Assembly (NCBI GenBank): GCA_963920765.1
Contig: OY987243.1
Location: 10,540,001 to 10,604,000, forward strand
Reading direction: 5' to 3'
DNA length: 64,000 nucleotides
Origin: Ulota crispa
Taxonomy: Eukaryota > Streptophyta > Bryopsida > Orthotrichales > Orthotrichaceae
Numbering within the stretch: the stretch's first letter is position 1; every line of letters starts with the position of its first letter. This document shows positions 1 to 64,000 of the stretch, one piece after another. A program made the translations under genes and the position numbers. Below the pieces are notes generated by a model, which was not told the DNA's origin, did not search any database, and saw nothing but the letters and a program-made list of their open reading frames with translations.

Positions 1-197
1 TTTTTTGGCTTTTTCATGAAGAAAATACTTTGAAACTTAAATTTTTTACCTGAAATTTGGAACTCCATCATTGCTATTTACTCAATACAACATCTTCTTT
101 TGCAAAGCAAAGTTTTTTCCGACCTATTTTATTGCAAGAAAAACAAAATCTGTGATTCTTCATGGGAATTTCAAATTTGTGGAGGTGGTCATTTAGG

Positions 198-636
198 AAA
201 AAATTGAACCCTCCAAGAGCCCCCTAAAGTTTGTACAAATCAATCTATTATTTGGTTAGCATGAGTACAAGAAAAGGGCAATCATACCTATGGCTACCTT
301 GTACAAGGGACCTTAGTCACTTGCACAATCCAAACCAATACAAAAAGTATTGCACTCATAGAATATGTAAATGTACTCACTAGTCATTATCCAAGTACTT
401 TACTCATCTATTCAAATAGAGTAAAGTAGAATTTATGGTCATATTGTACATTGTACCCATAGTTCTTGTCCAATTGGGATAACATAAATATATAATTTTC
501 ATGATTGCGTTAAATTCAAAAGGGGAGCAAAAATAGGGGATTAGTGATTTGTTTGTGGTAGTAAGTACATGTTGTAAGACCAATTTATAGACTTTGCATG
601 TAGGAGGCTCTTGGAGGGCTCAAAACTTTGCTAAAA
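198..636. mobile_element. Non-autonomous element, TTAGCAAA-ended family, copy 1
   Basis: The left end contains TTGAACCCTCCAAGAGCC and the right end contains its near inverse GGCTCTTGGAGGGCTCAA followed by AACTTTGCTAA. The interior is AT-rich and matches the copy at 37661-38120 over most of its length. It also matches the copy at 19505-20280, for example the shared stretch ending AGGGGATTAGTGATTTGTTTG. There is no coding capacity. The family assignment rests only on the shared ends and interior; the superfamily is unknown. Confidence 0.6.
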
Positions 637-1159
637 GATGCCAAATTGCCAATGCATGAAAATGTGACTTTAATTGGCAAACTTGACCATTGAGGTTTCA
701 AAAAAATCATGCTTTTTTTTTTACAAAAAGTTGATATTGACTAAGAACTTGGCCTAATTTGGTAACTGAGTTTGACATGTAACGTCACGGCACTATTACA
801 CAGCCTACTATGGCACTTATTAAAAATTGTATTTTTGTTCCAAATAGGGTTGTGTAATATTCCATTAGAAAACTTTCATCAAAAACTTCTAACATTGTAC
901 TCTGCATCAAATGAAAATCAAAACTCTATCCAATAGACATTTTGTTAAAGAATGGGTGACAACACATTGCAAAATTTCGCTCATATCAACTTTCTTTCAC
1001 TCTTCTTTCCGTACTCAAACGGAAACAATGAGCTACTCTTAGCTACTCTAAGAGGGGCTTGGTGTACTAGTACTACACATACATGTTTTTGGTGGCCAAG
1101 ATGGAAAACCTCACTGGCTTCTTTTTTTTCCAAACAAGGGTAAAAATAAACTTCTACCA
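637..1159. other. AT-rich intergenic stretch
   Basis: No gene, conserved motif or clear repeat was seen. Short open frames on both strands here have no recognisable composition or motif. Confidence 0.5.
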
Positions 1160-1850
1160 CCATGGTTGTCATATTGTACCGTCCATTCTTATGCTTACCC
1201 GTACATTCAAAATGCCCAATTGGGCCGTGGTTGTCACATTGGATCACATGTTTGTCTGCTTGCCTGTACATCCAAATTATCCAATTTAGCTCATAGTTGG
1301 ATGGTTCGTTTAACTGTAGGCAACTCACAGTTGACTTCAAAAAATGTTAAAAAATGACAAAAAAACTTACTTTGTATGTGTTGGTGACATTCATTGTTGC
1401 CAACATGGAGTCAAAATGTGGATTGAAAGCCATATCAAGCATGGTTGTCATATTGGGCTGCCTGTCCATTTGCCTGCCTATATGCCCAAAGTGCCCAATT
1501 GAGGTCATAGTCTCTCCAATGAAATCACTTCATAGTTGATTTCAAAAAATAGCACAAAATGATAAAAAAAAACTTACTTCATACATGCTAATGACACTCA
1601 TTGTTGCCAACATGAAGTCATAACATGGATTCAAAGCCACATCACACATGATTGTTGCATTGGAATGTCCGTCCATCTGGTTGCCCATCTGCCCAATGTG
1701 CCCAATTGAGCTCATGTCCGTCCAATCACTGATGTAGTCAAATTATAGTTAATTTCAAAAAATGATGAAAAAAACTTACTTTGTACATGTTGATGACACC
1801 CATTGTTGCCTACATGTAGTCAAAATGTGGATTTAAAGCCATATCATGCA
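1160..1850. repeat. Degenerate tandem repeat, period about 205 bp
   Basis: Three to four diverged units. The marker AACTTAC followed by an ATTGTTGCC motif recurs at 1364, 1571 and 1773, giving spacings of 207 and 202 bp. Each unit also carries a GCCCAATTG-like motif and TTGATTTCAAAAAATG. Units differ by many substitutions, so the array is old. Small open frames here are by-products of the repeat. Confidence 0.75.
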
Positions 1851-2449
1851 ATAAAAATGAAAATTAGTGATCTGATTCTTCCATTTTTAGGTCAAAAACA
1901 CTAAAAATGGCCTAAAACACAAGAGGACGGGCATATCCAAATGTGCTGTCTATATCGTGTGTCTACCTATGGTGTCCAACAAAAATCATGCCCGAAATAA
2001 CAACCTTAATTTGCCCCCCTTTTTTGAGGATGGTAAGTTTCATGCTCTTCTATGGTTCTAGACTAAACCAAGGTCTCCAAATCCTAATGTGAACTCAAAG
2101 TTCCAAACTTCATCTCATGATGGTAAATATCTAAACTCTTACATTTTTTTCAAGTGAAAAATTAGAGCTTTTCCACCATGTCTCCACAAACACGTATGTG
2201 CATTAAACCAAACTCTTGGACCAATTTCCATGGGTGATCTGAATTGGAGGCCCATCAAGGGTGACCACAGTCAAAACAAAAAAAAATCTGAAATCACCAC
2301 AACTTGTAGAATTTAGAAAACAATCTCTAATTTTAGGTCCCAGCCCTCAGGAGATGTAGTTTGACTTTTGCAGATTTGAAGCCTAGACGCCTAGGCCGGA
2401 CCCCTCCAGCCCCATGGAAACTGGCCCTAAGAGACGCTCTGATCCCTGC

Positions 2450-2735
2450 ACTACTTGCTCAGTTTTTGCTTTGTTTTGCTTCATTTTTGCTTAGTTTGCC
2501 CAATCTTGCTCAGTTTTGCCCAGTTTTAACTTAGTTTTGCTCAGATTTACTGAGATTTGCTCGTTTTTTTTTGCTCAATTTTGCTCAGCATTGCCCGATT
2601 TTTGCTCAGTTTTAATTTAGTTTTGCTGAACTTTGTTCGGTTTTTGCTCAGATTTGCTTAGTAACTCAGTTTTGCTCAACTTTGCTCAGTTTCAGTGCTC
2701 AGTTTATCTCAGTCTTTGCTCAATTTTTGCGTAAA
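2450..2735. repeat. Short degenerate repeat based on TTGCTCAGTTT
   Basis: About twenty imperfect copies of a 12-15-bp motif of the form TTGCTCAGTTTT / TTGCCCAGTTTT follow one another. It is low-complexity and strongly strand-asymmetric (T-rich on the + strand). No coding or regulatory role is visible. Confidence 0.75.
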
Positions 2736-3906
2736 TGTCCTACACAAACTAAGTCAGGAGCACCCAATTGCAAGTTTTGCAACACCAGCTGTTCTCCGAC
2801 ATCTAAAATTAAACTTAAAGTAGATATATTTGTACCCAAACAAGACACAAATGCACTCAAATTAGACACGCAAGTTGACATAAGGAAATAGAAATTGTGT
2901 AGGTGGCAATTTTTGATTGGGTGTGACATGCTCTTTTTGTTGTCATGACATGGTCTTGTTGTTGTCGCTTTTTCAAGGGTCTAGTATCCACAATAAGTGA
3001 ATCTAGAGAATTACCTTCAACAATTCATAATTTATTCACACAATCTCAGAAAATTCCGAAAACAATCATGCTTGAATCTATACCCATTCCCTAACAAGCA
3101 CATGTCATTACATTCTCAAAAGACCCGCCAGATTACCCCATCTTAAGTAAGTGTCACATTTGGGTGCTTCTACCTTAAGTCAAGTGAGCTTTTTTCGACA
3201 CAAAGCCTCCTCGATTGCATGCAGTCCGGCCACAACCAAGTTCAACAGTCCACAAAACTTGTGTTTATTTTATTTTCCCAATATGGGAATATACTTCACT
3301 ACACTCCGGGAAACGTTTTCACGCTTCGCCAACTTCGCCGGCACATGAACTGATGAAAGTCTTGCTCTTCTGCGGCGGTTAAAGCCCTCCACAACTGTCG
3401 ACACGGAATCAGAAGTTTTCGCGGCCCGTAACCAACAACCCCTAATTAAACCCCTGCACTGAACCCCACTAAACCCAACCTGGCGGTTGAGATCACTTGA
3501 GGCGGATCCCAAAAGACATCGAACCAAAAAAACTCCCACCCTGATCCTCCTGCACTTTTCTCACCCACCACAGCCACCCTCCCGTTCCAAACGGCTGCAA
3601 GTCCCGCATCGTCTGGTCCTTTTTCTTCGAGACATTCCATTGATCAGCCGCCATAGCCGCCATAGCCAGGTCATGCCCCAGTTTCAAAGCAAACAACAAC
3701 CTCACATGCTAACTCCCATATCCACTACCACCACCACCACCAAACGTGCATGCCACTGACTCCACACAGGCTTTGAATCGTCTCTTCCTCCAACTCTCAT
3801 CCTCAAACTCTTCTAAATTCACTCTTCCAGCTAAAAAGAATCTGGTTCTAGTCCACTCTTGAATGCTATACTCCATCTTTCTCTTCTAGCTACCGCTCTG
3901 CTTCCC
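2736..3906. other. Upstream region of the EEP gene, GC rising
   Basis: Composition shifts from AT-rich to more balanced, C-rich on the + strand between about 3200 and 3850. No protein signature was found. It probably belongs to the distal promoter or leader of the gene starting at 4544. Confidence 0.35.
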
Positions 3907-4062
3907 GAATTCTTATGCAATATCTGCAGCTTCAACTTTCAAAAGTCCACAGTTCACACTATTATCAAAATCCGGAACTTCTCCAGAGAATTCTCATGCA
4001 ATGACTGCAGCTTCAACTTTCAAAAGTCCACACTATTGTCAAAATCAGGAACTTTTTCAGAG
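3907..4062. repeat. Two-unit tandem duplication, period 81 bp
   Basis: The unit starting GAATTCTTATGCAAT at 3907 recurs as GAATTCTCATGCAAT at 3988. The following GCAGCTTCAACTTTCAAAAG is shared, as is the TCAAAATC-GGAACTT end. It lies about 0.5 kb upstream of the EEP start codon. An open frame running through it is explained by the duplication and shows no domain. Confidence 0.7.
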
Positions 4063-4466
4063 AATCGTCTAGTGTGTGTGAGAGAAAGAGAGAGAAGTGT
4101 CGTACGCTCCTCGCTTAATAATGTCTACTGCAGTCGTTACACAAAATCTCTTTAACGATTTGTGCAGTAGCTAGATCCTTTGGTCGACTTCAACCGTGTA
4201 GCTGAAGCTTGAGTGGGTGCATGCTTACGTGGACCCCGAGTTTTAGATATCTGTACGTTACTGTAATTGCGATGCGAGTAATGAACTTGCAGAACAGTCG
4301 GTTTGAGAGTGGAAATACTGAAGTTTGTGAGTTTTAAAACCCCTTTCGAAGCATTGAAGGATGTGTGCAGTAATCTGCTGTTTGATATCAAGAGTGATGT
4401 CTGTTGAAACTTTTGGGAAAGAATGTAGTCGACGCAGCTGCTGCAGGTCTATGACATTTCAAGAGA

Positions 4467-4535
4467 AATATATAAGTTCATTATTACGAGCGAGCGACTA
4501 GAGTATAGTATAGTAGAGTAGAGTAGAGTAGAGTT
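4467..4535 (+). promoter_or_regulatory. Probable core promoter and leader of the EEP gene
   Basis: AAATATATAAG at about 4467-4477 is a good TATA box. It sits about 70 bp upstream of the ATG at 4544, so transcription would begin near 4500. The presumed leader is a TAGTA/TAGAG short tandem repeat (4501-4535). Upstream, a GA-rich run at about 4079-4096 resembles plant GAGA-type promoter tracts. Inferred from position and motif only. Confidence 0.4.
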
Positions 4536-4543
4536 TCAGCAAC

Positions 4544-7500
4544 ATGCCAAGTGTGGACTGTAAAAGTGCTGCTCCTAATACTCCGTTGAAGTGCATATAC
4601 TGGAATGTGAGATCTATCAGTGGGAAGAAGAACGTCAAGCATTTGCAACACTACATCAGCAAAAAACAGGTCTAACAGAAAATATGAAATCTTGGTTTAT
4701 ACTTTATATACCTGCATGGAAACGTTATTCGTTGCAAAATACGTTTGTTTGAATAATATCCAATTGATCAAAATCAGCATCTCTCTGCTTTTATTGACTG
4801 TTGGACTGAGACTGCAGGCACTGGCTTGAAAAAACTTGGCTGTAATTTGTTATAACGTAAGCAAAATATGGGATTTTTTTTGCAGGTGGATCTGTTGTTT
4901 TTATCGGAGACGTGGCAGCGAAGAGGTCTACAACTGCCTGAATTGCAGGTAAATACTCTAATTCTTTTGGACATGGTCTTCAAGTCCAGTACAGTCCACC
5001 ACGTGCTGCAACTCCAGTGCATGTGTGAACACCATGCAACCTACCACGACGAAAATTTACATTAAACTTCGAATCAATACAATCTGAAACCTCCAGCACT
5101 CCACCCAATTGTACAAATTCATAAAGACTGACATGCTTATCGAGTTAGTAGATCCTCATCTTAATTCCCTCATTCCGATCCGATGTGTGAAACAACTTTA
5201 TAGTCACATAACACATCTAATTTACCTTACAACCATACACGATAAATTGGGAAAAAGGATACATTTTAGGACGTCTGAATTTTGAATTTGTAACAGTACT
5301 TTGGCTATTAAAAGTGAGTCTTATGATAATTTTATCAAGATCCTACATCACTGACGGAAGATCTTGAAGAAATCATCATAAAACTCACACTAAAAACCAG
5401 TACCAACGGGATATTCATTAATTTGGAAATAACATGGATCCCATTTTGTACTCCACCTCAATCCAAAATAGTTTCCTCAAACTATATTCAAAAGTATCAA
5501 GTTTTGTCTTAACCATTAAGATTTTTTCCTTCACAAATTCCTCCTCTCAGGTGAGGACAAGTATACCAAAGGGGCTTGGTTTGGGGTGATCGCCCCAATC
5601 TTCCCAAACTTTCAAAAGTCCCAAAATAATTGTTTTGTCCCAAATTAATGAATATCTCGTTTACCAAAATATTCTCAAAAATGCAAAATTCAGAAGTCCC
5701 AATAGGTATCCTTTTTCCCAATTTATTTGAATATAGGATTCTGTCATCACGTAACTCAAAGTTCTCCAAGTCATCAAATTTCTCTAAGAACATAAACACA
5801 CTTATAGTAAGAGTGTGATGGACTTACATTATTGCACGCCAAATGACTAAGATGAATAAATTTTTTTCTTACTGGCTTCACTGTTACTCTGATCAGTTGC
5901 CAAAAATTCAAAAATGGACTTCGTAACGTAGCCTGATGTACTCAGCGTTACACTGACATGAGTTCGGCATATGTTTAGTTGTAACGTTCACAGGAGGTTG
6001 AATATCTACGCAGAGTAAGTTTTTGTAAAAAATTAAAAATCTATGTTTGTTTGGTGGTGGAGTTCCAAGTGGTAACGGGAATACTTCCATCACCAAACTA
6101 ATGAACCCTCAAGATGCCCTTCCGTGCCCCCTTGCAAGGGACCCCAATAAAGGTTTTAATTTGTACATTGAGATATAAAAAATACCTTACAAAATTTTCT
6201 TCCTAATCCAAAGTTATCAATGAGTGCAAAGATGGCTAAGATTCTTGGGTTCCAATGGAAATAAGGCAACCACTGCACAACATCCAAAAATCAGAAAAAA
6301 ATTGTGACATTATACTTGATAGTGTGATCAGTGTCAACTCAAATTTGAAATACCATATTAAATCCACACCGATTTGTACAAGAAGAAAACCATACAATGT
6401 AGCCACACTTCACACACACTTCTATTGTACCCAGCTTGGACTCAATGCTCATTATTTTGCTAATGGGATGATGCTGATGCAGGGCTACAACCTGATATCG
6501 TGCATGAGTGACGGGACGGGAGGACGAGGCGGGGTGGCGTGCTACTACAAGCACGAGCTCGCGGCGTACATCACCTGCTACAAGACCGATCCCGAGGGGC
6601 ACTACCTCTGGCTCAAGGTCGACAAAGCCCTCGGCTTCGAGGCCGACCTCTTCGCCGCCGTCTGCTACTTCCCTCCCGCCAAGTCCTCCGCCTACAAAGG
6701 CCGTGACCGCCTGGAACCCAACTTCCCGTACACCAGGCTGAACCACGACATCTTCGCGATGTGCATGAAGAAGGGCTCCTGCGACTTCTTCGTCGTCGGC
6801 GACTTCAACAGCAGGATTGGCGACGCTCAGGCTCCGGAGGCGCACCGGCACGGGCTGGCGCGCGAGTCGGCGGATAAGAAGATCAATAAGTTTGGGCTGC
6901 CGTTGATGGACGTGTGCGACAAGAACGATCTCATCATCTGCAACGGCGTCACTCAGGTCGGTGCCCCCGTCCCAGTCCAGTCCTGCTCTGCATCTCTGCC
7001 ACCAAGGTCCTGGAAGAACCGGCTGCTAGTTCAAAGCTAGCCAGTTGGAATGAGAAAAAGTTGTATTTAATTTAAAAAGTTGTATTTAATTTATAAACGT
7101 TATCTGAAAAATTTCCTTAAACGTCCATAGGACATAGTATATACATTGACCTATAATTGTTAAGAATTGATACGCGTATCACACCTTCTTAACTATCCCA
7201 TCACACCCTGAGGTAAATTTTAGATTTCTACCATCAAAAAGCTGAATTTAAGAATTTGGAATTCAGATTTGGACTTAGAGACCTGGGTTTTGTCACGAAC
7301 CATAAAAAAAATGTTCTAATTGAACATCACCCAATGAAAAAGCTTAGCTTAGGGAAAAGTATAACTTTTATTTTTGTTTATAAAAAATATAAACTTTTTC
7401 ATTGGGTGTTGTTCAATTAGAACATTTTTTGCGATTTTAGACAAAATCTCGGTCTCTGAGTCCAAATTTGAATTCCAAATTCTCAAATTCAGATTTTTGA

Positions 7501-10500
7501 TGGTAGAAATCTAAAATTTACCCCGGGGTGTGGTGGGATAGTCAAGAAGGTGTGGTACGCATATCAATTCCCATAATTGTCATGTGCTACCAATAAGAAA
7601 TTTTAATTTGGGATCTCAAGTAGCTCACTAGAACCGTATTAATCTATTCTCCAACTTCTTTGTTGGTCTCAAATGTAGTAGAGGTGTGGATCCATTCCAA
7701 ATACAAGAAAAACACCTTGTATTGTACTGATCGAAGCGGCACGCTCATACATTTAGGGGTTAAAATCTTTTTAAAAACATATAGTATAAAATAGAGAAAA
7801 TAACTGAAAGAGTTTCTTGATAAATCAATTCAATAAGGGAATTGAAGGAAATCAACTGAAAAAACTATTTCCCAAACCGTGTGACTGTCACTTTTTCTGT
7901 TGCTGGCTTGTCAATCGTTCATGCATTCCCAAGCAATCATTAGCAGAATTATGAACCCTTGATGCCCCTCCAAACCCCTTCCTTTTCAAGGGACCCACTA
8001 AAGGTTTTAATTTGTACTTTGGAATATGGAGAATATTTTACAACCTACTTTTCCTAATCCTAAACTTTGAGTATAATGATGGCTAAGAGCCTTGGGTTCC
8101 AATGGAAACAAGGTAACCATTCAATCATGATGGTGCACAACACCAAGAAATCATAAAGAAATTCTGACACAATACTTGATTGTGTCAACTCAAGTTTGGA
8201 ATACCATATTAAATCCATGCCTTTGTAGCACTTAGTACTTATACAATAGGAAAGTCATACAAGGTAGAGACACTTCACACACACACTTGTAATGTGTTTG
8301 GCCTAGGCTCAATTCATTTTAAGAGAGTTGCAAATTAAGGGGCAGTTGGAAGGCTCATAATTTTGCTAATACTTGTCACTCTTGCTTTCCTAGGCAATCA
8401 ATCTCGGCAACAATTTGGGCAATAGTTTGAAAAGATTAGGGATAGACTCCTTCTTCACCTCCATTCTCAATCTTTAGAGAATATGGATATAGCACTCTCT
8501 CCTTGATTTATATGGGCCTCATTTTTTGAAATTGAGAAAAAAAATCTTCTTCACCTCTAAAATAGAAGAATGGGTGTGAAGAAGTTTTAGCACGTGAAGC
8601 TTTTATCAATGTGAGTCTTTTATTCATCTTGCTCTTCTTGCTTTTATCTTCCTTGTAATTGGAGACCTTTGTTGAGTGTGTGAATGGCAATTTTTTTCTT
8701 ATTCCAACACCATTTTTGATGTAAACTCATTCTCCATTCTCCATTACTGACAAACTTGGAGTCGCAGCTTCTTTATGGAGATGAAGTGCTCCCATTGGCT
8801 TCTATTTCCACTTCATAACTTCTTGTTCTTCAAACAACTTTCTTTCTTGTAGAAGGTGTAACTACAGACTACTCCTATCATACAAGAGGGAAAGAGAACC
8901 GTGGCAGATTAAGGAGCTAAATTTGTTTTCCCTTTGCTCCTTTGATTTTTCAAGGTGATTTCCAAACTTGATTTCTTGTGTTTTCCCTCATTTTCACGAA
9001 AAAAAATGGCTCATGCTTCTTGTTGTCTCTAAGAAGACATTGATTTTAGTTGAAAATTTTGTTGTTTTTTGCAAGAAGAAATTCCTCCAATGAATCTTGT
9101 TTTATTTCTAGGCTTAAATTCCAAAATTATAGTATAAACAAGCTCTAAACATGGGCTATAAGTTCTTTCCTACTTTTACCCAAAAACAATGAGTTTATTT
9201 TTGAGTGATGAGATTGCTAGCCTCATCAACATTTTGTCATGTTGTGCCTAGAAACATGGGCAAGTGTTAGAAATAATACTTGTCAAAGCATTTACAAAGC
9301 ACTTGGTAATGCACTTTAATAACTTCTTGAACAAGGTAATGACTTTATCACATCACAAAATGAACTCCCATATAGTGACCTCGTCATTCTCCCTAAACAA
9401 TGTGCATTGCTCAAGGAGAATATTTTCTTATTAAAATCTTTTTATTCTCTAGATTTGTGAGACCTTGCTTTGCTTTTTGGTACTTGCACTGAATGCTTGC
9501 TTATGGGTTATATATGGGTTATCCTTTTGTAGAATTTACACCATGCTTTTGTTCCTACTTACATTGTTGTTGGATTCTTGTCAAAGATTTTCAAAATTTA
9601 CTACTTCCTCTATCCCAAAATGATGTTCCACATTCAATCCTCATATTTTCTTCATTATTTTTCAGTAGTTATATGGAATCTTCCTTATATCTTAGTCAAA
9701 AATATAATGGGCAAACTCATGCAATTTTGTTTTATGATTCTTGTAGTATAAACTTTGGATTCACATGAACTATGTTGTCTTCAACATAATTGATGAAACT
9801 ATTGAAAATAGTGCAAAAATGTTGCAATAAAGAACAAGGGCAATAAATTTTGGGACAAAGGGAGTAGTTTAAACATACAAGAACATTTTGCCCAAGAGAA
9901 TGGCACCACAATATAATTTTATGTTGAGTTGCAAGGTTGAGAAAAATCTAAAGACATCATACAAACACCTCAATTTTATTTTTGTTTTTTCGTGGGACAA
10001 GCTTACAATCAGGGCCAATGAAATTCCAAAAACTTAATATTCCGTTCCATCTTGCAAGAATACAATACTAAATAATTTGGGAAAAATTGCAATTTTGGGA
10101 CTTTGGGATTTTATGTTCTTTAAAGAGTATTCAATGAATACTCTTTAAAAAACATAAAATCCCAAAGTCCCAAAATTGCAATTTTTCCCAAATTACTTAG
10201 TATTGTGTTCAAAGCTTCTATGAACTTCTCAAGACCTTGCGCAATCAAATTCTCATATAATTTAGACCAAACATCTTTATTATTGAGCAAGTGTTTGTCC
10301 ATCACAAGCAATTTAACTTTCTGTTTTAACTTTAGAGATTCAAAATTCCCTATTGCAAAGCAATTGGTGTCAAGCATTGGGTGTAAGTCCGGCACCAAAA
10401 ATGTGAAATTTGGAGTGGGGGAGGGAGAGTAGAAAGTAGGGTCTCGAGTAGGGTAAGAAGAGTGAAAAGTTACAAGAAATTTTAATGAGAAACAATGTCA

Positions 10501-13500
10501 AGCTCGGGCAAGGCATACTAGTATTGCTAATTTGTTGTATTGATTGTCATTAACATCATTAAAGAATAAGTCTAGCAAGTTAGTTGATTTATAGCATGAA
10601 CCTTTCAACCCCCAAGAGCATCACATAGTATTTGTAAAATTAATAATACTCTTCAAATATCATATTCAAATACTTACAAACCTTTCAAAGTCCATAAGTC
10701 AGTAAAAATCTAAGAAAAAATTTGGTTTTCAAAATGTTTGAAAAACATTTGCAAAACAGTAAAAGATACATTAAAACTAAAAAAATACGTGCTAAATGTT
10801 GAGAGATCTCAAGATGTTGAGGAACAAATCCCATATTCATTTATTTGGAAAAAAATTCCCCAAAGTTTATTTTGGGGATACCAAATTTTGCATTCATGAG
10901 AATATTTTGGTGATTTAAAGTGAGTTTTGATAATTCCAATGATGTAAAGTATTGAAGAAATCATCATAAAGTTCACTCTAAATCACCAAAGATCTCTTAA
11001 AAACATAAAATTCAAAAGTCCAAAAATTGCTTTTTTTTGCCCAAATTAACAAATAATGCATTAACATAGAAAGTCCGTAATTATATGAATAGTCCATAAG
11101 TAGTTAAATATGTAATTTCAACAAAAAGATTTTATTGGTATAACAACTATTTTACACTAGCAATACAAATACAAAGTCCACTTCAATCACTTCAATTCAA
11201 AAGTTGGGTGTGTACATTGAATTAAAATATTGTTGTGAGGTTAAATGCTCATTTAATTTATGGAAGTAGGTTCTTTTTAAAGTCAGGAGCCAACAATTGG
11301 TGAATTCAATTAGCAAGGAAAGTCTTTTACAAACAAAAAATGAGCTTAGAACATTCCAAAAGCAAGAATGAACCAAAAAGTTTGCCCTTCTAAATTCAAA
11401 TCCAATTAAGGTGGATTCTCATTCGAGAATGTTCAATATTCATTGCTAAACATTCAACAAATAGCACATGAAAAGTACAACACATTCAAAAAACCTACTA
11501 ATTGACAATAATCTCTCATAAATGACAATTTCCTTAAAATGGTTGTATTTTGGCGCCATTTTCACATGGATACAAGAAGTGAGAAGAAAAGATGAGTTTT
11601 AAGAGGAGATCCAATGACGGTTTGAAGTGCAAGATGATCACTGCTTCTTTTTTCATTACAATTTCCATTCCAACTCCCCTTTTTGCCTCCCTAAACCTTA
11701 GGTTTTCTTTCCTCTTTTGTAGGTCCATGAGCCCTACTCCAACTTAACAAAAATTGATGTTCATAACTTTTGCATGTAATTATCAGATGTCATAATTTCT
11801 GAGCTTTTACCAAGCGAAGAAGAAGATTAAGCATGGGTTTTCCAAAGAGTGAATTCCTTTCTAATGTTTGCTAGGAAAGAATCAGCTCAGTTGTAGATCA
11901 CCCTACCATGCTATTCATTCACAGATCCTCTCCTGAACAATCCAAGCGTAAGGAGTATTACCCAGAAATTTTGAAGCACAATCAGTTGAGCACAGATTCA
12001 GCACGATTAATAGAGCACGGTCCCTTGGATTCGTAGTTAATTTGAAAGTGTGAAGCCCAGTGGCAGGAGAGAGATATATTTTTTTTTTAAATGGCTATTT
12101 CTAGTACACTGATTACTTTTTATTTGCAAAAGCAAGGCACGACCAACATTTGTGCTACATTGAACTATCTCAAATTCATAAGTAACAGTGTAGAAACTGT
12201 TTTGGTCGAGATGCTTACAACACCATATTTGTTAAATTGGGAAAAATGAAAAATTTTAAGACTTCTAAATTTTGCATTTTGAGAGAGTTTTGGTGGGTTA
12301 GAGTGAGTTTATGATGATTTTCTTCAAGATCTTACACTAATGACATAGGATCTTGAAGGAATTATCATAAAACTCACTTTAAATTGCCAATATACTCTTA
12401 AAAATGCAAAACTCAAAAATCTCAAAATGTATCCTTTATCCTTTTCCCCAATTTAACAAATATGGCATAATATGCTTCCTTTGATAACTTTGACTTGTGT
12501 GGAGTATCAATGAGTAAGAGTTCAATTTATAACTTTATATGAAACTTTTCCCCTTACGGATGTTGCTATATTGTATACCCTCTCTTGTGTTATATACGGA
12601 TGGGATATTTGGGTAGCATAGGAATCCCGTTGGGGCTGTCAAATTTAAGCCAAATCACAAACATACTAACAATCATCTCAAATATTTTGGGAAATTTTTT
12701 ACTTTTGTCATAGTACCAAATGGTCCTTGTATGAATACAACCAACACTTTTGATAGGCAGCATCCTTTACGGGTCAATGTGGCATTTGAACAGTACCGTT
12801 TTTGAAATGCAAGGTTGCTGGACTTTGCTTAATTGCAGGTGTGGCCCAAGTCGGGGGAGACGACGTGCAGGAGCAAGAGCGTGATCGATTACCTTCTGGC
12901 ACCGGTGTCCCGAGCTCGGTACCTCGTGAAGGACATCCTCATTCTGCCCCTCGAGAAGAAATCCGACCACAACGCCATGCACTTCACGCTGCGCCGCCCG
13001 CGACCGCTGCAGGACATGCCGGCCCCGGAGGACGAGGCATCCGCATCCGCAGCCGCCACCGCATCGGCGCAGTGCCAGACAGAGCTGCTCCATCGTCCGT
13101 TCGGCGAGCCCTCCTCAGTTTCCAACAAAGCAAAACCCGCCGCTGAACCTGCCGCGCCCAAACCTGCGTCTGCTGCCACCAAAGTGGGGTGCGAGCCTGC
13201 CAGTCCCAAGAGCGTGATGGTGTCGAGTGACGAGTGGGAAGCGTCCACTGCAGGCAGCCAGCGGAGCGTGCACGACGACACTGGCGCCACGCTCTTCAGG
13301 TCGCCTGAATGCGGAAGATATGAGCGGAGGTTGGCGGAGCAGGGACCCAGCGGAATGACTGGCGAGGTATAATCCTTCGATACCACTCTATAATCCCCGT
13401 AAGGTAGCAGGCTCTAATTCGGAGCAGGCTCTAAAACGGAGCACCTCCTCAAATTTGTTTGTACATGTTTTGCATATCCCTTAAACAATCTACACTTTAT

Positions 13501-15542
13501 GTACATTTAAACAATGTACACGTTATGTACATTTGAGGAGGTGCTCCATTTTAGAGCCCTATGGTTTTTTCAACTTCAAAATTTTATAACTAATTCCATA
13601 AAACTCCAAAAACCATGACACAACTTGGGTCAGATGCCAATTCTTCTTGTCTTTCAAGGAAAATTCACGTTTCACCTCCCAAAATTCAGTTTCAGCCCTT
13701 AGATGATCCAGATGATCCATTCATGAGCCTCCTACCTTATGCCGTCACGAGTTGGTTCCCAAGAGGCAGCTGGGTCTGGTATAGAATGTCACGCAAGGCT
13801 TGAGACTTTCGAAACGTGCGCATCAGGAGGTAGAGAAGCACTAACAGGTTTGTGTGCAATCAATTCACAAGTCCAGTTTTTTCCATGATGCTTTGCAGGT
13901 GGCCATTGCGCAGCAGGCGGACACGCCGAGGTTCGAGCCGTACACACCGCCGGCGGGCATGAATGCGGCGGCATGGTTGGAAGCCAAGAGTTCGGGGCTT
14001 CTGAACAGAATCCTAGCGGACGGATTATTGAGGAAACGAGACCGGCACCGGAAGCCGGTGGCCATGGACGGCGGCCATCCGCTGTTCCCCACGTTCCGAA
14101 AGGGATACATGACGAGCAACATGGACGCGCTGACGAAGCCGTCGAACTCCAATTCCAAGTGCAGCACCAACAACAACAAGCTGGACATTAGCCTGGGTGG
14201 TGGCCTGGGCTCTAAGGACTACTGGAGCCGCAAAGTCGAGGAGGTGTCCATTCAGGAGCCCGTGTTCTTGCTGGACAAGCGAGAGCTCATGACCATCAAC
14301 TCTCGCCCTGCTTCGGTTGCCTCTCCCGGGCTCGTGCACGTCGCAAGGTGACAAACATAAATCAACTAACACGATATCTGTTAATTTGGGAAAAAAGTCT
14401 CTTCCAAAATGGATTCTTGGGATATTGGATTCTGCATTATATTTTGGTGATTTAAATTGAGATTTTTGATAATTCCTCCAAGAATTCCTCCAAGATGTTT
14501 CATCATTGATGTAAGGTCTTGAAGCAATCATCATAAAATTCACTCTAAATCATCAAAAACATCTAAAGAGTAGAAATTCACTCAAAATCACCAAAAACAT
14601 CTAAAGAGTAGAGGTAGTCACAGCACTTTCCTGGCCAGTTGCAGTGAATGAGAACGCAAATATGTTGCTTTGATGTTGGTTGCCGGAGCTTCCGTTTTGG
14701 TTAGCATGCAAAACTTCTCACTAGCCCATTCTCCACTGGAGGTGAAGAATGGGTGTTTTGCAAGAGAAGTTTCACCTCCCACAACCCACATTTCACCTTG
14801 TCGTGCTTGTTTTTATTGTCAATTGACTGCTCTTGTGAGTGGAGAGCGTGGTAAATACTGCATCTTTTGGAAAGCAGGTAATCATTCCCCATTCTCATTC
14901 TCCAAAACAAACAAACGGGATGTCACACCATCTTCATAAAGAATGAGCTCCTACTAGCTCCTCTTTTCTCTCCACAACTTCTGTATCTCCATTCTCTTTT
15001 CATTCTCCAAGAACCCGTGACTACCCCTAGTGAAAATTTCAGGAAGTCCCAAAATTAGTGTTTTTTCCCCAGATTAACAAATATTGCGCTAAACCGAGAA
15101 ATACGCAGTAGATTTATAGACTTGGTGATGTGAATCAATAAGGAATGTCAACAACGTTGAGGATGGAAAAACTAACACTTTCTGTGATGTTGTGGTGTCG
15201 GGGTTGCGAAGGTTATACGTGCGCGCGGACACGTCGTGCAGGGGCCAGAGCAGCGATGGCTCGCGAATGACGACGTCAGGCTCCTGGGGCGCCAAGGGCT
15301 TGAAGATGGGGCCTGGATTCCGGTGTACCTGCATGTGCCCCGGTCACCAACACAGCCGCGAGGTGCTGCCGCCACACCCTTTCTTCAAGAGCGACGCCTT
15401 CACCCGAACCTTAACCGTGGTGGAATCGTCTAAGCTCTCCACGTTGCTCAAGTCCCTCAAGTCGGCGTATGATTCCGGCAAGCTCTGGAGTTCCATCACG
15501 CAGTTCAAAATCACGAGGAAGATCTCCAAAGTCATCAGATGA
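4544..15542 (+). CDS. LINE-type endonuclease/exonuclease/phosphatase domain protein, intron-containing, no reverse transcriptase
   Basis: Six exons: 4544-4669, 4886-4948, 6483-6956, 12839-13366, 13899-14347, 15212-15542. All introns are GT-AG; the phases (0,0,0,0,2) agree and give 656 residues. The EEP domain (about residues 17-275) keeps every catalytic signature: YWNVRS (Asn21), LSETW (Glu50), VVGDFNSRIGD (Asp170, Asn172), SVIDYLLAP (Asp238) and KSDHNAMHF (Asp264, His265). These motif forms are typical of endonucleases in LINE retrotransposons, so a metal-dependent phosphodiesterase is expected. No reverse transcriptase follows. Instead there is a roughly 380-residue tail that starts Ala/Pro/Ser-rich and ends with a Cys/His cluster (RCTCMCPGHQH, about residues 585-594). 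GC-rich exons, spliced structure and intact motifs suggest a host gene derived from a LINE rather than a live element. The acceptor of exon 6 could instead be 30 bp later (15242), in the same phase. Substrate and location are unknown. Confidence 0.85.
5240..5735. mobile_element. AAATTGGGAAAAA-ended foldback element, interrupted copy (EEP intron 2)
   Basis: The left arm starts ATAAATTGGGAAAAAGGATAC and the right arm ends with the inverse GTATCCTTTTTCCCAATTTAT. The inner arms pair across an unrelated insertion at about 5400-5590. Same family as 10060-10210, 10831-11058, 12223-12467, 14366-15090 and 19788-20052. Confidence 0.6.
6091..6472. mobile_element. TTAGCAAA-ended family, copy next to EEP exon 3
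   Basis: It starts near ACTAATGAACCCTCAAGATG and ends CTCATTATTTTGCTAATGGG. The interior matches the copy at 7940-8369, for example GGTTTTAATTTGTAC, TTGGGTTCCAATGGAAA and ATACCATATTAAATCCA. Its right end lies only about ten bases before the exon 3 acceptor at 6482/6483, and the exon's open frame reads back into it. Confidence 0.65.
7163..7572. mobile_element. Long foldback element with GGGAATTGATA ends, copy 1 (EEP intron 3)
   Basis: The left arm begins GAATTGATACGCGTATCACACC and the right arm ends GGTGTGGTACGCATATCAATTCCC. The arms pair for about 190 bp, including CAATGAAAAAGCTT versus its inverse around a short loop near 7385. It belongs with 54172-54584 and more distantly with 44687-45100 and 49433-50183. 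Non-coding. Confidence 0.8.
7573..7763. mobile_element. Truncated TTAA-ended (piggyBac-like) element
   Basis: The right end reads CATTTAGGGGTTAA. The body matches the complete small element at 60672-60895, for example TTGGGATCTCAA-TAGCTCACTA, CATTCCAAATACAA and TATTGTACTG. The left end is missing where the foldback element at 7163-7572 abuts it. Confidence 0.65.
7940..8369. mobile_element. TTAGCAAA-ended family, copy in EEP intron 3
   Basis: The ends are TTAGCAGAATTATGAACCCT and its inverse AGGCTCATAATTTTGCTAA. The interior is homologous to 6091-6472. Non-coding. Confidence 0.7.
8370..10059. other. EEP intron 3, AT-rich filler
   Basis: Within the 5.9-kb third intron of the EEP gene. No exon-like GC-rich block, motif or strong repeat was seen. 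An open frame at 9493-9768 has no domain and AT-biased codon use unlike the flanking exons. Confidence 0.45.
10060..10210. mobile_element. Near-perfect short foldback element, AATTTGGGAAAAA ends
   Basis: Two arms of about 75 bp are almost perfect inverted copies: ACAATACTAAATAATTTGGG on the left and its inverse CCCAAATTACTTAGTATTGT on the right. The apex is at AGAGTATTCA/TGAATACTCT (about 10125-10144). The transcript of EEP intron 3 would fold into a long hairpin here. Confidence 0.85.
10831..11058. mobile_element. AATTTGGGAAAAA-ended foldback element, diverged copy
   Basis: It starts near CCATATTCATTTATTTGGAAAAA and ends TTTGCCCAAATTAACAAAT. Inner arms share ATTTTGGTGATTTAAAGTGAG and its inverse CTCTAAATCACCAAAG. 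Same family as 12223-12467. Sits in EEP intron 3. Confidence 0.6.
11059..12222. other. EEP intron 3, unassigned
   Basis: AT-rich, with no coding signature and no strong repeat. A small open frame at 11534-11728 on the - strand is basic and low-complexity, and I do not call it. Confidence 0.4.
12223..12467. mobile_element. Foldback element, intact copy of the AAATTGGGAAAAA family
   Basis: The first 20 bases CCATATTTGTTAAATTGGGA are exactly inverted at the right end, and the match continues through the arms with some mismatches (total 245 bp). It is the clearest full copy of the family and lies about 370 bp upstream of EEP exon 4. Confidence 0.8.
13402..13737. mobile_element. TA-flanked element with AGGTAG ends, copy 1 (EEP intron 4)
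   Basis: The left end is AGGTAGCAGGCTC and the right end its near inverse GAGCCTCCTACCT, with TA immediately outside each end, as expected of Tc1/mariner-type insertion. The interior is shared with the copies at 34703, 36015, 49446 and 51886: TTTCACCTCCC-AAAATTCAG and TTTCAGCCCTTAGATG. Non-coding. Confidence 0.75.
14366..15090. mobile_element. AATTTGGGAAAAA foldback element split by a second insertion (EEP intron 5)
   Basis: The left end is AACACGATATCTGTTAATTTGG and the right end CCAGATTAACAAATATTGCG. The arms are separated by an unrelated 14611-15028 segment whose own ends are GAGGTAGTCAC and GTGACTACCCC, so a second element probably jumped into the first. Confidence 0.6.
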
Positions 15543-15574
15543 CACACTTGGACGTGTGCTCTCTCCACCGCCCC

Positions 15575-15861
15575 GGGCATCTCCACCGGTCTGGGCTCTT
15601 TCAAAGTTTTCCATCTGTTTTCCATCTGTTTTTCATCTGTTTTGGCTAGCCTTCAAGCCCCACCCATGCTCTTCAAATAGGTGGCCTTGCACTTCAACAC
15701 GTCACATAAATAATTAGTTGATCACTTATCAAGGAAAATAGAGGATAAAATTCACTAAACTTAAGATCAATAGTGACTTGAAGGGCCCTTGGTAGTCACG
15801 GTAGGACTAAGTGTCTTGAGGTGAGAGGGGTGGCGTGTTGGAGTCACCGGTGGAGATGCCC
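15575..15861. mobile_element. GGGCATC-ended PIF/Harbinger-like element just after the EEP stop codon
   Basis: The ends are GGGCATCTCCACCGGT and its exact inverse ACCGGTGGAGATGCCC. It starts 33 bp after the stop codon at 15542, so the EEP transcript probably ends inside or beyond it. TTA flanks the right end only. Related copies: 21734-22047, 26391-26823 and, less closely, 31756-32078. Confidence 0.7.
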
Positions 15862-17398
15862 TTAGCAATCGAAGAGGCCGCTTGGTGCACGACGGAGATT
15901 GCATCTTCCAGAGAAATTGTAGAATCTACGACAGCAGCTGATATCAATAACGCCAGCGCGCGCCGAGTGAATCAAGAACAATGCAGGTGGCAGAATGAAT
16001 GCAATGGTCCTCCTCGTGTATCAATCCAGATAAAATGCATTCTTTTCTATCTTGATCTATGAAAAATTCTACCCGCACCGCGCACCTCGATTGGCTGAGA
16101 ATGTTGACACGGATTGTGCCTCCTTCACGGCCAATGCGGCTGCAATCTGCTAAAAACATGTATGATATCTCGGCACCTCTCAGCTTCAAGTAAAGATGTA
16201 CCAGTACCATATGGCCAGTTTATGGAGAATTTGATTCTAAGAACTCTAAACCGCTGGAGTTCGTTTGAATGAGCTTTTTACCTCCCAAGCAAATCTGGGA
16301 CTCATGTCGATTTTATTATCGGCCGACGGTTTTCCACCCACGCTAACCGAGTCTCGTTTTTTCTAAAAAGTGCCTTGGCACGCAACAAAGCTATCAATAA
16401 GTTTCGAAAACTCTGCAGAACTGAAGTTGCTATTTCGAGTTGCGCCTATGCTGAAGTTTTCCGACTTGTTTGAACGTGTTTTCGGTGCTAGTAAAGGAAG
16501 ACAGATTACTATGACGACTATGTGTTTATAAAAAATCTTCATGCTCGGACTTCGAAGATTCTCTTATAGCAACAAAGATTGAAGAAGCTGCACGATCTTG
16601 TTGAACCTCCGACTTATCAGTGTAAAGAGATAGGTTTGCTTGTGTACCTTAACAGTGACAATTCCTGATTCGTCCTCAGTACTGACATACTTGTCTATCG
16701 GTATGTGCCGGTTGAGTGTCTCTATAAATTTCCCAATTTTGTCTCCATTAGCTTATTGAGCTTTGCCCGCCACGTCTAGCTCGCTAAATTCATTGAAAGT
16801 ATTTCGCTGAGCTTCAATTCCAGCTACTGCAATGCCTCGAGAACACGATCGACGATCACAGCTACAGATCTACAAGCTTTCATGAGTAAAGTGATATCAA
16901 AGAGGCACGCTTGTCAACATTCAACCGAGCTCTGTAACCTCCAAAGAGAGGACAACCATAAGGTTTGGATCACCCTAAAAAGGTTTCCAAAAGCCAAAAG
17001 GTGGAGCAGTAACAATCCGTCCGCGTCCTCTGAATTTTCCTTGGCAGTTAGAACGGTTAGCACCCTGAAGCGACGCCACTGACTGAACCTTCAACAGGCT
17101 CCTCCTCCTCCGATGCTGCTGTCGTCCAAACAATCCGCACATGCGTGCATTGAATTATCACCTTCATTCAAGTTTTAGTTTCGGCTTAGAGTAACAGTAA
17201 GAGATCGTCTTTCTCCGAGACCAGGTGAAGCTAACTTGCATGTCGTTAGGGTTTGTGCAGTTGAGGTCTGACCACGACAATCTCTGTGTGTGATCATCGC
17301 AATTGTGGTGACAAAAATATTATGTATGTAACATTTGATGCGGTCTTTCTTTTCGGCTTCGCCCTGCTTTGCGTGATCGTGCTTCTTTAGTCCCGTCT
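15862..17398. other. Unresolved, moderately GC-balanced region
   Basis: Composition is less AT-rich than typical intergenic DNA here, so promoter or leader sequence, or missed small exons of the gene ending at 18926, may lie in it. I could not find a frame with a domain or a convincing exon chain. Confidence 0.3.
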
Positions 17399-17609
17399 CG
17401 AGTGGGCCTGTAGGTGCAACTCCCTTCTTCTCCGTTTCATTCCTTCGCATTCCTTTACATTCCTTTGCATTCTTTTGCATTCCTTTGCATTCCTTTACAT
17501 TCCTTTGCATTGAATTCTTTTGCAACTGTGACAAGAAATCCAGCCTTGTGTCTCGTGGACTCCTGTCTTTGTGCCTTGCTGTTGTTTTTCTGCCCTACAG
17601 GCCCACTCG
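17399..17609. repeat. 10-bp tandem array inside a 16-bp perfect inverted repeat
   Basis: CGAGTGGGCCTGTAGG at 17399-17414 is exactly inverted at 17594-17609. Between them, 17441-17510 holds seven in-register copies of a 10-mer of the type TCCTTTGCAT. It could be a small transposon with an expanded microsatellite. No duplicated target site was seen. Confidence 0.65.
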
Positions 17610-18380
17610 GAACAACCTACCTCGTTATTGCGTCTGCAACCTCAGCAAGCTTCGCCAGAATCCTGCGGTCCAAGCTTTGAGCGCTTTACCTCGGTAAACA
17701 CACACACACACACAAACACCTTCTCGTACTCAATCATCCTCTTGATATAAACATGAGTCCTTTGTAATCTGCACAAGTGAAGGTTCAAAACGGGAGAATT
17801 GTTAATAAAACTGGTGCAAAGCAGTACGAACCGCTTTTCAAACCAAAATCTCAATTACGCCTAAATAGCTTCAACGACAAAGAATATCTGCAGTGAATAG
17901 ACTAGGAGCATTACATTACATTACATTGCATTGCATCCCTAATTATATGACTGCTTTCACAATCCTCATTCTAATTCTGTATAAATAAACTGAATTGAGC
18001 ATAAAAAACAAACCCTAAAGAGCAAGAAGCCCAAGTTAACTTCATGCGTTTTTTATCACGTTTTAAGAGTGGCTCACATGAGACATTTCCTTTTATTAAA
18101 ATGCAAATTCGGGTTACATAAAATCCAGCTTCATCAGAATAACATTTTTCCACAACGTGTTGCTATCATTTTTCAAACCCCGATGAATCAAATTAGGGTT
18201 AGGTTTCGTAACATACAGAGCGTCCGATGTGTGCATTCGGTGCAGAATGGTTGGCAGCATTTGATTGTGGCAGATCCTTCTAGTGTGTGTGCGTGTAATG
18301 ACTAAATTTGCATTGAAGCAAAGATTAACATCTGCTTTCTAAACGGAACGAACGCTGTTTTAGGGTTTCACCGTGAACAG

Positions 18381-18926
18381 AGCGAAGACGAAACGGACAT
18401 CTCTGCGTGGGGGCGCAAGCTGCCTTCGACGCCGAATCGGAAGAAAGACAGGAACAAGAAGCCGCATAAGAAGCCGCCTCGGAAACATGAGAAGAAGCGG
18501 AGACTGCGCAGGCGGCGTTCCACGGGCGAAGGGGGGCGAGCCCTAAGAGAGTTTATTGAGAAAGTACAGCATCAGTATTACAGCGCTGAAGGAGACGACG
18601 AAGAAGAAGCAGCAGCAGAAGAAGAAGAAGAAGTCGGAGAAGCAGAATTAGACGAAGAAGAAGAGAGAAAAGAGGTCGACGGAGAAGAAACTAGCAGCAG
18701 CAGAAGCAGCAGCAGCAACATTATGGCGCAGAAAAAGGAGAAGAAACAGAATGGATTGTCGTCGTTCCAAGAGCAGCAGCATCTGGAGTCCAGCCATCAC
18801 AACAGCTTCAGGAATTCGGGGAAGAAACGAGAGCAATCGGAACCGCCTCCGCCATCGCCCGTGCCGAAGCAACAGAAGCCCAAAGGAGGCAGCGCCATGA
18901 TGCCGGAGCGCTCGCCATGGAAGTAA
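18381..18926 (+). CDS. 3' coding exon of an unrecognised charged, low-complexity protein (5' end unresolved)
   Basis: An open frame runs from just after a stop at 18303 to TAA at 18924-18926 without an ATG before 18723, so this is most likely a terminal exon reached by splicing. The best acceptor is GTGAACAG (exon from 18381, 181 residues); TTTTAG at 18363 is an alternative. The encoded segment starts SEDETDISAWGRKLP. It passes into a Lys/Arg block (about residues 15-50), then a Glu-rich block (about 70-105), a Ser run, and a Pro/Lys end. Codon use is GC-rich like the other exons. A candidate upstream exon at 17601-17693 (phase 0, ending FERFTS) would join in frame, but it overlaps an inverted repeat, so I do not include it. 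Such alternating charge is common in nuclear or nucleolar proteins; that is only a guess. No family recognised. Confidence 0.5.
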   Translation, partial: SEDETDISAWGRKLPSTPNRKKDRNKKPHKKPPRKHEKKRRLRRRRSTGEGGRALREFIEKVQHQYYSAEGDDEEEAAAEEEEEVGEAELDEEEERKEVDGEETSSSRSSSSNIMAQKKEKKQNGLSSFQEQQHLESSHHNSFRNSGKKREQSEPPPPSPVPKQQKPKGGSAMMPERSPWK

Positions 18927-18930
18927 AACT

Positions 18931-19616
18931 TAAGCTTTTAGGTCGGCTCTGCGACAAGACCTTCGACTCTTCAAAACAACCAAAAATGCTTAGAAAACAC
19001 ACACAAAGTAAAAAAGGGGGAGGGGGGTGTAGATAAGTTCACTCATGTCTTCCTCAAAATCAACTAAAAATCCCCAAAAAACTAAATATGTAATGACTAT
19101 GGAATTTCTTCACATCTTCTAACAAGTTTTTCTAAGAAGTTTTTGAGGTTAAGAAATAGAGTTTTTGGTGGAACTTCAAGCACTCATTAGCAAAGTTTTG
19201 AACCCTCCAAAAGGACCTTAAGTTGTGATGCTCTTAGCATTTATTGAGTTTAGGTCGGGTACATTTGAAGAATGAGTAAGCTTTTAGGTCGGCCGTGCAA
19301 CAAGACCTTTGACTTCAAAACAACCAAAAATGCTCAAAAAACACACAATAAAGTAAGGAGGAACGGGGGTGTAGATTCACTCACATCTTTCTCAAAAACA
19401 ATTAAAAATCTCCAAAAAATTTAAATATACAATGACTATGGAATTTCTTCACATCTTCTAACAAGTTTTTGAGGATTAGAAATAGAGGTTATGGTGGAAT
19501 TTCAAAAACTCAGTAGCAAATTTTGAACCCTCCAAAAGGCCCTTATGTTTTGACGCTCTTAGCATTTATTGAGCTTAGGTCAGGTACATTGGAAGCATGT
19601 GTGAAGTGTCTCTACT
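18931..19616. repeat. Two-unit tandem duplication, period 346 bp, starting right after a stop codon
   Basis: TAAGCTTTTAGGTCGG at 18931 recurs at 19277, followed by similar sequence throughout, including TGACTATGGAATTTCTTCAC and CTTCTAACAAGTTTTT. The first unit begins 5 bp after the TAA ending the coding exon at 18926, so the presumed 3' untranslated sequence has been duplicated without the coding part. Confidence 0.75.
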
Positions 19617-20280
19617 TCGTATGATTTTTTGATAGTACATCACAAAAAACATGTATATAAAATGGTAATCTAGTCCTTGTATGAAGGACCTTATCCATAT
19701 GCACAATCTAAAATTATACAAAAGGCATTGCAATCATGAAATATATAAATGTACTCACTACTCATTATCCAAGTTTTTCATTCAATAACACCATAATAGG
19801 TAAATTGGGAAAAAGAGTACATTCTAGGGCTTTCACTATTTCTATCATTATGTAAATTTAGCATATTACAAAAAAAAGCATACAATTTCTTGTACAATAG
19901 TGAAGCCTCAATGATTGCCTAAAAGAGTTTCAAATAATTTTCAATGTTGAGGTATAGCTGTGCCTACATTTATTATATGTAAGACGAGATGTAAGATTAA
20001 AGTGAAGTACAAAATGGTACCTCTATTTTTCCCAATTTACCTAATATGGTGTTTCATCTAATCAAACAGAGTAAAGTAGAATTTATGGTCTTATCATATG
20101 TACATTTATACCCATAATTTTTGTCCAATTGGAATAACATAATAATATAACTTTAATGATTGCATTAACCTCAAAAAGTGAACAAAAATAGGGGATTAGT
20201 GATTTGTTTGCTGCAATATGTACATACCTTGAGATCCTTTTTAGATTTGTTAAGGGCCTTTTGGAGGGTTAAAATTTTTG
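19505..20280. mobile_element. TTAGCAAA-ended family, copy carrying a nested foldback element
   Basis: The left end holds TAGCAAATTTTGAACCCTCC and the right end its inverse GGAGGGTTAAAATTTTTG. The interior matches 198-636 and 37661-38120, but is interrupted at 19788-20052 by a foldback element. Confidence 0.65.
19788..20052. mobile_element. Foldback element nested in the TTAGCAAA-family copy
   Basis: The ends are ACACCATAATAGGTAAATTG and its near inverse CAATTTACCTAATATGGTGT. TTTCAT occurs just outside both ends (near 19776 and 20052), possibly a 6-bp target duplication, but the exact element ends are uncertain. Confidence 0.7.
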
Positions 20281-21068
20281 ACATTGGCAATATCCCTTTT
20301 CTTTTTGTTTTTGGCTTTGTCAAATGCATTTTGTATTGGATTGCTTTTTGTTATGATGTGATCATTGGAAATTGAAAAATTGGCAAACTGTTTTTTTACA
20401 TATGTTATTTTTTTTACTTTTTTGAAATGCAATTTCCACCCATAAAAAGAAAATATCAAAATTGTTAGTCTTTTGGTCATTTCGATTACACTTAATAGGT
20501 TGGTCAATGCATAGTTACTTGCATAAGTGCTAAACTACTAAGTTTGAATGTGAACTAGTGATTGCTACAATAACAAGGTTGTAAATTTTGACATTTTTTT
20601 AACTAATTTTGAATTTTTTATGTTCTTGAACATGTATTTCACAATGTTTTACCTCGTGTTTTACATGTGTTTGTGTTTTGCAAACGAAGACAGTCACATT
20701 TAATTTTGTGTTGTTATGGATAGCAGTCCATAAGTAGTTAGATATGGCATAATTATAGTATAACAATGTTTAAATTTTTAAAATATTTTGGTGTTCTTTT
20801 GTGTTGTGCATAAGTGATTGCAAGGATGGTGGTATATTTTGTGCTGGCCACAAAACAATTGCATCATTATATTGTGGAATCCCGTGGGAGTATATATACA
20901 ATTTCAAAAATTACAAGGATATTTTTCAAAATATGGCAAAATATGAGATATTTTTCAAGTTTTCCCTAAATTCTTCAAGTAATGCATCCATTTTGGTTTA
21001 TTAAGTTCACGGCAGGGTGGGTAGAACCTTGCAAACCCAAACCATCATAAAATGTGATCATTTCCTAT
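20281..21068. other. AT-rich intergenic stretch
   Basis: No gene or clear repeat was found. Short open frames here are AT-rich and lack motifs. Confidence 0.45.
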
Positions 21069-21157
21069 TTAACCCTTAATTGTCACAAGTTTTTAACTAC
21101 TCTGAAAACCCCAACCTCTAGGCTAAGGGCTGGGTGTGATGTCCATTCAAGGGTTAA
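21069..21157. mobile_element. Small TTAA-ended (piggyBac-like) element, 89 bp
   Basis: Ends are TTAACCCTTAATTG and, inverted, TTAACCCTTGAATG. TTAA occurs at both boundaries followed by CCC inside. The short length makes this less certain than the larger copies. Confidence 0.45.
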
Positions 21158-21162
21158 AATAA

Positions 21163-21694
21163 GGGAAAATATCAAAAATGCCCCTCAGTTCTTTTTAATA
21201 TAAAATATACCTTTATGTTATTTGAAATATTAAAAATAAACATTTAGCTTTGTGTAAGAATATCAAATAGACTATATCCCTAATTATTTTTGAGAATATT
21301 ATAAATACTCATAGTTTTCTTATGTCTCTTTATTAAAAAAATTGTAAATATTGGAATGACATGAGAAATTACTATGTAGTCAATGCAATGGTTTTGGTCA
21401 CAACAAACTTACATGCAAAAATCCTATATAGAGATTGAAGAGGTTGCATCCAAGATTTGGCTTGCATTCAACTTGCATCTAGTTTTTGTAGTTTTAATTG
21501 TCATTCTAGTATCTACAAAAAAATGCAACAAGAGACACAAGAGAACTAGGGGTTTATATAATGTTCTCAAAGATGATTAGGGATATAGTCAATTTGATAT
21601 TCTTACACAGAACTAGAAGCATTTGGTATTTCAAATAACATAGGGGTATATTTGATATTTTGAAAGAATTGAGGGGCATTTTTAATATTTTCCC
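21163..21694. mobile_element. Foldback element with GGGAAAATAT ends
   Basis: The left arm starts GGGAAAATATCAAAAATGCC and the right arm ends with the inverse GGCATTTTTAATATTTTCCC. Pairing extends about 140 bp into each side, for example AGAATATCAAATAGACTATA and TATAGTCAATTTGATATTCT. Non-coding centre. Confidence 0.75.
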
Positions 21695-21733
21695 TTAAAA
21701 TAATCCTAACGTGGTGACTTGATATTTTGCCTT

Positions 21734-22047
21734 AGGGCATCTCCATAAGTGGCTTGGGTTTGCTCAAAGTGGATGAATAGTAGCCAAGCCCCTCTCAAAC
21801 CTTCTCAAACTCTCTTATTTGGCAAGTCTAGCAAGCCACTCGTGAAGCCACTATTCATGCACTATTCACCTTAAGTTTAGTGAGCTTTATTCTCTACTTC
21901 CCTAAATAAGTGGTCTATTGCTTATTTATGGGGTGTGTTGGAGTGTAAGGCCACCTTTTCAAAGAGCATGGGTGGAGATTGAGAGCCTTTAGGCCTCACC
22001 AAATTAGATGAAAAACTTTGAGCAAGTCTAGATTGGTGGAGATACCC
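21734..22047. mobile_element. GGGCATCTCCA-ended PIF/Harbinger-like element
   Basis: Ends are AGGGCATCTCCA and TGGAGATACCC. TTA lies immediately left and TAA immediately right, compatible with a 3-bp target site that has one change. About 315 bp, non-coding. Confidence 0.6.
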
Positions 22048-22279
22048 TAAACATAAATGTGGGCTCTAGATGGAAAAGCTCAAATGGCATTCAAAAATTT
22101 AATTTTAGAAATATATCATCAGTATGTTGAACTTGGAAAATTAGAATTCATTTTTGGATTCAAAAAACCTAATTTCAGTAAATTAATTCAAAAATAGGGG
22201 CAGATCTTTACAGTTTTTGACCCTCATTTTTCCCTGCAAGGGGCTTTTTCAAACTCTTTATAATTTGTTACAGAATGAC

Positions 22280-22359
22280 TTAACCCTTTAACAACCAAGC
22301 AACCAAAAAGTGATCAATTCTCAATGTATTTATCATGAATTTGGTAGTTAAAGGGTTAA
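22280..22359. mobile_element. Small TTAA-ended (piggyBac-like) element, 80 bp
   Basis: Starts TTAACCCTTTAACAACCAA and ends with the near inverse TTTGGTAGTTAAAGGGTTAA. The right-hand TTAA (22356-22359) is also the left TTAA of the next element. Related to the 408-bp element at 55643-56050. Confidence 0.7.
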
Positions 22360-23284
22360 CCCCTAAATGCCCAAGGGTGTTTTTCTCGTTTTCAGGAGGT
22401 AGTTTTGGAGTTTTTGAATTGTCTTTGTAAGATCATCATTAAACATCAAAACAAAATTGTAACCATTGAATCTTGAACTTCAAGGTTTCTAGATGGCACT
22501 ACCCAAAAAGAATCCCAAATGGCCCCTCAGATTTTAAAATATTTGTCATTGAATGATGATGAGTATGGAATTTTTTGCTTTTTTTTAGCTGCCCGAAATC
22601 CTAATGCAAATTGGCAACTATTAAATACAAAATTGGGAGACAACCACTTAGGATGCTTTAGTGTTTATTGTTGTTACTTCAAAACCAATTGCCCCTCTTC
22701 CAAATCCATGACCACAATTTCACAAATGAGCTTGCAATGCAACTGTCAAAATGCAACCGTCTAATACAAAGACATTTTCAACTTCAATTATTGACCAAAA
22801 ATCATTATGAATGAAAGAAAATTCAACGGTGAAAGAATCCTAATTTTTATAACAAAGACATTCCAAGTGAAACTAGTCCAAAAGCACTTTTAGATTTTGT
22901 TAGATGTCAAACTTTCAATAAAAAGGCCCTTGTTGCCCAAGGAAGTGCCCAAGGGAAATCTTCACCTTTTGCTCAACTTGATGCCTGTTTTTTCAATGTG
23001 GCAACTTCTCATAGGCTTTGTGACACTATTCACAACACTATTCATGACACTATTCACGACACTATTCACAATAGTAAATATGTGCTTGTAGTTAACCTTC
23101 CACCAATAACAAATGAAATAAGATATGGAGGAAGTTGAATTTGAACAATAAAATTAACTTCAATGCACAACTTTTCCACAAAAAAAACCTCAAATCAATA
23201 AAATTTGTAACTTCAACAGGGTTTCAAAGTTTCCTGAAATTTTTTGGACACTAGAATCTGGTGCCTTGAGCATTTAGGGGTTAA
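22356..23284. mobile_element. TTAA-ended (piggyBac-like) element, subfamily C, copy 1
   Basis: 929 bp. Ends are TTAACCCCTAAATGCCCAAGG and its near inverse CCTTGAGCATTTAGGGGTTAA. An almost identical copy lies inverted at 36609-37538; open frames inside both copies are identical over 64 codons. A short run of CACTATTCA repeats occurs at about 23025-23070. No transposase motif is visible, so it is non-autonomous. Confidence 0.85.
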
Positions 23285-23915
23285 TATGGGTGCTTCCACC
23301 TTTAAAAGAAGGCCATATGGAGTTCAAGAAAATTTGGCTGGTCATGTCCTCATCGGCTCATCCTGTCGTCATCCTTGTCACAAGATCGGCCGCAGCCATA
23401 GAACTTTTCTTTTTGTATTATCCATTCATGGAGCGACACGCACCCTAGAATGCATGCGGGCAAGGAAAATACATGGATATGATCATCCACGTGGGCATGT
23501 GACTTTCATTCACATTTTGGTGCACCTAATGTTTCTTTGAGAGGGATTTGGCAATTTTCATCAGATTCTTACTCCGTTTTTTTTTATTATGGAGATAGCT
23601 GGTGTCAAAATGAAGTGGAATTTTGATAAAAATTGTCCAAATTTTTGTCTTGGTAGAACTATTTGATTGTGCTTGCAATCCCTACAGTTTTATCTGTTGG
23701 GGTTAGTGGGGAACATGAAGTAGAATTACTTGGTCCCATTTTCCTCCTCCACCTGTGTCCGTAGGAGGCAATGATCCCAGATGTGATTATTGTGGTTATA
23801 TGCAATGACTTAAAAACACATCAAAATATGCTAAAATTTAAATTTCACACTTCGATATGCACATTTAGTGTTGCTAGAGTAAAATTGGTGATTTTTCTCT
23901 ATTCAGCCCCCCCTT

Positions 23916-24118
23916 ACTTATGTAATTGAATTGGCAGTGGTGGTGGTTGCACTTGACAGTTTCATAGGCGAGGAGGATAATTTTGCAAAATTCATCTTTA
24001 GTTTCACTTAAAAGTAAAACTTATATAATTGAGTTAGCAATGGTGGTGGTCACACTTGACAGTTTCATAGGTGAGGAGGACGATTCTGCAAAGTTCATTT
24101 TTAGTTTCACTTAAATAT
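23916..24118. repeat. Two-unit tandem duplication, period 103 bp
   Basis: ACTTATGTAATTGAATTGGC at 23916 recurs as ACTTATATAATTGAGTTAGC at 24019. Both are followed by a GTGGTGGT block, GACAGTTTCATAGG and TTTAGTTTCACTTAAA. No function inferred. Confidence 0.75.
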
Positions 24119-24299
24119 AGAGTAAAGTTCAAGTTTAACTAAGCTATAAATGGAATAAAATAAAAGTTGAGGGGCACAAGGATAGCAAGCATAGGAACAG
24201 AGGGGCGTATGGCTAGGGGGCATGGGGATAGGGGGTGATGTGGCACATAGTTGATGCATCACCCTATCAACCCATTGGTACAACAGGTGTCTATATTGA

Positions 24300-24709
24300 T
24301 TTATTAATAGCAAACAATTTATCACATAAATATTATATGATTTGAAGGGCATGAAAATTTTCTTTTTGAAAATGCAATAAAATTTTGATTTGGACACTAC
24401 ATGATTTAGATACTTCACATCATATGTTAGCTAACTTCCAAAAAACTTAGAAGCCTCTCCAAGTCAAGTATAAATAAGGAAATTTTAGTAAAGGGGTCCC
24501 TACTATTGCCGTCCCTTTATTAAAATTTCCTTATTTAGGCTTGTTTTGGAGAGGCTTTTAAGTTTTTTGGAAGTTAGCTAACATATGATGTGATGTATCT
24601 AAATCATGCAATGTCCAAACCAAAATATTATTGCATTTCCAGAATATAAACATTTATGCCCATCAAGTCATATAATTTTATGTGATGATCTATTTTCTAT
24701 TAATAGATC
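24300..24709. mobile_element. Long foldback element, copy 1
   Basis: Arms of about 170 bp pair around a centre near 24495; for example CATATGTTAGCTAACTTCC on the left and its inverse on the right. Related to 53681-54111, which shares TTAGCTAA-TTCCAAAA and GGTTTGGACA. Confidence 0.75.
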
Positions 24710-24777
24710 AACCTTGATATATTGGGACTATTTGCCAAGAGGATTGAGGATGCCCTAATAAAACACTAAAGTAGACA

Positions 24778-24976
24778 TACCCATTCCCTACCATTGAACC
24801 TAATGCCGCTCAAATGTGCACAAGCACACATTTGAATTCTCAAATTAAGCATGTCATAGGTGTCTTATTGTTTGTGCACATAAAATAAGACATCTATGAC
24901 ATGCTTAGATTTGAGAATTCAAATGTACGCTTGTGCACATTTGAGCGGCATTAGGTTCAATGGTCGGGAATGGGTA
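24778..24976. repeat. Near-perfect inverted repeat, arms about 95 bp
   Basis: TACCCATTCCCTACCATTGA at the left is inverted at the right (TCAATGGTCGGGAATGGGTA). Pairing continues through CCTAATGCCGCTCAAATGTG and GAATTCTCAAATT to an apex near 24880. High identity suggests a young foldback insertion. Confidence 0.8.
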
Positions 24977-25107
24977 AGAGTCCCATGGTTCTCTCTAGAC
25001 ACTGAAGGCAACATCCACAGGTCTCCTCCAACTATCCTCTACTATTGTAGACACTTGTAAGACACTAGACACTTGTAAAATAGGCCAAAAAATCTTGGGC
25101 AGGATAT

Positions 25108-26387
25108 GGTAGAAATACCATAAACGGTTCAAATAAGCCACTTTAGCATGTAAGATATGGGATTTTCTTGAGAAATTAAGCTCAATTTGTGGAGAAACAA
25201 AGATAAGGAAGAGTGCAAAAAAAAAAACTCAAAAATGAATATTTTATGCAATATAAATGTGGATTTAGGGTTTGGACCAATTCTAGTTTCATAGGTGCAC
25301 CGTAACCCCTAAAGGACCATTGTCCCTTCAGCTGACATTTGTGATTTCGGGCATGTACGTATGGCTAAACTACTTTGTGTAATTTTTCAAAACTTTTATG
25401 GAAGGTGAGGAATTCATAGATCTACGCAGGAATGTAATTTTTTCTTCATTCCGACATTTATTGAAGAAGTTATGCATGAAAATCTAGAAAAAGCTGCTCC
25501 TCGGGCAGCCAAAAACTTCTTGAAAAATTACATTTTTTTCAAAAAAAAACTTGAAATAGGTTCTTTAGACTTATATAGAAGCGGGGAGCTTTGAATCATT
25601 CAATTTTGATAGATGAGATGAAAGTTATGAGGAGTTTTTGTTTGCGGGTAGTTCTAAATTCTCTACTATGAAATAAACTTTGAAGTCCTTTGTTTTACTT
25701 AATTTTCAATATTTTGGAAAAATAACAAAATCAAAGGATGTAGATTGTTTATTACAACATTATAACCGTTGGGATTTGCATTTCTCATTTTTATAATTAA
25801 CTCTCAACAATTTAGTGTTTTGACTCATTCTCTACTTCTTGTTACTTACTATTTTTTCCTATGTGTTGTATAGTTCTAATTGATTTGAAAATTCTTGTAC
25901 ACATACCTAACTTGGTGTACTACATGGGAAAAATAAAGCTCAACTTTGTATAGAGTAATTTTTTTGCTCTAAGAGTGGTCAAAGCCTTCTAAAATTTTTG
26001 GGCAGCAGCAAAAATGACTTTTTTTAGCAATTTAGATGTAAATAACTCACTCATTTTTGTGTAGATTGAGCTGATTTTTTTACCACGTGTACCTCTTGTA
26101 GTCTACTATAAGATCTTACGATTGAATTCTTGTAAAAACTTTTTTTTCTTACCATTGTACTTGCTTCCCCAAAAGTGGCAATTTTCTATGTTTTTTGCAA
26201 AAAAAATGGCTTGGTCCTTTAGGGGTTAAACGGCTACCTCTAGAACCTTGTTCTAAAACAAGTTTGAATCAATCAAATGCAAGGAAATAGCATCTTTTTG
26301 AACTCTTTTTTAAAACCAACTCTTGTTGATTTTAGAACAGTCTACTTTACCATTATTGGGGGAGTAACCATTTATGGTATTTCTACC
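25108..26387. mobile_element. Outer element with GGTAGAAATACC ends, host of a piggyBac-like insertion
   Basis: GGTAGAAATACCATAAACGG at 25108 is nearly exactly inverted at the right (CCATTTATGGTATTTCTACC, ending 26387). Between them sits the TTAA-ended element at 25302-26229, so the outer ends appear to be the halves of an older element. Confidence 0.55.
25302..26229 (+). mobile_element. TTAA-ended (piggyBac-like) element, subfamily B, copy 1
   Basis: 928 bp. The left end reads GTAACCCCTAAAGGACCATTG (TTAA changed to GTAA) and the right end TTGGTCCTTTAGGGGTTAA. The interior matches B copies at 28131-29067 (inverted) and 29064-29985, and those at 44388-44686 and 58980-59931. Landmarks are GCTTTGAATCATTCAATTTTGA and TTTGAAGTCCTTTG. 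Non-coding. Confidence 0.8.
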
Positions 26388-26390
26388 TTA

Positions 26391-26823
26391 GTGCATCCCC
26401 AATCCAGCTGTAAACAGCCTCTGGAAAGGGGATATACCTCATTTTTTGCAAAAACGGGGCCCCAATGCAGTTGGCTCTGTCACCTAGAAATTCCCGGCCT
26501 TGTTATAGAAGAGCCCCGCCCCTGCATTTTCTGGCTTTTTGGCAAGCCTTGAAGAACACTTTGGGGCCCCAATTTCTGAAATTCTGACATGTTTAAGAGC
26601 CTTAGAATTTGAATTTTTGGATTTGTGACATGTTCCAGCTCTGAGCAACCAATGCAAGCTTGGAAGGAATATATGGAAACACTAGTTTGCAAGAAATAAC
26701 ACTGATCTGCATTGGGGCCATGGAGACTGGCACAAGGCTCGGCCCTCCCCTCCCTTGCCCCGGGGTCAAGCCCGGCCTGACACCATACAGTGATTAAATG
26801 TAGCGGTTTCATTGGGGATGCCC
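26391..26823. mobile_element. PIF/Harbinger-like element with TTA target duplication
   Basis: TTA flanks both sides. The ends are GTGCATCCCCAAT and the inverse ATTGGGGATGCCC. About 433 bp, more GC-rich than its surroundings, with no transposase. It starts 3 bp after the outer GGTAGAAATACC element ends. Confidence 0.7.
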
Positions 26824-27231
26824 TTAGAGAAAAAGGGAAGAAAATTTGCCAACAATTGTCAGAAAAAGAGTGGAGGCAGGCGTGTGTGGATGCCCTGGTT
26901 CCCAACGGGCTCATTATTTGGGGCAGTGACACGCTGTCCTTTCTGACCTGGTGACGTTTCTCCCAGCTTTACTCCGCCCAAGACCAGCTCCCCCTTCCGG
27001 TCCCTCGAACTGTCTAAATTGACACATCCTAATTGATTAAATGGATTTGAATTGATAAAAAATTGTCTGAATTGGCACGTCCTAAATGACCAATTTTTTC
27101 AAATTGACAATGTTCCCTTGTCATGTAATTTTCAGTAATTGTGTGCTCATTCTCCAAATCACGTTCCTAAACAATCATAACTTTATTTAGCAAAGGTGGA
27201 AATTGCTCATGCTAAAATTCTTTAACCCTTT

Positions 27232-28134
27232 AAAGATCACACACATTTTCACAAAATTCATTAAAAATTGAGGTAGTAAGATTGGATGTGCGGTTGAATC
27301 AAATATGGACCCAATTTTAGTAATCCAACCGTACAAATAAGAAGTAGACCTTGTTTACTATAAAGCACCAAAATCCCAATTAGATCTACCGTTGGAGGTG
27401 AAATATTATAATGATTGAGTGAGTTGTAAGCGGGAATTCTCTAGTTTTCATATTTGTGTGGTTTTGGATCTAACTACTTCATACAAGCTTTGCTTGAGAA
27501 GAGCCTTATATTTCTAGAAAGCTGAGTTTCCCACCTTTCCAATAAGACTGCTTTCACACAAAATGGATAAAAACAGCAATCACAAGGTGTAGCTAAGTGG
27601 AAAAAATGGTTCAAAGATCTCACTTTCTTTGCTACCCAAAAACAATTTTACAAGAAATTTGATAAATGCTATGCAAAATCCAATTGGTGAAAACAACAAA
27701 AAATTGGCCTTAAATGTAGGACAACAAATTTTTAATATGAAATGATAGCACCATTTCAATAGATCTTCAAATATTACAATTATACTACTACCATATAGAG
27801 AAACAATACAAGCGTGTTTCTTGAGGAATTTGAAATTTTTTAGGACTGCACAATTAAAATTTGACATTCTTCTTGGATGTTTGATGTATTGTGTTGTTGC
27901 TTTGATCCATCTTTGACCAAATATGGATACAAATTTTGAGGCCATGCCGTATAAACATCATTATTTAGCAACTCACACACCTGATTTCATTGTATTTTAT
28001 TTTGTTGGATGCAAAATTCTTGTGAGCACAAGCGTTCTTCAAGACCAGTTTCCAAATTGTTGAGCGATTTTACTCTATAAGCCAAAACCACTCTCCTAAA
28101 CCAAAATATGGTCTGGTGGTCTCTAAAGGGTTAA
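27232..28134 (-). mobile_element. TTAA-ended (piggyBac-like) element, subfamily A, copy 1
   Basis: 903 bp. Left end TTAACCCTTTAAAGATCACAC, right end GGTGGTCTCTAAAGGGTTAA. It is nearly identical, in inverted orientation, to 29982-30863; the 121-codon open frames inside (27580-27945 here) are the same residue for residue. The other copy lacks about 21 bp near the outer end. That frame has no transposase motif and AT-biased codons, so I treat it as part of the element and not as a gene. Confidence 0.85.
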
Positions 28135-29067
28135 CCCCTAGAGGACTGAGCCATTTTTTCTTGTGAAAATCACTCAAAACTGCCACTTTTGGAAGGGTTA
28201 GTAAGAAGAGTTTTTTTTTGAAAACTTGGGAAATCCAACCGTAGGATCTTGCCCTAGATTGGATTAGGTACTTGCGGAAAAGAAATCAGGTCATTCTGGA
28301 TGGACATGAGTGAGATATTTACATCTAAAGTTAAAAGAAAAGTTTTTTTTCATGCTGCCGCAAAATTTCAGAAGCCTTTGACCATTCTTACATGAAAATA
28401 ATTGCTCTATGCAACTTTGTGCTTTATTTTTCTCATGTAGGAGATCAAGTTAGCTATATGTGGGAGAATTTTCAAATCAATTGGAATTACACAAGACATA
28501 GGAAAAATTAGTAAGTAAAAAGAAGTAGAGAATGAGTCAAATCACTAAATTGTTAAAAATTTAATTATGAAAATGAAAAATGCAAATCCCAACGGTCATA
28601 ATGTTGTGATAAACAATCTACATTCTTTAAAATTTTTTTTTTTCCCAAATAATAAAAATTGAGTAAAATAAAAGACTTCAAAGTTTATTTTGGAGTAGAT
28701 ATTCCATAACTGCCCGCAAACAAAAACTCCGCATAACTTTCATGTCATTGATTGAAATTGAATGATTCAAAGCTTCTCACCTATAAAAGAAATCTAAAGA
28801 ACCAATTTCAAAATTTAATTCAAAAAAAAAAAAATTAAAGAAGTTTTTGGGCTGCCCGGGCGGGCAGTCCTCCCTTGCTTTTCAGATTTTCATGCATAAC
28901 TTCTTCAATAATTGTCGGAATGAGGAAAAATTTAGATGCCCGCATAGATCTTTTAATTCCCCACCTTCAATAAAAGTTTCAAAAAATGACACAAAGTAGC
29001 TTATCCAAAGGTACATGCCCGAACTCCCACCTGTCCCCCGAAGGGACAATAGTCCTTTAGGGGTTAA
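28131..29067 (-). mobile_element. TTAA-ended (piggyBac-like) element, subfamily B, copy 2 (inverted)
   Basis: 937 bp. It starts TTAACCCCTAGAGGACTGAGC and ends GTCCTTTAGGGGTTAA. The interior is the reverse of copy B1 (25302-26229), for example TCAAAGCTTCTC and ACTTCAAAGTTTATTTTGGAG. It shares its left TTAA with element A1 and its right TTAA with B3. Confidence 0.85.
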
Positions 29068-29985
29068 CCCCTAAAGGACTAGACCCCCTTTTTTAGAAAC
29101 ATAGCAATTTTGAGCAGGTACCTGTGATTGGAGCTTTTTGTATTTTAGGCTGAAATTTTAATGGAATGTGGGGACAAGGTTTATCTTTCATATGCACTAA
29201 ATTTCATGACATTTGGAATTATGAGAAAAAATTATGGCCTAGTATGTTGTTTTTTACGTTTGGCGGATAGCTTGGGCAGATTTTTAAAAATCATTTTTTT
29301 CAAAAACAAATTTTTATTAATGATTTAGGAGATTTATGTGAATGTAGGAAGCTTTGAATCATTCCGTTTGGATCAACGAGATGAAAGTTGTGAGGATTTT
29401 TTGTTTGCGGGCAATTATGGATTCTCTACTCCAAAATAAACTTTGAAGTCCTTTATTTTACTCAATTTTCAAAATTTTGGGAAAAAAACAAAATCAATGG
29501 ATGAACATTGTTTATGAAAACATTATAACCATTGGGATTGGCATTTTTCATTTTCATAATTAAATTCTTAAAAATTTAGTGTTTTGATTCATTCTCTACT
29601 TCTTTTTACTTACTAGTTTTTTTCCATATGTTATACAACTCCAAATGATTGGAAATTTTTTTGACATGTACTTTACTTAGGTGGAATAAGGAATTTGGAG
29701 AAGCACCACCCATATAACCTTTTTTCCTTAGGAATTTCACTTTTTGAAGGGTAGCTGCCCAATTTTTCACAAGACATTTTTGAATATTCAAACCATTCTA
29801 ACTTCCAATTGAAGTGGTGGAAAACTTTGAAATTTGTTTCCACATTTTTTGAAACCATTCTTCCACAAGATCCTACGGTCACATATGCATAAAAATGTTT
29901 TTGTTTACAAATTTGGTTGATGTTCTAAAAATGGTAGTTTTGAAGAGTTTTTGGTGAAAACTTTGCTTGATCCTTTAGGAGTTAA
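29064..29985 (+). mobile_element. TTAA-ended (piggyBac-like) element, subfamily B, copy 3
   Basis: 922 bp. Starts TTAACCCCTAAAGGACTAGAC and ends GATCCTTTAGGAGTTAA. The middle third matches B1 in the same orientation (GCTTTGAATCATTCC, TTTGCGGGCAATTATGG), while the outer parts have diverged. Shares its boundary TTAAs with both neighbours. Confidence 0.8.
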
Positions 29986-30863
29986 CCCTTTAGAGACCAC
30001 CAAACCATATTTTGGTTTAGGAGAGTGGTTTTGGCTTATAGAGTAAAATCGCTCAACAATTTGGAAACTGGTCTTGAAGAACGCTTGTGCTCACAAGAAT
30101 TTTGCATCCAACAAAATAAAATACAATGAAATCAGGTGTGTGAGTTGCTAAATAATGATGTTTATACGGCATGGCCTCAAAATTTGTATCCATATTTGGT
30201 CAAAGATGGATCAAAGCAACAACACAATACATCAAACATCCAAGAAGAATGTCAAATTTTAATTGTGCAGTCCTAAAAAATTTCAAATTCCTCAAGAAAC
30301 ACGCTTGTATTGTTTCTCTATATGGTAGTAGTATAATTGTAATATTTGAAGATCTATTGAAATGGTGCTATCATTTCATATTAAAAATTTGTTGTCCTAC
30401 ATTTAAGGCCAATTTTTTGTTGTTTTCACCAATTGGATTTTGCATAGCATTTATCAAATTTCTTGTAAAATTGTTTTTGGGTAGCAAAGAAAGTGAGATC
30501 TTTGAACCATTTTTTCCACTTAGCTACACCTTGTGATTGCTGTTTTTATCCATTTTGTGTGAAAGCAGTCTTATTGGAAAGGTGGGAAACTCAGCTTTCT
30601 AGAAATATAAGGCTCTTCTCAAGCAAAGCTTGTATGAAGTAGTTAGATCCAAAACCACACAAATATGAAAACTAGAGAATTCCCGCTTACAACTCACTCA
30701 ATCATTATAATATTTCACCTCCAACGGTAGATCTAATTGGGATTTTGGTGCTTTATAGTAAACAAGGTCTACTTCTTATTTGTACGGTTGGATTACTGGA
30801 ATTGGGTCCATATTTGATTCAACCGCACATCTGTGAAAATGTGTGTGGTCTTTAAAGGGTTAA
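29982..30863 (+). mobile_element. TTAA-ended (piggyBac-like) element, subfamily A, copy 2
   Basis: 882 bp. Starts TTAACCCTTTAGAGACCACC and ends TGTGGTCTTTAAAGGGTTAA. It is the inverted near-duplicate of 27232-28134 and completes the mirror-image block centred on 29064-29067. Confidence 0.85.
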
Positions 30864-31755
30864 CCATCTTCAACCTTCGAAGCCTTCATGTGCAATTTCA
30901 TGTCATTTTCCACTGTTGAGGAGGTCCTCTCACGTGTAATGTTTGTCGGAGTCTTCTAAAATTTGGACTAGACATGTGATTGGCTGCTAAGTTGATGATT
31001 AGCGAATTTCATGTATTTATTTGCCATGGTTCTAAAGCTATGCATGGACATCTTTTTTTAAATTATAAATGAGGGGCAATTCCACAAGACATGATAGATA
31101 GGTACAATTGGTTTAAAAAATATTCACACACACTCTCCACACACTTATGCAATATAGCATATGAAGTACAACTGTTGCCTCATCAATGATTTGTGAGCCA
31201 GTGAGGACTTCTAAATTCAAATATGAATTTAAAATTCCCAAATTCAATCTCTTGATGCCTCTTAGGGCACTATCAACTCATACACAGGGTTTGGGACTAG
31301 GAATTGGTTGTCCATGTGTAGCTCCTTGTGCACATAGTTTTGCAGGTCGTTACATCAAATGGATTGTCCTAACCGTGACGCAATTCCCATTACAAATTTA
31401 GGTACAAGAGAAGACACTTACAAGCACTTGCTAGTTGTTGCTAAGAAGTTGCGAATTATTGCAAGCAATATGTCATTCAAACAACAAACGCGGTGGAAGT
31501 CCTAGGGCACTGGGAAACGAGCAAATATGTCGTTCAAGGAGGTCATTTTGACAAGCCATCTCCTAATTACGTGTGGCCATGATTGCCTTAGAGCCTTAAA
31601 GATACCTCATTCTCCCTCAAAATTGACCCCACCAGAAGAAAAGGAGTTACAATTCCATTCCCTTCCCTAACTTGGATTGATGATGCTCTTACATTTTCTA
31701 GCAAGTGGAAAAACTAAGATTTTCCACCCTGGCCTCACAAAACGGCATGCCATCA
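30864..31755. other. Intergenic, upstream of the F-box gene
   Basis: AT-rich to mixed sequence with no coding signature or strong repeat. Confidence 0.4.
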
Positions 31756-32078
31756 GGGCATCATCAATACAACACTAGGTATTTGGCAGGGCCTGGGACT
31801 GCAAAAACACTGCAAATTTTGAAAATTTGGAGTGCCACTATCTAATTATTCTTTATTAGGCATGATTTGCCGTGTTGTTTGTCCTTTAGTTATTTTTTCA
31901 ATGGACGTTAGTTAGTTTGTCCAATTTCCAATACCATATGTCAGTTTATCTATTTGACGAGTTTTTGTATACGCTTTCAATGATATTAATCTCATTTTCT
32001 AATTATACACTAGTCAAAAATAACAGTGTTTTTGCACCCAGGCCCCGCCAAATACCCAGTGCTGTATTGATGATGCCC
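31756..32078. mobile_element. GGGCATCATC-ended element with TCA flanks
   Basis: GGGCATCATCAATACAACAC at the left and its inverse (GTGCTGTATTGATGATGCCC) at the right. The pairing runs about 50 bp and includes GGTATTTGGC and GCCAAATACC. TCA flanks both sides, fitting a 3-bp target duplication. 323 bp, non-coding. Confidence 0.75.
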
Positions 32079-32704
32079 TCAAGCCTCAGCCGTCAAATGA
32101 TGAAAGAAAGCACTTCAGTGACTTATTTGAGCCTAAAATATGCCCAAGAAAAAGTTCCCGAGGTTGATGAACTCAATCACCCTCCTGCCCGGAGAAATTG
32201 GGAGTGCATGGATTCTCATTCACCATGTGAGGACATTTCGAGTGTTCAGTGCGGCATCACTCGACCTGTTCCACTTCCACCCCAGTCACGAAGAATCTTG
32301 GATTCCAAAAACATCGGAGATTCCTGGTCATTGTTCCGTTTGCACTCGATCTTCCGATAAAAAATTTCTAGCTCCGTTTGTTACCTTGGCTGGTGAGTTC
32401 ACGAGGCTCACGAGGTGTCGTCCAAGTTCCAAGGATTCAATCTCTGGAAATTCGTGCTACACAGATTCTCTCGTGACGAATTAAGCTCTCATCTTTCGTG
32501 TTCAGCTTTTTAGGGTTTTTGTTTCTCTGGTGCGACGCTTTGCAGGCGAAGCGTCGGGAACCTCTTGGCAGGAGGAGTGTGTGATCGCTTCTTCGGAGAT
32601 CTCGCAAGGTGTGAGTTGATTGCAAGGGTAACTGGCTATGTCGGGTGGTGGTTGTTCGAGCACGCCATCGCGCAGGCGTCATGGCCACGTCGTTGCTCGT
32701 CTCT

Positions 32705-32845
32705 GACGCTGCGACCAATTTGACCAATTTGTTGCGACGTTGATCGATTTCTGTCGTCTGTTGCGACCAATTTGTTGCGACATTGTTCAATTTTAGTCTA
32801 TTGCGACCAATTTGTTGTCCGATTTCAGTCTGTTGCGAGGTCATA
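32705..32845. repeat. Degenerate TTGCGACCAATTTG repeats in the F-box gene leader
   Basis: TGCGACCAATTTG recurs about four times (from 32709, 32761, 32806) with partial copies (TTGCGAC, ATTTCTGTC/ATTTCAGTC) between. It lies 50-190 bp before the F-box ATG, so probably within promoter or 5' untranslated sequence. Confidence 0.65.
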
Positions 32846-32894
32846 GAGTGCTCTACACGATTATTGTGAGTCGTCCTGGAGTGGCGGTAGAGGG

Positions 32895-35271
32895 ATGGCG
32901 ACCATGGCGATGGCGAATTCGGCAGCCGCGGCATTGATGAGTTTGCAGGTGGTGGGCAATAGCAGCAGCAGCAGTAATAGTAGCACTCTTCAGGGGCTCA
33001 AGCGCCGCGTCGCGCTGACCGAAGAGATCGACGTCGACCTCACGAGAGTGCTCCGTCTACGAAGCTATAATTCCTCGGTGGCGACGCGCGTGGGCGACTC
33101 GGAGCAGCAGCAGCAGGTGTGCGTGTGCGACGAGTTACCCGAGGACGTTCTCGCGCGGTGCCTCGCCCTCCTCGTCTCCTTCCAGGACATCGCCTCGTAA
33201 GTCGCTCCTCCTAGCTATTCTCATTCCCAGCTTCCGTGTAAGGTATCAACACCCATAAGCGTGAAACTAAGGATTTTGGAGTACGAAAATCAATTGATGA
33301 ACTTTGACAAAAAAATATTGTCAAGTTAGCACAAGAAGAGACCAAAAATATTGGCATCAATTTCAAAGTTTCAATTTGCAAGCATTTGTTCACAAAAAAA
33401 TGTCAAAGTTCAAAATCACTGAAAATATATAGTTGTGGGTAGGAGATGCTAAACACAATGCTTATTGAAGTTTTTAGTGTGCTCATATGTTCATAATACT
33501 AATATGAGGAACTCTTAAATAGTGAGATGGGACACTCAAAACTGTCATGTCATTCATCCAAAATCATCACTTTGTCATCATAACCAATTTTTTTTGTATC
33601 TGTTAATCATTGACACAGATTTGCCTAGTAGGCAACACCAATGGGGACACTCACGAAGAGGGGTGTCGCTACCTTAAACTTTTTTCTCGTCAAGTGTGCT
33701 TCAATTCATAGAATTTTTCTTTTGCTTTCTCAATATTGACGACTGTGGATTTTGCGGTTTAGGGCAAGTCAAGTGTGCAAGCGGTGGCATGAAGGAATCC
33801 AACACGCGTTGGGGTCACAAGCCAAGCTCAGCTTTGCGGGGTGGCGTCCCGACGACCCTGCCATAGCGCGCTTGGTGGACTCTGCCGTGGCGCTCAAGGA
33901 ACTGAACATGTAAGTATGATCGCAGTTGCGATCCCTAGCTCTCGCCATTGCATTAGGGGTAAGGTAGACATACCCATTCCTGAGCAGCACTCAATTCTGC
34001 ACCCTACTTTTGAGGTGTTCATTGTCTTCTCTTGAATCCAAAGTGGAGCAGTGAATGCTGCTAGCGCACGCAAATTTTGCCACATGTTAGTTGTTAAGCT
34101 GTTTTGGGAGGGTTGGGATTGAGACTGTCAAGTTCCATTATAGGAACACATCCAAGTAATTTCAAGGTTAATTTAGAGTTACTTATAAGAAATCTACGAA
34201 CTGCAACTTTGCCTTTTAATATAAAATATTTCTACAATACTTTATTTCCACAAAAATGAAGTTCCATGATAACTTGTTGAAAAGCTACCTCTACGAAAAA
34301 AATACCTTGAATTACCCCTAAACCCTTAAACAGTCGAGTATGGGTCAGTCTGGTTGCACTGATTGCATCGTGAATGTCGCGGTATATGGGATTGAGAGAG
34401 GTTTTTGAATCATGGAGCGCGTGCAGATCGAATGGGAGGTGGGGCTGCCGAATCACGGACGCGGGGCTGCTCCGAATCTCGCGGGCGCCATGCTGTCGGA
34501 ATCTGACGTCGATCTCGCTGTGGGGCGTGACGGCCATCACCGACGAGGGCGTCGTGGCGCTCGTCACGCGCGCGACGTCGCTGCAGCATTTCAACGTTGG
34601 CGGCACCTTCATCACTGACGTCTCCATCCTCGCCATCGCCAACCACTGTCATCTTCTCAAGGTACTCAATACATTCCACTTTTGCACTCACTTTATAAGT
34701 ACGTTAGGAGGTTCTAAAAGTGCTCAAGCTCTAAAAGTGCCCACCTTCTCAACTGTAAGTTATTATTATTGTATATGCTGTTTTTCATAAGCTTCAACAT
34801 TGTACAGATAACGTACATCCAATGAGGGGATCCATTTTAGAGTCTTGTGCCACTTTAATTTCAAAATTTCATAACTAGTTCCATAATGCTTTAGACAATA
34901 TGAAATAAATGTCAATTCCTCTTGTCTTTTAAGGAAAATTTATCAAAAAATATTTCAAGAAGTTTCACCTCCCTTAAAATTCAGTTTCAGTTCAGCCCTT
35001 AGATGGTCGGTTTATGAGTCTCTTACCTTGGTATGAATGGTGAAAGTTTTGATACTGACGCAAGCGTTGGTGTGCGATTGTCCAGTGCATGAACTTGTGG
35101 TGTTGCCGCCACGTGACGGAGGCAGGGTTGCTGACGCTAGCGCATGGCTGCCCCAACCTGGAATTCATCAACGTCTGGGGCATGAGCATCTCTTCGTCGT
35201 GCCGCCGGCGCCTGCAACTGCGCAATCCCAACCTCCAGCTCCAGCCGTTGCTCAACTTCCCCCCGCTCTAG
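32895..35271 (+). CDS. F-box / leucine-rich-repeat protein
   Basis: Four exons: 32895-33196, 33763-33909, 34427-34661, 35086-35271. Donors are GTAAGT/GTACTC-like, acceptors end in AG, and phases 2, 2, 0 match, giving 289 residues. The N-terminus is Ala/Ser-rich. The F-box (about residues 80-112) reads ELPEDVLARCLALLVSF...SQVCKRWHEG. LRR units of the RNI/AMN1 type follow: CRITDAGLLRIS, LTSISLWGVTAITDEGVVAL, LQHFNVGGTFITDVSILAIA and RHVTEAGLLTLAHGCPNLEFINVWG (to about residue 265). The family role is to bind Skp1 through the F-box and hold a target on the LRRs in an SCF ubiquitin ligase; the target is unknown. It is short for an F-box/LRR protein, with only about four to five repeats, and resembles small plant F-box/RNI-like proteins. 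Codons are strongly GC-ending. Introns 1 and 3 each carry a TA-flanked transposon. Confidence 0.85.
33241..33674. mobile_element. TA-flanked element with AGGTATC ends (F-box gene intron 1)
   Basis: The ends are AGGTATCAACACCC and the inverse GGGTGTCGCTACCT, each flanked by TA. The AGGTA start is shared with the family at 13402. A partial relative starts at 58690 (AGGTAGCAACACCCATAACTG). It makes up most of intron 1. Confidence 0.7.
34703..35028. mobile_element. TA-type AGGTAG-ended element, diverged copy (F-box gene intron 3)
   Basis: The body matches 13402-13737 (TTTCACCTCCC, AAATTCAGTTTCAG, CCCTTAGATG) but the ends have decayed (TTAGGAGGTTC on the left, GAGTCTCTTACCT on the right). It fills most of intron 3 and ends about 57 bp before exon 4. 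Confidence 0.7.
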
Positions 35272-35319
35272 AACCCCCCTTGTGTAACAAATCCACGTCA
35301 TTGTTTCTCATTTTGTATA

Positions 35320-35910
35320 GAAATGGTCCAATTCAAATGGGTCTGTAGATTATGTATAATAAGGGTCACACCACAATTTATCCAAGTTGGGAGAAGTCTT
35401 CACTATAGTTTGGATAAAAGTCATGTGACAATCATTAGAAAGAACATCCCTTATGAAACAATGTTTTTGAAAAGTAGAGCTAGGTCTAACATAAGTAAGG
35501 ATGTGTAGAAATAAGGGCCACAATTGAAACACAACTTTATCCAAATTGGAAGAAGTTTTTCTTGTAGTTTGGATTGAAATGTGTAAATATCAGTAGGAGA
35601 AGAATCTTTGTTAGGCAATGTTTCCACAAGTAGAGCTAGGTGGAATGGAAATGGAGCTGTAGACTATGTACAATAAAGGGGCACCATTGGAGCCCAAATT
35701 TTATTAAAATGGGGGAGAAATTGTCAACACGGTAGTTTGGATAAAACCATGTAGACGTTACTAGAAGCATAACACATTCTTGTTGGGTGATGTTTTTGGT
35801 GATATTCATGGATTCAAATTGAATTAGGTTTGTAGGTTGTGTAAAATAAGGGGCACTATTTGTATCAAAATCTTATCCAAATTAGGAGAAGTTTCTCATC
35901 ATAGCCATCA
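35320..35910. repeat. Degenerate tandem repeat, period about 155-168 bp, downstream of the F-box gene
   Basis: The marker TGTAGATTATGTATAATAAG (about 35345) recurs in diverged form near 35500, 35661 (TGTAGACTATGTACAATAAA) and 35829 (TGTAGGTTGTGTAAAATAAG). Each is followed by TTATCCAAATTGGGAGAAG-like and TAGTTTGGATAAAA-like motifs. About 3.5 old units. Confidence 0.7.
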
Positions 35911-36014
35911 GAAGATACGCTTTTGTCAAGTGGGTGGGATTAAAATGAGCTGTCACGGGATGTACAAAAATGTTGAATTGCTTCTTCAGGAAGTCAAAAA
36001 GTTTTACACACCTA

Positions 36015-36339
36015 AGGTAGTCTGCTCATATTCCGCTCATGATTTAAATCCGCTCACCTCCCAAATGTACCCCGCTGGTACATGTCTTATTCATAGCCTT
36101 TCAACAATGTATATGGGACAAATATTTGAGAGGTGGGTGATTTTAGAGCACCTATGATTTTTTCACTTCAAAGTTTCATAACTAATTCCATAAAGTTCCA
36201 TAAAATATGAAAACACTTGGAATAGATGCCAATTCCTCTTATCTTTCAAAGAAAATTTACTGAAAATTATTTCAAAAAGTTTCACCTCCCCAAAATTCAG
36301 TTTCAGCCCTTAGATGAACGGTTTACAAGCACACTACCT
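36015..36339. mobile_element. TA-flanked AGGTAG-ended element, copy 3
   Basis: Left end AGGTAGTCTGCTC, right end GCACACTACCT, TA on both outer sides. Body shared with the other copies (TTTCACCTCCCCAAAATTCA). The CTGCTC variant end is also seen in the copy at 51886-52206. Confidence 0.75.
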
Positions 36340-36608
36340 TAGTCAGGTGTACGAAAGTGCAAGCGTGAATTTGTCCTGAATGAGAAATTCAGGAGAAAAT
36401 CCAAAAAAAAGGACAAGCCTTGAAACCACTTGTGAGAAAATAATTTCTTGTTTGGGAAAAACCTCAGTGACGGATAACAAATCTAGTTATGAAATGCATT
36501 GGACTTTGAAACTTCTGAGTAAGGGAAGAAATCAGAGGTCACCAAGTGGTCAGTTGTTCTCTTCCGTAGTGAAGTCATACTTTGCCCAAATAAGTTACCA
36601 AAGTGTTT

Positions 36609-37538
36609 TTAACCCCTAAATGCCCAAGGCAACAGATTCTAGTGTCCAAAAAATTTCAGGAAACTTTGAAACTCTGTTGAAGTTACAAATTTTATTGATT
36701 TGAGGTTTTTTTTGTGGGAAAGTTGTGCATTGAAGTTAATTTTATTGTTCAAATTCAACTTCCTCCATATCTTATTTCATTTGTTTTTGGTGGAAGGTTA
36801 ACTACAAGCACATATTTACTATTGTGAATAGTGTCGTGAATAGTGTCATGAATAGTGTTGTGAATAGTGTCACAAAGCCTATGAGAAGTTGCCACATTGA
36901 AAAAACAGGCATCAAGTTGAGCAAAAGGTGAAGATTTCCCTTGGGCACTTCCTTGGGCAACAAGGGCCTTTTTATTGAAAGTTTGACATCTAACAAAATC
37001 TAAAAGTGCTTTTGGACTAGTTTCACTTGGAATGTCTTTGTTATAAAAATTAGGATTCTTTCACCGTTGAATTTTCTTTCATTCATAATGATTTTTGGTC
37101 AATAATTGAAGTTGAAAATGTCTTTGTATTAGACGGTTGCATTTTGACAGTTGCATTGCAAGCTCATTTGTGAAATTGTGGTCATGGATTTGGAAGAGGG
37201 GCAATTGGTTTTGAAGTAACAACAATAAACACTAAAGCATCCTAAGTGGTTGTCTCCCAATTTTGTATTTAATAGTTGCCAATTTGCATTAGGATTTCGG
37301 GCAGCTAAAAAAAAAGCAAAAAATTCCATACTCATCATCATTCAATGACAAATATTTTAAAATCTGAGGGGCCATTTGGGATTCTTTTTGGGTAGTGCCA
37401 TCTAGAAACCTTGAAGTTCAAGATTCAATGGCTACAATTTTGTTTTGATGTTTAATGATGATCTTACAAAGACAATTCAAAAACTCCAAAACTACCTTCT
37501 GAAAACAAGAAAAACACCCTTGAGCATTTAGGGGCTAA
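36609..37538. mobile_element. TTAA-ended (piggyBac-like) element, subfamily C, copy 2 (inverted)
   Basis: 930 bp. It starts TTAACCCCTAAATGCCCAAGG and ends CCTTGAGCATTTAGGGGCTAA, with the final TTAA changed to CTAA. Nearly identical to 22356-23284 in opposite orientation. Confidence 0.85.
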
Positions 37539-37660
37539 AGGCTCTTGAAATGGGTTTTTTCTATCATCTCACCACTTTCCACACAAAATAACAAAACTCA
37601 AATCAGGTGGTAATATTTTCACCCAAGTTTTGAAGTCACTAATTTGAAGACTCATTCAAT

Positions 37661-38120
37661 GGGAAAATTTGAGCCCTTTGGGAGCCCCAAATATTTGACA
37701 AAGCAAGTTAAGATTTGGGAGCTAGGCATGTTAGTGTGAGTACAAGAAAAATCACTCATATCTATTACTATCTTGTATGAAGGAGTTTAGCCACATGCAT
37801 AATCCAAAACAATACAAAAAGTATTGCACTCAAAAATTATGCAAATGTACTCACTACTTTTTTTCAAGTACTTCACTCATCTATTCAAATAGAATAAGAT
37901 AGAATTTATGATTCTATTGTTCCTTTGTACCCATAGCTTTATCCAATTGGGATAGCATAACAATATAATTTTCATGATTGCATTGAATTCAAAGGATGAG
38001 CGGAAACAGGGGATTAATGATTTGTTTGTTGCATTAAGTACATATAGTTTGGGTCCTTTTGAGAGTTTGGGGCGTGGTTTGGAGGGAGCTCTTGGAGGGC
38101 TCAAAAAATTTCTAGTAACT
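37661..38120. mobile_element. TTAGCAAA-ended family, further copy
   Basis: Left TTTGAGCCCTTTGGGAGCCC, right AGCTCTTGGAGGGCTCAAAA. The interior matches 198-636 (AATACAAAAAGTATTGCACT, CATCTATTCAAATAGA). Non-coding. Confidence 0.65.
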
Positions 38121-38188
38121 ATATAGAAGTAGCATATTTTCAAGCAATAGTTTCTTGTTGCCAAAATTAATAATATAAGGATATGTCA

Positions 38189-39138
38189 TTAATCCCTAAA
38201 GGACCAAGTGGCTGTTCAACAGCCACTTGAGAACTCAAGTAGGGTCATATGAAGTCAATTTTGATTGGATGTTCTCAAAATTGTTACACAAGGTGCAATT
38301 ATGTATCTTGTAAGTGGAAATGTAATTTTTCCCCAATCAAATGCTCGGTTCAAAAATTATGTTATCCAAAAGCATTTGGGCAGCTTGGGCATCTTTGGAG
38401 AATCATGTGCTAAAACTCTCATCAACTTTGGAAATTTGGGAAGTTTTTAACTAAAAAAATGTAATGTACAATTGTCAAAAAAAAAAAAAAAAAAACTCCC
38501 ACATCATATTTAGAAGGAGTCAAACTTTGTTAACTATGTTTGAGTAGTTTCAAGAAGAAAAACAAATCATTTAACTTCATGCCCTCTTATCTTTAAATCT
38601 ATAAATCCAAAATCTTGAAACTTTTTTTTACATATTCCAAATGAGTATCTCTAACTTTTCACCGTTTGGATTTCAAATAAAAGACTTCCTCACTGCACAA
38701 GAAATCATGAAAGAACAACTACTGAATTGCCAGTTCACTAAACCTCCTTGCACTGCAAGGTGATTTAAAATAAGCTAGATTCTATCTTTGCATCTGAAAA
38801 TTTTCTTGAGTGAACCTAACATCACATACTTGTGAATGGTCAAAAAGATCAAATTTGAGTAGAGCAAAAAATTTACTCTAGGAAGGGTCAAAGTTTGCTG
38901 ACCTTGTTTTGCAAGAATGAAAAAAAGCTATTTTTCTTACTCCAAACGTTATGATCTTAAAATTTGCACGGTCAAATGGGCTGAAATTTTTTGCACATAT
39001 TATCTTATCTATTTGACACACTTTTGTGCAGTTGGAATTGAGAAAAAGGTTTTTAATTTCAATTTTGGACAATGCACTAAAAGTTGGCAATTTCTGAGAT
39101 TTTTTCTCAAAAAACACCCTTGGTCCTTCAAGGGTTAA
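38189..39138. mobile_element. TTAA-ended (piggyBac-like) element with CCCTAAAGGACCAAG ends
   Basis: 950 bp. The left end is TTAATCCCTAAAGGACCAAG and the right end CTTGGTCCTTCAAGGGTTAA. The interior is unlike subfamilies A-C apart from the ends, so this is a further subfamily. A 9-copy tandem array begins exactly at its right edge. Confidence 0.75.
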
Positions 39139-39344
39139 ACATGATCCAAATGATTTGTTTAACATGATCCAAATGATTTGTTTAACATGATCCAAATGAT
39201 TTGTTTAACATGATCCAAATGATTTGTTTAACATGATCCAAATGATTTGTTTAACATGATCCAAATGATTTGTTTAACATGATCCAAATGATTTGTTTAA
39301 CATGATCCAAATGATTTGTTTAACATGATCCAAATGATTTGTTT
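39138..39344. repeat. Perfect tandem array, nine 23-bp units
   Basis: A 23-bp unit containing ACATGATCCAAATGATTTG is repeated nine times from 39138 to 39344 without a visible mismatch. Units are contiguous with no spacers, so it is a minisatellite and not a CRISPR array. Perfect identity indicates recent expansion; copy number probably varies between individuals. Confidence 0.95.
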
Positions 39345-42300
39345 ATTGTACATTGGTGATACATGCATAAGTATTGACTAATTCAATATAGTACAAATCA
39401 AGCTGTGATCGGAAAGTGGATGCAATTCCTTCAATTCTATAAATAGAATAGATTATTCCATCTTATAGCCTCTGTTGTAAGAATTTTGCTATTCATGCCT
39501 TGCAACATAGATGCTAGAAGTGGCTTATTCTCCATTACCAGCAAATGTTCCAAGTCTATGGTAGGCCAGCAAGTGCATTGAGGAATTTGACTCAAGGAAG
39601 ATTACATAACACAAAGGGCATTTTGCTGAAGTATTTTGATCCATATTCAAGTGAAATTCCTAGACAACCGTGATAGTTTATTATTAAGTGCCCCTTTTTA
39701 GTGACACTAAAATCAATCACCTAAACTTAGGCAAAGTCCAAAAAATACAATCAAATATTATGTACCAAAGTTTTATGAAGTCAAAGTGCATTGGTAAAAA
39801 AATTCTGAAGTTGTGCCTTAATTTCAACGTCTCAAAAGTGAATATTTTTCCAATACATATTCTTATTTGAATCTAAATCAAATTATTTGTCAAAGAGACA
39901 TCTCCAAACAAGCTTTCTTCTTTCATTTTGGAATTAAATACCCTTATATGGTTTTTAACTAAACATGCAATTAACCACATTTTGTGAACCTAAGAAAATA
40001 TTGACTTGTTCTTATTCTTATTGAGTCAAGCTCTTTTTGGCAAGGTTGATACAAAACATAAAACCACTACAATCTTCCAAAACTCTTTTCAACTTGCAAA
40101 TTAAACTATAAAATTTGAGTACTTCATGTTACTGATATGTCCTTTTAATTCTCAAAATGTAATTGGTGGAAAGGTTAAAAAATACATTCATTTGGTCAAC
40201 CCTAAATCCCAACCGAACCAGTTTCCTAATTATTAGTTTTGAATTTTGGATAATCAATAAGTAGTCATATACAGCATGTATGGAGGTGACATTGACTTGT
40301 AGAATTGGGACGTAGGACATAATATTCATTGCCCCTCAAAGATATCAAATTCGTTCTCCTATGCAACAAATATTTACCCGCCTAAATGCCGTTCGATTCA
40401 CCAAAACTTCAATCCAAATAAAATTTTGCTACAAAAAGAAATTGAACATAGTACCATACTCTTAAACTCAACCATTTTAGCAATGATTTCAGCCTAACAT
40501 ATGCAGTATATATAGCCATTTTAACAGTTTTTTAACCAATTTAAAATTGGTTTCTACGCATTTCAGCTGATTATGAAAATTACAATTGGTATTTCTAGTC
40601 CTGGCCCATCAGGTACGGTGAGTCAGCATCAAATTTGAATGAGAGTAGTTACTAATAATAAAGACTGATTTTACTACTAAAAATGGGTTAACAGTCATCA
40701 CAATGACAAATCACATCATGAGTAACTTAATTAGCTGAGTGGAGGGGCACAATATATCGTCACTTCACTGATCAAAACTATGAGTGGCATCGGATGGTCA
40801 GGATTGTTGCCAATCTGCATCTAACGGTACATGGTATTCGCTGGGTAACTGCCTCCAATTAAGGCATTTTTATATTATTTATTGTTTGATTAACCGTGGT
40901 TGGAGTAAGTTTCAGTGGGCAGTTAGAGATTAACAAAGTAGCCGAAATGATGCAAGATGCATTCATCCTGCTAGTGATTCATTACTGCTCTGTCCTAAAA
41001 GGAATTTTCTCTTGGGGCAGTTCACACCTTGTCCCAAGCAATTAGGGTGGAGATTAAAAAAAAATAACAATAATAGAAATTCAGTAATGAAATATAAAAA
41101 AAAACCTGCTGACATTTAAATCAATCGGGTAACAATCGACTAGATTATGGAAAACTTCTGTACTGAATATTGTGTTTAGGTTGCCCGACACTATTGACAT
41201 TTTGCATAGCAATATTTATTGCTGCTACAATAAATTTCATTAAAATTTTTTTGCAATAATTTTTAAAGGACTCGGTACCAACAATACCAGCAATAATGAA
41301 ATTGTGGAAAAAGCAAATTAGCTACGTTCAAGTCATAAACCATGTGAAATTCAAATATCTAAAGAGTTGCATGCGCCTCTAAGTGACCAAGTGATGAGTC
41401 ATGAGGTAACTGTTCAAGGTAAGGCAACCTAAATGCAATATTCAATGTAATTGTAATAAAAACATGTTGGCAATATCTAGTGCATGCACCAAAAAATTAA
41501 CTGAAAATGAGAAATCTAAGATTTTTGTTCACCAAGCTCAAATTCTTGCCAAAGGAATGGTTTGAAGCAATGAGCGAGGAGATTAAAAAAAAACAACAAA
41601 AATTTTGCCCAAAAAAATGGCAAATTTTTTTTGTTTTTTTGTTTTTTTTTGTTTTTTTCATTTATACAATAAAAAATCAATCAGATTCTGATTACAGTAT
41701 AAATATATGGGCAATATCATGTGCATGCATTCAAAAATTTGGTTGAACATGATAAATGTTTAATTTCATGCCACTGAAGCTAAAGACCTCCCTCGAAGCT
41801 AGTCCTAATTCCTTGTTTTCTTACGAATGGCACAAGTGGCAGCATTCTTTTCAGAAAGATAAAGCATAAATAATAGTAGGGCCAAGGGACTAATCATAGG
41901 CAAATTGTTGCCATAATCTTATATATATTTTTTACACCAACTACTTTAAGAAGAAAAAAGTTGATGGAAAAATGGACAAAGTTGCCAAATCCCTCTTAAA
42001 GAAACATTAGATATGCCAAAGTTTGAATGAGAGTTACATATACAAACCATTTGTATTGATGAATATACACACATGAGCGATTCTATTCATTTTTTTCCGT
42101 ACTTGCATGCATTACAAGGTCCACGTTCCATAACTAATGGAAAAAAAAAAAAACTTCCTTAAGTAGGATTTTGCATTTAAAACTGTGATGGAAAATAAAA
42201 AACTAAAACTCAACTGAGAAGTTAAAGTTATATTGTTCAATTTTTGCAAAAATATTTCACAAATTTTTTAATTTTCTTTTAATGCACTTTGTAGTCCAAC

Positions 42301-44387
42301 ATTGGGATCTTGGCGGTGAACTTGGGATTTGTAAAGTTGGTGAGGTGGACATGGTGTGGGATATGGTGTGGGACATAGTTTGAATTGCCTCTAATTCCAT
42401 TATGTATAATGAAAGAAGAAAACACTAGACAAGTATTTTGAAAATCACATGTTATGAAATACATTTAATATAGAAACACAAGTCTTGGGTTAATACTATG
42501 TTGCATGAGGAGTCATAAAAGTGCTACATGATCATTTTGATTGGACTTGTGAGTTTGGAATTCTATCATGATGGAGTCACTTATTGCAAGTGAGGTGAAC
42601 ACACCCATTCCTGTCCATTTGATAAATTTCCTTGTATACCAATAGTAAACATTTGGAGGTCTAAAATGTCCACTACTATCATATATGAAGGTAGAATTGA
42701 TTGCTTGACAATAAGAAGAATTCATGTTGCCCTCTTGCACTTACAATGGATTTTGTTGTAGAAATAACTAGGTTAAAATAGTGACCATTTCTCAAAAATC
42801 CACCAAATGATCTTGTGAAGGCCCTCTTTACATATAACTAAAACAGCTATGAGCTACAAAGTACAACCAATGAGAGCTTTTCATAATGACAAGACCATAA
42901 AATTTGGCTTTAGTTTGAATTTTAATTAGTTATAGGGATTCTACTAATAGAGAGTGATGCAAGTATGACTTTTTCTTTGCTTGACAACAAAAGTAAAACA
43001 ATTTAAAGTATCACCAGTTTTCTAATTACACCTACTATGAAAGATAAAATTGACAAGAATATAATGATTAGTGAAATATTTTAACCTAGTGTACATAGCC
43101 AATCGATTTTATTTTGAAATGTGTTCTTAATTGTCTTATTTTTAAAAATATATACAAAAATGTCAATGGACAACTTTGAGGCCCTATACTTGATTTTAGA
43201 TTTTTTATCATACAAATTTGCAAAGTATTGTTGCTTGCAATCTTCACTAGAGAAACATAGCCACTTCCATCTTGATTTCCATACATAGCACTAATGAAAC
43301 GCAAATACATTCATCAAAATACATGTGCTTTCAACCAAAGCATCCATAATGTCATCCTATTTAGAAATGTTTTTGGGTAGTTTTTAACTGCTTAATATGG
43401 AAAACATTGTGCAAAATTTTACATTTTGATTTGATGAAGTATTGCTATACAGTGGTGCTTGGTTAGCGTCAACCTTTGTAAGAGCAACAAGTGCATAAGA
43501 TCACAATCCCACTCCCTTTTGCCCAAAGCTTGTATTATGAGCTCGGCTAAGGTCAAATGCTTGCATATGGTCAACTTTTCTTTTCATCAATGCCTATTTT
43601 GACTCATTAGTTAAAAATGCGTTTGGTTAGTGTACCAAGAACATGGGTGAGAAAGCATTTTCAAAATTGCAACAATTAGAATTAGAGAAAATAATACTAA
43701 TAAAGTGTTTGTTTATGATCAATGCTTGGATAAGATCAACATTTTTTCCTAACCCAAACTGTTGACACTAACCCAGCATCATTGTACAAGGGGAAAAAGA
43801 AAAGGAAAAAAGAAGGGTAAAAGAAATGGGAAAAAAACACTCGGAAGGACATGGCAATCAGGTCAAAAATGACTGACGGAATAAGCGGTCGTACCCTACA
43901 AAGTCACTACCCTTGCCAAAAAAGCCAATCAATGGAGTACCCATACTGGATTTTTTGTTTACACTTCTCTAAAAAATAATCCCCTATCATTTTCGCCCCA
44001 TAAAAGAAACAAAACTGCAAAACAAAAACATGGAAACAAATATGGCTCCGATTCAGTTCAAATCAAAAAGCTCGTAAAAAATAATACCAAACAAAATAAC
44101 TAGTACCGTAAATGTTGCATGAACAAAATCTTTTGCATTTCTGGTTGACTTCAAACTTGTGAACGTAACAACAAAAATTGTGGTGTTACATTGCCTAAAG
44201 TCATTCTTGTTAACAAAAATAACTCATGATAATATTTTTTTCAAGTAATGTTTATGCAAACTAAGGGCCTCATGCACAAGCAGTTTCATTTATGCATCAC
44301 TAGTTACTCATGTTTTGTCTTTGTTTCAAATGATTTAATCGTGAGAATGTTCTTTTGTGAGACCCTTACCCAAACAGTACTTACCTG
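39345..44387. other. Long AT-rich intergenic region
   Basis: No supported gene. It contains homopolymer and low-complexity tracts (about 41589-41665, A-rich then T/G-rich). A few minus-strand open frames (42279-43310) show no recognisable domain. Confidence 0.4.
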
Positions 44388-44686
44388 CAAACAAAAACTT
44401 CTCATAACTTTCAACTCATTAATCAAACTTGAATGATTCAAAGCTCCCCATGTATATGTAAGTCAAAAGAACCAGTTTCATATTTTTATTTTTAAAAAAT
44501 ACAATTTAAAAAAAAAAAATTGGGTTGCCTGTCTTGGCCTGTTTTCCATAAATTCATTTATAACTTCTTTAATAAATGTCAGAATGAAGAAAAAATTAGA
44601 TGCCCATTTAGATTTTTGAATTCCCCATCTTCCTCAAAAATTTAAAAAATCACACAAAGTAGTTTAGTTGCAAGTACATGCCCAAA
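44388..44686 (-). mobile_element. Truncated subfamily B element (piggyBac-like)
   Basis: The sequence matches the inverted B interior: TGCAAACAAAAACTTCTCATA, GAATGATTCAAAGCTCCCCA and AGTACATGCCCAAAGG. The terminal CCCCTAAAGG end is missing because the foldback element at 44687 abuts it. Confidence 0.65.
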
Positions 44687-45100
44687 GGAAATTGATACAT
44701 GTACCACCTTTTCTTAACTATACTACCACACCCTACTATATATGATCAATATTTACAATATTAAAATAGGTCTGGACCCAGAAAAACATCACTAATTTGG
44801 AAATACAGTTACATAGAAGATAAAATCTTTATTTTGTTTTTCAGCCCTTAATTTCACTCATAGTATCAATTGAAAAAAATATGAATTAAACTAAACCTAA
44901 TTGAGCATTTCGAGTAGGATTTGAAGCTAAAATATAAAATTAAAGTTGCAACTTTCATATTAAGTTGCATTTTTGAATTTATGATATTTTTTCTTCTGGT
45001 ACACACCTATTTTAATACTGTAAATACTAACCACAGTAGGGTGTGGTAGAATAGTAAAGAAGGGGTGGTACATGACTAAGCTTACATGTATCAATTCCCA
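44687..45100. mobile_element. Long foldback element with GGGAATTGATA ends, copy 2
   Basis: Left GGAAATTGATACATGTACCACC, right ACATGTATCAATTCCC. Arms share TACCACACCCTACT and AGTAGGGTGTGGTA, and AACTTTAATTTT-like inner blocks. Closest relative is 49433-50183. Confidence 0.75.
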
Positions 45101-46044
45101 TGCTCAAAATCTCACTTGTACCCCGAGTGGACAGTTGGGTAGGGCGGCCACGTGATTCCGCTCTCTATTGAAAGAAAGCCACGTGGAAAGGAGCTTCCCG
45201 CACGGAGCGTCAGCAAGTTGTGCACCGCGACACAGCGGCGACGCCCGCCACGCCAGATCGACAAGTGATCAAGCAGTCAAATCAACGGACATTGCAACTG
45301 TAGATGTCGTGCAGGATTTGTGGTTGAAGACTTAGATTCCAGGCTAGCACTTCACTTGGATTCCAATCATTCCATAAACAAGACATTCCCGAAATGTGAT
45401 CACCGCGGCGAACGTGGCGATCGAGGTCAGTCGATCGAGCTGGTGGATGAATCGAAGCAGAGATGATGATCGCGGGGGCAATCAATGTTATCCACCGATC
45501 GGTATGAAGCAAAAGAAGAATGTTGGTGACGTTGCATGCGAGCCGTCACAGCCAGCTAGCTCGCTGGATCGATGCGTTTCAGTTACGATCTTTGTGCAGG
45601 TACCGATGTACTGGAGCACTTAAATGTGCGGGCGGGCTCTGGCGATGGCGGAGAAGAAGGCTCGGGATTGGAATTTTTTGAGGTTGGCGATGATGGTGTG
45701 TGTGAGGTGGCGGGGTTCAATGCCAGCGCGTAGGGGGAGAGAGATCGGGTTTTCTGTTAGTGGTTGTGCAAATCTGTTCGCTCGTAGGTGGTCGCTGATT
45801 TTGCGCACCACCACTCCGGCGCCGTTGAATGAGAGGCAATCAATGTGAAACCACCCGGGGGCATGCACGGGCGCCCATCATTGCGTGTACATTTTTGCTG
45901 CGGTACAGATCTCCGTGGTCGGAGGCGATGAAGAAATGCACAGCAAACTTCTTCCCCATTCGGCTCTTTGCTGATAAACCATCCGCCAGTGCAGTTTTTT
46001 CGCGTGCCGTCTCACGATCGGCGGGATGCATACATTTTGCAGAA

Positions 46045-46075
<31 letters not shown>

Positions 46076-46268
46076 TTCAATCTCCTGTCATTTGAGGTTT
46101 AGGGTTTAGCTCAAACCTCATACCCGTTGCTGCGATGGAGGCGTTGCTCGTCCGGATGGTTTTTGTCAAAACGGCGGGTTTTAGTGTGGAATTGCGGGAG
46201 GGATGAACTCATGAAACGTCGACGACAGGGGAATTCAGATTGCGAGTAACGAGCAGCACAAGCCAACC
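45101..46268. other. Promoter/leader region of the zinc-ribbon-like gene
   Basis: GC content rises sharply from about 45130. A 26-bp GA run lies at 46049-46074, about 200 bp before the start codon, resembling the GA tracts of plant 5' leaders. Small open frames here have no domains. An in-frame stop at 46212 precedes the gene's ATG. Confidence 0.4.
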
Positions 46269-47677
46269 ATGAAGAAGTACGTGAGGCTGCGCCAGGAATG
46301 CTCCGAGTTCGACAACGCATTGTTCGATGCCAGTCCCGAGCGGCTCGCAATCCGCGACACCGTCACGTCCTCGGATTTCGTCCGCTCGCAATCTCGACCG
46401 CCGGTAGTGTTGTCCTCGCCCGACGACGGATCCGCCTCCCCGCAACGCGATTCCCCTCCTGCGATCCGTCTCGCGCGACCCCCGCCGCAACCACATCCGG
46501 CTCCCACGACGACGACCGGCCCGTCCCACACCGATCTCACCGAAGCGCTTCAGAAGCTGGCCTCGTATCGCGAAGGCGGCTCCCGCCGACACAGCGCCGC
46601 TCCTCGTCAACAAAGCGCGGCAAGCAATGGCGAGTATCCGCGGTCGGAGAGCGGGAGGTGGCCTGTCCACTCGCATGACCTGCTTGAGTCTGATCCCCGC
46701 GACACATCAGGTCAGTCCTGTGCTCGCCATTTGCGAAACTCGAGACGAATCTGAGCTTTTGTTTCATGAATCCGTGTGAGTGCTAAGTACCAATTTGCAT
46801 TGATCGTTTCCTTCTCAAGTATTTTACAGCAAAGTGCATTGCGTGTTCTGATTTGGCAGGGAGTGAGCGATGGCAGGCCGCAGAGACGGCGTCGCTGAGC
46901 GGGCGATGGGGCGCCGTGACGAGCACGAACGACCACTGGGACGACGCGTTGCGCGACTCGCTCTCTCAATCGCGGTCCGGCAGATTAGAAGGAGAGTTAT
47001 GGGCAGCAGCGCCAATGTCGTTGCAACCGAGCTTGTCAGGAAGGAGAATACTCGCGGTGGACGCGAATGAGCACCACCACCAGCAGCTCGCGCCCGCGAA
47101 CATTTCCATGCGCGAGACGCAAGGATGGTTAGCGTCCGTGAAGCGGCCATTGCAGAAGAGCAACAACGCTTGGGTGGAGGATCCGAACGAGTTCAACAAC
47201 TGGCGAGCGAACGGCAAATTTGCGTCGTCGTCGTCGTCGCGGAAGGCGGTGTCGCAATCCATGCGCTACGATCGTCTCAAGACATCGGCATTCGACGAGG
47301 ACGGCGGGTACTATCACCACCAGCACAGCACTACGAGTCATTCCGTGATGCAGAAAGCGGCGTCGATGCGGGAAGGCGGCGTGCACTCCGACGCCATCAT
47401 GGCCATGGCGCGAGCTTACAGCGAGAAGCACGGCGTGCCGCACCAGCAGGCCATTCTCGAGTGCGTCGCGTGTGGACGCGGCCTGGGCGTCATCGTGCAA
47501 GGCAACCCCGGGAACGACACCTCCTTCTGTCACTCGTGTCGCTCGCACGCTTGGGGCACGCATCACACCAACACTGCAGCACCAGATCACCACAACAAGT
47601 CCAAGCGGAAGGGGATGATGCACTATTGTAAGAAAATCCTCCGCATCGGCAAGAAACCCAACAAACTGAAACCCTGA
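46269..47677 (+). CDS. Unrecognised protein with C-terminal CX2C-X18-CX2C zinc-ribbon-like motif
   Basis: Two exons, 46269-46710 and 46860-47677. CAG|GTCAGT joins GGCAG|GGAG in phase 1, giving 419 residues. The ATG at 46269 is the first after an in-frame stop at 46212. The N-terminus (MKKYVRLRQECSEFDNALFD) looks ordered, then a long Ser/Pro/Arg/Gly-rich stretch (about residues 35-320) looks disordered, with a His-rich patch near residues 298-308. The C-terminal part has a predicted helix (SDAIMAMARAYSEKHGV, about 325-340). Then come Cys349-X2-Cys352 and Cys371-X2-Cys374 in CVACGRGLGV...FCHSCRSHAWG, followed by a basic tail (HNKSKRKG, KKPNKLKP). Four cysteines at this spacing could bind one zinc ion. 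I do not recognise the family; a DNA/RNA or protein-binding role is possible but unsupported. Confidence 0.85.
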
Positions 47678-48355
47678 CGAACACATCCAATCGAAAAGCT
47701 CACGATACAACACCTGATCAACGCCGAAATTGTCGGACAATTAGACTCGGACTGATACCATGAGAAACTGTTAGACTGCATTTTTGAGGAACCCTAAAGA
47801 TTTGTGAGCAATGTTCGCAGTAGTGACTGCTTTTTGAATGAGAGACCGTTGTGTCGGTAGAAAGCTACAAGAGTAGCCAAAGCCGATCCCCACGATGTTA
47901 TGAGCCCCCCCTTGCTCTTACGAAATGAGAAATATTAGTCTGTTTAGACCACTTTTTGTTGGAATGGAAAGATTTGTGAGTGAGCATGTGGCGTGTTCGC
48001 AGTGTCGATGGTCTGCTTTTTGGTTCCCGAGATACGTGGAAAGCTGAGAAGGGCAGGTGCAGATGTGCGACGAATGAATGCCGTCGATTTTGCCGTTTCT
48101 TCGTCTATCGAGGGTGGTATGCGTGCAGTCCATGGTCCACCTGTTGTTGCGTGTCGTCACACAAATCGAACAGGAATCTCCACTTGCTCCAATTAGGGGA
48201 AAGCTTGCTGCGAGCTGTGAATTCTCGTGACGAGTTATCTCGCTGGCTAAGATTTTGGATTCGTGAGAGTTACGAACACTTTAGGGTTCAAGATTTCGAG
48301 TTTCTGGCGCATTATTAGGGTTTGCGATTTGGATGTTGTTGCAATTCGGGTATCA
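47678..48355 (+). other. Gap between the zinc-ribbon-like gene and sulfiredoxin
   Basis: This 0.68-kb interval must hold the end of the upstream transcript and the promoter and leader of sulfiredoxin. Composition is balanced. No clear TATA box or polyadenylation hexamer was identified. Confidence 0.4.
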
Positions 48356-51300
48356 ATGGGAAGTTTGAGAGCTTCGGTTTCGTTTCCCGGGGTAGTGATT
48401 CCTCCGCCGCGCGTTGCTAGTCGGAAGAAGAGCCTCTCCGTCGTCGTCGTGCCGCAAGCAGCAGAAAATGGTACGTGAGCTAATTATTCTCTCTGCTGCT
48501 CTGCAATCCTTAATCTTTTCGCCGAACGTATCGCGTTGCAAGCCAGTCTTCGCTTCGAGTTTTGCGCAATTCAGTGCCACTTGTCAGAAATGCTTCTCCG
48601 ACGATGCAAATTCAAAGGCTCCCGAATTTGCCGCCTTGCTAGGGTTTGCTAGGGTTTCAAGGGAGGTATCACAATTTGTGCGAGTTCGTCCATGCGACTC
48701 TCTGGATTGGCTCCAATTGTAGCTCTGTTACGATTTCGGGCGTCTCCAAGTGCTTAAGCTGTTTGTAGAATCTCGGATTACGTCGCGCAAATCGCCTCCA
48801 GTTCAATTTCAGAGTGTTCTTTGCAGCCATGTCGCTCTGAAACCCCCTCGCTTAGGGTTAACTTGCAATTATATCTACAAGAGAACGCTGTCAATTTTGT
48901 CACTGTCAATTTTGTCACTGTCAATTTTGTCATTTTTTTGTAGATTCGGACTTGTCAATTCGGACACTTCGGACGTGTCGATTCGGACAATGTTTTTTCG
49001 CAACAATTGTTGCGCGTCGTTTGCCTCATTTTCTGCTGTGGCGGCGGATTTGTGGCAGGAGGATTGTCGACTTCGAAGCGAGGGCCGTTGATCGCGGATA
49101 TTCCGTTGGAGTACATCCGGCGACCGCTGCTCCGAACGCGCAACAACGATCCGGAGAAAGTGAAGCAACTCATGGAGAGCATCGCCGAGATCGGCCTTCA
49201 GGAGCCCGTGAGTTCTCAAATCTTACCAACCTTGTTGCACTTTCACATCAAATTCAGTCTAGGCCGAATTGAAACAACGCGGTCTGAAGGAGAGGCAAAG
49301 CTTTGCAATTGACAAAGAGCTCTACGTCGACAGCTGCTTGATTTGAGCAGCACGATTTCAAATTCAGTCGGGGCGGACTTCCATGCGCAGGCAAAGTTGG
49401 CAAAGATTTCTAAGCGTTTACTAAAGTTGATAGGGAATTGATATAAGGTAGGAGGCTCTAAATTCTGTTCAGGCTCTAAAATGGTTCACGTCCTCAAATG
49501 TACTTTATTTGTACATGTTGTTTTTCATAGGCTTCAACAATGTACAAACAATGCACTGTACATTTGAGGAGGGGTATCATTTTAGAGTCCTATGCCATTT
49601 CAACTTTAAAATATCATAACTAATTTCACAAAGTTTGTAAAAATTATGAAACAACTTGGGTCAAATGTCAATCCCTCTTGTCTTTCAAGGAGAATTTACT
49701 GAAAAATATTTCAAGAACTTTCACCTTCCCAAAATTCAGTTTCAGCCCTTAGATGATCCATTCATGAGCCTCCTACCTTATGTACCACCCCTTTTCGACT
49801 ATTCTGCCACACCTACTATATATGGCTAGTACTTACAATATCAAAGTAGGTGTGGACCATGGATAAAACATCACTAATTTGAAAATGCAACTTCACATAA
49901 AAGTTGCAACTTTAATTTTGTTTGTCAATTCCTAATTCCGCTCATAGTATCAATTAAAAAAATAAAAAATAAAATAAAACATAAGTTGGATTTTTTAATT
50001 GATACTATGAGCAGGATATGGAGGTACAAATCAAAATTACAATTTCTTTGTTAAGTTGTATTTTTCAAATGAGTGATGTTTTGCGCATGTCCACACCTAC
50101 TTTAATATCGTAAGTATAGGCCTTATATAGTATACTGGGTGTGGTAGAATAGACGAAAAGGGGTGGTACATATATCAATTCCCTTCCTATGTTGTCGATA
50201 TCAAAGGTTTAGCCAATTCCTGAAAAAACAGTCGATTTGAAAGGAGGTATTTCGTCTTGTTTTCTCCGTGTTGTGCTGCCTACCGAACTTCGTGATTTGC
50301 TCCCGACTTTTTTTGGGCACTGGGTCTTGTCAACACCTTTGTCTTTTTCTGTGATTTACCAAAACTGGATGCAAAGTCTGCCGTAAATGAGTAGTTTGAG
50401 AAAACTTTGCATACAAAACTTTGTAGATGTGTCCAGATTCGGAAACTGACACCAGAAATCTTGTGTAGCTGGAACTGCAAAATGCGAGATGCACCAATTA
50501 GTGGGTGTCAAACCTTTGATTTTTGGTGATTTTTGGATAATTTTATCCTATAATTCACTCAAAGTATCTGGGTGGTTGCTCATTCAACAATTCACAAAGT
50601 TGTCATCCTTACAAACTTCACAAATACTTGATAACTCTAGTTGCTTCTCCTGCATAACTCCTTTACACAAAGTTGAGGTGTGATATCAAAGAGGTTAGGA
50701 TGTGATATTACAGAGGTAATTGTGATTCTAGTAGTATGATTAGTAGCAACAAGGTTAGCTTGCTAGAAGAGAGCCTCGAGATCACTTTGATAACATTTAT
50801 AAACAAAGGTCATAACTAGTTTGAGTTATCACCCATCTCTAGAGGTAGGTGATAAAATTATCAGATGAACCATGCTGGAGTTATGGGGTCAAAAACACCG
50901 AAGTTTGACACCCACTATTGTCCTGGATTCTTACTCTGTGGGTCTTTGTGATTTTCTGCATGTCCTGGTGTGAGTGATGGAGTTCTCGGTGTTGGTTGAA
51001 TCTCTAAGCTTTCTTTTTTATGATTCTGTGCCAGATTGACGTGCTGGAGGTGGAGGGTGAATATTACGGTACGTGGTTTTTTTTTATTTTGCATTCTTCT
51101 GGGGATTTGTTGTTGTTTCGGGACTTGGATGGTTTGTTGAACGCTCAGACGTGGATGGCTGAAATCCCCTTGTATGTTTAAGAAGAGTTTTGGTGCTTAG
51201 AAATGGTGCAAGGCTGATAACATGCTACGTTTGACTAAACATGGACTATTCAAAGCCTGTAAGTAATAGTGTAGAAATTGCCTTGTGTTGCAAAATATCA

Positions 51301-53472
51301 AGGAATTTATCCATAGTATGACCCGTGTCCTGTGGACACGGTAGCCATTGACTTGGGTTCTCGAATTCACGACTCAAGCTCTCAATTTCAAGTCTTGAGC
51401 TCTCGATCCATGCTTAATCATGCTCATAACGTAAATTACTTGACCTTCAAACACAACTAATACAATCCTAATCTATTATATATGACATGAAAAACTCTGG
51501 AAAAAAATATATGCAAAACTTCAAGAAACTTCTGATATTTAGGACATATGAGGAAGTTCATAATAGTCCATACTATGTTAAATATGGCGTTAATGGAAAG
51601 AATGAAGAAAATATAGAAGCTTAAGTAAGTGCTCTCTGACCTTTTCAGTGATTAATTTTTGTAATTTAATGGAGGAACTGAAGACATGTATGAACCCAGT
51701 TTCCTTCAGGGAGTGTGCATTCATTAAAAAAATATTAAAACTGAAATTGAATCGTTAAATTCAAACTGATGGCGGGGGGATAGTAGTTAGAGGGTCTAGT
51801 AGCTTGAGAAATGAAGAATTGTGTTTGTGGTAAAGCTGGTTGCGGTATATATTTTTTGAATTTATGAAAATGTTAAGATGTTATAGGGCAGTCTGCTCAT
51901 AAACAATCAGCGCATTAAAACCGCCCACCTTCTCAAATATTCCCTTTCTGTACATGCTTGTTTTCATAGGTTTTCAAAATGTACAAGGAGTGTACATTTG
52001 AGGAGGTGGGCGGTTTTAGGGACCTATGACCTTTTCACTTCAAAATTTCATATCTAATTTCACAAAGCTCCAAAAAATATGAAATAACTTGAGTTAGATG
52101 TTAATTCTTCTTTCAATGAAAATTTACTGAAAAATAGTTCAAGAGGTTTCACCTCCCCAAAATTCAGTTTCAGCCCTTAGATGGACGGTTTATGAGCACA
52201 CTACCTCAGTTAACCTTAAGAGTTTTAGAAGAAGTTTAGAAGGTTATATTTGAATTGCATGTGAGAATTACTGAGAAAAGGGTCAGTTGCATGATCGCAG
52301 AGTTGTGAGGTTTGACACATTCTATGACGTGGCAGGATTTTCTGGATGTCATAGGTATGAAGCGCACCAAAAGCTTGGTTTACCAACAATCAAATGCAAG
52401 ATTCGACGAGGAACTCGTGAGACTTTGAGGTGACTAATTTAAAATTAATTTTTATTTTCACTTTGTTCAATTAATTTCAGTTGTCTTTGTGAATTTTTTT
52501 TATTGTGATTAGAGTTGGGGACAAAACAATCCATTCCTCACTCAAACCTTCTCACGCAGTCATTTCCTCACCAAATCTAAAAGTAATTACATAATTTCAA
52601 AACCTAGAAAAGGGGAAAAAATGAATTAATATTTGATGTGAATCAAACTAGAAGTAGTGTTAATAAATAACAATTGAAAAAATATCAAATCATGGTTAGA
52701 ATGCTCTTGAAATTATCACAAGTCCATCACTAATTTATCGTCAATATGTTCTCAAGTTATGCTCAATTTACAAATGGTTGGCTTGAGTTGAGGCAATTTC
52801 AAGTTCTAAAGGGTAGTTAAAAGCCACAAAGGTGTTGGTGGAAGTTGACTAGTATTGCATACTCATTTGTGAAAATTGCTCTTGACATGGATTAAAGGCA
52901 TGGATTAGAAATTGTCCTTTCTTGAAAATCTTATGATTTCTTTTCTCTTTCAAAGCTTTTAAAATACGTAATTAGTTTTAGATTTGGTGAGGAATTGATT
53001 GTTTGAGATGGGTTTGAGTGAAGAATGGTTTTTTTTTTGTCACCAACTCCTTGTATGTGTACAACTTGTTCTATCACTACTTAAGGATTCATTCACACCA
53101 ATAGTAACTAGAAGAATAAAACTAAATTTCAAAATAATAGGATTGGGGTTGAAGAGGTATAATAGAACTATCTTGATGGGTTTTTTAATTTTTTTTCGTG
53201 CTCGTCTTGAAGTGAAGATATTTTTCCTTTGTGGAAGTGAACCTTTATATAGTTGAAGGGTTGGGAAGGCGTATGTAGTTTTGTGTTGCCCTTGTGATGT
53301 TGTGAGACTCAATGTAGGACCTTGAATGAACTCTTCATGTACACCGTTTTTTAATACAAAGGCTAGCATTATTTATCTCTCCTAATTATTATTTATCAAC
53401 TTTTTACAAAATGGTTGGTTGTAGTCACTAACAGAATTTATCCCTTGTTTTGGCAGGCACCATCTGCGATAA
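48356..53472 (+). CDS. SRX: Sulfiredoxin, chloroplast-type
   Basis: Five exons: 48356-48470, 49059-49207, 51035-51068, 52336-52429, 53457-53472. Phases 1, 0, 1, 2 match and give 135 residues. Sulfiredoxin uses ATP to reduce the sulfinic-acid form of the peroxidatic cysteine in typical 2-Cys peroxiredoxins, in plants mainly in plastids and mitochondria. Seen here: a Ser/Arg/Val/Pro-rich N-terminus of about 38 residues like a transit peptide; the conserved core DIPLEYIRRPL and DPEKVKQLMESIAEIGLQEP; IDVLEVEGEYYGFSGCHRYEA with the catalytic Cys104 in the SGCHR nucleotide-binding loop; LGLPTIKCKIRRGT; and the plant C-terminus TLRHHLR. The start is the ATG just before MGSLRASV; upstream in-frame sequence has no ATG. 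Exon 3 is only 34 nt, and exon 5 carries just the end of Arg131, HHLR and the stop. Retaining the last intron would stop translation at once (AGG TGA), losing only HHLR. Confidence 0.95.
48888..48932. repeat. Three 15-bp tandem units in SRX intron 1
   Basis: CTGTCAATTTTGTCA is repeated three times without mismatch. It is followed by several TTCGGAC repeats at about 48943-48986. Non-coding. Confidence 0.85.
49433..50183. mobile_element. Long foldback element with GGGAATTGATA ends, copy 3, carrying a nested insertion (SRX intron 2)
   Basis: GGGAATTGATAT at 49433 pairs with ATATCAATTCCC ending 50183. The left arm is split after about 12 bp by the TA-flanked element 49446-49778, and resumes at TGTACCACCCCTTTTCG. 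The inner arms (AAAGTAGGTGTGGACC and its inverse) pair as in 44687-45100. Confidence 0.8.
49446..49778. mobile_element. TA-flanked AGGTAG-ended element, copy 4, nested in a foldback element
   Basis: Ends AGGTAGGAGGCTC and GAGCCTCCTACCT form a perfect 13-bp inverted repeat with TA on both outer sides. This is the best-preserved copy of the family and defines its ends. Confidence 0.85.
50184..51034 (+). other. Rest of SRX intron 2
   Basis: No exon-like block. The 3' end CTGTGCCAG is the acceptor for exon 3. Open frames at 50280-50480 and 50489-50683 lack motifs. Confidence 0.5.
51886..52206. mobile_element. TA-type AGGTAG-ended element, copy 5 (SRX intron 3)
   Basis: The interior matches the copy at 36015 (CTGCTCAT, TTTCACCTCCCCAAAATTCA, CCCTTAGATGGACGGTTTA). 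The ends are partly decayed (GGGCAGTCTGCTC, GAGCACACTACCT). It lies about 130 bp before exon 4. Confidence 0.7.
52430..53456 (+). other. SRX intron 4
   Basis: AT-rich, no repeat family recognised. It separates the TTGAG donor from the 16-nt last coding exon; the acceptor is TTTTGGCAG. An open frame at 52999-53256 has no domain. Confidence 0.5.
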
Positions 53473-53566
53473 CTTCAATAATGTTCAACACTCATTTGCT
53501 TTGGAGACTATTGGAAGTTTTTCTTTTATTTTGCATTTTCTAGTGCATTCTATAAGTTTATAGGGA

Positions 53567-53572
53567 AATAAA
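53567..53572 (+). terminator. Candidate polyadenylation signal of SRX
   Basis: AATAAA lies 95 bp after the SRX stop codon, in a T-rich context, at a distance typical of plant 3' untranslated regions. Confidence 0.45.
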
Positions 53573-53680
53573 GGGAAAGAAGGAAAGAAAGTTGATGTTG
53601 AAATTTTGATGAAAGGATGCATAATATTATTTTGCTTGTATTGTCAACTTGTAAAGTTTCAAGCACATGTATATCATGTA

Positions 53681-54111
53681 GGGGAAATTACGAATAGGGG
53701 CAGGAAAACGTAAAATATTACAAATTGGGGCGTAGTTTCAAAATAATTACAAATAGGGGCATGATTTTTTAAAAAATTGTATTTTTTTGTAAATTTTTTT
53801 TGGTTTGGACATTGGTTGATTTAGGCACAGCATATTAATGTTAGCTAATTTTCAAAATAATTAAAGGTCTCTCCAAATTGAGCCTAAATAAAGAAATTGT
53901 AAAGGGGATGGCAATTTTGAAGACTATTAAATTTTTTGGAAGTTAATTAACATTTAATGTGATGTGTCTAAATTAACCAATGTCCAAACCAAAAACAAAT
54001 TACAAAGAACTACAATATTTTTTGAAATTGTGCCCTTATTTGTAATTATTTTGAAACTACACCCGTATTTGTAATATTTTACGTTTTCCTACCCCTATTT
54101 GTAATTTCCCC
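53681..54111. mobile_element. Long foldback element with GGGGAAATTAC ends
   Basis: Terminal arms of about 80 bp are almost identical inverted copies, beginning GGGGAAATTACGAATAGGGG and ending CCCCTATTTGTAATTTCCCC. The inner part (TTAGCTAATTTTCAAAA, GGTTTGGACATTGG) relates it to 24300-24709. Only about 0.2 kb beyond the SRX stop codon. Confidence 0.85.
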
Positions 54112-54171
54112 ATATATGTATATATGCATATATGTATACATGTGTATATGTATATATGTGTATATGTATAT
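54112..54171. repeat. TATG/TATA microsatellite
   Basis: About 60 bp of alternating TATA, TATG and TGTA units between two foldback elements. Confidence 0.8.
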
Positions 54172-54584
54172 GGGAATTGATATGTGTACCACGCACCCTT
54201 TCAATTATTGTACCACACCTCCAAAGTAAATTATAAATTTCTACCATCAGAAAGTTGAATTTGAGAATTTGGAATTCAGATTTGGACTTAGAGACCCATG
54301 ATTTAGTCTAGAACCACACAAAAAAGTTGCAATTGAACAGTACTCAATGAAAAAGCTTAGCTAGAGGAAAAGTGTTACTTTTAGGTTTGTTTGTAAAAAA
54401 AGAAAAGCTTTTTCATTAGGTGTTGTTCAATTGCAACATTTTTCAAGGTTCTAAACTAAATCATGGTCTCTTAGTCCAAATTTGAATTCAAAATTCTCAG
54501 CTTCAACTTCTAGATGGTAGAACTCTATAATTTACCTCCCAGGGGTGTGCAAATATCAACTCCAGTGTGCACATATCAATTCCC
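54172..54584. mobile_element. Long foldback element with GGGAATTGATA ends, copy 4
   Basis: Left GGGAATTGATATGTGTACCAC, right GTGCACATATCAATTCCC. The inner arms match 7163-7572 (AATGAAAAAGCTTAGCT and its inverse; TTTGGACTTAGAGACC). Confidence 0.8.
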
Positions 54585-55642
54585 TTTTATAATTATAATT
54601 GTTTTCATTAATTGAAGGGCACAACAGCAATGATATGGTTAATTGGGTGTTCAAACAGGTTTCCAAAAACCAGGTGTATGTTTCAAAAATTTATGGTAAT
54701 GTAAAAAGGCATGGTATTTAAAATAGTATGTTTTGAGATTATTAATTGAAGGGAATGCCCTCATCAAGTTGTATCTTTTTATACATTGTAAACACTTATA
54801 ATGGTTTGAAGCCATGTAGATAGAGATATTCAATTGCCTCTCTAACCACCTAGTCGGATCCTTTGCTAATCCTTAAAGCAATTTTTTAAGAAACAACTTG
54901 TATTTCAATCCCCATGCCTTTTTGCTCTACCATGGAAAAAATTTATAAGCATTATGTTAGAACCAGACAACCTCTTTTGCATGCTAGCTTATTTGTTATC
55001 CATTTGATAAACTACGCACAACTTACATAAACTTCGATGTTCATTGTTTTTACAAATGTTTAACTTGTTATTAGATAAATTGCAAGGATTTTCTTTTATG
55101 TACTAAATATTGGACTTGAAATTGTACTATGTGTTGACAATCACTACAAGAAGGCAAAGTATTAAGTGAAGTATAACACATCTACATGTTCACAAACACC
55201 GTCACATGACATATAAAAGTTAAAAACTTACAAGTGACATTTCTGCAAGTTCAAGAATCGGGCAAGTTGTGACTAATATAAAGTGCACTATGGCTTATGA
55301 AAAAATATGTAATAATCAAATCATCCATTGATATAAACAATGAAAAAAATTGCACTTGAACAACAAATTGTATTGTTTGTATATGGTTAAACTTGGTCAA
55401 TTTCACTATATTCAAGTGTGATATATTTACAAAGACAATGTCATAGTGCTACACAAATCATTACAAGTTAAAAAAGTCTCACACTTAATTATGGATTATC
55501 CAAAGTCCACAAATGATACTCCAAAGATTTTTTTGATTTGCAAAATATTGAAAGATACTTTCAAAACATTGAGAGGCATTGTCCAAAATAAAAAAAACAT
55601 ACAAAACTTTGAAGAAAATATACTCAAAATATCTAAAATTCT
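54585..55642. other. AT-rich intergenic stretch
   Basis: No gene, clear repeat or motif seen. Confidence 0.45.
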
Positions 55643-56050
55643 TTAACCCTTTGACAACCATGGTCGGTTATGGGGTGGGCAATCCTTTGTATGGCCATTT
55701 GGGGGAAATTTTAAAACTATTGAATATAGAAGTCTACCATAGATCTAACCATATAGATGGAAGTATCTTGCAGGGTTTAGTGTTATGCATCATGAATTAT
55801 GCTCACTCTTTAGTTGGTATGGCCATCTTTTTGCATTCATTGGTGTATTTTCAGCCGATATTCTTTTAGATTTTTTCAACCTGTTGGCCACATGCCACCT
55901 CAAATTGGCATGGTTATTGTCCTAAACTCTTCACTTCCCAATTCCCCAAACACGTCCCCTTTGGCTAATCACCATTAACATTCTCTTCTTACACATGGAA
56001 AAGGGGCGGAATTGACCACAAAGTGGTCTACTAGTCGTTAAAGGGATAAT
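55643..56050. mobile_element. TTAA-ended (piggyBac-like) element, 408 bp
   Basis: The left end is TTAACCCTTTGACAACCATGG. The right end is CTAGTCGTTAAAGGGATAA, where the terminal TTAA has become ATAA. Its ends resemble the 80-bp element at 22280-22359. Confidence 0.6.
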
Positions 56051-57866
56051 ACTTGGGAGCATAAAAAGTTCATTATTACATGAATAGCTCATAATTAGTT
56101 AAATATGTCATAAGGTGAACTTGGGTTTAGGGTAATCCTCTCACAATTCATTAAAAGTTGGAGTGATTATTTCATTTGAAGATGAAATGTGCACAATTTT
56201 AAAGTTAGAAAACGCCTTTTAGCTTGCACATCTGAACATGACCAAGTTATTAAGAACAATATGAAGGCCCTATATTTGCTTTATACTTTATATGTTAGTT
56301 CAATACTTATTTTTTTTTGAGAATAAAGATAACATTCATGAAAATCATATAACATATGAAAATGTCACTTAATGATGTTCTTGTAAGTTCAAGAAAGGTT
56401 GGACACAATTTTATAACTAACTTAGAGTGCAACATGACTATAAAAAGGCAAATTGACTTTGATTTATCCATTAAAATAAACATTTAACAATTTTGCATGT
56501 ATAGAACCACATCCACTCTCTCCTTGGTCAAATTAAACTACTCCTTGAAAGCATAATTGTTTTGTTTTTAGATTTTTCCAAACATGATATTTATGTAGTC
56601 TCCAATACGAGCTCAAGTATTGTATCCCTTAAATTATTTTTAAAATTTATTTGAACTCTGCACAAAAAAAACCCAAAATTTATCTTTCGCGCTTGATTTT
56701 AAGCTCAAATTGTAGCACAAAGTTATTGTGCACTTGAAAATTAATCAAGGCTGCTTTGGTGTTTATTTTTATAAAAAACATATATATTACTGTTAAACCG
56801 TTTCATATAGGCCTTGTTTAAGTGGATTAATCATTAATGCAATATCTGTCTAAATCTGGACTTTATGTAATTTATATTCTTTTGATTTTTCATTCAGTTC
56901 TAAGTTGTGCAAAATACTGGGAGACCTTTTAATGTTATTTTGAAAACCAAAACATCTTTGATATATAAGTAAAACACAAAAAACCTTCCTGTGTTTTTGC
57001 ATATATCTACAAATAAAATAAATAAAAATCAAACTCTTATTTCTAAATGTTGGATTGTTCATATCTAGTTAAATATGGTATAACAATTGGTTTTATAAAT
57101 AATGCACTTGGTATGCTAGAGCAATAGAGTGTTTTGAGTTATGAGCAAGGTTTGAGGAGAACCAGCATACAACATATTCATTATCAACTGAAACTGCAAA
57201 AGAATTGGTTGAAACTTGAAACTACCCAAAAACTAGCCAGATTTTCCAAGAAAATCAATTTATTATGTACTAAAGTACAACAATACCAAATATATAGTGT
57301 GTCTGTGCCGATAAGAAAACTGGGTGAAACTGGGAAATGCACAATTTTAACATGTGAAACTAAAATTGCTCTCCAAACACCAATCAAGAGTTTAGGAATC
57401 CTAAACCGTACAAACAACTGACAGCTAAAACAAGATTAAAAATAAAACAAAAAAATCCGAACAAATCAACAAATGAATTTGATATAAACAAAAACCGAGA
57501 CAAAAACCCAACTCTATACTCGGAGTGCACTTGAACTCATTCAACAAAGATTTCAAAGGGATTGGTTTTGAAATGAAAAAATTCATTGGCAGTGAAAAGA
57601 GGTTGATAATTTTAATGATTGGCCACCCTTCAAAATGGTAATTACCATTGCGAGTTTTTTTCTCGTAACACATTTTTGAAACATAAACCTGAATTTTGTG
57701 CAAAATATTCTCTATATCTTATTATATGAACTCACCAACCCACCAAACCAGAAAATCTCAAACTCAGATAATATTGACAAAATTTTTGTGAGAGTACAAT
57801 AAACGTGGAAATGACTGACAAAATATGTTTCGTGAGCAATTTCCACTGTCTAGTAAAGACAACAAG
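56051..57866. other. AT-rich intergenic stretch
   Basis: No supported gene. An open frame at 57134-57421 shows no domain and no splice context. Confidence 0.4.
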
Positions 57867-58099
57867 TTAATTATCCTTGAAAACAATATGGAGAAAAAGA
57901 AAATAAAAGAAAAAACAGAAAAAACAGGACACACAACTCAAAAACATTAGATGTAGTTTTAAGTAAAAATAGTAACAAAAGTAAGCAAACGAAAAGCAAA
58001 AGAGCCCTATATAATTTGTTAGAAGTATTGGGGCATCTAAAAAGCTTGAATTGCACAGTGGGGTGTACAAAAGCTTCTTTCTAAGAATTGCTCCTTTTT

Positions 58100-58217
58100 G
58101 CTGATTACAAACACTGAGAAAGTGTTTATCATGTTCAATGATCTCATGGCGACAAGTTAAGCAATTAGGGAGCATTTTTCTCTTAGCAAGCTTGGCCTTG
58201 CCCATATGAGGTATCAT
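58100..58217 (-). pseudogene. Possible LINE reverse-transcriptase zinc-knuckle relic
   Basis: A minus-strand frame starting at 58217 reads KRKMLPNCLTCRHEIIEH followed by DKHFLSVCNQQK. The spacing C-X2-C...E-X3-H-X4-C matches the zinc-binding motif found at the end of plant LINE reverse transcriptases (zf-RVT). The rest of the frame decays into a Phe/Cys-rich run. No reverse-transcriptase catalytic motif is nearby, so it would be only a fragment. Confidence 0.3.
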
Positions 58218-58563
58218 TGTTTCTACTAATCTTTAAATCATCAATGATGAGAAGTTGACAACATGCAAGAATATGGTACTTTTTGCATGACAACATCAAA
58301 GCTGGAGATTTTGCATACATTTGATAGATGGTATATTGATTCTAGAATGCATGTGTCATTAGCACAAAGACTAAAAACATTAGTCTTTTGCAATGAAGCT
58401 CTTTGGACGTTTTTAGAAGGATAAAAGGGAGTAATTATTAAATTGGATTTACTTACAAATATAGATAGAAGTTGCAATTAGTATTTTATAATTCTAGTTT
58501 TTGATATACTTATTAGAGTTATCCTTGTATTTAGACCTTCTTTGGTATCTACTATCACCTTAT

Positions 58564-58564
<1 letters not shown>

Positions 58565-58607
<43 letters not shown>
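58565..58607. repeat. 43-bp poly-T run
   Basis: An uninterrupted T tract on the + strand. It could be the poly-A tail of a minus-strand retroposed sequence (the LINE-like relic lies on the minus strand nearby) or simple slippage. On the minus strand it precedes the relic, the wrong side for its tail. Confidence 0.9.
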
Positions 58608-58608
<1 letters not shown>

Positions 58609-58825
58609 GAATTGAAAGGAAGTTTAAAAAAATTCCATAGTGAAATTGAAAAGGGGTGTCAAGTCTATGTTGTCACCAGCCCACTAATAAGGTAGCAACA
58701 CCCATAACTGTCAAATTAAGGGTTTTGAACATGATGATACTAGCCCACTAATATGACCTTTGTAACTTGGGATCCAAACTCAACTTTTCACCACTTTTTA
58801 TGGTAGTTTGCATTTAATCCAACCT

Positions 58826-58914
58826 TTAGCCCATTAATGCCCGATCGACCAAAATATGGTCAATTTCTCATGTATTTCTAGACCTCCAGGCGTTAATGAG
58901 TTAAAATTTAACCT
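58826..58914. mobile_element. Small TTAA-type element, 89 bp, decayed
   Basis: Starts TTAGCCCATTAATGCCC and ends with the near inverse GGCGTTAATGAGTTAA. Length and ends resemble the other small TTAA elements, with one end mutated. Confidence 0.4.
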
Positions 58915-58979
58915 AAACAAAGTTTTACTCTTGAAAATCCATCGTTTCATTTTTTGAAATAGAGGTTATAGTGTCCAAG

Positions 58980-59931
58980 TTATCCTCTAAAGGCCCAAGT
59001 GTTCCCTCATGGGACAAATGGACCTTGGGCATGTACCTATGACTAAAGCAATTTTTAAAACTTTTTTGAAACTTTTGAGGATGGTGGGGAATTCAAAGTT
59101 GTGCGTGCACATCTAATTTTTCTTCATTCCAACATATATTGAAGAAGTAATGCATGAATTTCTGAACAACAAGGGAGGGCGGGCAGTTTGGGCAGCCCAA
59201 AAAACTTCTTTAAAAATTGCATTTTCTTCAAACAAAAACCTAAAATTGGTTCTTTAGATTTTTATACATGTGGGAAGCTTTGAATAATTCAATTTTGATT
59301 GATGAGTGAGAAGTTTTAGTTTGCTGGTAGGTATTGGACTCCAAACCCTCCATTCCTTATTTCCCTTGTAAAATTTGGTGCTTTAATTTTTTGTTTGACT
59401 TTTTTTTTCCGAAGTTGTGGTAGACTAAGATTCCTTAGTCTTCACCATTTGGATCAAAGTAATTCAAATTTTTGAATTTTACATAAACCCTCCAATTTTG
59501 CCTAGTGTATATGCAAATTTCATGGCCTCACGGCATTGCAAGATATTACAAAGTATGATTCACACCTCCAATTCATTTAAAAATCCTCCCACACTTACCT
59601 AACTTGATCTCCTACATGGAAAAAATAAACCTCAACTTTGCATAAATTTTTTTTTTTTGATAAAGAAGAGGTCAAATGACTTTTGAAATTTATGGGCAGC
59701 AAGGACAAAATCTTTGTTTTGCACTTCAAATGTCAATATCTCACTCCCCTACATTTAGAACAAGCTGATTTTTTTTTTTTTTGTGCAAATACCTCTCATA
59801 GTCTAGAATAGGATCCTACGGTTGGATTTCCAAAAAAATACTTTTTCCCCTACCTTTCTACTCATTCCCCCAAAAGTGGCAGTTTTAAGTGACTTTCACA
59901 AAACAAAACAGCTTGGGCCTTTGGGGGTTAT
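58980..59931 (+). mobile_element. Subfamily B (piggyBac-like) element, decayed full-length copy
   Basis: 952 bp. Left TTATCCTCTAAAGGCCCAAG, right CTTGGGCCTTTGGGGGTTAT; the original TTAA appears as TTAT at both sides. The interior follows B1 in the same orientation: GGGCATGTACCTATGACTAA, TGAAGAAGTAATGCATGAA, GAAGCTTTGAATAATTCAATTTTGA. Confidence 0.75.
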
Positions 59932-60671
59932 GGGTACTTTTAGGATAAATCTATTAATTTAATTTAGTATTTTTTTTTGAAGTTTAAATGGATGTGACCC
60001 CAGAACGTTTTTTTTTTAAATGTTCATGCTTGGTACATGAAAGATTCCAATATGTAGTCCAGTGTTGGAGGAGAACATCAGATTTGGAAGTTTGAGCGCA
60101 CCGCAATTTGCTGACGAGGAGCCAATAAACCACAAGGCTTTGATTCCTTCAGAGTCATGCAGGGCACTTGAGATCTTTGCTTTATGGCGCAAACCAATAC
60201 AAACACTAGAATGTGGATAAAGGCAGCCCAACTTGCACACTTGCATGCAGCAACTCTCTCTCAACTTTTCTCCACTTTTCTAGATAATTCTGAGATTTTA
60301 CGGAAAGGTATCTTTGACCACTTCTCCCCCCATTAGATTCTTACAATCAGTTCAAGGATCTAAAATACGTCTCAAGGTCCTAAAACTTCAAAGTACAAAA
60401 TAAATAAAAGTGTAGTTATGGACTAATTAAATTTATTAGATTTTTTTTTGTTAAATTTAACCTCATTTCGTAGCTCTTGGATTTACTTTTTGTTGGTTAA
60501 TTAGATAATGAAGACGTAGTGCATTGTTCTTCAATGCAACGCATTTTTTTTTTTCTGTAAGATTTTTCCTTGGCTCTTGAGCTAGTGGAGGAACATAAGA
60601 ACGTTTTATCTATCAGAACTGAAAAATAAGCCTTTCGTATAGTCCAAAATGATGGCCATAAAATCATGCCC

Positions 60672-60895
60672 TTAACCCCTAAACGTCAGGTGATATGTTG
60701 CCGTATATCTGGCATTTGCCACCAACAAGAAATTTTAACTTGGGATCTCAAATAGCTCACTAAAACCACATTTATTTATATTCCAACCTTTTTGTTGATC
60801 ACAAATGTAATAGAGGGGTAGATTCATTCCAAATACAAAAAAAATACCTCATATTGTACTGGTTGCAAATGGTCTTTCTAACGTTTAAGGGTTAA
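60672..60895. mobile_element. TTAA-ended (piggyBac-like) small element, intact
   Basis: 224 bp. Starts TTAACCCCTAAACGTCAG and ends CTAACGTTTAAGGGTTAA. A truncated relative lies at 7573-7763, sharing most of the interior. Non-coding. Confidence 0.75.
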
Positions 60896-61824
60896 AGCTT
60901 GTTTTTTCAAGTAACCATAATTAAGGTTTAGCTATTAATTACATGTTTATAGCCAACTACTTTTACTTGAGAGTTGTCAATATATTTAAGATATGAGTCA
61001 AGATGTTTAGGGGTTGACAAGCACCCCCCTCCCCCAGGCAAGTTTCCAAGTTCATGACGTTATTGACAAAAAAAATGCACTAGCATTTAGTACTATAGGC
61101 TGGAAGCAGATACGGCATAAAATAATTAAAAAAAGTTAAGCTGAAAGTTTACGGAAATCATTTGTTCAAAATGCCGAAAGCAAAATAAAAGGAAGGGCTG
61201 AAATGCTGAATTTTTTTATACATTATTGTATCCTAGTAGAACCTGTAAATGTCTTCACGCCTTAATTTTAAGGTTCTTTAAATTTAACTGCCTCAATAAA
61301 AATAATTGAAAAAAATCATCTCTCAAATTTGACTAAAATATTTAGGTGACTACCGAATAAATCAATTTGTACTTCTGAAATAACCGAAAATTTTATTAAT
61401 TAATACTTCCAGTGCCGAACCATATCTTTTCAAATAAATATTGGACTCGGCAGTCAAGCGTTGAATCAGCTTCCAGCCTACAGTAATGCCATCGAAATTA
61501 CTGTAGTTTCGTAACTGAGCTCGCACCCCACGTATTGTTCACTGTTGTTCCAATCGCTGACGTGGCACCGAATGATTGGAGTAGAGGCCACTCAAATGGA
61601 AATGGAAACCACCCTGATCAGGTTTATCAAAATTTGGGCATCGGAATCGTACAGCCGAATTTTTCCTTCAAAATGTAACTTTTGGCCGACGTCAGCATAC
61701 CTTTCCTAATAACTTACCGCACAGCTAAACACCTTTTCTGGTGCTTATCTCCTCGCACTCTCACGCGCACGGTTTCTGTCTTGGTAATTCCCCACCGCAC
61801 GGTTTCCAGCGATATTTGATTCAA
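60896..61824. other. Intergenic, grading into a more GC-rich promoter-like region
   Basis: AT-rich to about 61500, then mixed. GCTGACGTGGCACC near 61556 contains an ACGTGGC core, the G-box/ABRE type bound by plant bZIP factors; chance occurrence is possible. Confidence 0.35.
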
Positions 61825-62127
61825 GGGAAAATTTCATGGATACCACTGAAGTTTGCAATATTTTCATAGATCCCTTCATTTTTCAGAAATATCACAAATG
61901 GTCTTGGATCAAAAATTTAGGCATTTGTTTTGTTGTGCATGTCACTTCCCTTCTTCCTTTGTGTGCACGCAGAAACAAGAAAGAAATAGTGTGCACACAA
62001 AGGAAGAAGAGAAGTGGCATGCACAACAAACAAATGCCTAATTTTTTTGATCCAAGGATATTTGTGATATTTCTGAAAAAGCAGGGATATCTATGATTAT
62101 ATTGCGGGGTATCCATGAGATTTTCCC
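61825..62127. mobile_element. Foldback element with GGGAAAAT ends, 303 bp
   Basis: Left GGGAAAATTTCATGGATACC and right GGTATCCATGAGATTTTCCC are near-perfect inverted ends. Arms pair for about 125 bp (AAATGGTCTTGGATCAAAAA; TTTGTGTGCAC near the apex). Young-looking, non-coding. Confidence 0.85.
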
Positions 62128-62360
62128 TATTTGAGTCGACTTGATGATCTATGCCGCATGATATTTTGGCGATCCTGGTTCTGAGCACAGCTTTTTAGTA
62201 CTGCGCGGTTCGACGCCCGGTTCCTTTCTATCTGCGTCACCATCGTTGCGCACGCCACAGGGCAGGTCGACGAGCTTGCATGTGCGCTTGAATGTGTAAA
62301 TGCGCGCATCTCAGGTTTTTGCTTTCATTTTCTGTAAACACCTGCTCGTTCTTCGAATTT

Positions 62361-62424
62361 CTCGCTCTTTAAATTACTCGCTCTTTGAATTGCTCGCTAT
62401 TTGGATTACTCGCTCTTTGGATTG
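62361..62424. repeat. Four 16-bp tandem units
   Basis: CTCGCTCTTTAAATTA and three close variants (CTCGCTCTTTGAATTG, CTCGCTATTTGGATTA, CTCGCTCTTTGGATTG) follow one another exactly in register. Confidence 0.85.
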
Positions 62425-62490
62425 CTATTCAGGAAGCTTTATTTGCTGCGGTACGGAGGTGAAGCGAGGATACATAACATAGCCGTTGCT

Positions 62491-62832
62491 GTTTCAGTCC
62501 GTTTTCGAGCGATTCGATAGTTTTGGATGTTGTGCAAGGGCGAAGCGTACGCAAGGATTCGTGTTAGAAGCGTGACGCGCAATCTGTTTATGTTATACTT
62601 CGTTTCTTGCTCTTTCGGTGATATTTGAGCGCTTTTCCAGATCGTCAGAGTTTCAAGTTTGTGTTTCAGCCCGTTTTGGAGCGATTCGATAGTCTTGGAT
62701 GTTGTGCAAGGGTGATTCATTCGTAAGGATTCGTGTTAGAAGCGTGCCGCGCGATCTGGTGGTGTTTTTCTTTATTTCTTGCTCTTTCTGTGAGATTTGA
62801 GCGCTTTTCCAGATCGCCAGAGTTAAGTTTGT
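62491..62832. repeat. Two-unit tandem duplication, period 172 bp
   Basis: GTTTCAGTCCGTTTTCGAGC at 62491 recurs as GTTTCAGCCCGTTTTGGAGC at 62663. Both are followed by GATTCGATAG, GGATGTTGTGCAAGGG, AAGGATTCGTGTTAGAAGCG and GCGCTTTTCCAGATCG. The units are well conserved, in a region that looks like promoter or leader of a gene entering the right edge. Confidence 0.85.
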
Positions 62833-62942
62833 ATCTCCGGATCTGTCGAAGCCGCTACCGTCAACAGACGGAGTTGCACTGATAGAACGGTGTCATCTGC
62901 CGTTCCGATGTGTTAGTTGCACGATATATTTCGTTTGCCAAC

Positions 62943-63146
62943 ATGATTGAGTTACCTTCCTTCGCGGCCACTCCTGTGGCGCATGTCAAAGCCAGCAAAC
63001 CTCAATGCACCTTGTGTCAGATGATAGCCTGCCCTAAGCTTGCTCTTGACCCGGACGCGGGTCGCGTTCTCAGCAATCAATGCCCCATTCACTCCGCCAT
63101 CGTTTTCGTGATTGTCGATTTCTTGTGGAGTGCGTTCAAAGACTGA
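62943..63146 (+). CDS. Small open frame, 67 aa, possible upstream ORF or exon (tentative)
   Basis: ATG at 62943 opens MIELPSFAATPVAHVKASKP, with QCTLCQMIACPKLA and a second Cys (NQCPIHS) downstream, ending in FLWSAFKD and TGA. Codon use is more GC-ending than intergenic DNA. No family recognised and no splice evidence. It could be an upstream ORF in the leader of the gene beginning near 63347, or chance. Confidence 0.2.
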   Translation: MIELPSFAATPVAHVKASKPQCTLCQMIACPKLALDPDAGRVLSNQCPIHSAIVFVIVDFLWSAFKD

Positions 63147-63346
63147 AAAGCGCTAACTTGTAATGGCTTCATCGGCGTAGTTTTTTGGTGATGACGTGCT
63201 TATTACTCTCACGGACTTCTCGGAGGATGCATTCTTTCGGAGAAGTTGATTCGATATCTTCCGTTTGTAGCGGTCGATGATTCTTGCGCAAGGAATCGAA
63301 GATCCTGAACATGTAACATTTTGACCATACGATTCCGTGTCCATTC

Positions 63347-63517
63347 ATGGCGCTCTTCTGTGCGACTCCAAAGCTTATGATTCCAAGTACGAGAGTGTCG
63401 GAGACGGCATTCTCCAAAGATTACGTTTGCAACGAACCTGTCGACTGGACCACGGAGCCTTCATCCACACGGCTACATCTGTTTCTGGAGCAATTTCGAG
63501 CTTTCTATCTGCATTCG
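63347..63517 (+). CDS. Possible first coding exon of a gene leaving the window (tentative)
   Basis: An open frame from ATG 63347 (MALFCATPKLMIPSTRVSE..., 57 codons) ends at a good donor context CATTCG|GTAGGA in phase 0. Candidate next acceptors are at GTGCAG (63762), which stays open for about 20 codons, and TTTGCACAG (63854), which meets a stop after two codons. Neither gives a convincing protein. No family recognised; the gene, if real, is incomplete here. Confidence 0.25.
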
Positions 63518-64000
63518 GTAGGATTTCTTAACCGCTACATTGATCTTGCTTAAGTCTGCATTTCTTTGCCTGCAATACGTTATCATCTATGTTTCAATGC
63601 ATTGTCAACATTCTTCAGATTTTTTAAGAGACATATGATGCAATCACTTTCGCTTTCTGAATGTTAGGTTGCTTCGTCTTGCTTTTTGAATTGTTCACAC
63701 CTTAATCATTACTGACCTTCTGTAGAATTTTAACTAGGACGGTTGCAATGAACGATGTGCAGCGTTTGGTTGCCCTTGGAGAGGACATCACACTATGTTT
63801 GATTTTCAATGACAAGCCAGTCTGACGAATTGTAATCGTCTTTGTTTGCACAGGAGACATGAAGGATCTGTGAACGAGTGCAAACTTTCATTCCATTGGT
63901 TAGGTTTATTCTCCGAAGCAATCACGCTTGCAGGACTTGGAGGATATGGTTTGTGGCAATTGAGTTGATTCCCTTGACACTGCAACCATGTAGACCTCGC

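Follow-up and report, generated by a model that had tools for sequence, protein, structure and literature searches.

TTAA-flanked miniature elements of Ulota crispa as probable non-autonomous members of resident piggyBac lineages

Introduction

The window analysed here, the whole 64,000-nucleotide stretch of Ulota crispa DNA, carries a series of short elements that start with TTAA-CCC and end with GGG-TTAA. Such ends recall piggyBac, a superfamily known mostly from animals. Do these elements therefore belong to piggyBac, and does this plant genome hold a transposase from which they could derive? A first, sequence-only reading had answered yes to the former and implied the latter. It had also called the genome plant-type, in line with the TTTAGGG telomeres and light-harvesting genes that we found; the closest single-protein PDB chain to the light-harvesting protein is that of Physcomitrium. 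These traits indicate a land plant and, by inference, a probable moss.

Results

As listed in Table 1, the window contains 13 bounded elements (about 9.1 kb in total) and one truncated end, which agrees with the "at least a dozen" of the sequence-only reading. Its size clusters of 80-90, 220-410 and 880-950 bp were likewise reproduced (80-89, 224-407 and 882-952 bp as measured), while one start given as 27232 was misplaced and truly lies at 27222. The TTAA-CCC/GGG-TTAA termini held in part: TTAACCC/GGGTTAA is exact at both ends in 7 of the 13 elements and altered in the other 6. The start has become GTAA in 25302 and TTAATCC in 38189, the right terminus of 29064 reads TTAACTCC as reverse complement, 36609 terminates in CTAA and 55643 in ATAA, and 58980 is changed at both termini. 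Decayed copies aside, every window subfamily starts with CCC; the CCCTTTA group begins CCCT and the main family CCCCT.

Table 1. Elements of the window, with positions in the 64-kb stretch
Positions	Strand	Feature	Basis or remark
7747..7763		Truncated element, right end only (GGGTTAA; reverse complement TTAACCCCTAAATG..)	Left end not found
21069..21157		89-bp TTAACCC..GGGTTAA element, inner TIR match weak	Outside the 6 TIR-matched pairs
22280..22359		80-bp element, CCCTTTAACAACC ends; right TTAA common to next element	End scan, TIR-pair test
22356..23284	+	929-bp MITE, family B, left end CCCCTAAATGCCC	Ends, copy search
25302..26229	+	928-bp MITE, CCCCTAAAGGACC family; left TTAA now GTAA	Ends, long-element homology, empty sites
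27222..28134	+	913-bp MITE, family A, ends CCCTTTAAAGATC and CCCTTTAGAGACC	Ends, copy search
28131..29067	-	937-bp MITE, CCCCTAAAGGACC family	Ends, long-element homology
29064..29985		922-bp MITE, left end CCCCTAAAGGACT	Ends
29982..30863	-	882-bp MITE, family A; nearly identical to 27222 but in inverted orientation, minus 31 bp	Ends, pair alignment
36609..37538	-	930-bp MITE, family B; nearly identical to 22356 but in inverted orientation	Ends, pair alignment
38189..39138		950-bp MITE; 81-85% relatives in L002-L004 and L007	Ends, relatives
55643..56049	+	407-bp MITE, left end CCCTTTGACAACC; both ends match L071 transposase element	Ends, copy search, L071 alignment
58980..59931	+	952-bp MITE, CCCCTAAAGGACC family, TTAA decayed on both sides	Ends, long-element homology
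60672..60895	+	224-bp MITE, left end CCCCTAAACGTCA	Ends, copy search

Chance expectation was estimated from 100 Markov-shuffled windows, in which pairs TTAACC..GGTTAA of 60-1000 bp with a terminal inverted repeat (TIR) match of at least 9/12 were counted. Six such pairs occur in the window, against a shuffled mean of 0.09 and a maximum of 2; element 21069 is the sole one of the seven exact elements that fails the TIR match. The word TTAACCC was found 10 times (shuffled mean 4.2, maximum 11), GGGTTAA 14 times (mean 4.5, maximum 10) and fuzzy 17-mer ends 53 times (20-40 in five shuffles). These single-word counts are weaker evidence than the paired TIRs. When the search for element ends was extended to the whole 274.8-Mb assembly, as the sequence-only reading had proposed, TTAACCCCTAAAGGACC was present at 8154 places (4072 + 4082) and its reversed control at none. 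Four window elements (22356, 27222, 60672 and 55643) were also searched for copies as DNA, and among the 40 candidates scored per search each had many full or nearly full-length relatives. The candidates for 22356, most of them full length, were 89-99% alike, and those for 55643 were 84-89% alike, self excluded in both cases.

Nine window insertions were tried in the empty-site search, and one of them, 25302-26229, gave empty sites. This element is inserted inside another repeat. In each of the 13 empty copies examined, this repeat has a single TTAA, while the filled site reads GTAA..TTAA, so that the comparison of empty and filled sites bears out, for one insertion, a TTAA target duplicated on insertion as in piggyBac. 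Taken alone, these empty sites would fit a TA target equally well, as in a Tc1/mariner-like element (ACCC..GGGT in T-TA-A) whose outer T and A stand there by chance or preference. However, the outer T of TTAA is retained at 8154 of 8479 ends (96%), far above the expectation for a free flank, and the enclosed transposase described below is that of piggyBac. A Tc1/mariner-like origin is thus vanishingly improbable.

A putative piggyBac-like transposase source, as implied by the earlier reading, is indeed present. The genome gave 120 matches to PF13843 (DDE_Tnp_1_7), the best with an E value of 1.3e-73, compared with none in any of 14 control genomes. The suggested search for a transposase flanked by the same ends yielded four long elements with a PF13843 match and paired TTAACCCCTAAAGGACC-type ends, of 8255, 8829, 8530 and 14662 bp, the last with a further piggyBac element, 6208 bp long, nested inside it. 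Both ends agree with the TTAACCCCTAAAGGACC type at 17/17 letters in copies C8 and C6, at 17 and 16 in C5, and at 17 and 15 in C9; C8 has a second exact end 80 bp outside the chosen left end. The transposase domains have E values of 5.7e-63 to 1.6e-60 and contain 2 to 6 stops within the match. The left ends of the four are mutually alike for 275-356 bp, deeper than the MITE part, and some transposase elements carry a separate upstream reading frame.

The main family of the window resembles these long elements. Positions 2-181 of the 25302 MITE match the long-element left ends (87% in C5) and positions 579-928 the right ends (82% in C8). Since 25302, 28131 and 58980 correspond in this way to the outer parts of long transposase elements, they are probably internal-deletion derivatives. 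A similar relation was observed for 55643, both ends of which match the two ends of L071, a 5.66-kb transposase element, with alignment scores of 159 and 96 against a maximum of 44 in 60 control stretches. The L071 transposase domain is stop-free and lies in two pieces, and its right TTAA is decayed.

The predicted proteins point to the same superfamily. For the 389-amino-acid stop-free frame of the unbounded locus L019, piggyBat and piggyBac were the sole PDB matches at E <=0.01 (2.6e-24 and 7.6e-20), and its aspartate motifs (V/I)DE, DN and GVDxxDQ align with those of piggyBat. In piggyBac transposases, three aspartates are the catalytic residues. All three motifs are present in C5 and C6; the third reads GVDVASQ in C9 and GVNVGDQ in L072, and only the third was found in C8. 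A cysteine motif recognised by eye, CVVC..CPSCG..C.C..C, follows the catalytic domain in C9m, with parts of it in C8p and C5p. Judged from sequence, PF13843 between the same ends, three aspartates and a putative C-terminal cysteine-rich domain are represented among these loci, as is a CCC/CCYT-like terminal inverted repeat, the CCCCT of the main family being one letter off CCYT. Kolobok elements also duplicate TTAA, as observed here, but their termini are 5'-RR..YY-3' (PMC9587614), as against CCC..GGG in our elements, and the long elements bounded here enclose a PF13843 transposase. We regard Kolobok as extremely unlikely.

The link between the wider CCCTTTAAAGACC theme and a transposase was partial. 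It held for 55643 through L071, whereas a transposase element with both ends placed was found neither for family A (27222/29982) nor for family B (22356), 38189 or 60672. Sola3, whose target is TTAA, or another TTAA-target superfamily might therefore stand behind some subfamilies, and the 27222/29982 family is where this could apply. Yet these subfamilies share the CCC start, the TTAA and the size class, the CCCTTT element 55643 is tied to the piggyBac element L071, and the piggyBac transposase locus L072, of which only the right end was found, bears a CCCTTTAGCGACC right end. The end match of 55643 and L071 lowered this alternative, already considered unlikely, to very unlikely.

Four abutting elements stand in a row at 27222-30863, with one TTAA shared per junction. 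GGG directly precedes TTAACCCCTAAAGGACC at 415 of 8154 ends (5.1%), which is near the fraction of window TTAA sites occupied by intact element termini (roughly 17 of 413, 4%). Such chains were thus not regarded as special, and random use of TTAA may explain them.

Three close copy pairs have identical cores and differing ends. Because of this pattern, local gene conversion between close copies is suggested from the alignments. Local copies may instead be recent transpositions, for which evenly spread differences would be expected. Further pairs were considered as well. The inverted pair C1:906911/913795 is 100% alike and was dropped, as 2934 bp including flanks are identical, so that the region was duplicated in inverted orientation or reflects a feature of the assembly. 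Neither C9:10699140/10738272 (39 kb apart, 95.2% alike, scattered differences) nor the abutting pair C5:20204345/20205255 (81.2% alike) fits gene conversion. In a C1 sample of 13 elements, the other pairs less than 25 kb apart were 78.4% and 68.5% alike; they represent different subfamilies and hardly bear on the question.

Discussion

Genome-wide ends, single-TTAA empty sites and PF13843 between such ends support the earlier piggyBac reading. We are highly confident that the elements are non-autonomous piggyBac members (MITEs), the CCCCTAAAGGACC family and 55643 being, on sequence grounds, internal-deletion derivatives of resident long piggyBac elements; the remaining subfamilies presumably have the same origin. 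By analogy with piggyBac, full-length elements would encode a DDD transposase that binds the CCC-starting ends, excises the element with re-sealing of the donor TTAA, and joins it into another TTAA. This cut-and-paste chemistry would probably mobilise the MITEs in trans. With rather less assurance, we lean towards a broader picture in which piggyBac is a leading DNA transposon here, with thousands of MITEs from several 5-9 kb lineages, and gene conversion homogenises some neighbours (less than about 25 kb apart, in inverted or direct orientation), which leaves them with identical cores between ends that retain older differences.

The view that piggyBac is rare or missing in land plants proved only partly right. 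PiggyBac appears among angiosperm MITE superfamilies in a MITE review (PMC10004981), is known from plants according to a bee paper (PMC10140906), and has 1230 copies (0.00%) in a C-fern repeat table (PMC6890710). Among the papers listed for piggyBac in land plants and mosses, no report of it as a major bryophyte transposon was found; one moss paper (PMC10619864) was set aside, its match being the word "piggybacking". The novelty claimed is modest, namely an already known superfamily at unusual abundance, and in a lineage from which these searches gave no report. With its thousands of ends and over 100 matches to the transposase domain, this single plant genome could open a plant-resident piggyBac and its control to direct study, and the identical-core copy pairs would make local gene conversion measurable in a plant.

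Compared with known systems, the elements resemble the Stowaway and Tourist plant MITEs in being high-copy miniature DNA elements, whereas the transposases of those two are other than piggyBac. Stowaway targets TA instead of TTAA. The target of Tourist is TAA/TTA according to the MITE review (PMC10004981), again unlike TTAA. With piggyBac (PDB 6x67) and piggyBat (PDB 9c0f), our elements share the TTAA target, CCC/GGG ends, DDE_Tnp_1_7, and the aspartate and C-terminal cysteine motifs. They differ from that superfamily in their 5.0-8.8 kb transposase elements, plant host, thousands of derivatives and a main family that starts CCCCT, the piggyBac end rule being CCYT (PMC10175614); bee piggyBac elements, reported at 2.23-3.52 kb (PMC10140906), are shorter than the 8-kb elements here. 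CMITE of Acropora corals (PMC2872659) also comprises MITEs tied to piggyBac-like transposons and arrays of copies, while in U. crispa the host is a plant and long elements resident in its genome appear to be the direct origin of the main-family outer parts.

Paired-end elements and their abundance

Symmetric ends delimit 13 elements in the 64-kb window, occupying about 9.1 kb of the 64 kb (by arithmetic, each shared TTAA site being counted once). The sequence-only reading had such elements begin TTAA-CCC and end GGG-TTAA. Seven of the 13 are exact at both ends (TTAACCC/GGGTTAA), and in the other six end letters are altered, as age would do; the elements at 25302, 38189 and 58980 are not literally TTAACCC, and one start placed at 27232 belongs at 27222. 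The pairing of ends is far beyond chance, with six TIR-matched end pairs against a mean of 0.09 and a maximum of 2 in 100 Markov-shuffled windows. Element 21069 has exact outer ends, yet its TIR match failed. No scored genome match to PF13843, the piggyBac transposase domain, lies within the window, and hence, as far as scored matches show, it holds only non-autonomous copies.

The abundance of copies noted in the window was borne out across the assembly (274.8 Mb, 157 contigs), where the 17-mer TTAACCCCTAAAGGACC occurs at 8154 places and its reversed control at none. Searches with element DNA gave first-look candidates, unconfirmed as copies, numbering 1973 (query 22356), 2417 (27222), 2710 (60672) and 663 (55643). 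The 40 candidates scored for each of these four queries showed 83-93% identity at full or near-full length, with queries and two same-window partners set aside; secondary matches adjoining some of them were 74-82% identical.

Target site

Nine joined window flanks were used as empty-site queries, and places were found for 25302-26229 only, which is inserted within another high-copy repeat. Its junction was spanned at 40 places (86-92%) and at one further place (79%), while one short piece did not span it. A single TTAA stood at all 13 empty sites inspected (12 plus one in locus L003), and the window itself has GTAA-element-TTAA; the proposed TTAA insertion was thus upheld for this one insertion. 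The target being palindromic, TTAA and TA would look alike at empty sites; the outer T, retained at 8154 of 8479 ends, separates the two. TTAA is therefore the target, from one insertion and the end statistics. One long copy holds a nested piggyBac element whose insertion point, in a relative, is an empty site with a single CTAA; conservation in that stretch is poor.

Transposase-bearing elements and their miniature derivatives

The profile search with PF13843 gave at least 120 genome matches (best E 1.3e-73; 116 of 528 first-look candidates scored) and none in 14 control genomes. Sequence like MITEs 25302 and 58980 lay close to the edge in four of 30 fetched transposase loci (L025, L026, L034 and L038), and L036, a fifth locus, matched 55643 over 70 bases. 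In wider stretches the four proved to be long elements with ends resembling those of the window elements. A PF13843 transposase between the same kind of ends, as the sequence-only reading anticipated, is thus present in four long elements (paired ends 15-17/17), with 2 to 6 stops inside the matched domain.

Locations and ends of piggyBac transposase elements
Element	Location	Length	Ends
Long element	C8:11097229-11105483	8255 bp	17-bp ends exact on both sides
Long element	C5:24506226-24515054	8829 bp	one end 16/17
Long element	C9	8530 bp	one end 15/17
Long element	C6	14,662 bp	17-bp ends exact on both sides
Further lineage	C3:13130262-13135288	5027 bp	TTAACCCCTCATCGCC and TTAACCCTTCATTGCC
Further lineage (in L071)	C8:19568194-19573849	5656 bp	bounded on both sides; right TTAA decayed

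The left ends of the four long elements are alike over 275-356 bp, extending past the MITE-like part, so these ends belong to the long elements. A second exact end 80 bp beyond the C8 left end is probably that of an adjacent element, and the C6 element encloses a further piggyBac element, 6208 bp long, whose ends are TTAACCCTTGAGCGC. MITEs 25302, 28131 and 58980 match the long elements over 141-219 bp on the left and 347-552 bp on the right at 70-87%, and, as judged from this likeness, are internal-deletion derivatives of them. The elements have CCC ends, and the MITEs and piggyBac transposase elements have ends in common.

In several of their copies, the long piggyBac elements have self-inverted fold-back repeats of about 400 bp within or near them (L039 2169-2546/3626-4039; L040 1774-2186/3234-3649; also L041 and L042).

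Long open frames occur in L070, L071 and L072, of which only L071 is bounded on both sides; L072 has only a right end, CCCTTTAGCGACC. In the L071 element the left end, TTAACCCATTAAGGATC, corresponds to the right end of window MITE 55643, and the right end, (TTGA)CCCTTTAAGGACC, to that MITE's left end (210 and 156 MITE bases; alignment scores 159 and 96, where 60 control stretches reached 44 at most). As both ends match, 55643 also looks like an internal-deletion derivative of a piggyBac transposase element. The 21-base ends of the C3 copy are identical at 16 places, and its similarity to its relative L018 ceases at the right end. No transposase element bounded on both sides was found for family 27222/29982 or family 22356/36609.

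Near-identical neighbouring pairs

Identity between copies 27222-28134 and 29982-30863 is 99.5% (at most 91.0% for other compared copies), with substitutions at 16, 96, 97 and 892, 31 bases missing at 33-63 and a 794-base identical run. Likewise, 22356-23284 agrees with 36609-37538 at 98.9% (no other compared copy exceeds 93.2%); all but one of their ten substitutions fall within 110 bases of an end, and a 644-base run has no substitution and one single-base indel. C8:656259 and C8:680459 are 99.6% identical, differing only at 7 and 877-886. Distant pairs show no end bias (ends 0.077-0.106, core 0.085-0.089).

With each column weighted by its frequency of difference among distant pairs, clean runs as long arose 6, 3 and 1 times per 20,000 permutations (27222, 22356 and C8 pairs), and 18, 0 and 103 times in unweighted permutations on separate alignments; these figures are descriptive because the pairs were chosen after their high identity was seen. 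Gene conversion of cores between neighbouring copies, with ends differing, fits best, ahead of the rival that recent local transposition made the pairs. As for the surroundings, the match of the C8 pair is confined to the element (3-kb stretches), the 22356/36609 flanks do not match each other, and those of 27222/29982 match only at related MITEs 28131 and 29064 (84.7%, 268 bases). Core conversion has counter-examples in a C9 pair (95.2% alike, differences scattered) and an abutting C5 pair (81.2% alike). A C1 pair was rejected as a case, being a whole inverted duplication: C1:905900-908900 and 912800-915800 share 2934 bp at 100% identity, MITE and flanks included, either a real palindrome arm or an assembly feature.

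Host features

PF13843 matches are distributed over contigs C1 to C11, a number that would suit a moss with 11 chromosomes. TTTAGGG arrays stand at four of six chromosome ends examined; one of the others is N and one has no array. The genome has 56 chlorophyll a/b-binding matches, seven PF00504 light-harvesting gene matches lying in about 110 kb at C4:21391382-21499621. For one light-harvesting protein (L043), the first PDB match was a multi-domain chain, 9vfj_2, and the best single-protein matches were 8htu_U and 7xqp_a, listed as Physcomitrium patens entries (PMC10005731, PMC12589708). Window 6240-7040 holds an Exo_endo_phos-type reading frame (E 0.00082, under Pfam's cut-off), possibly a LINE endonuclease remnant. 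Among the literature matches listed (titles and abstract openings), none described piggyBac as forming an abundant family in mosses or other bryophytes.

Relation to known piggyBac systems

The long elements carry aspartate motifs and C-terminal cysteine-rich stretches, with exceptions (GVDVASQ in C9, GVNVGDQ in L072, the third motif only in C8). A reading frame with a DGLPVRRN-like motif, presumably the first exon, precedes the catalytic domain, by about 4 kb in C8 and C9 and by about 1.3 kb in L011. Downstream of the L011 transposase is a CATA tetranucleotide array of several hundred bases.

At E up to 0.01, the only PDB matches of the stop-free L019 frame (389 aa) were piggyBat (2.6e-24) and piggyBac (7.6e-20), and its aspartate motifs align with those of piggyBat. 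By analogy with piggyBac biology, the elements would move by cut-and-paste with seamless TTAA repair, and the putative transposase may mobilise the MITEs in trans.
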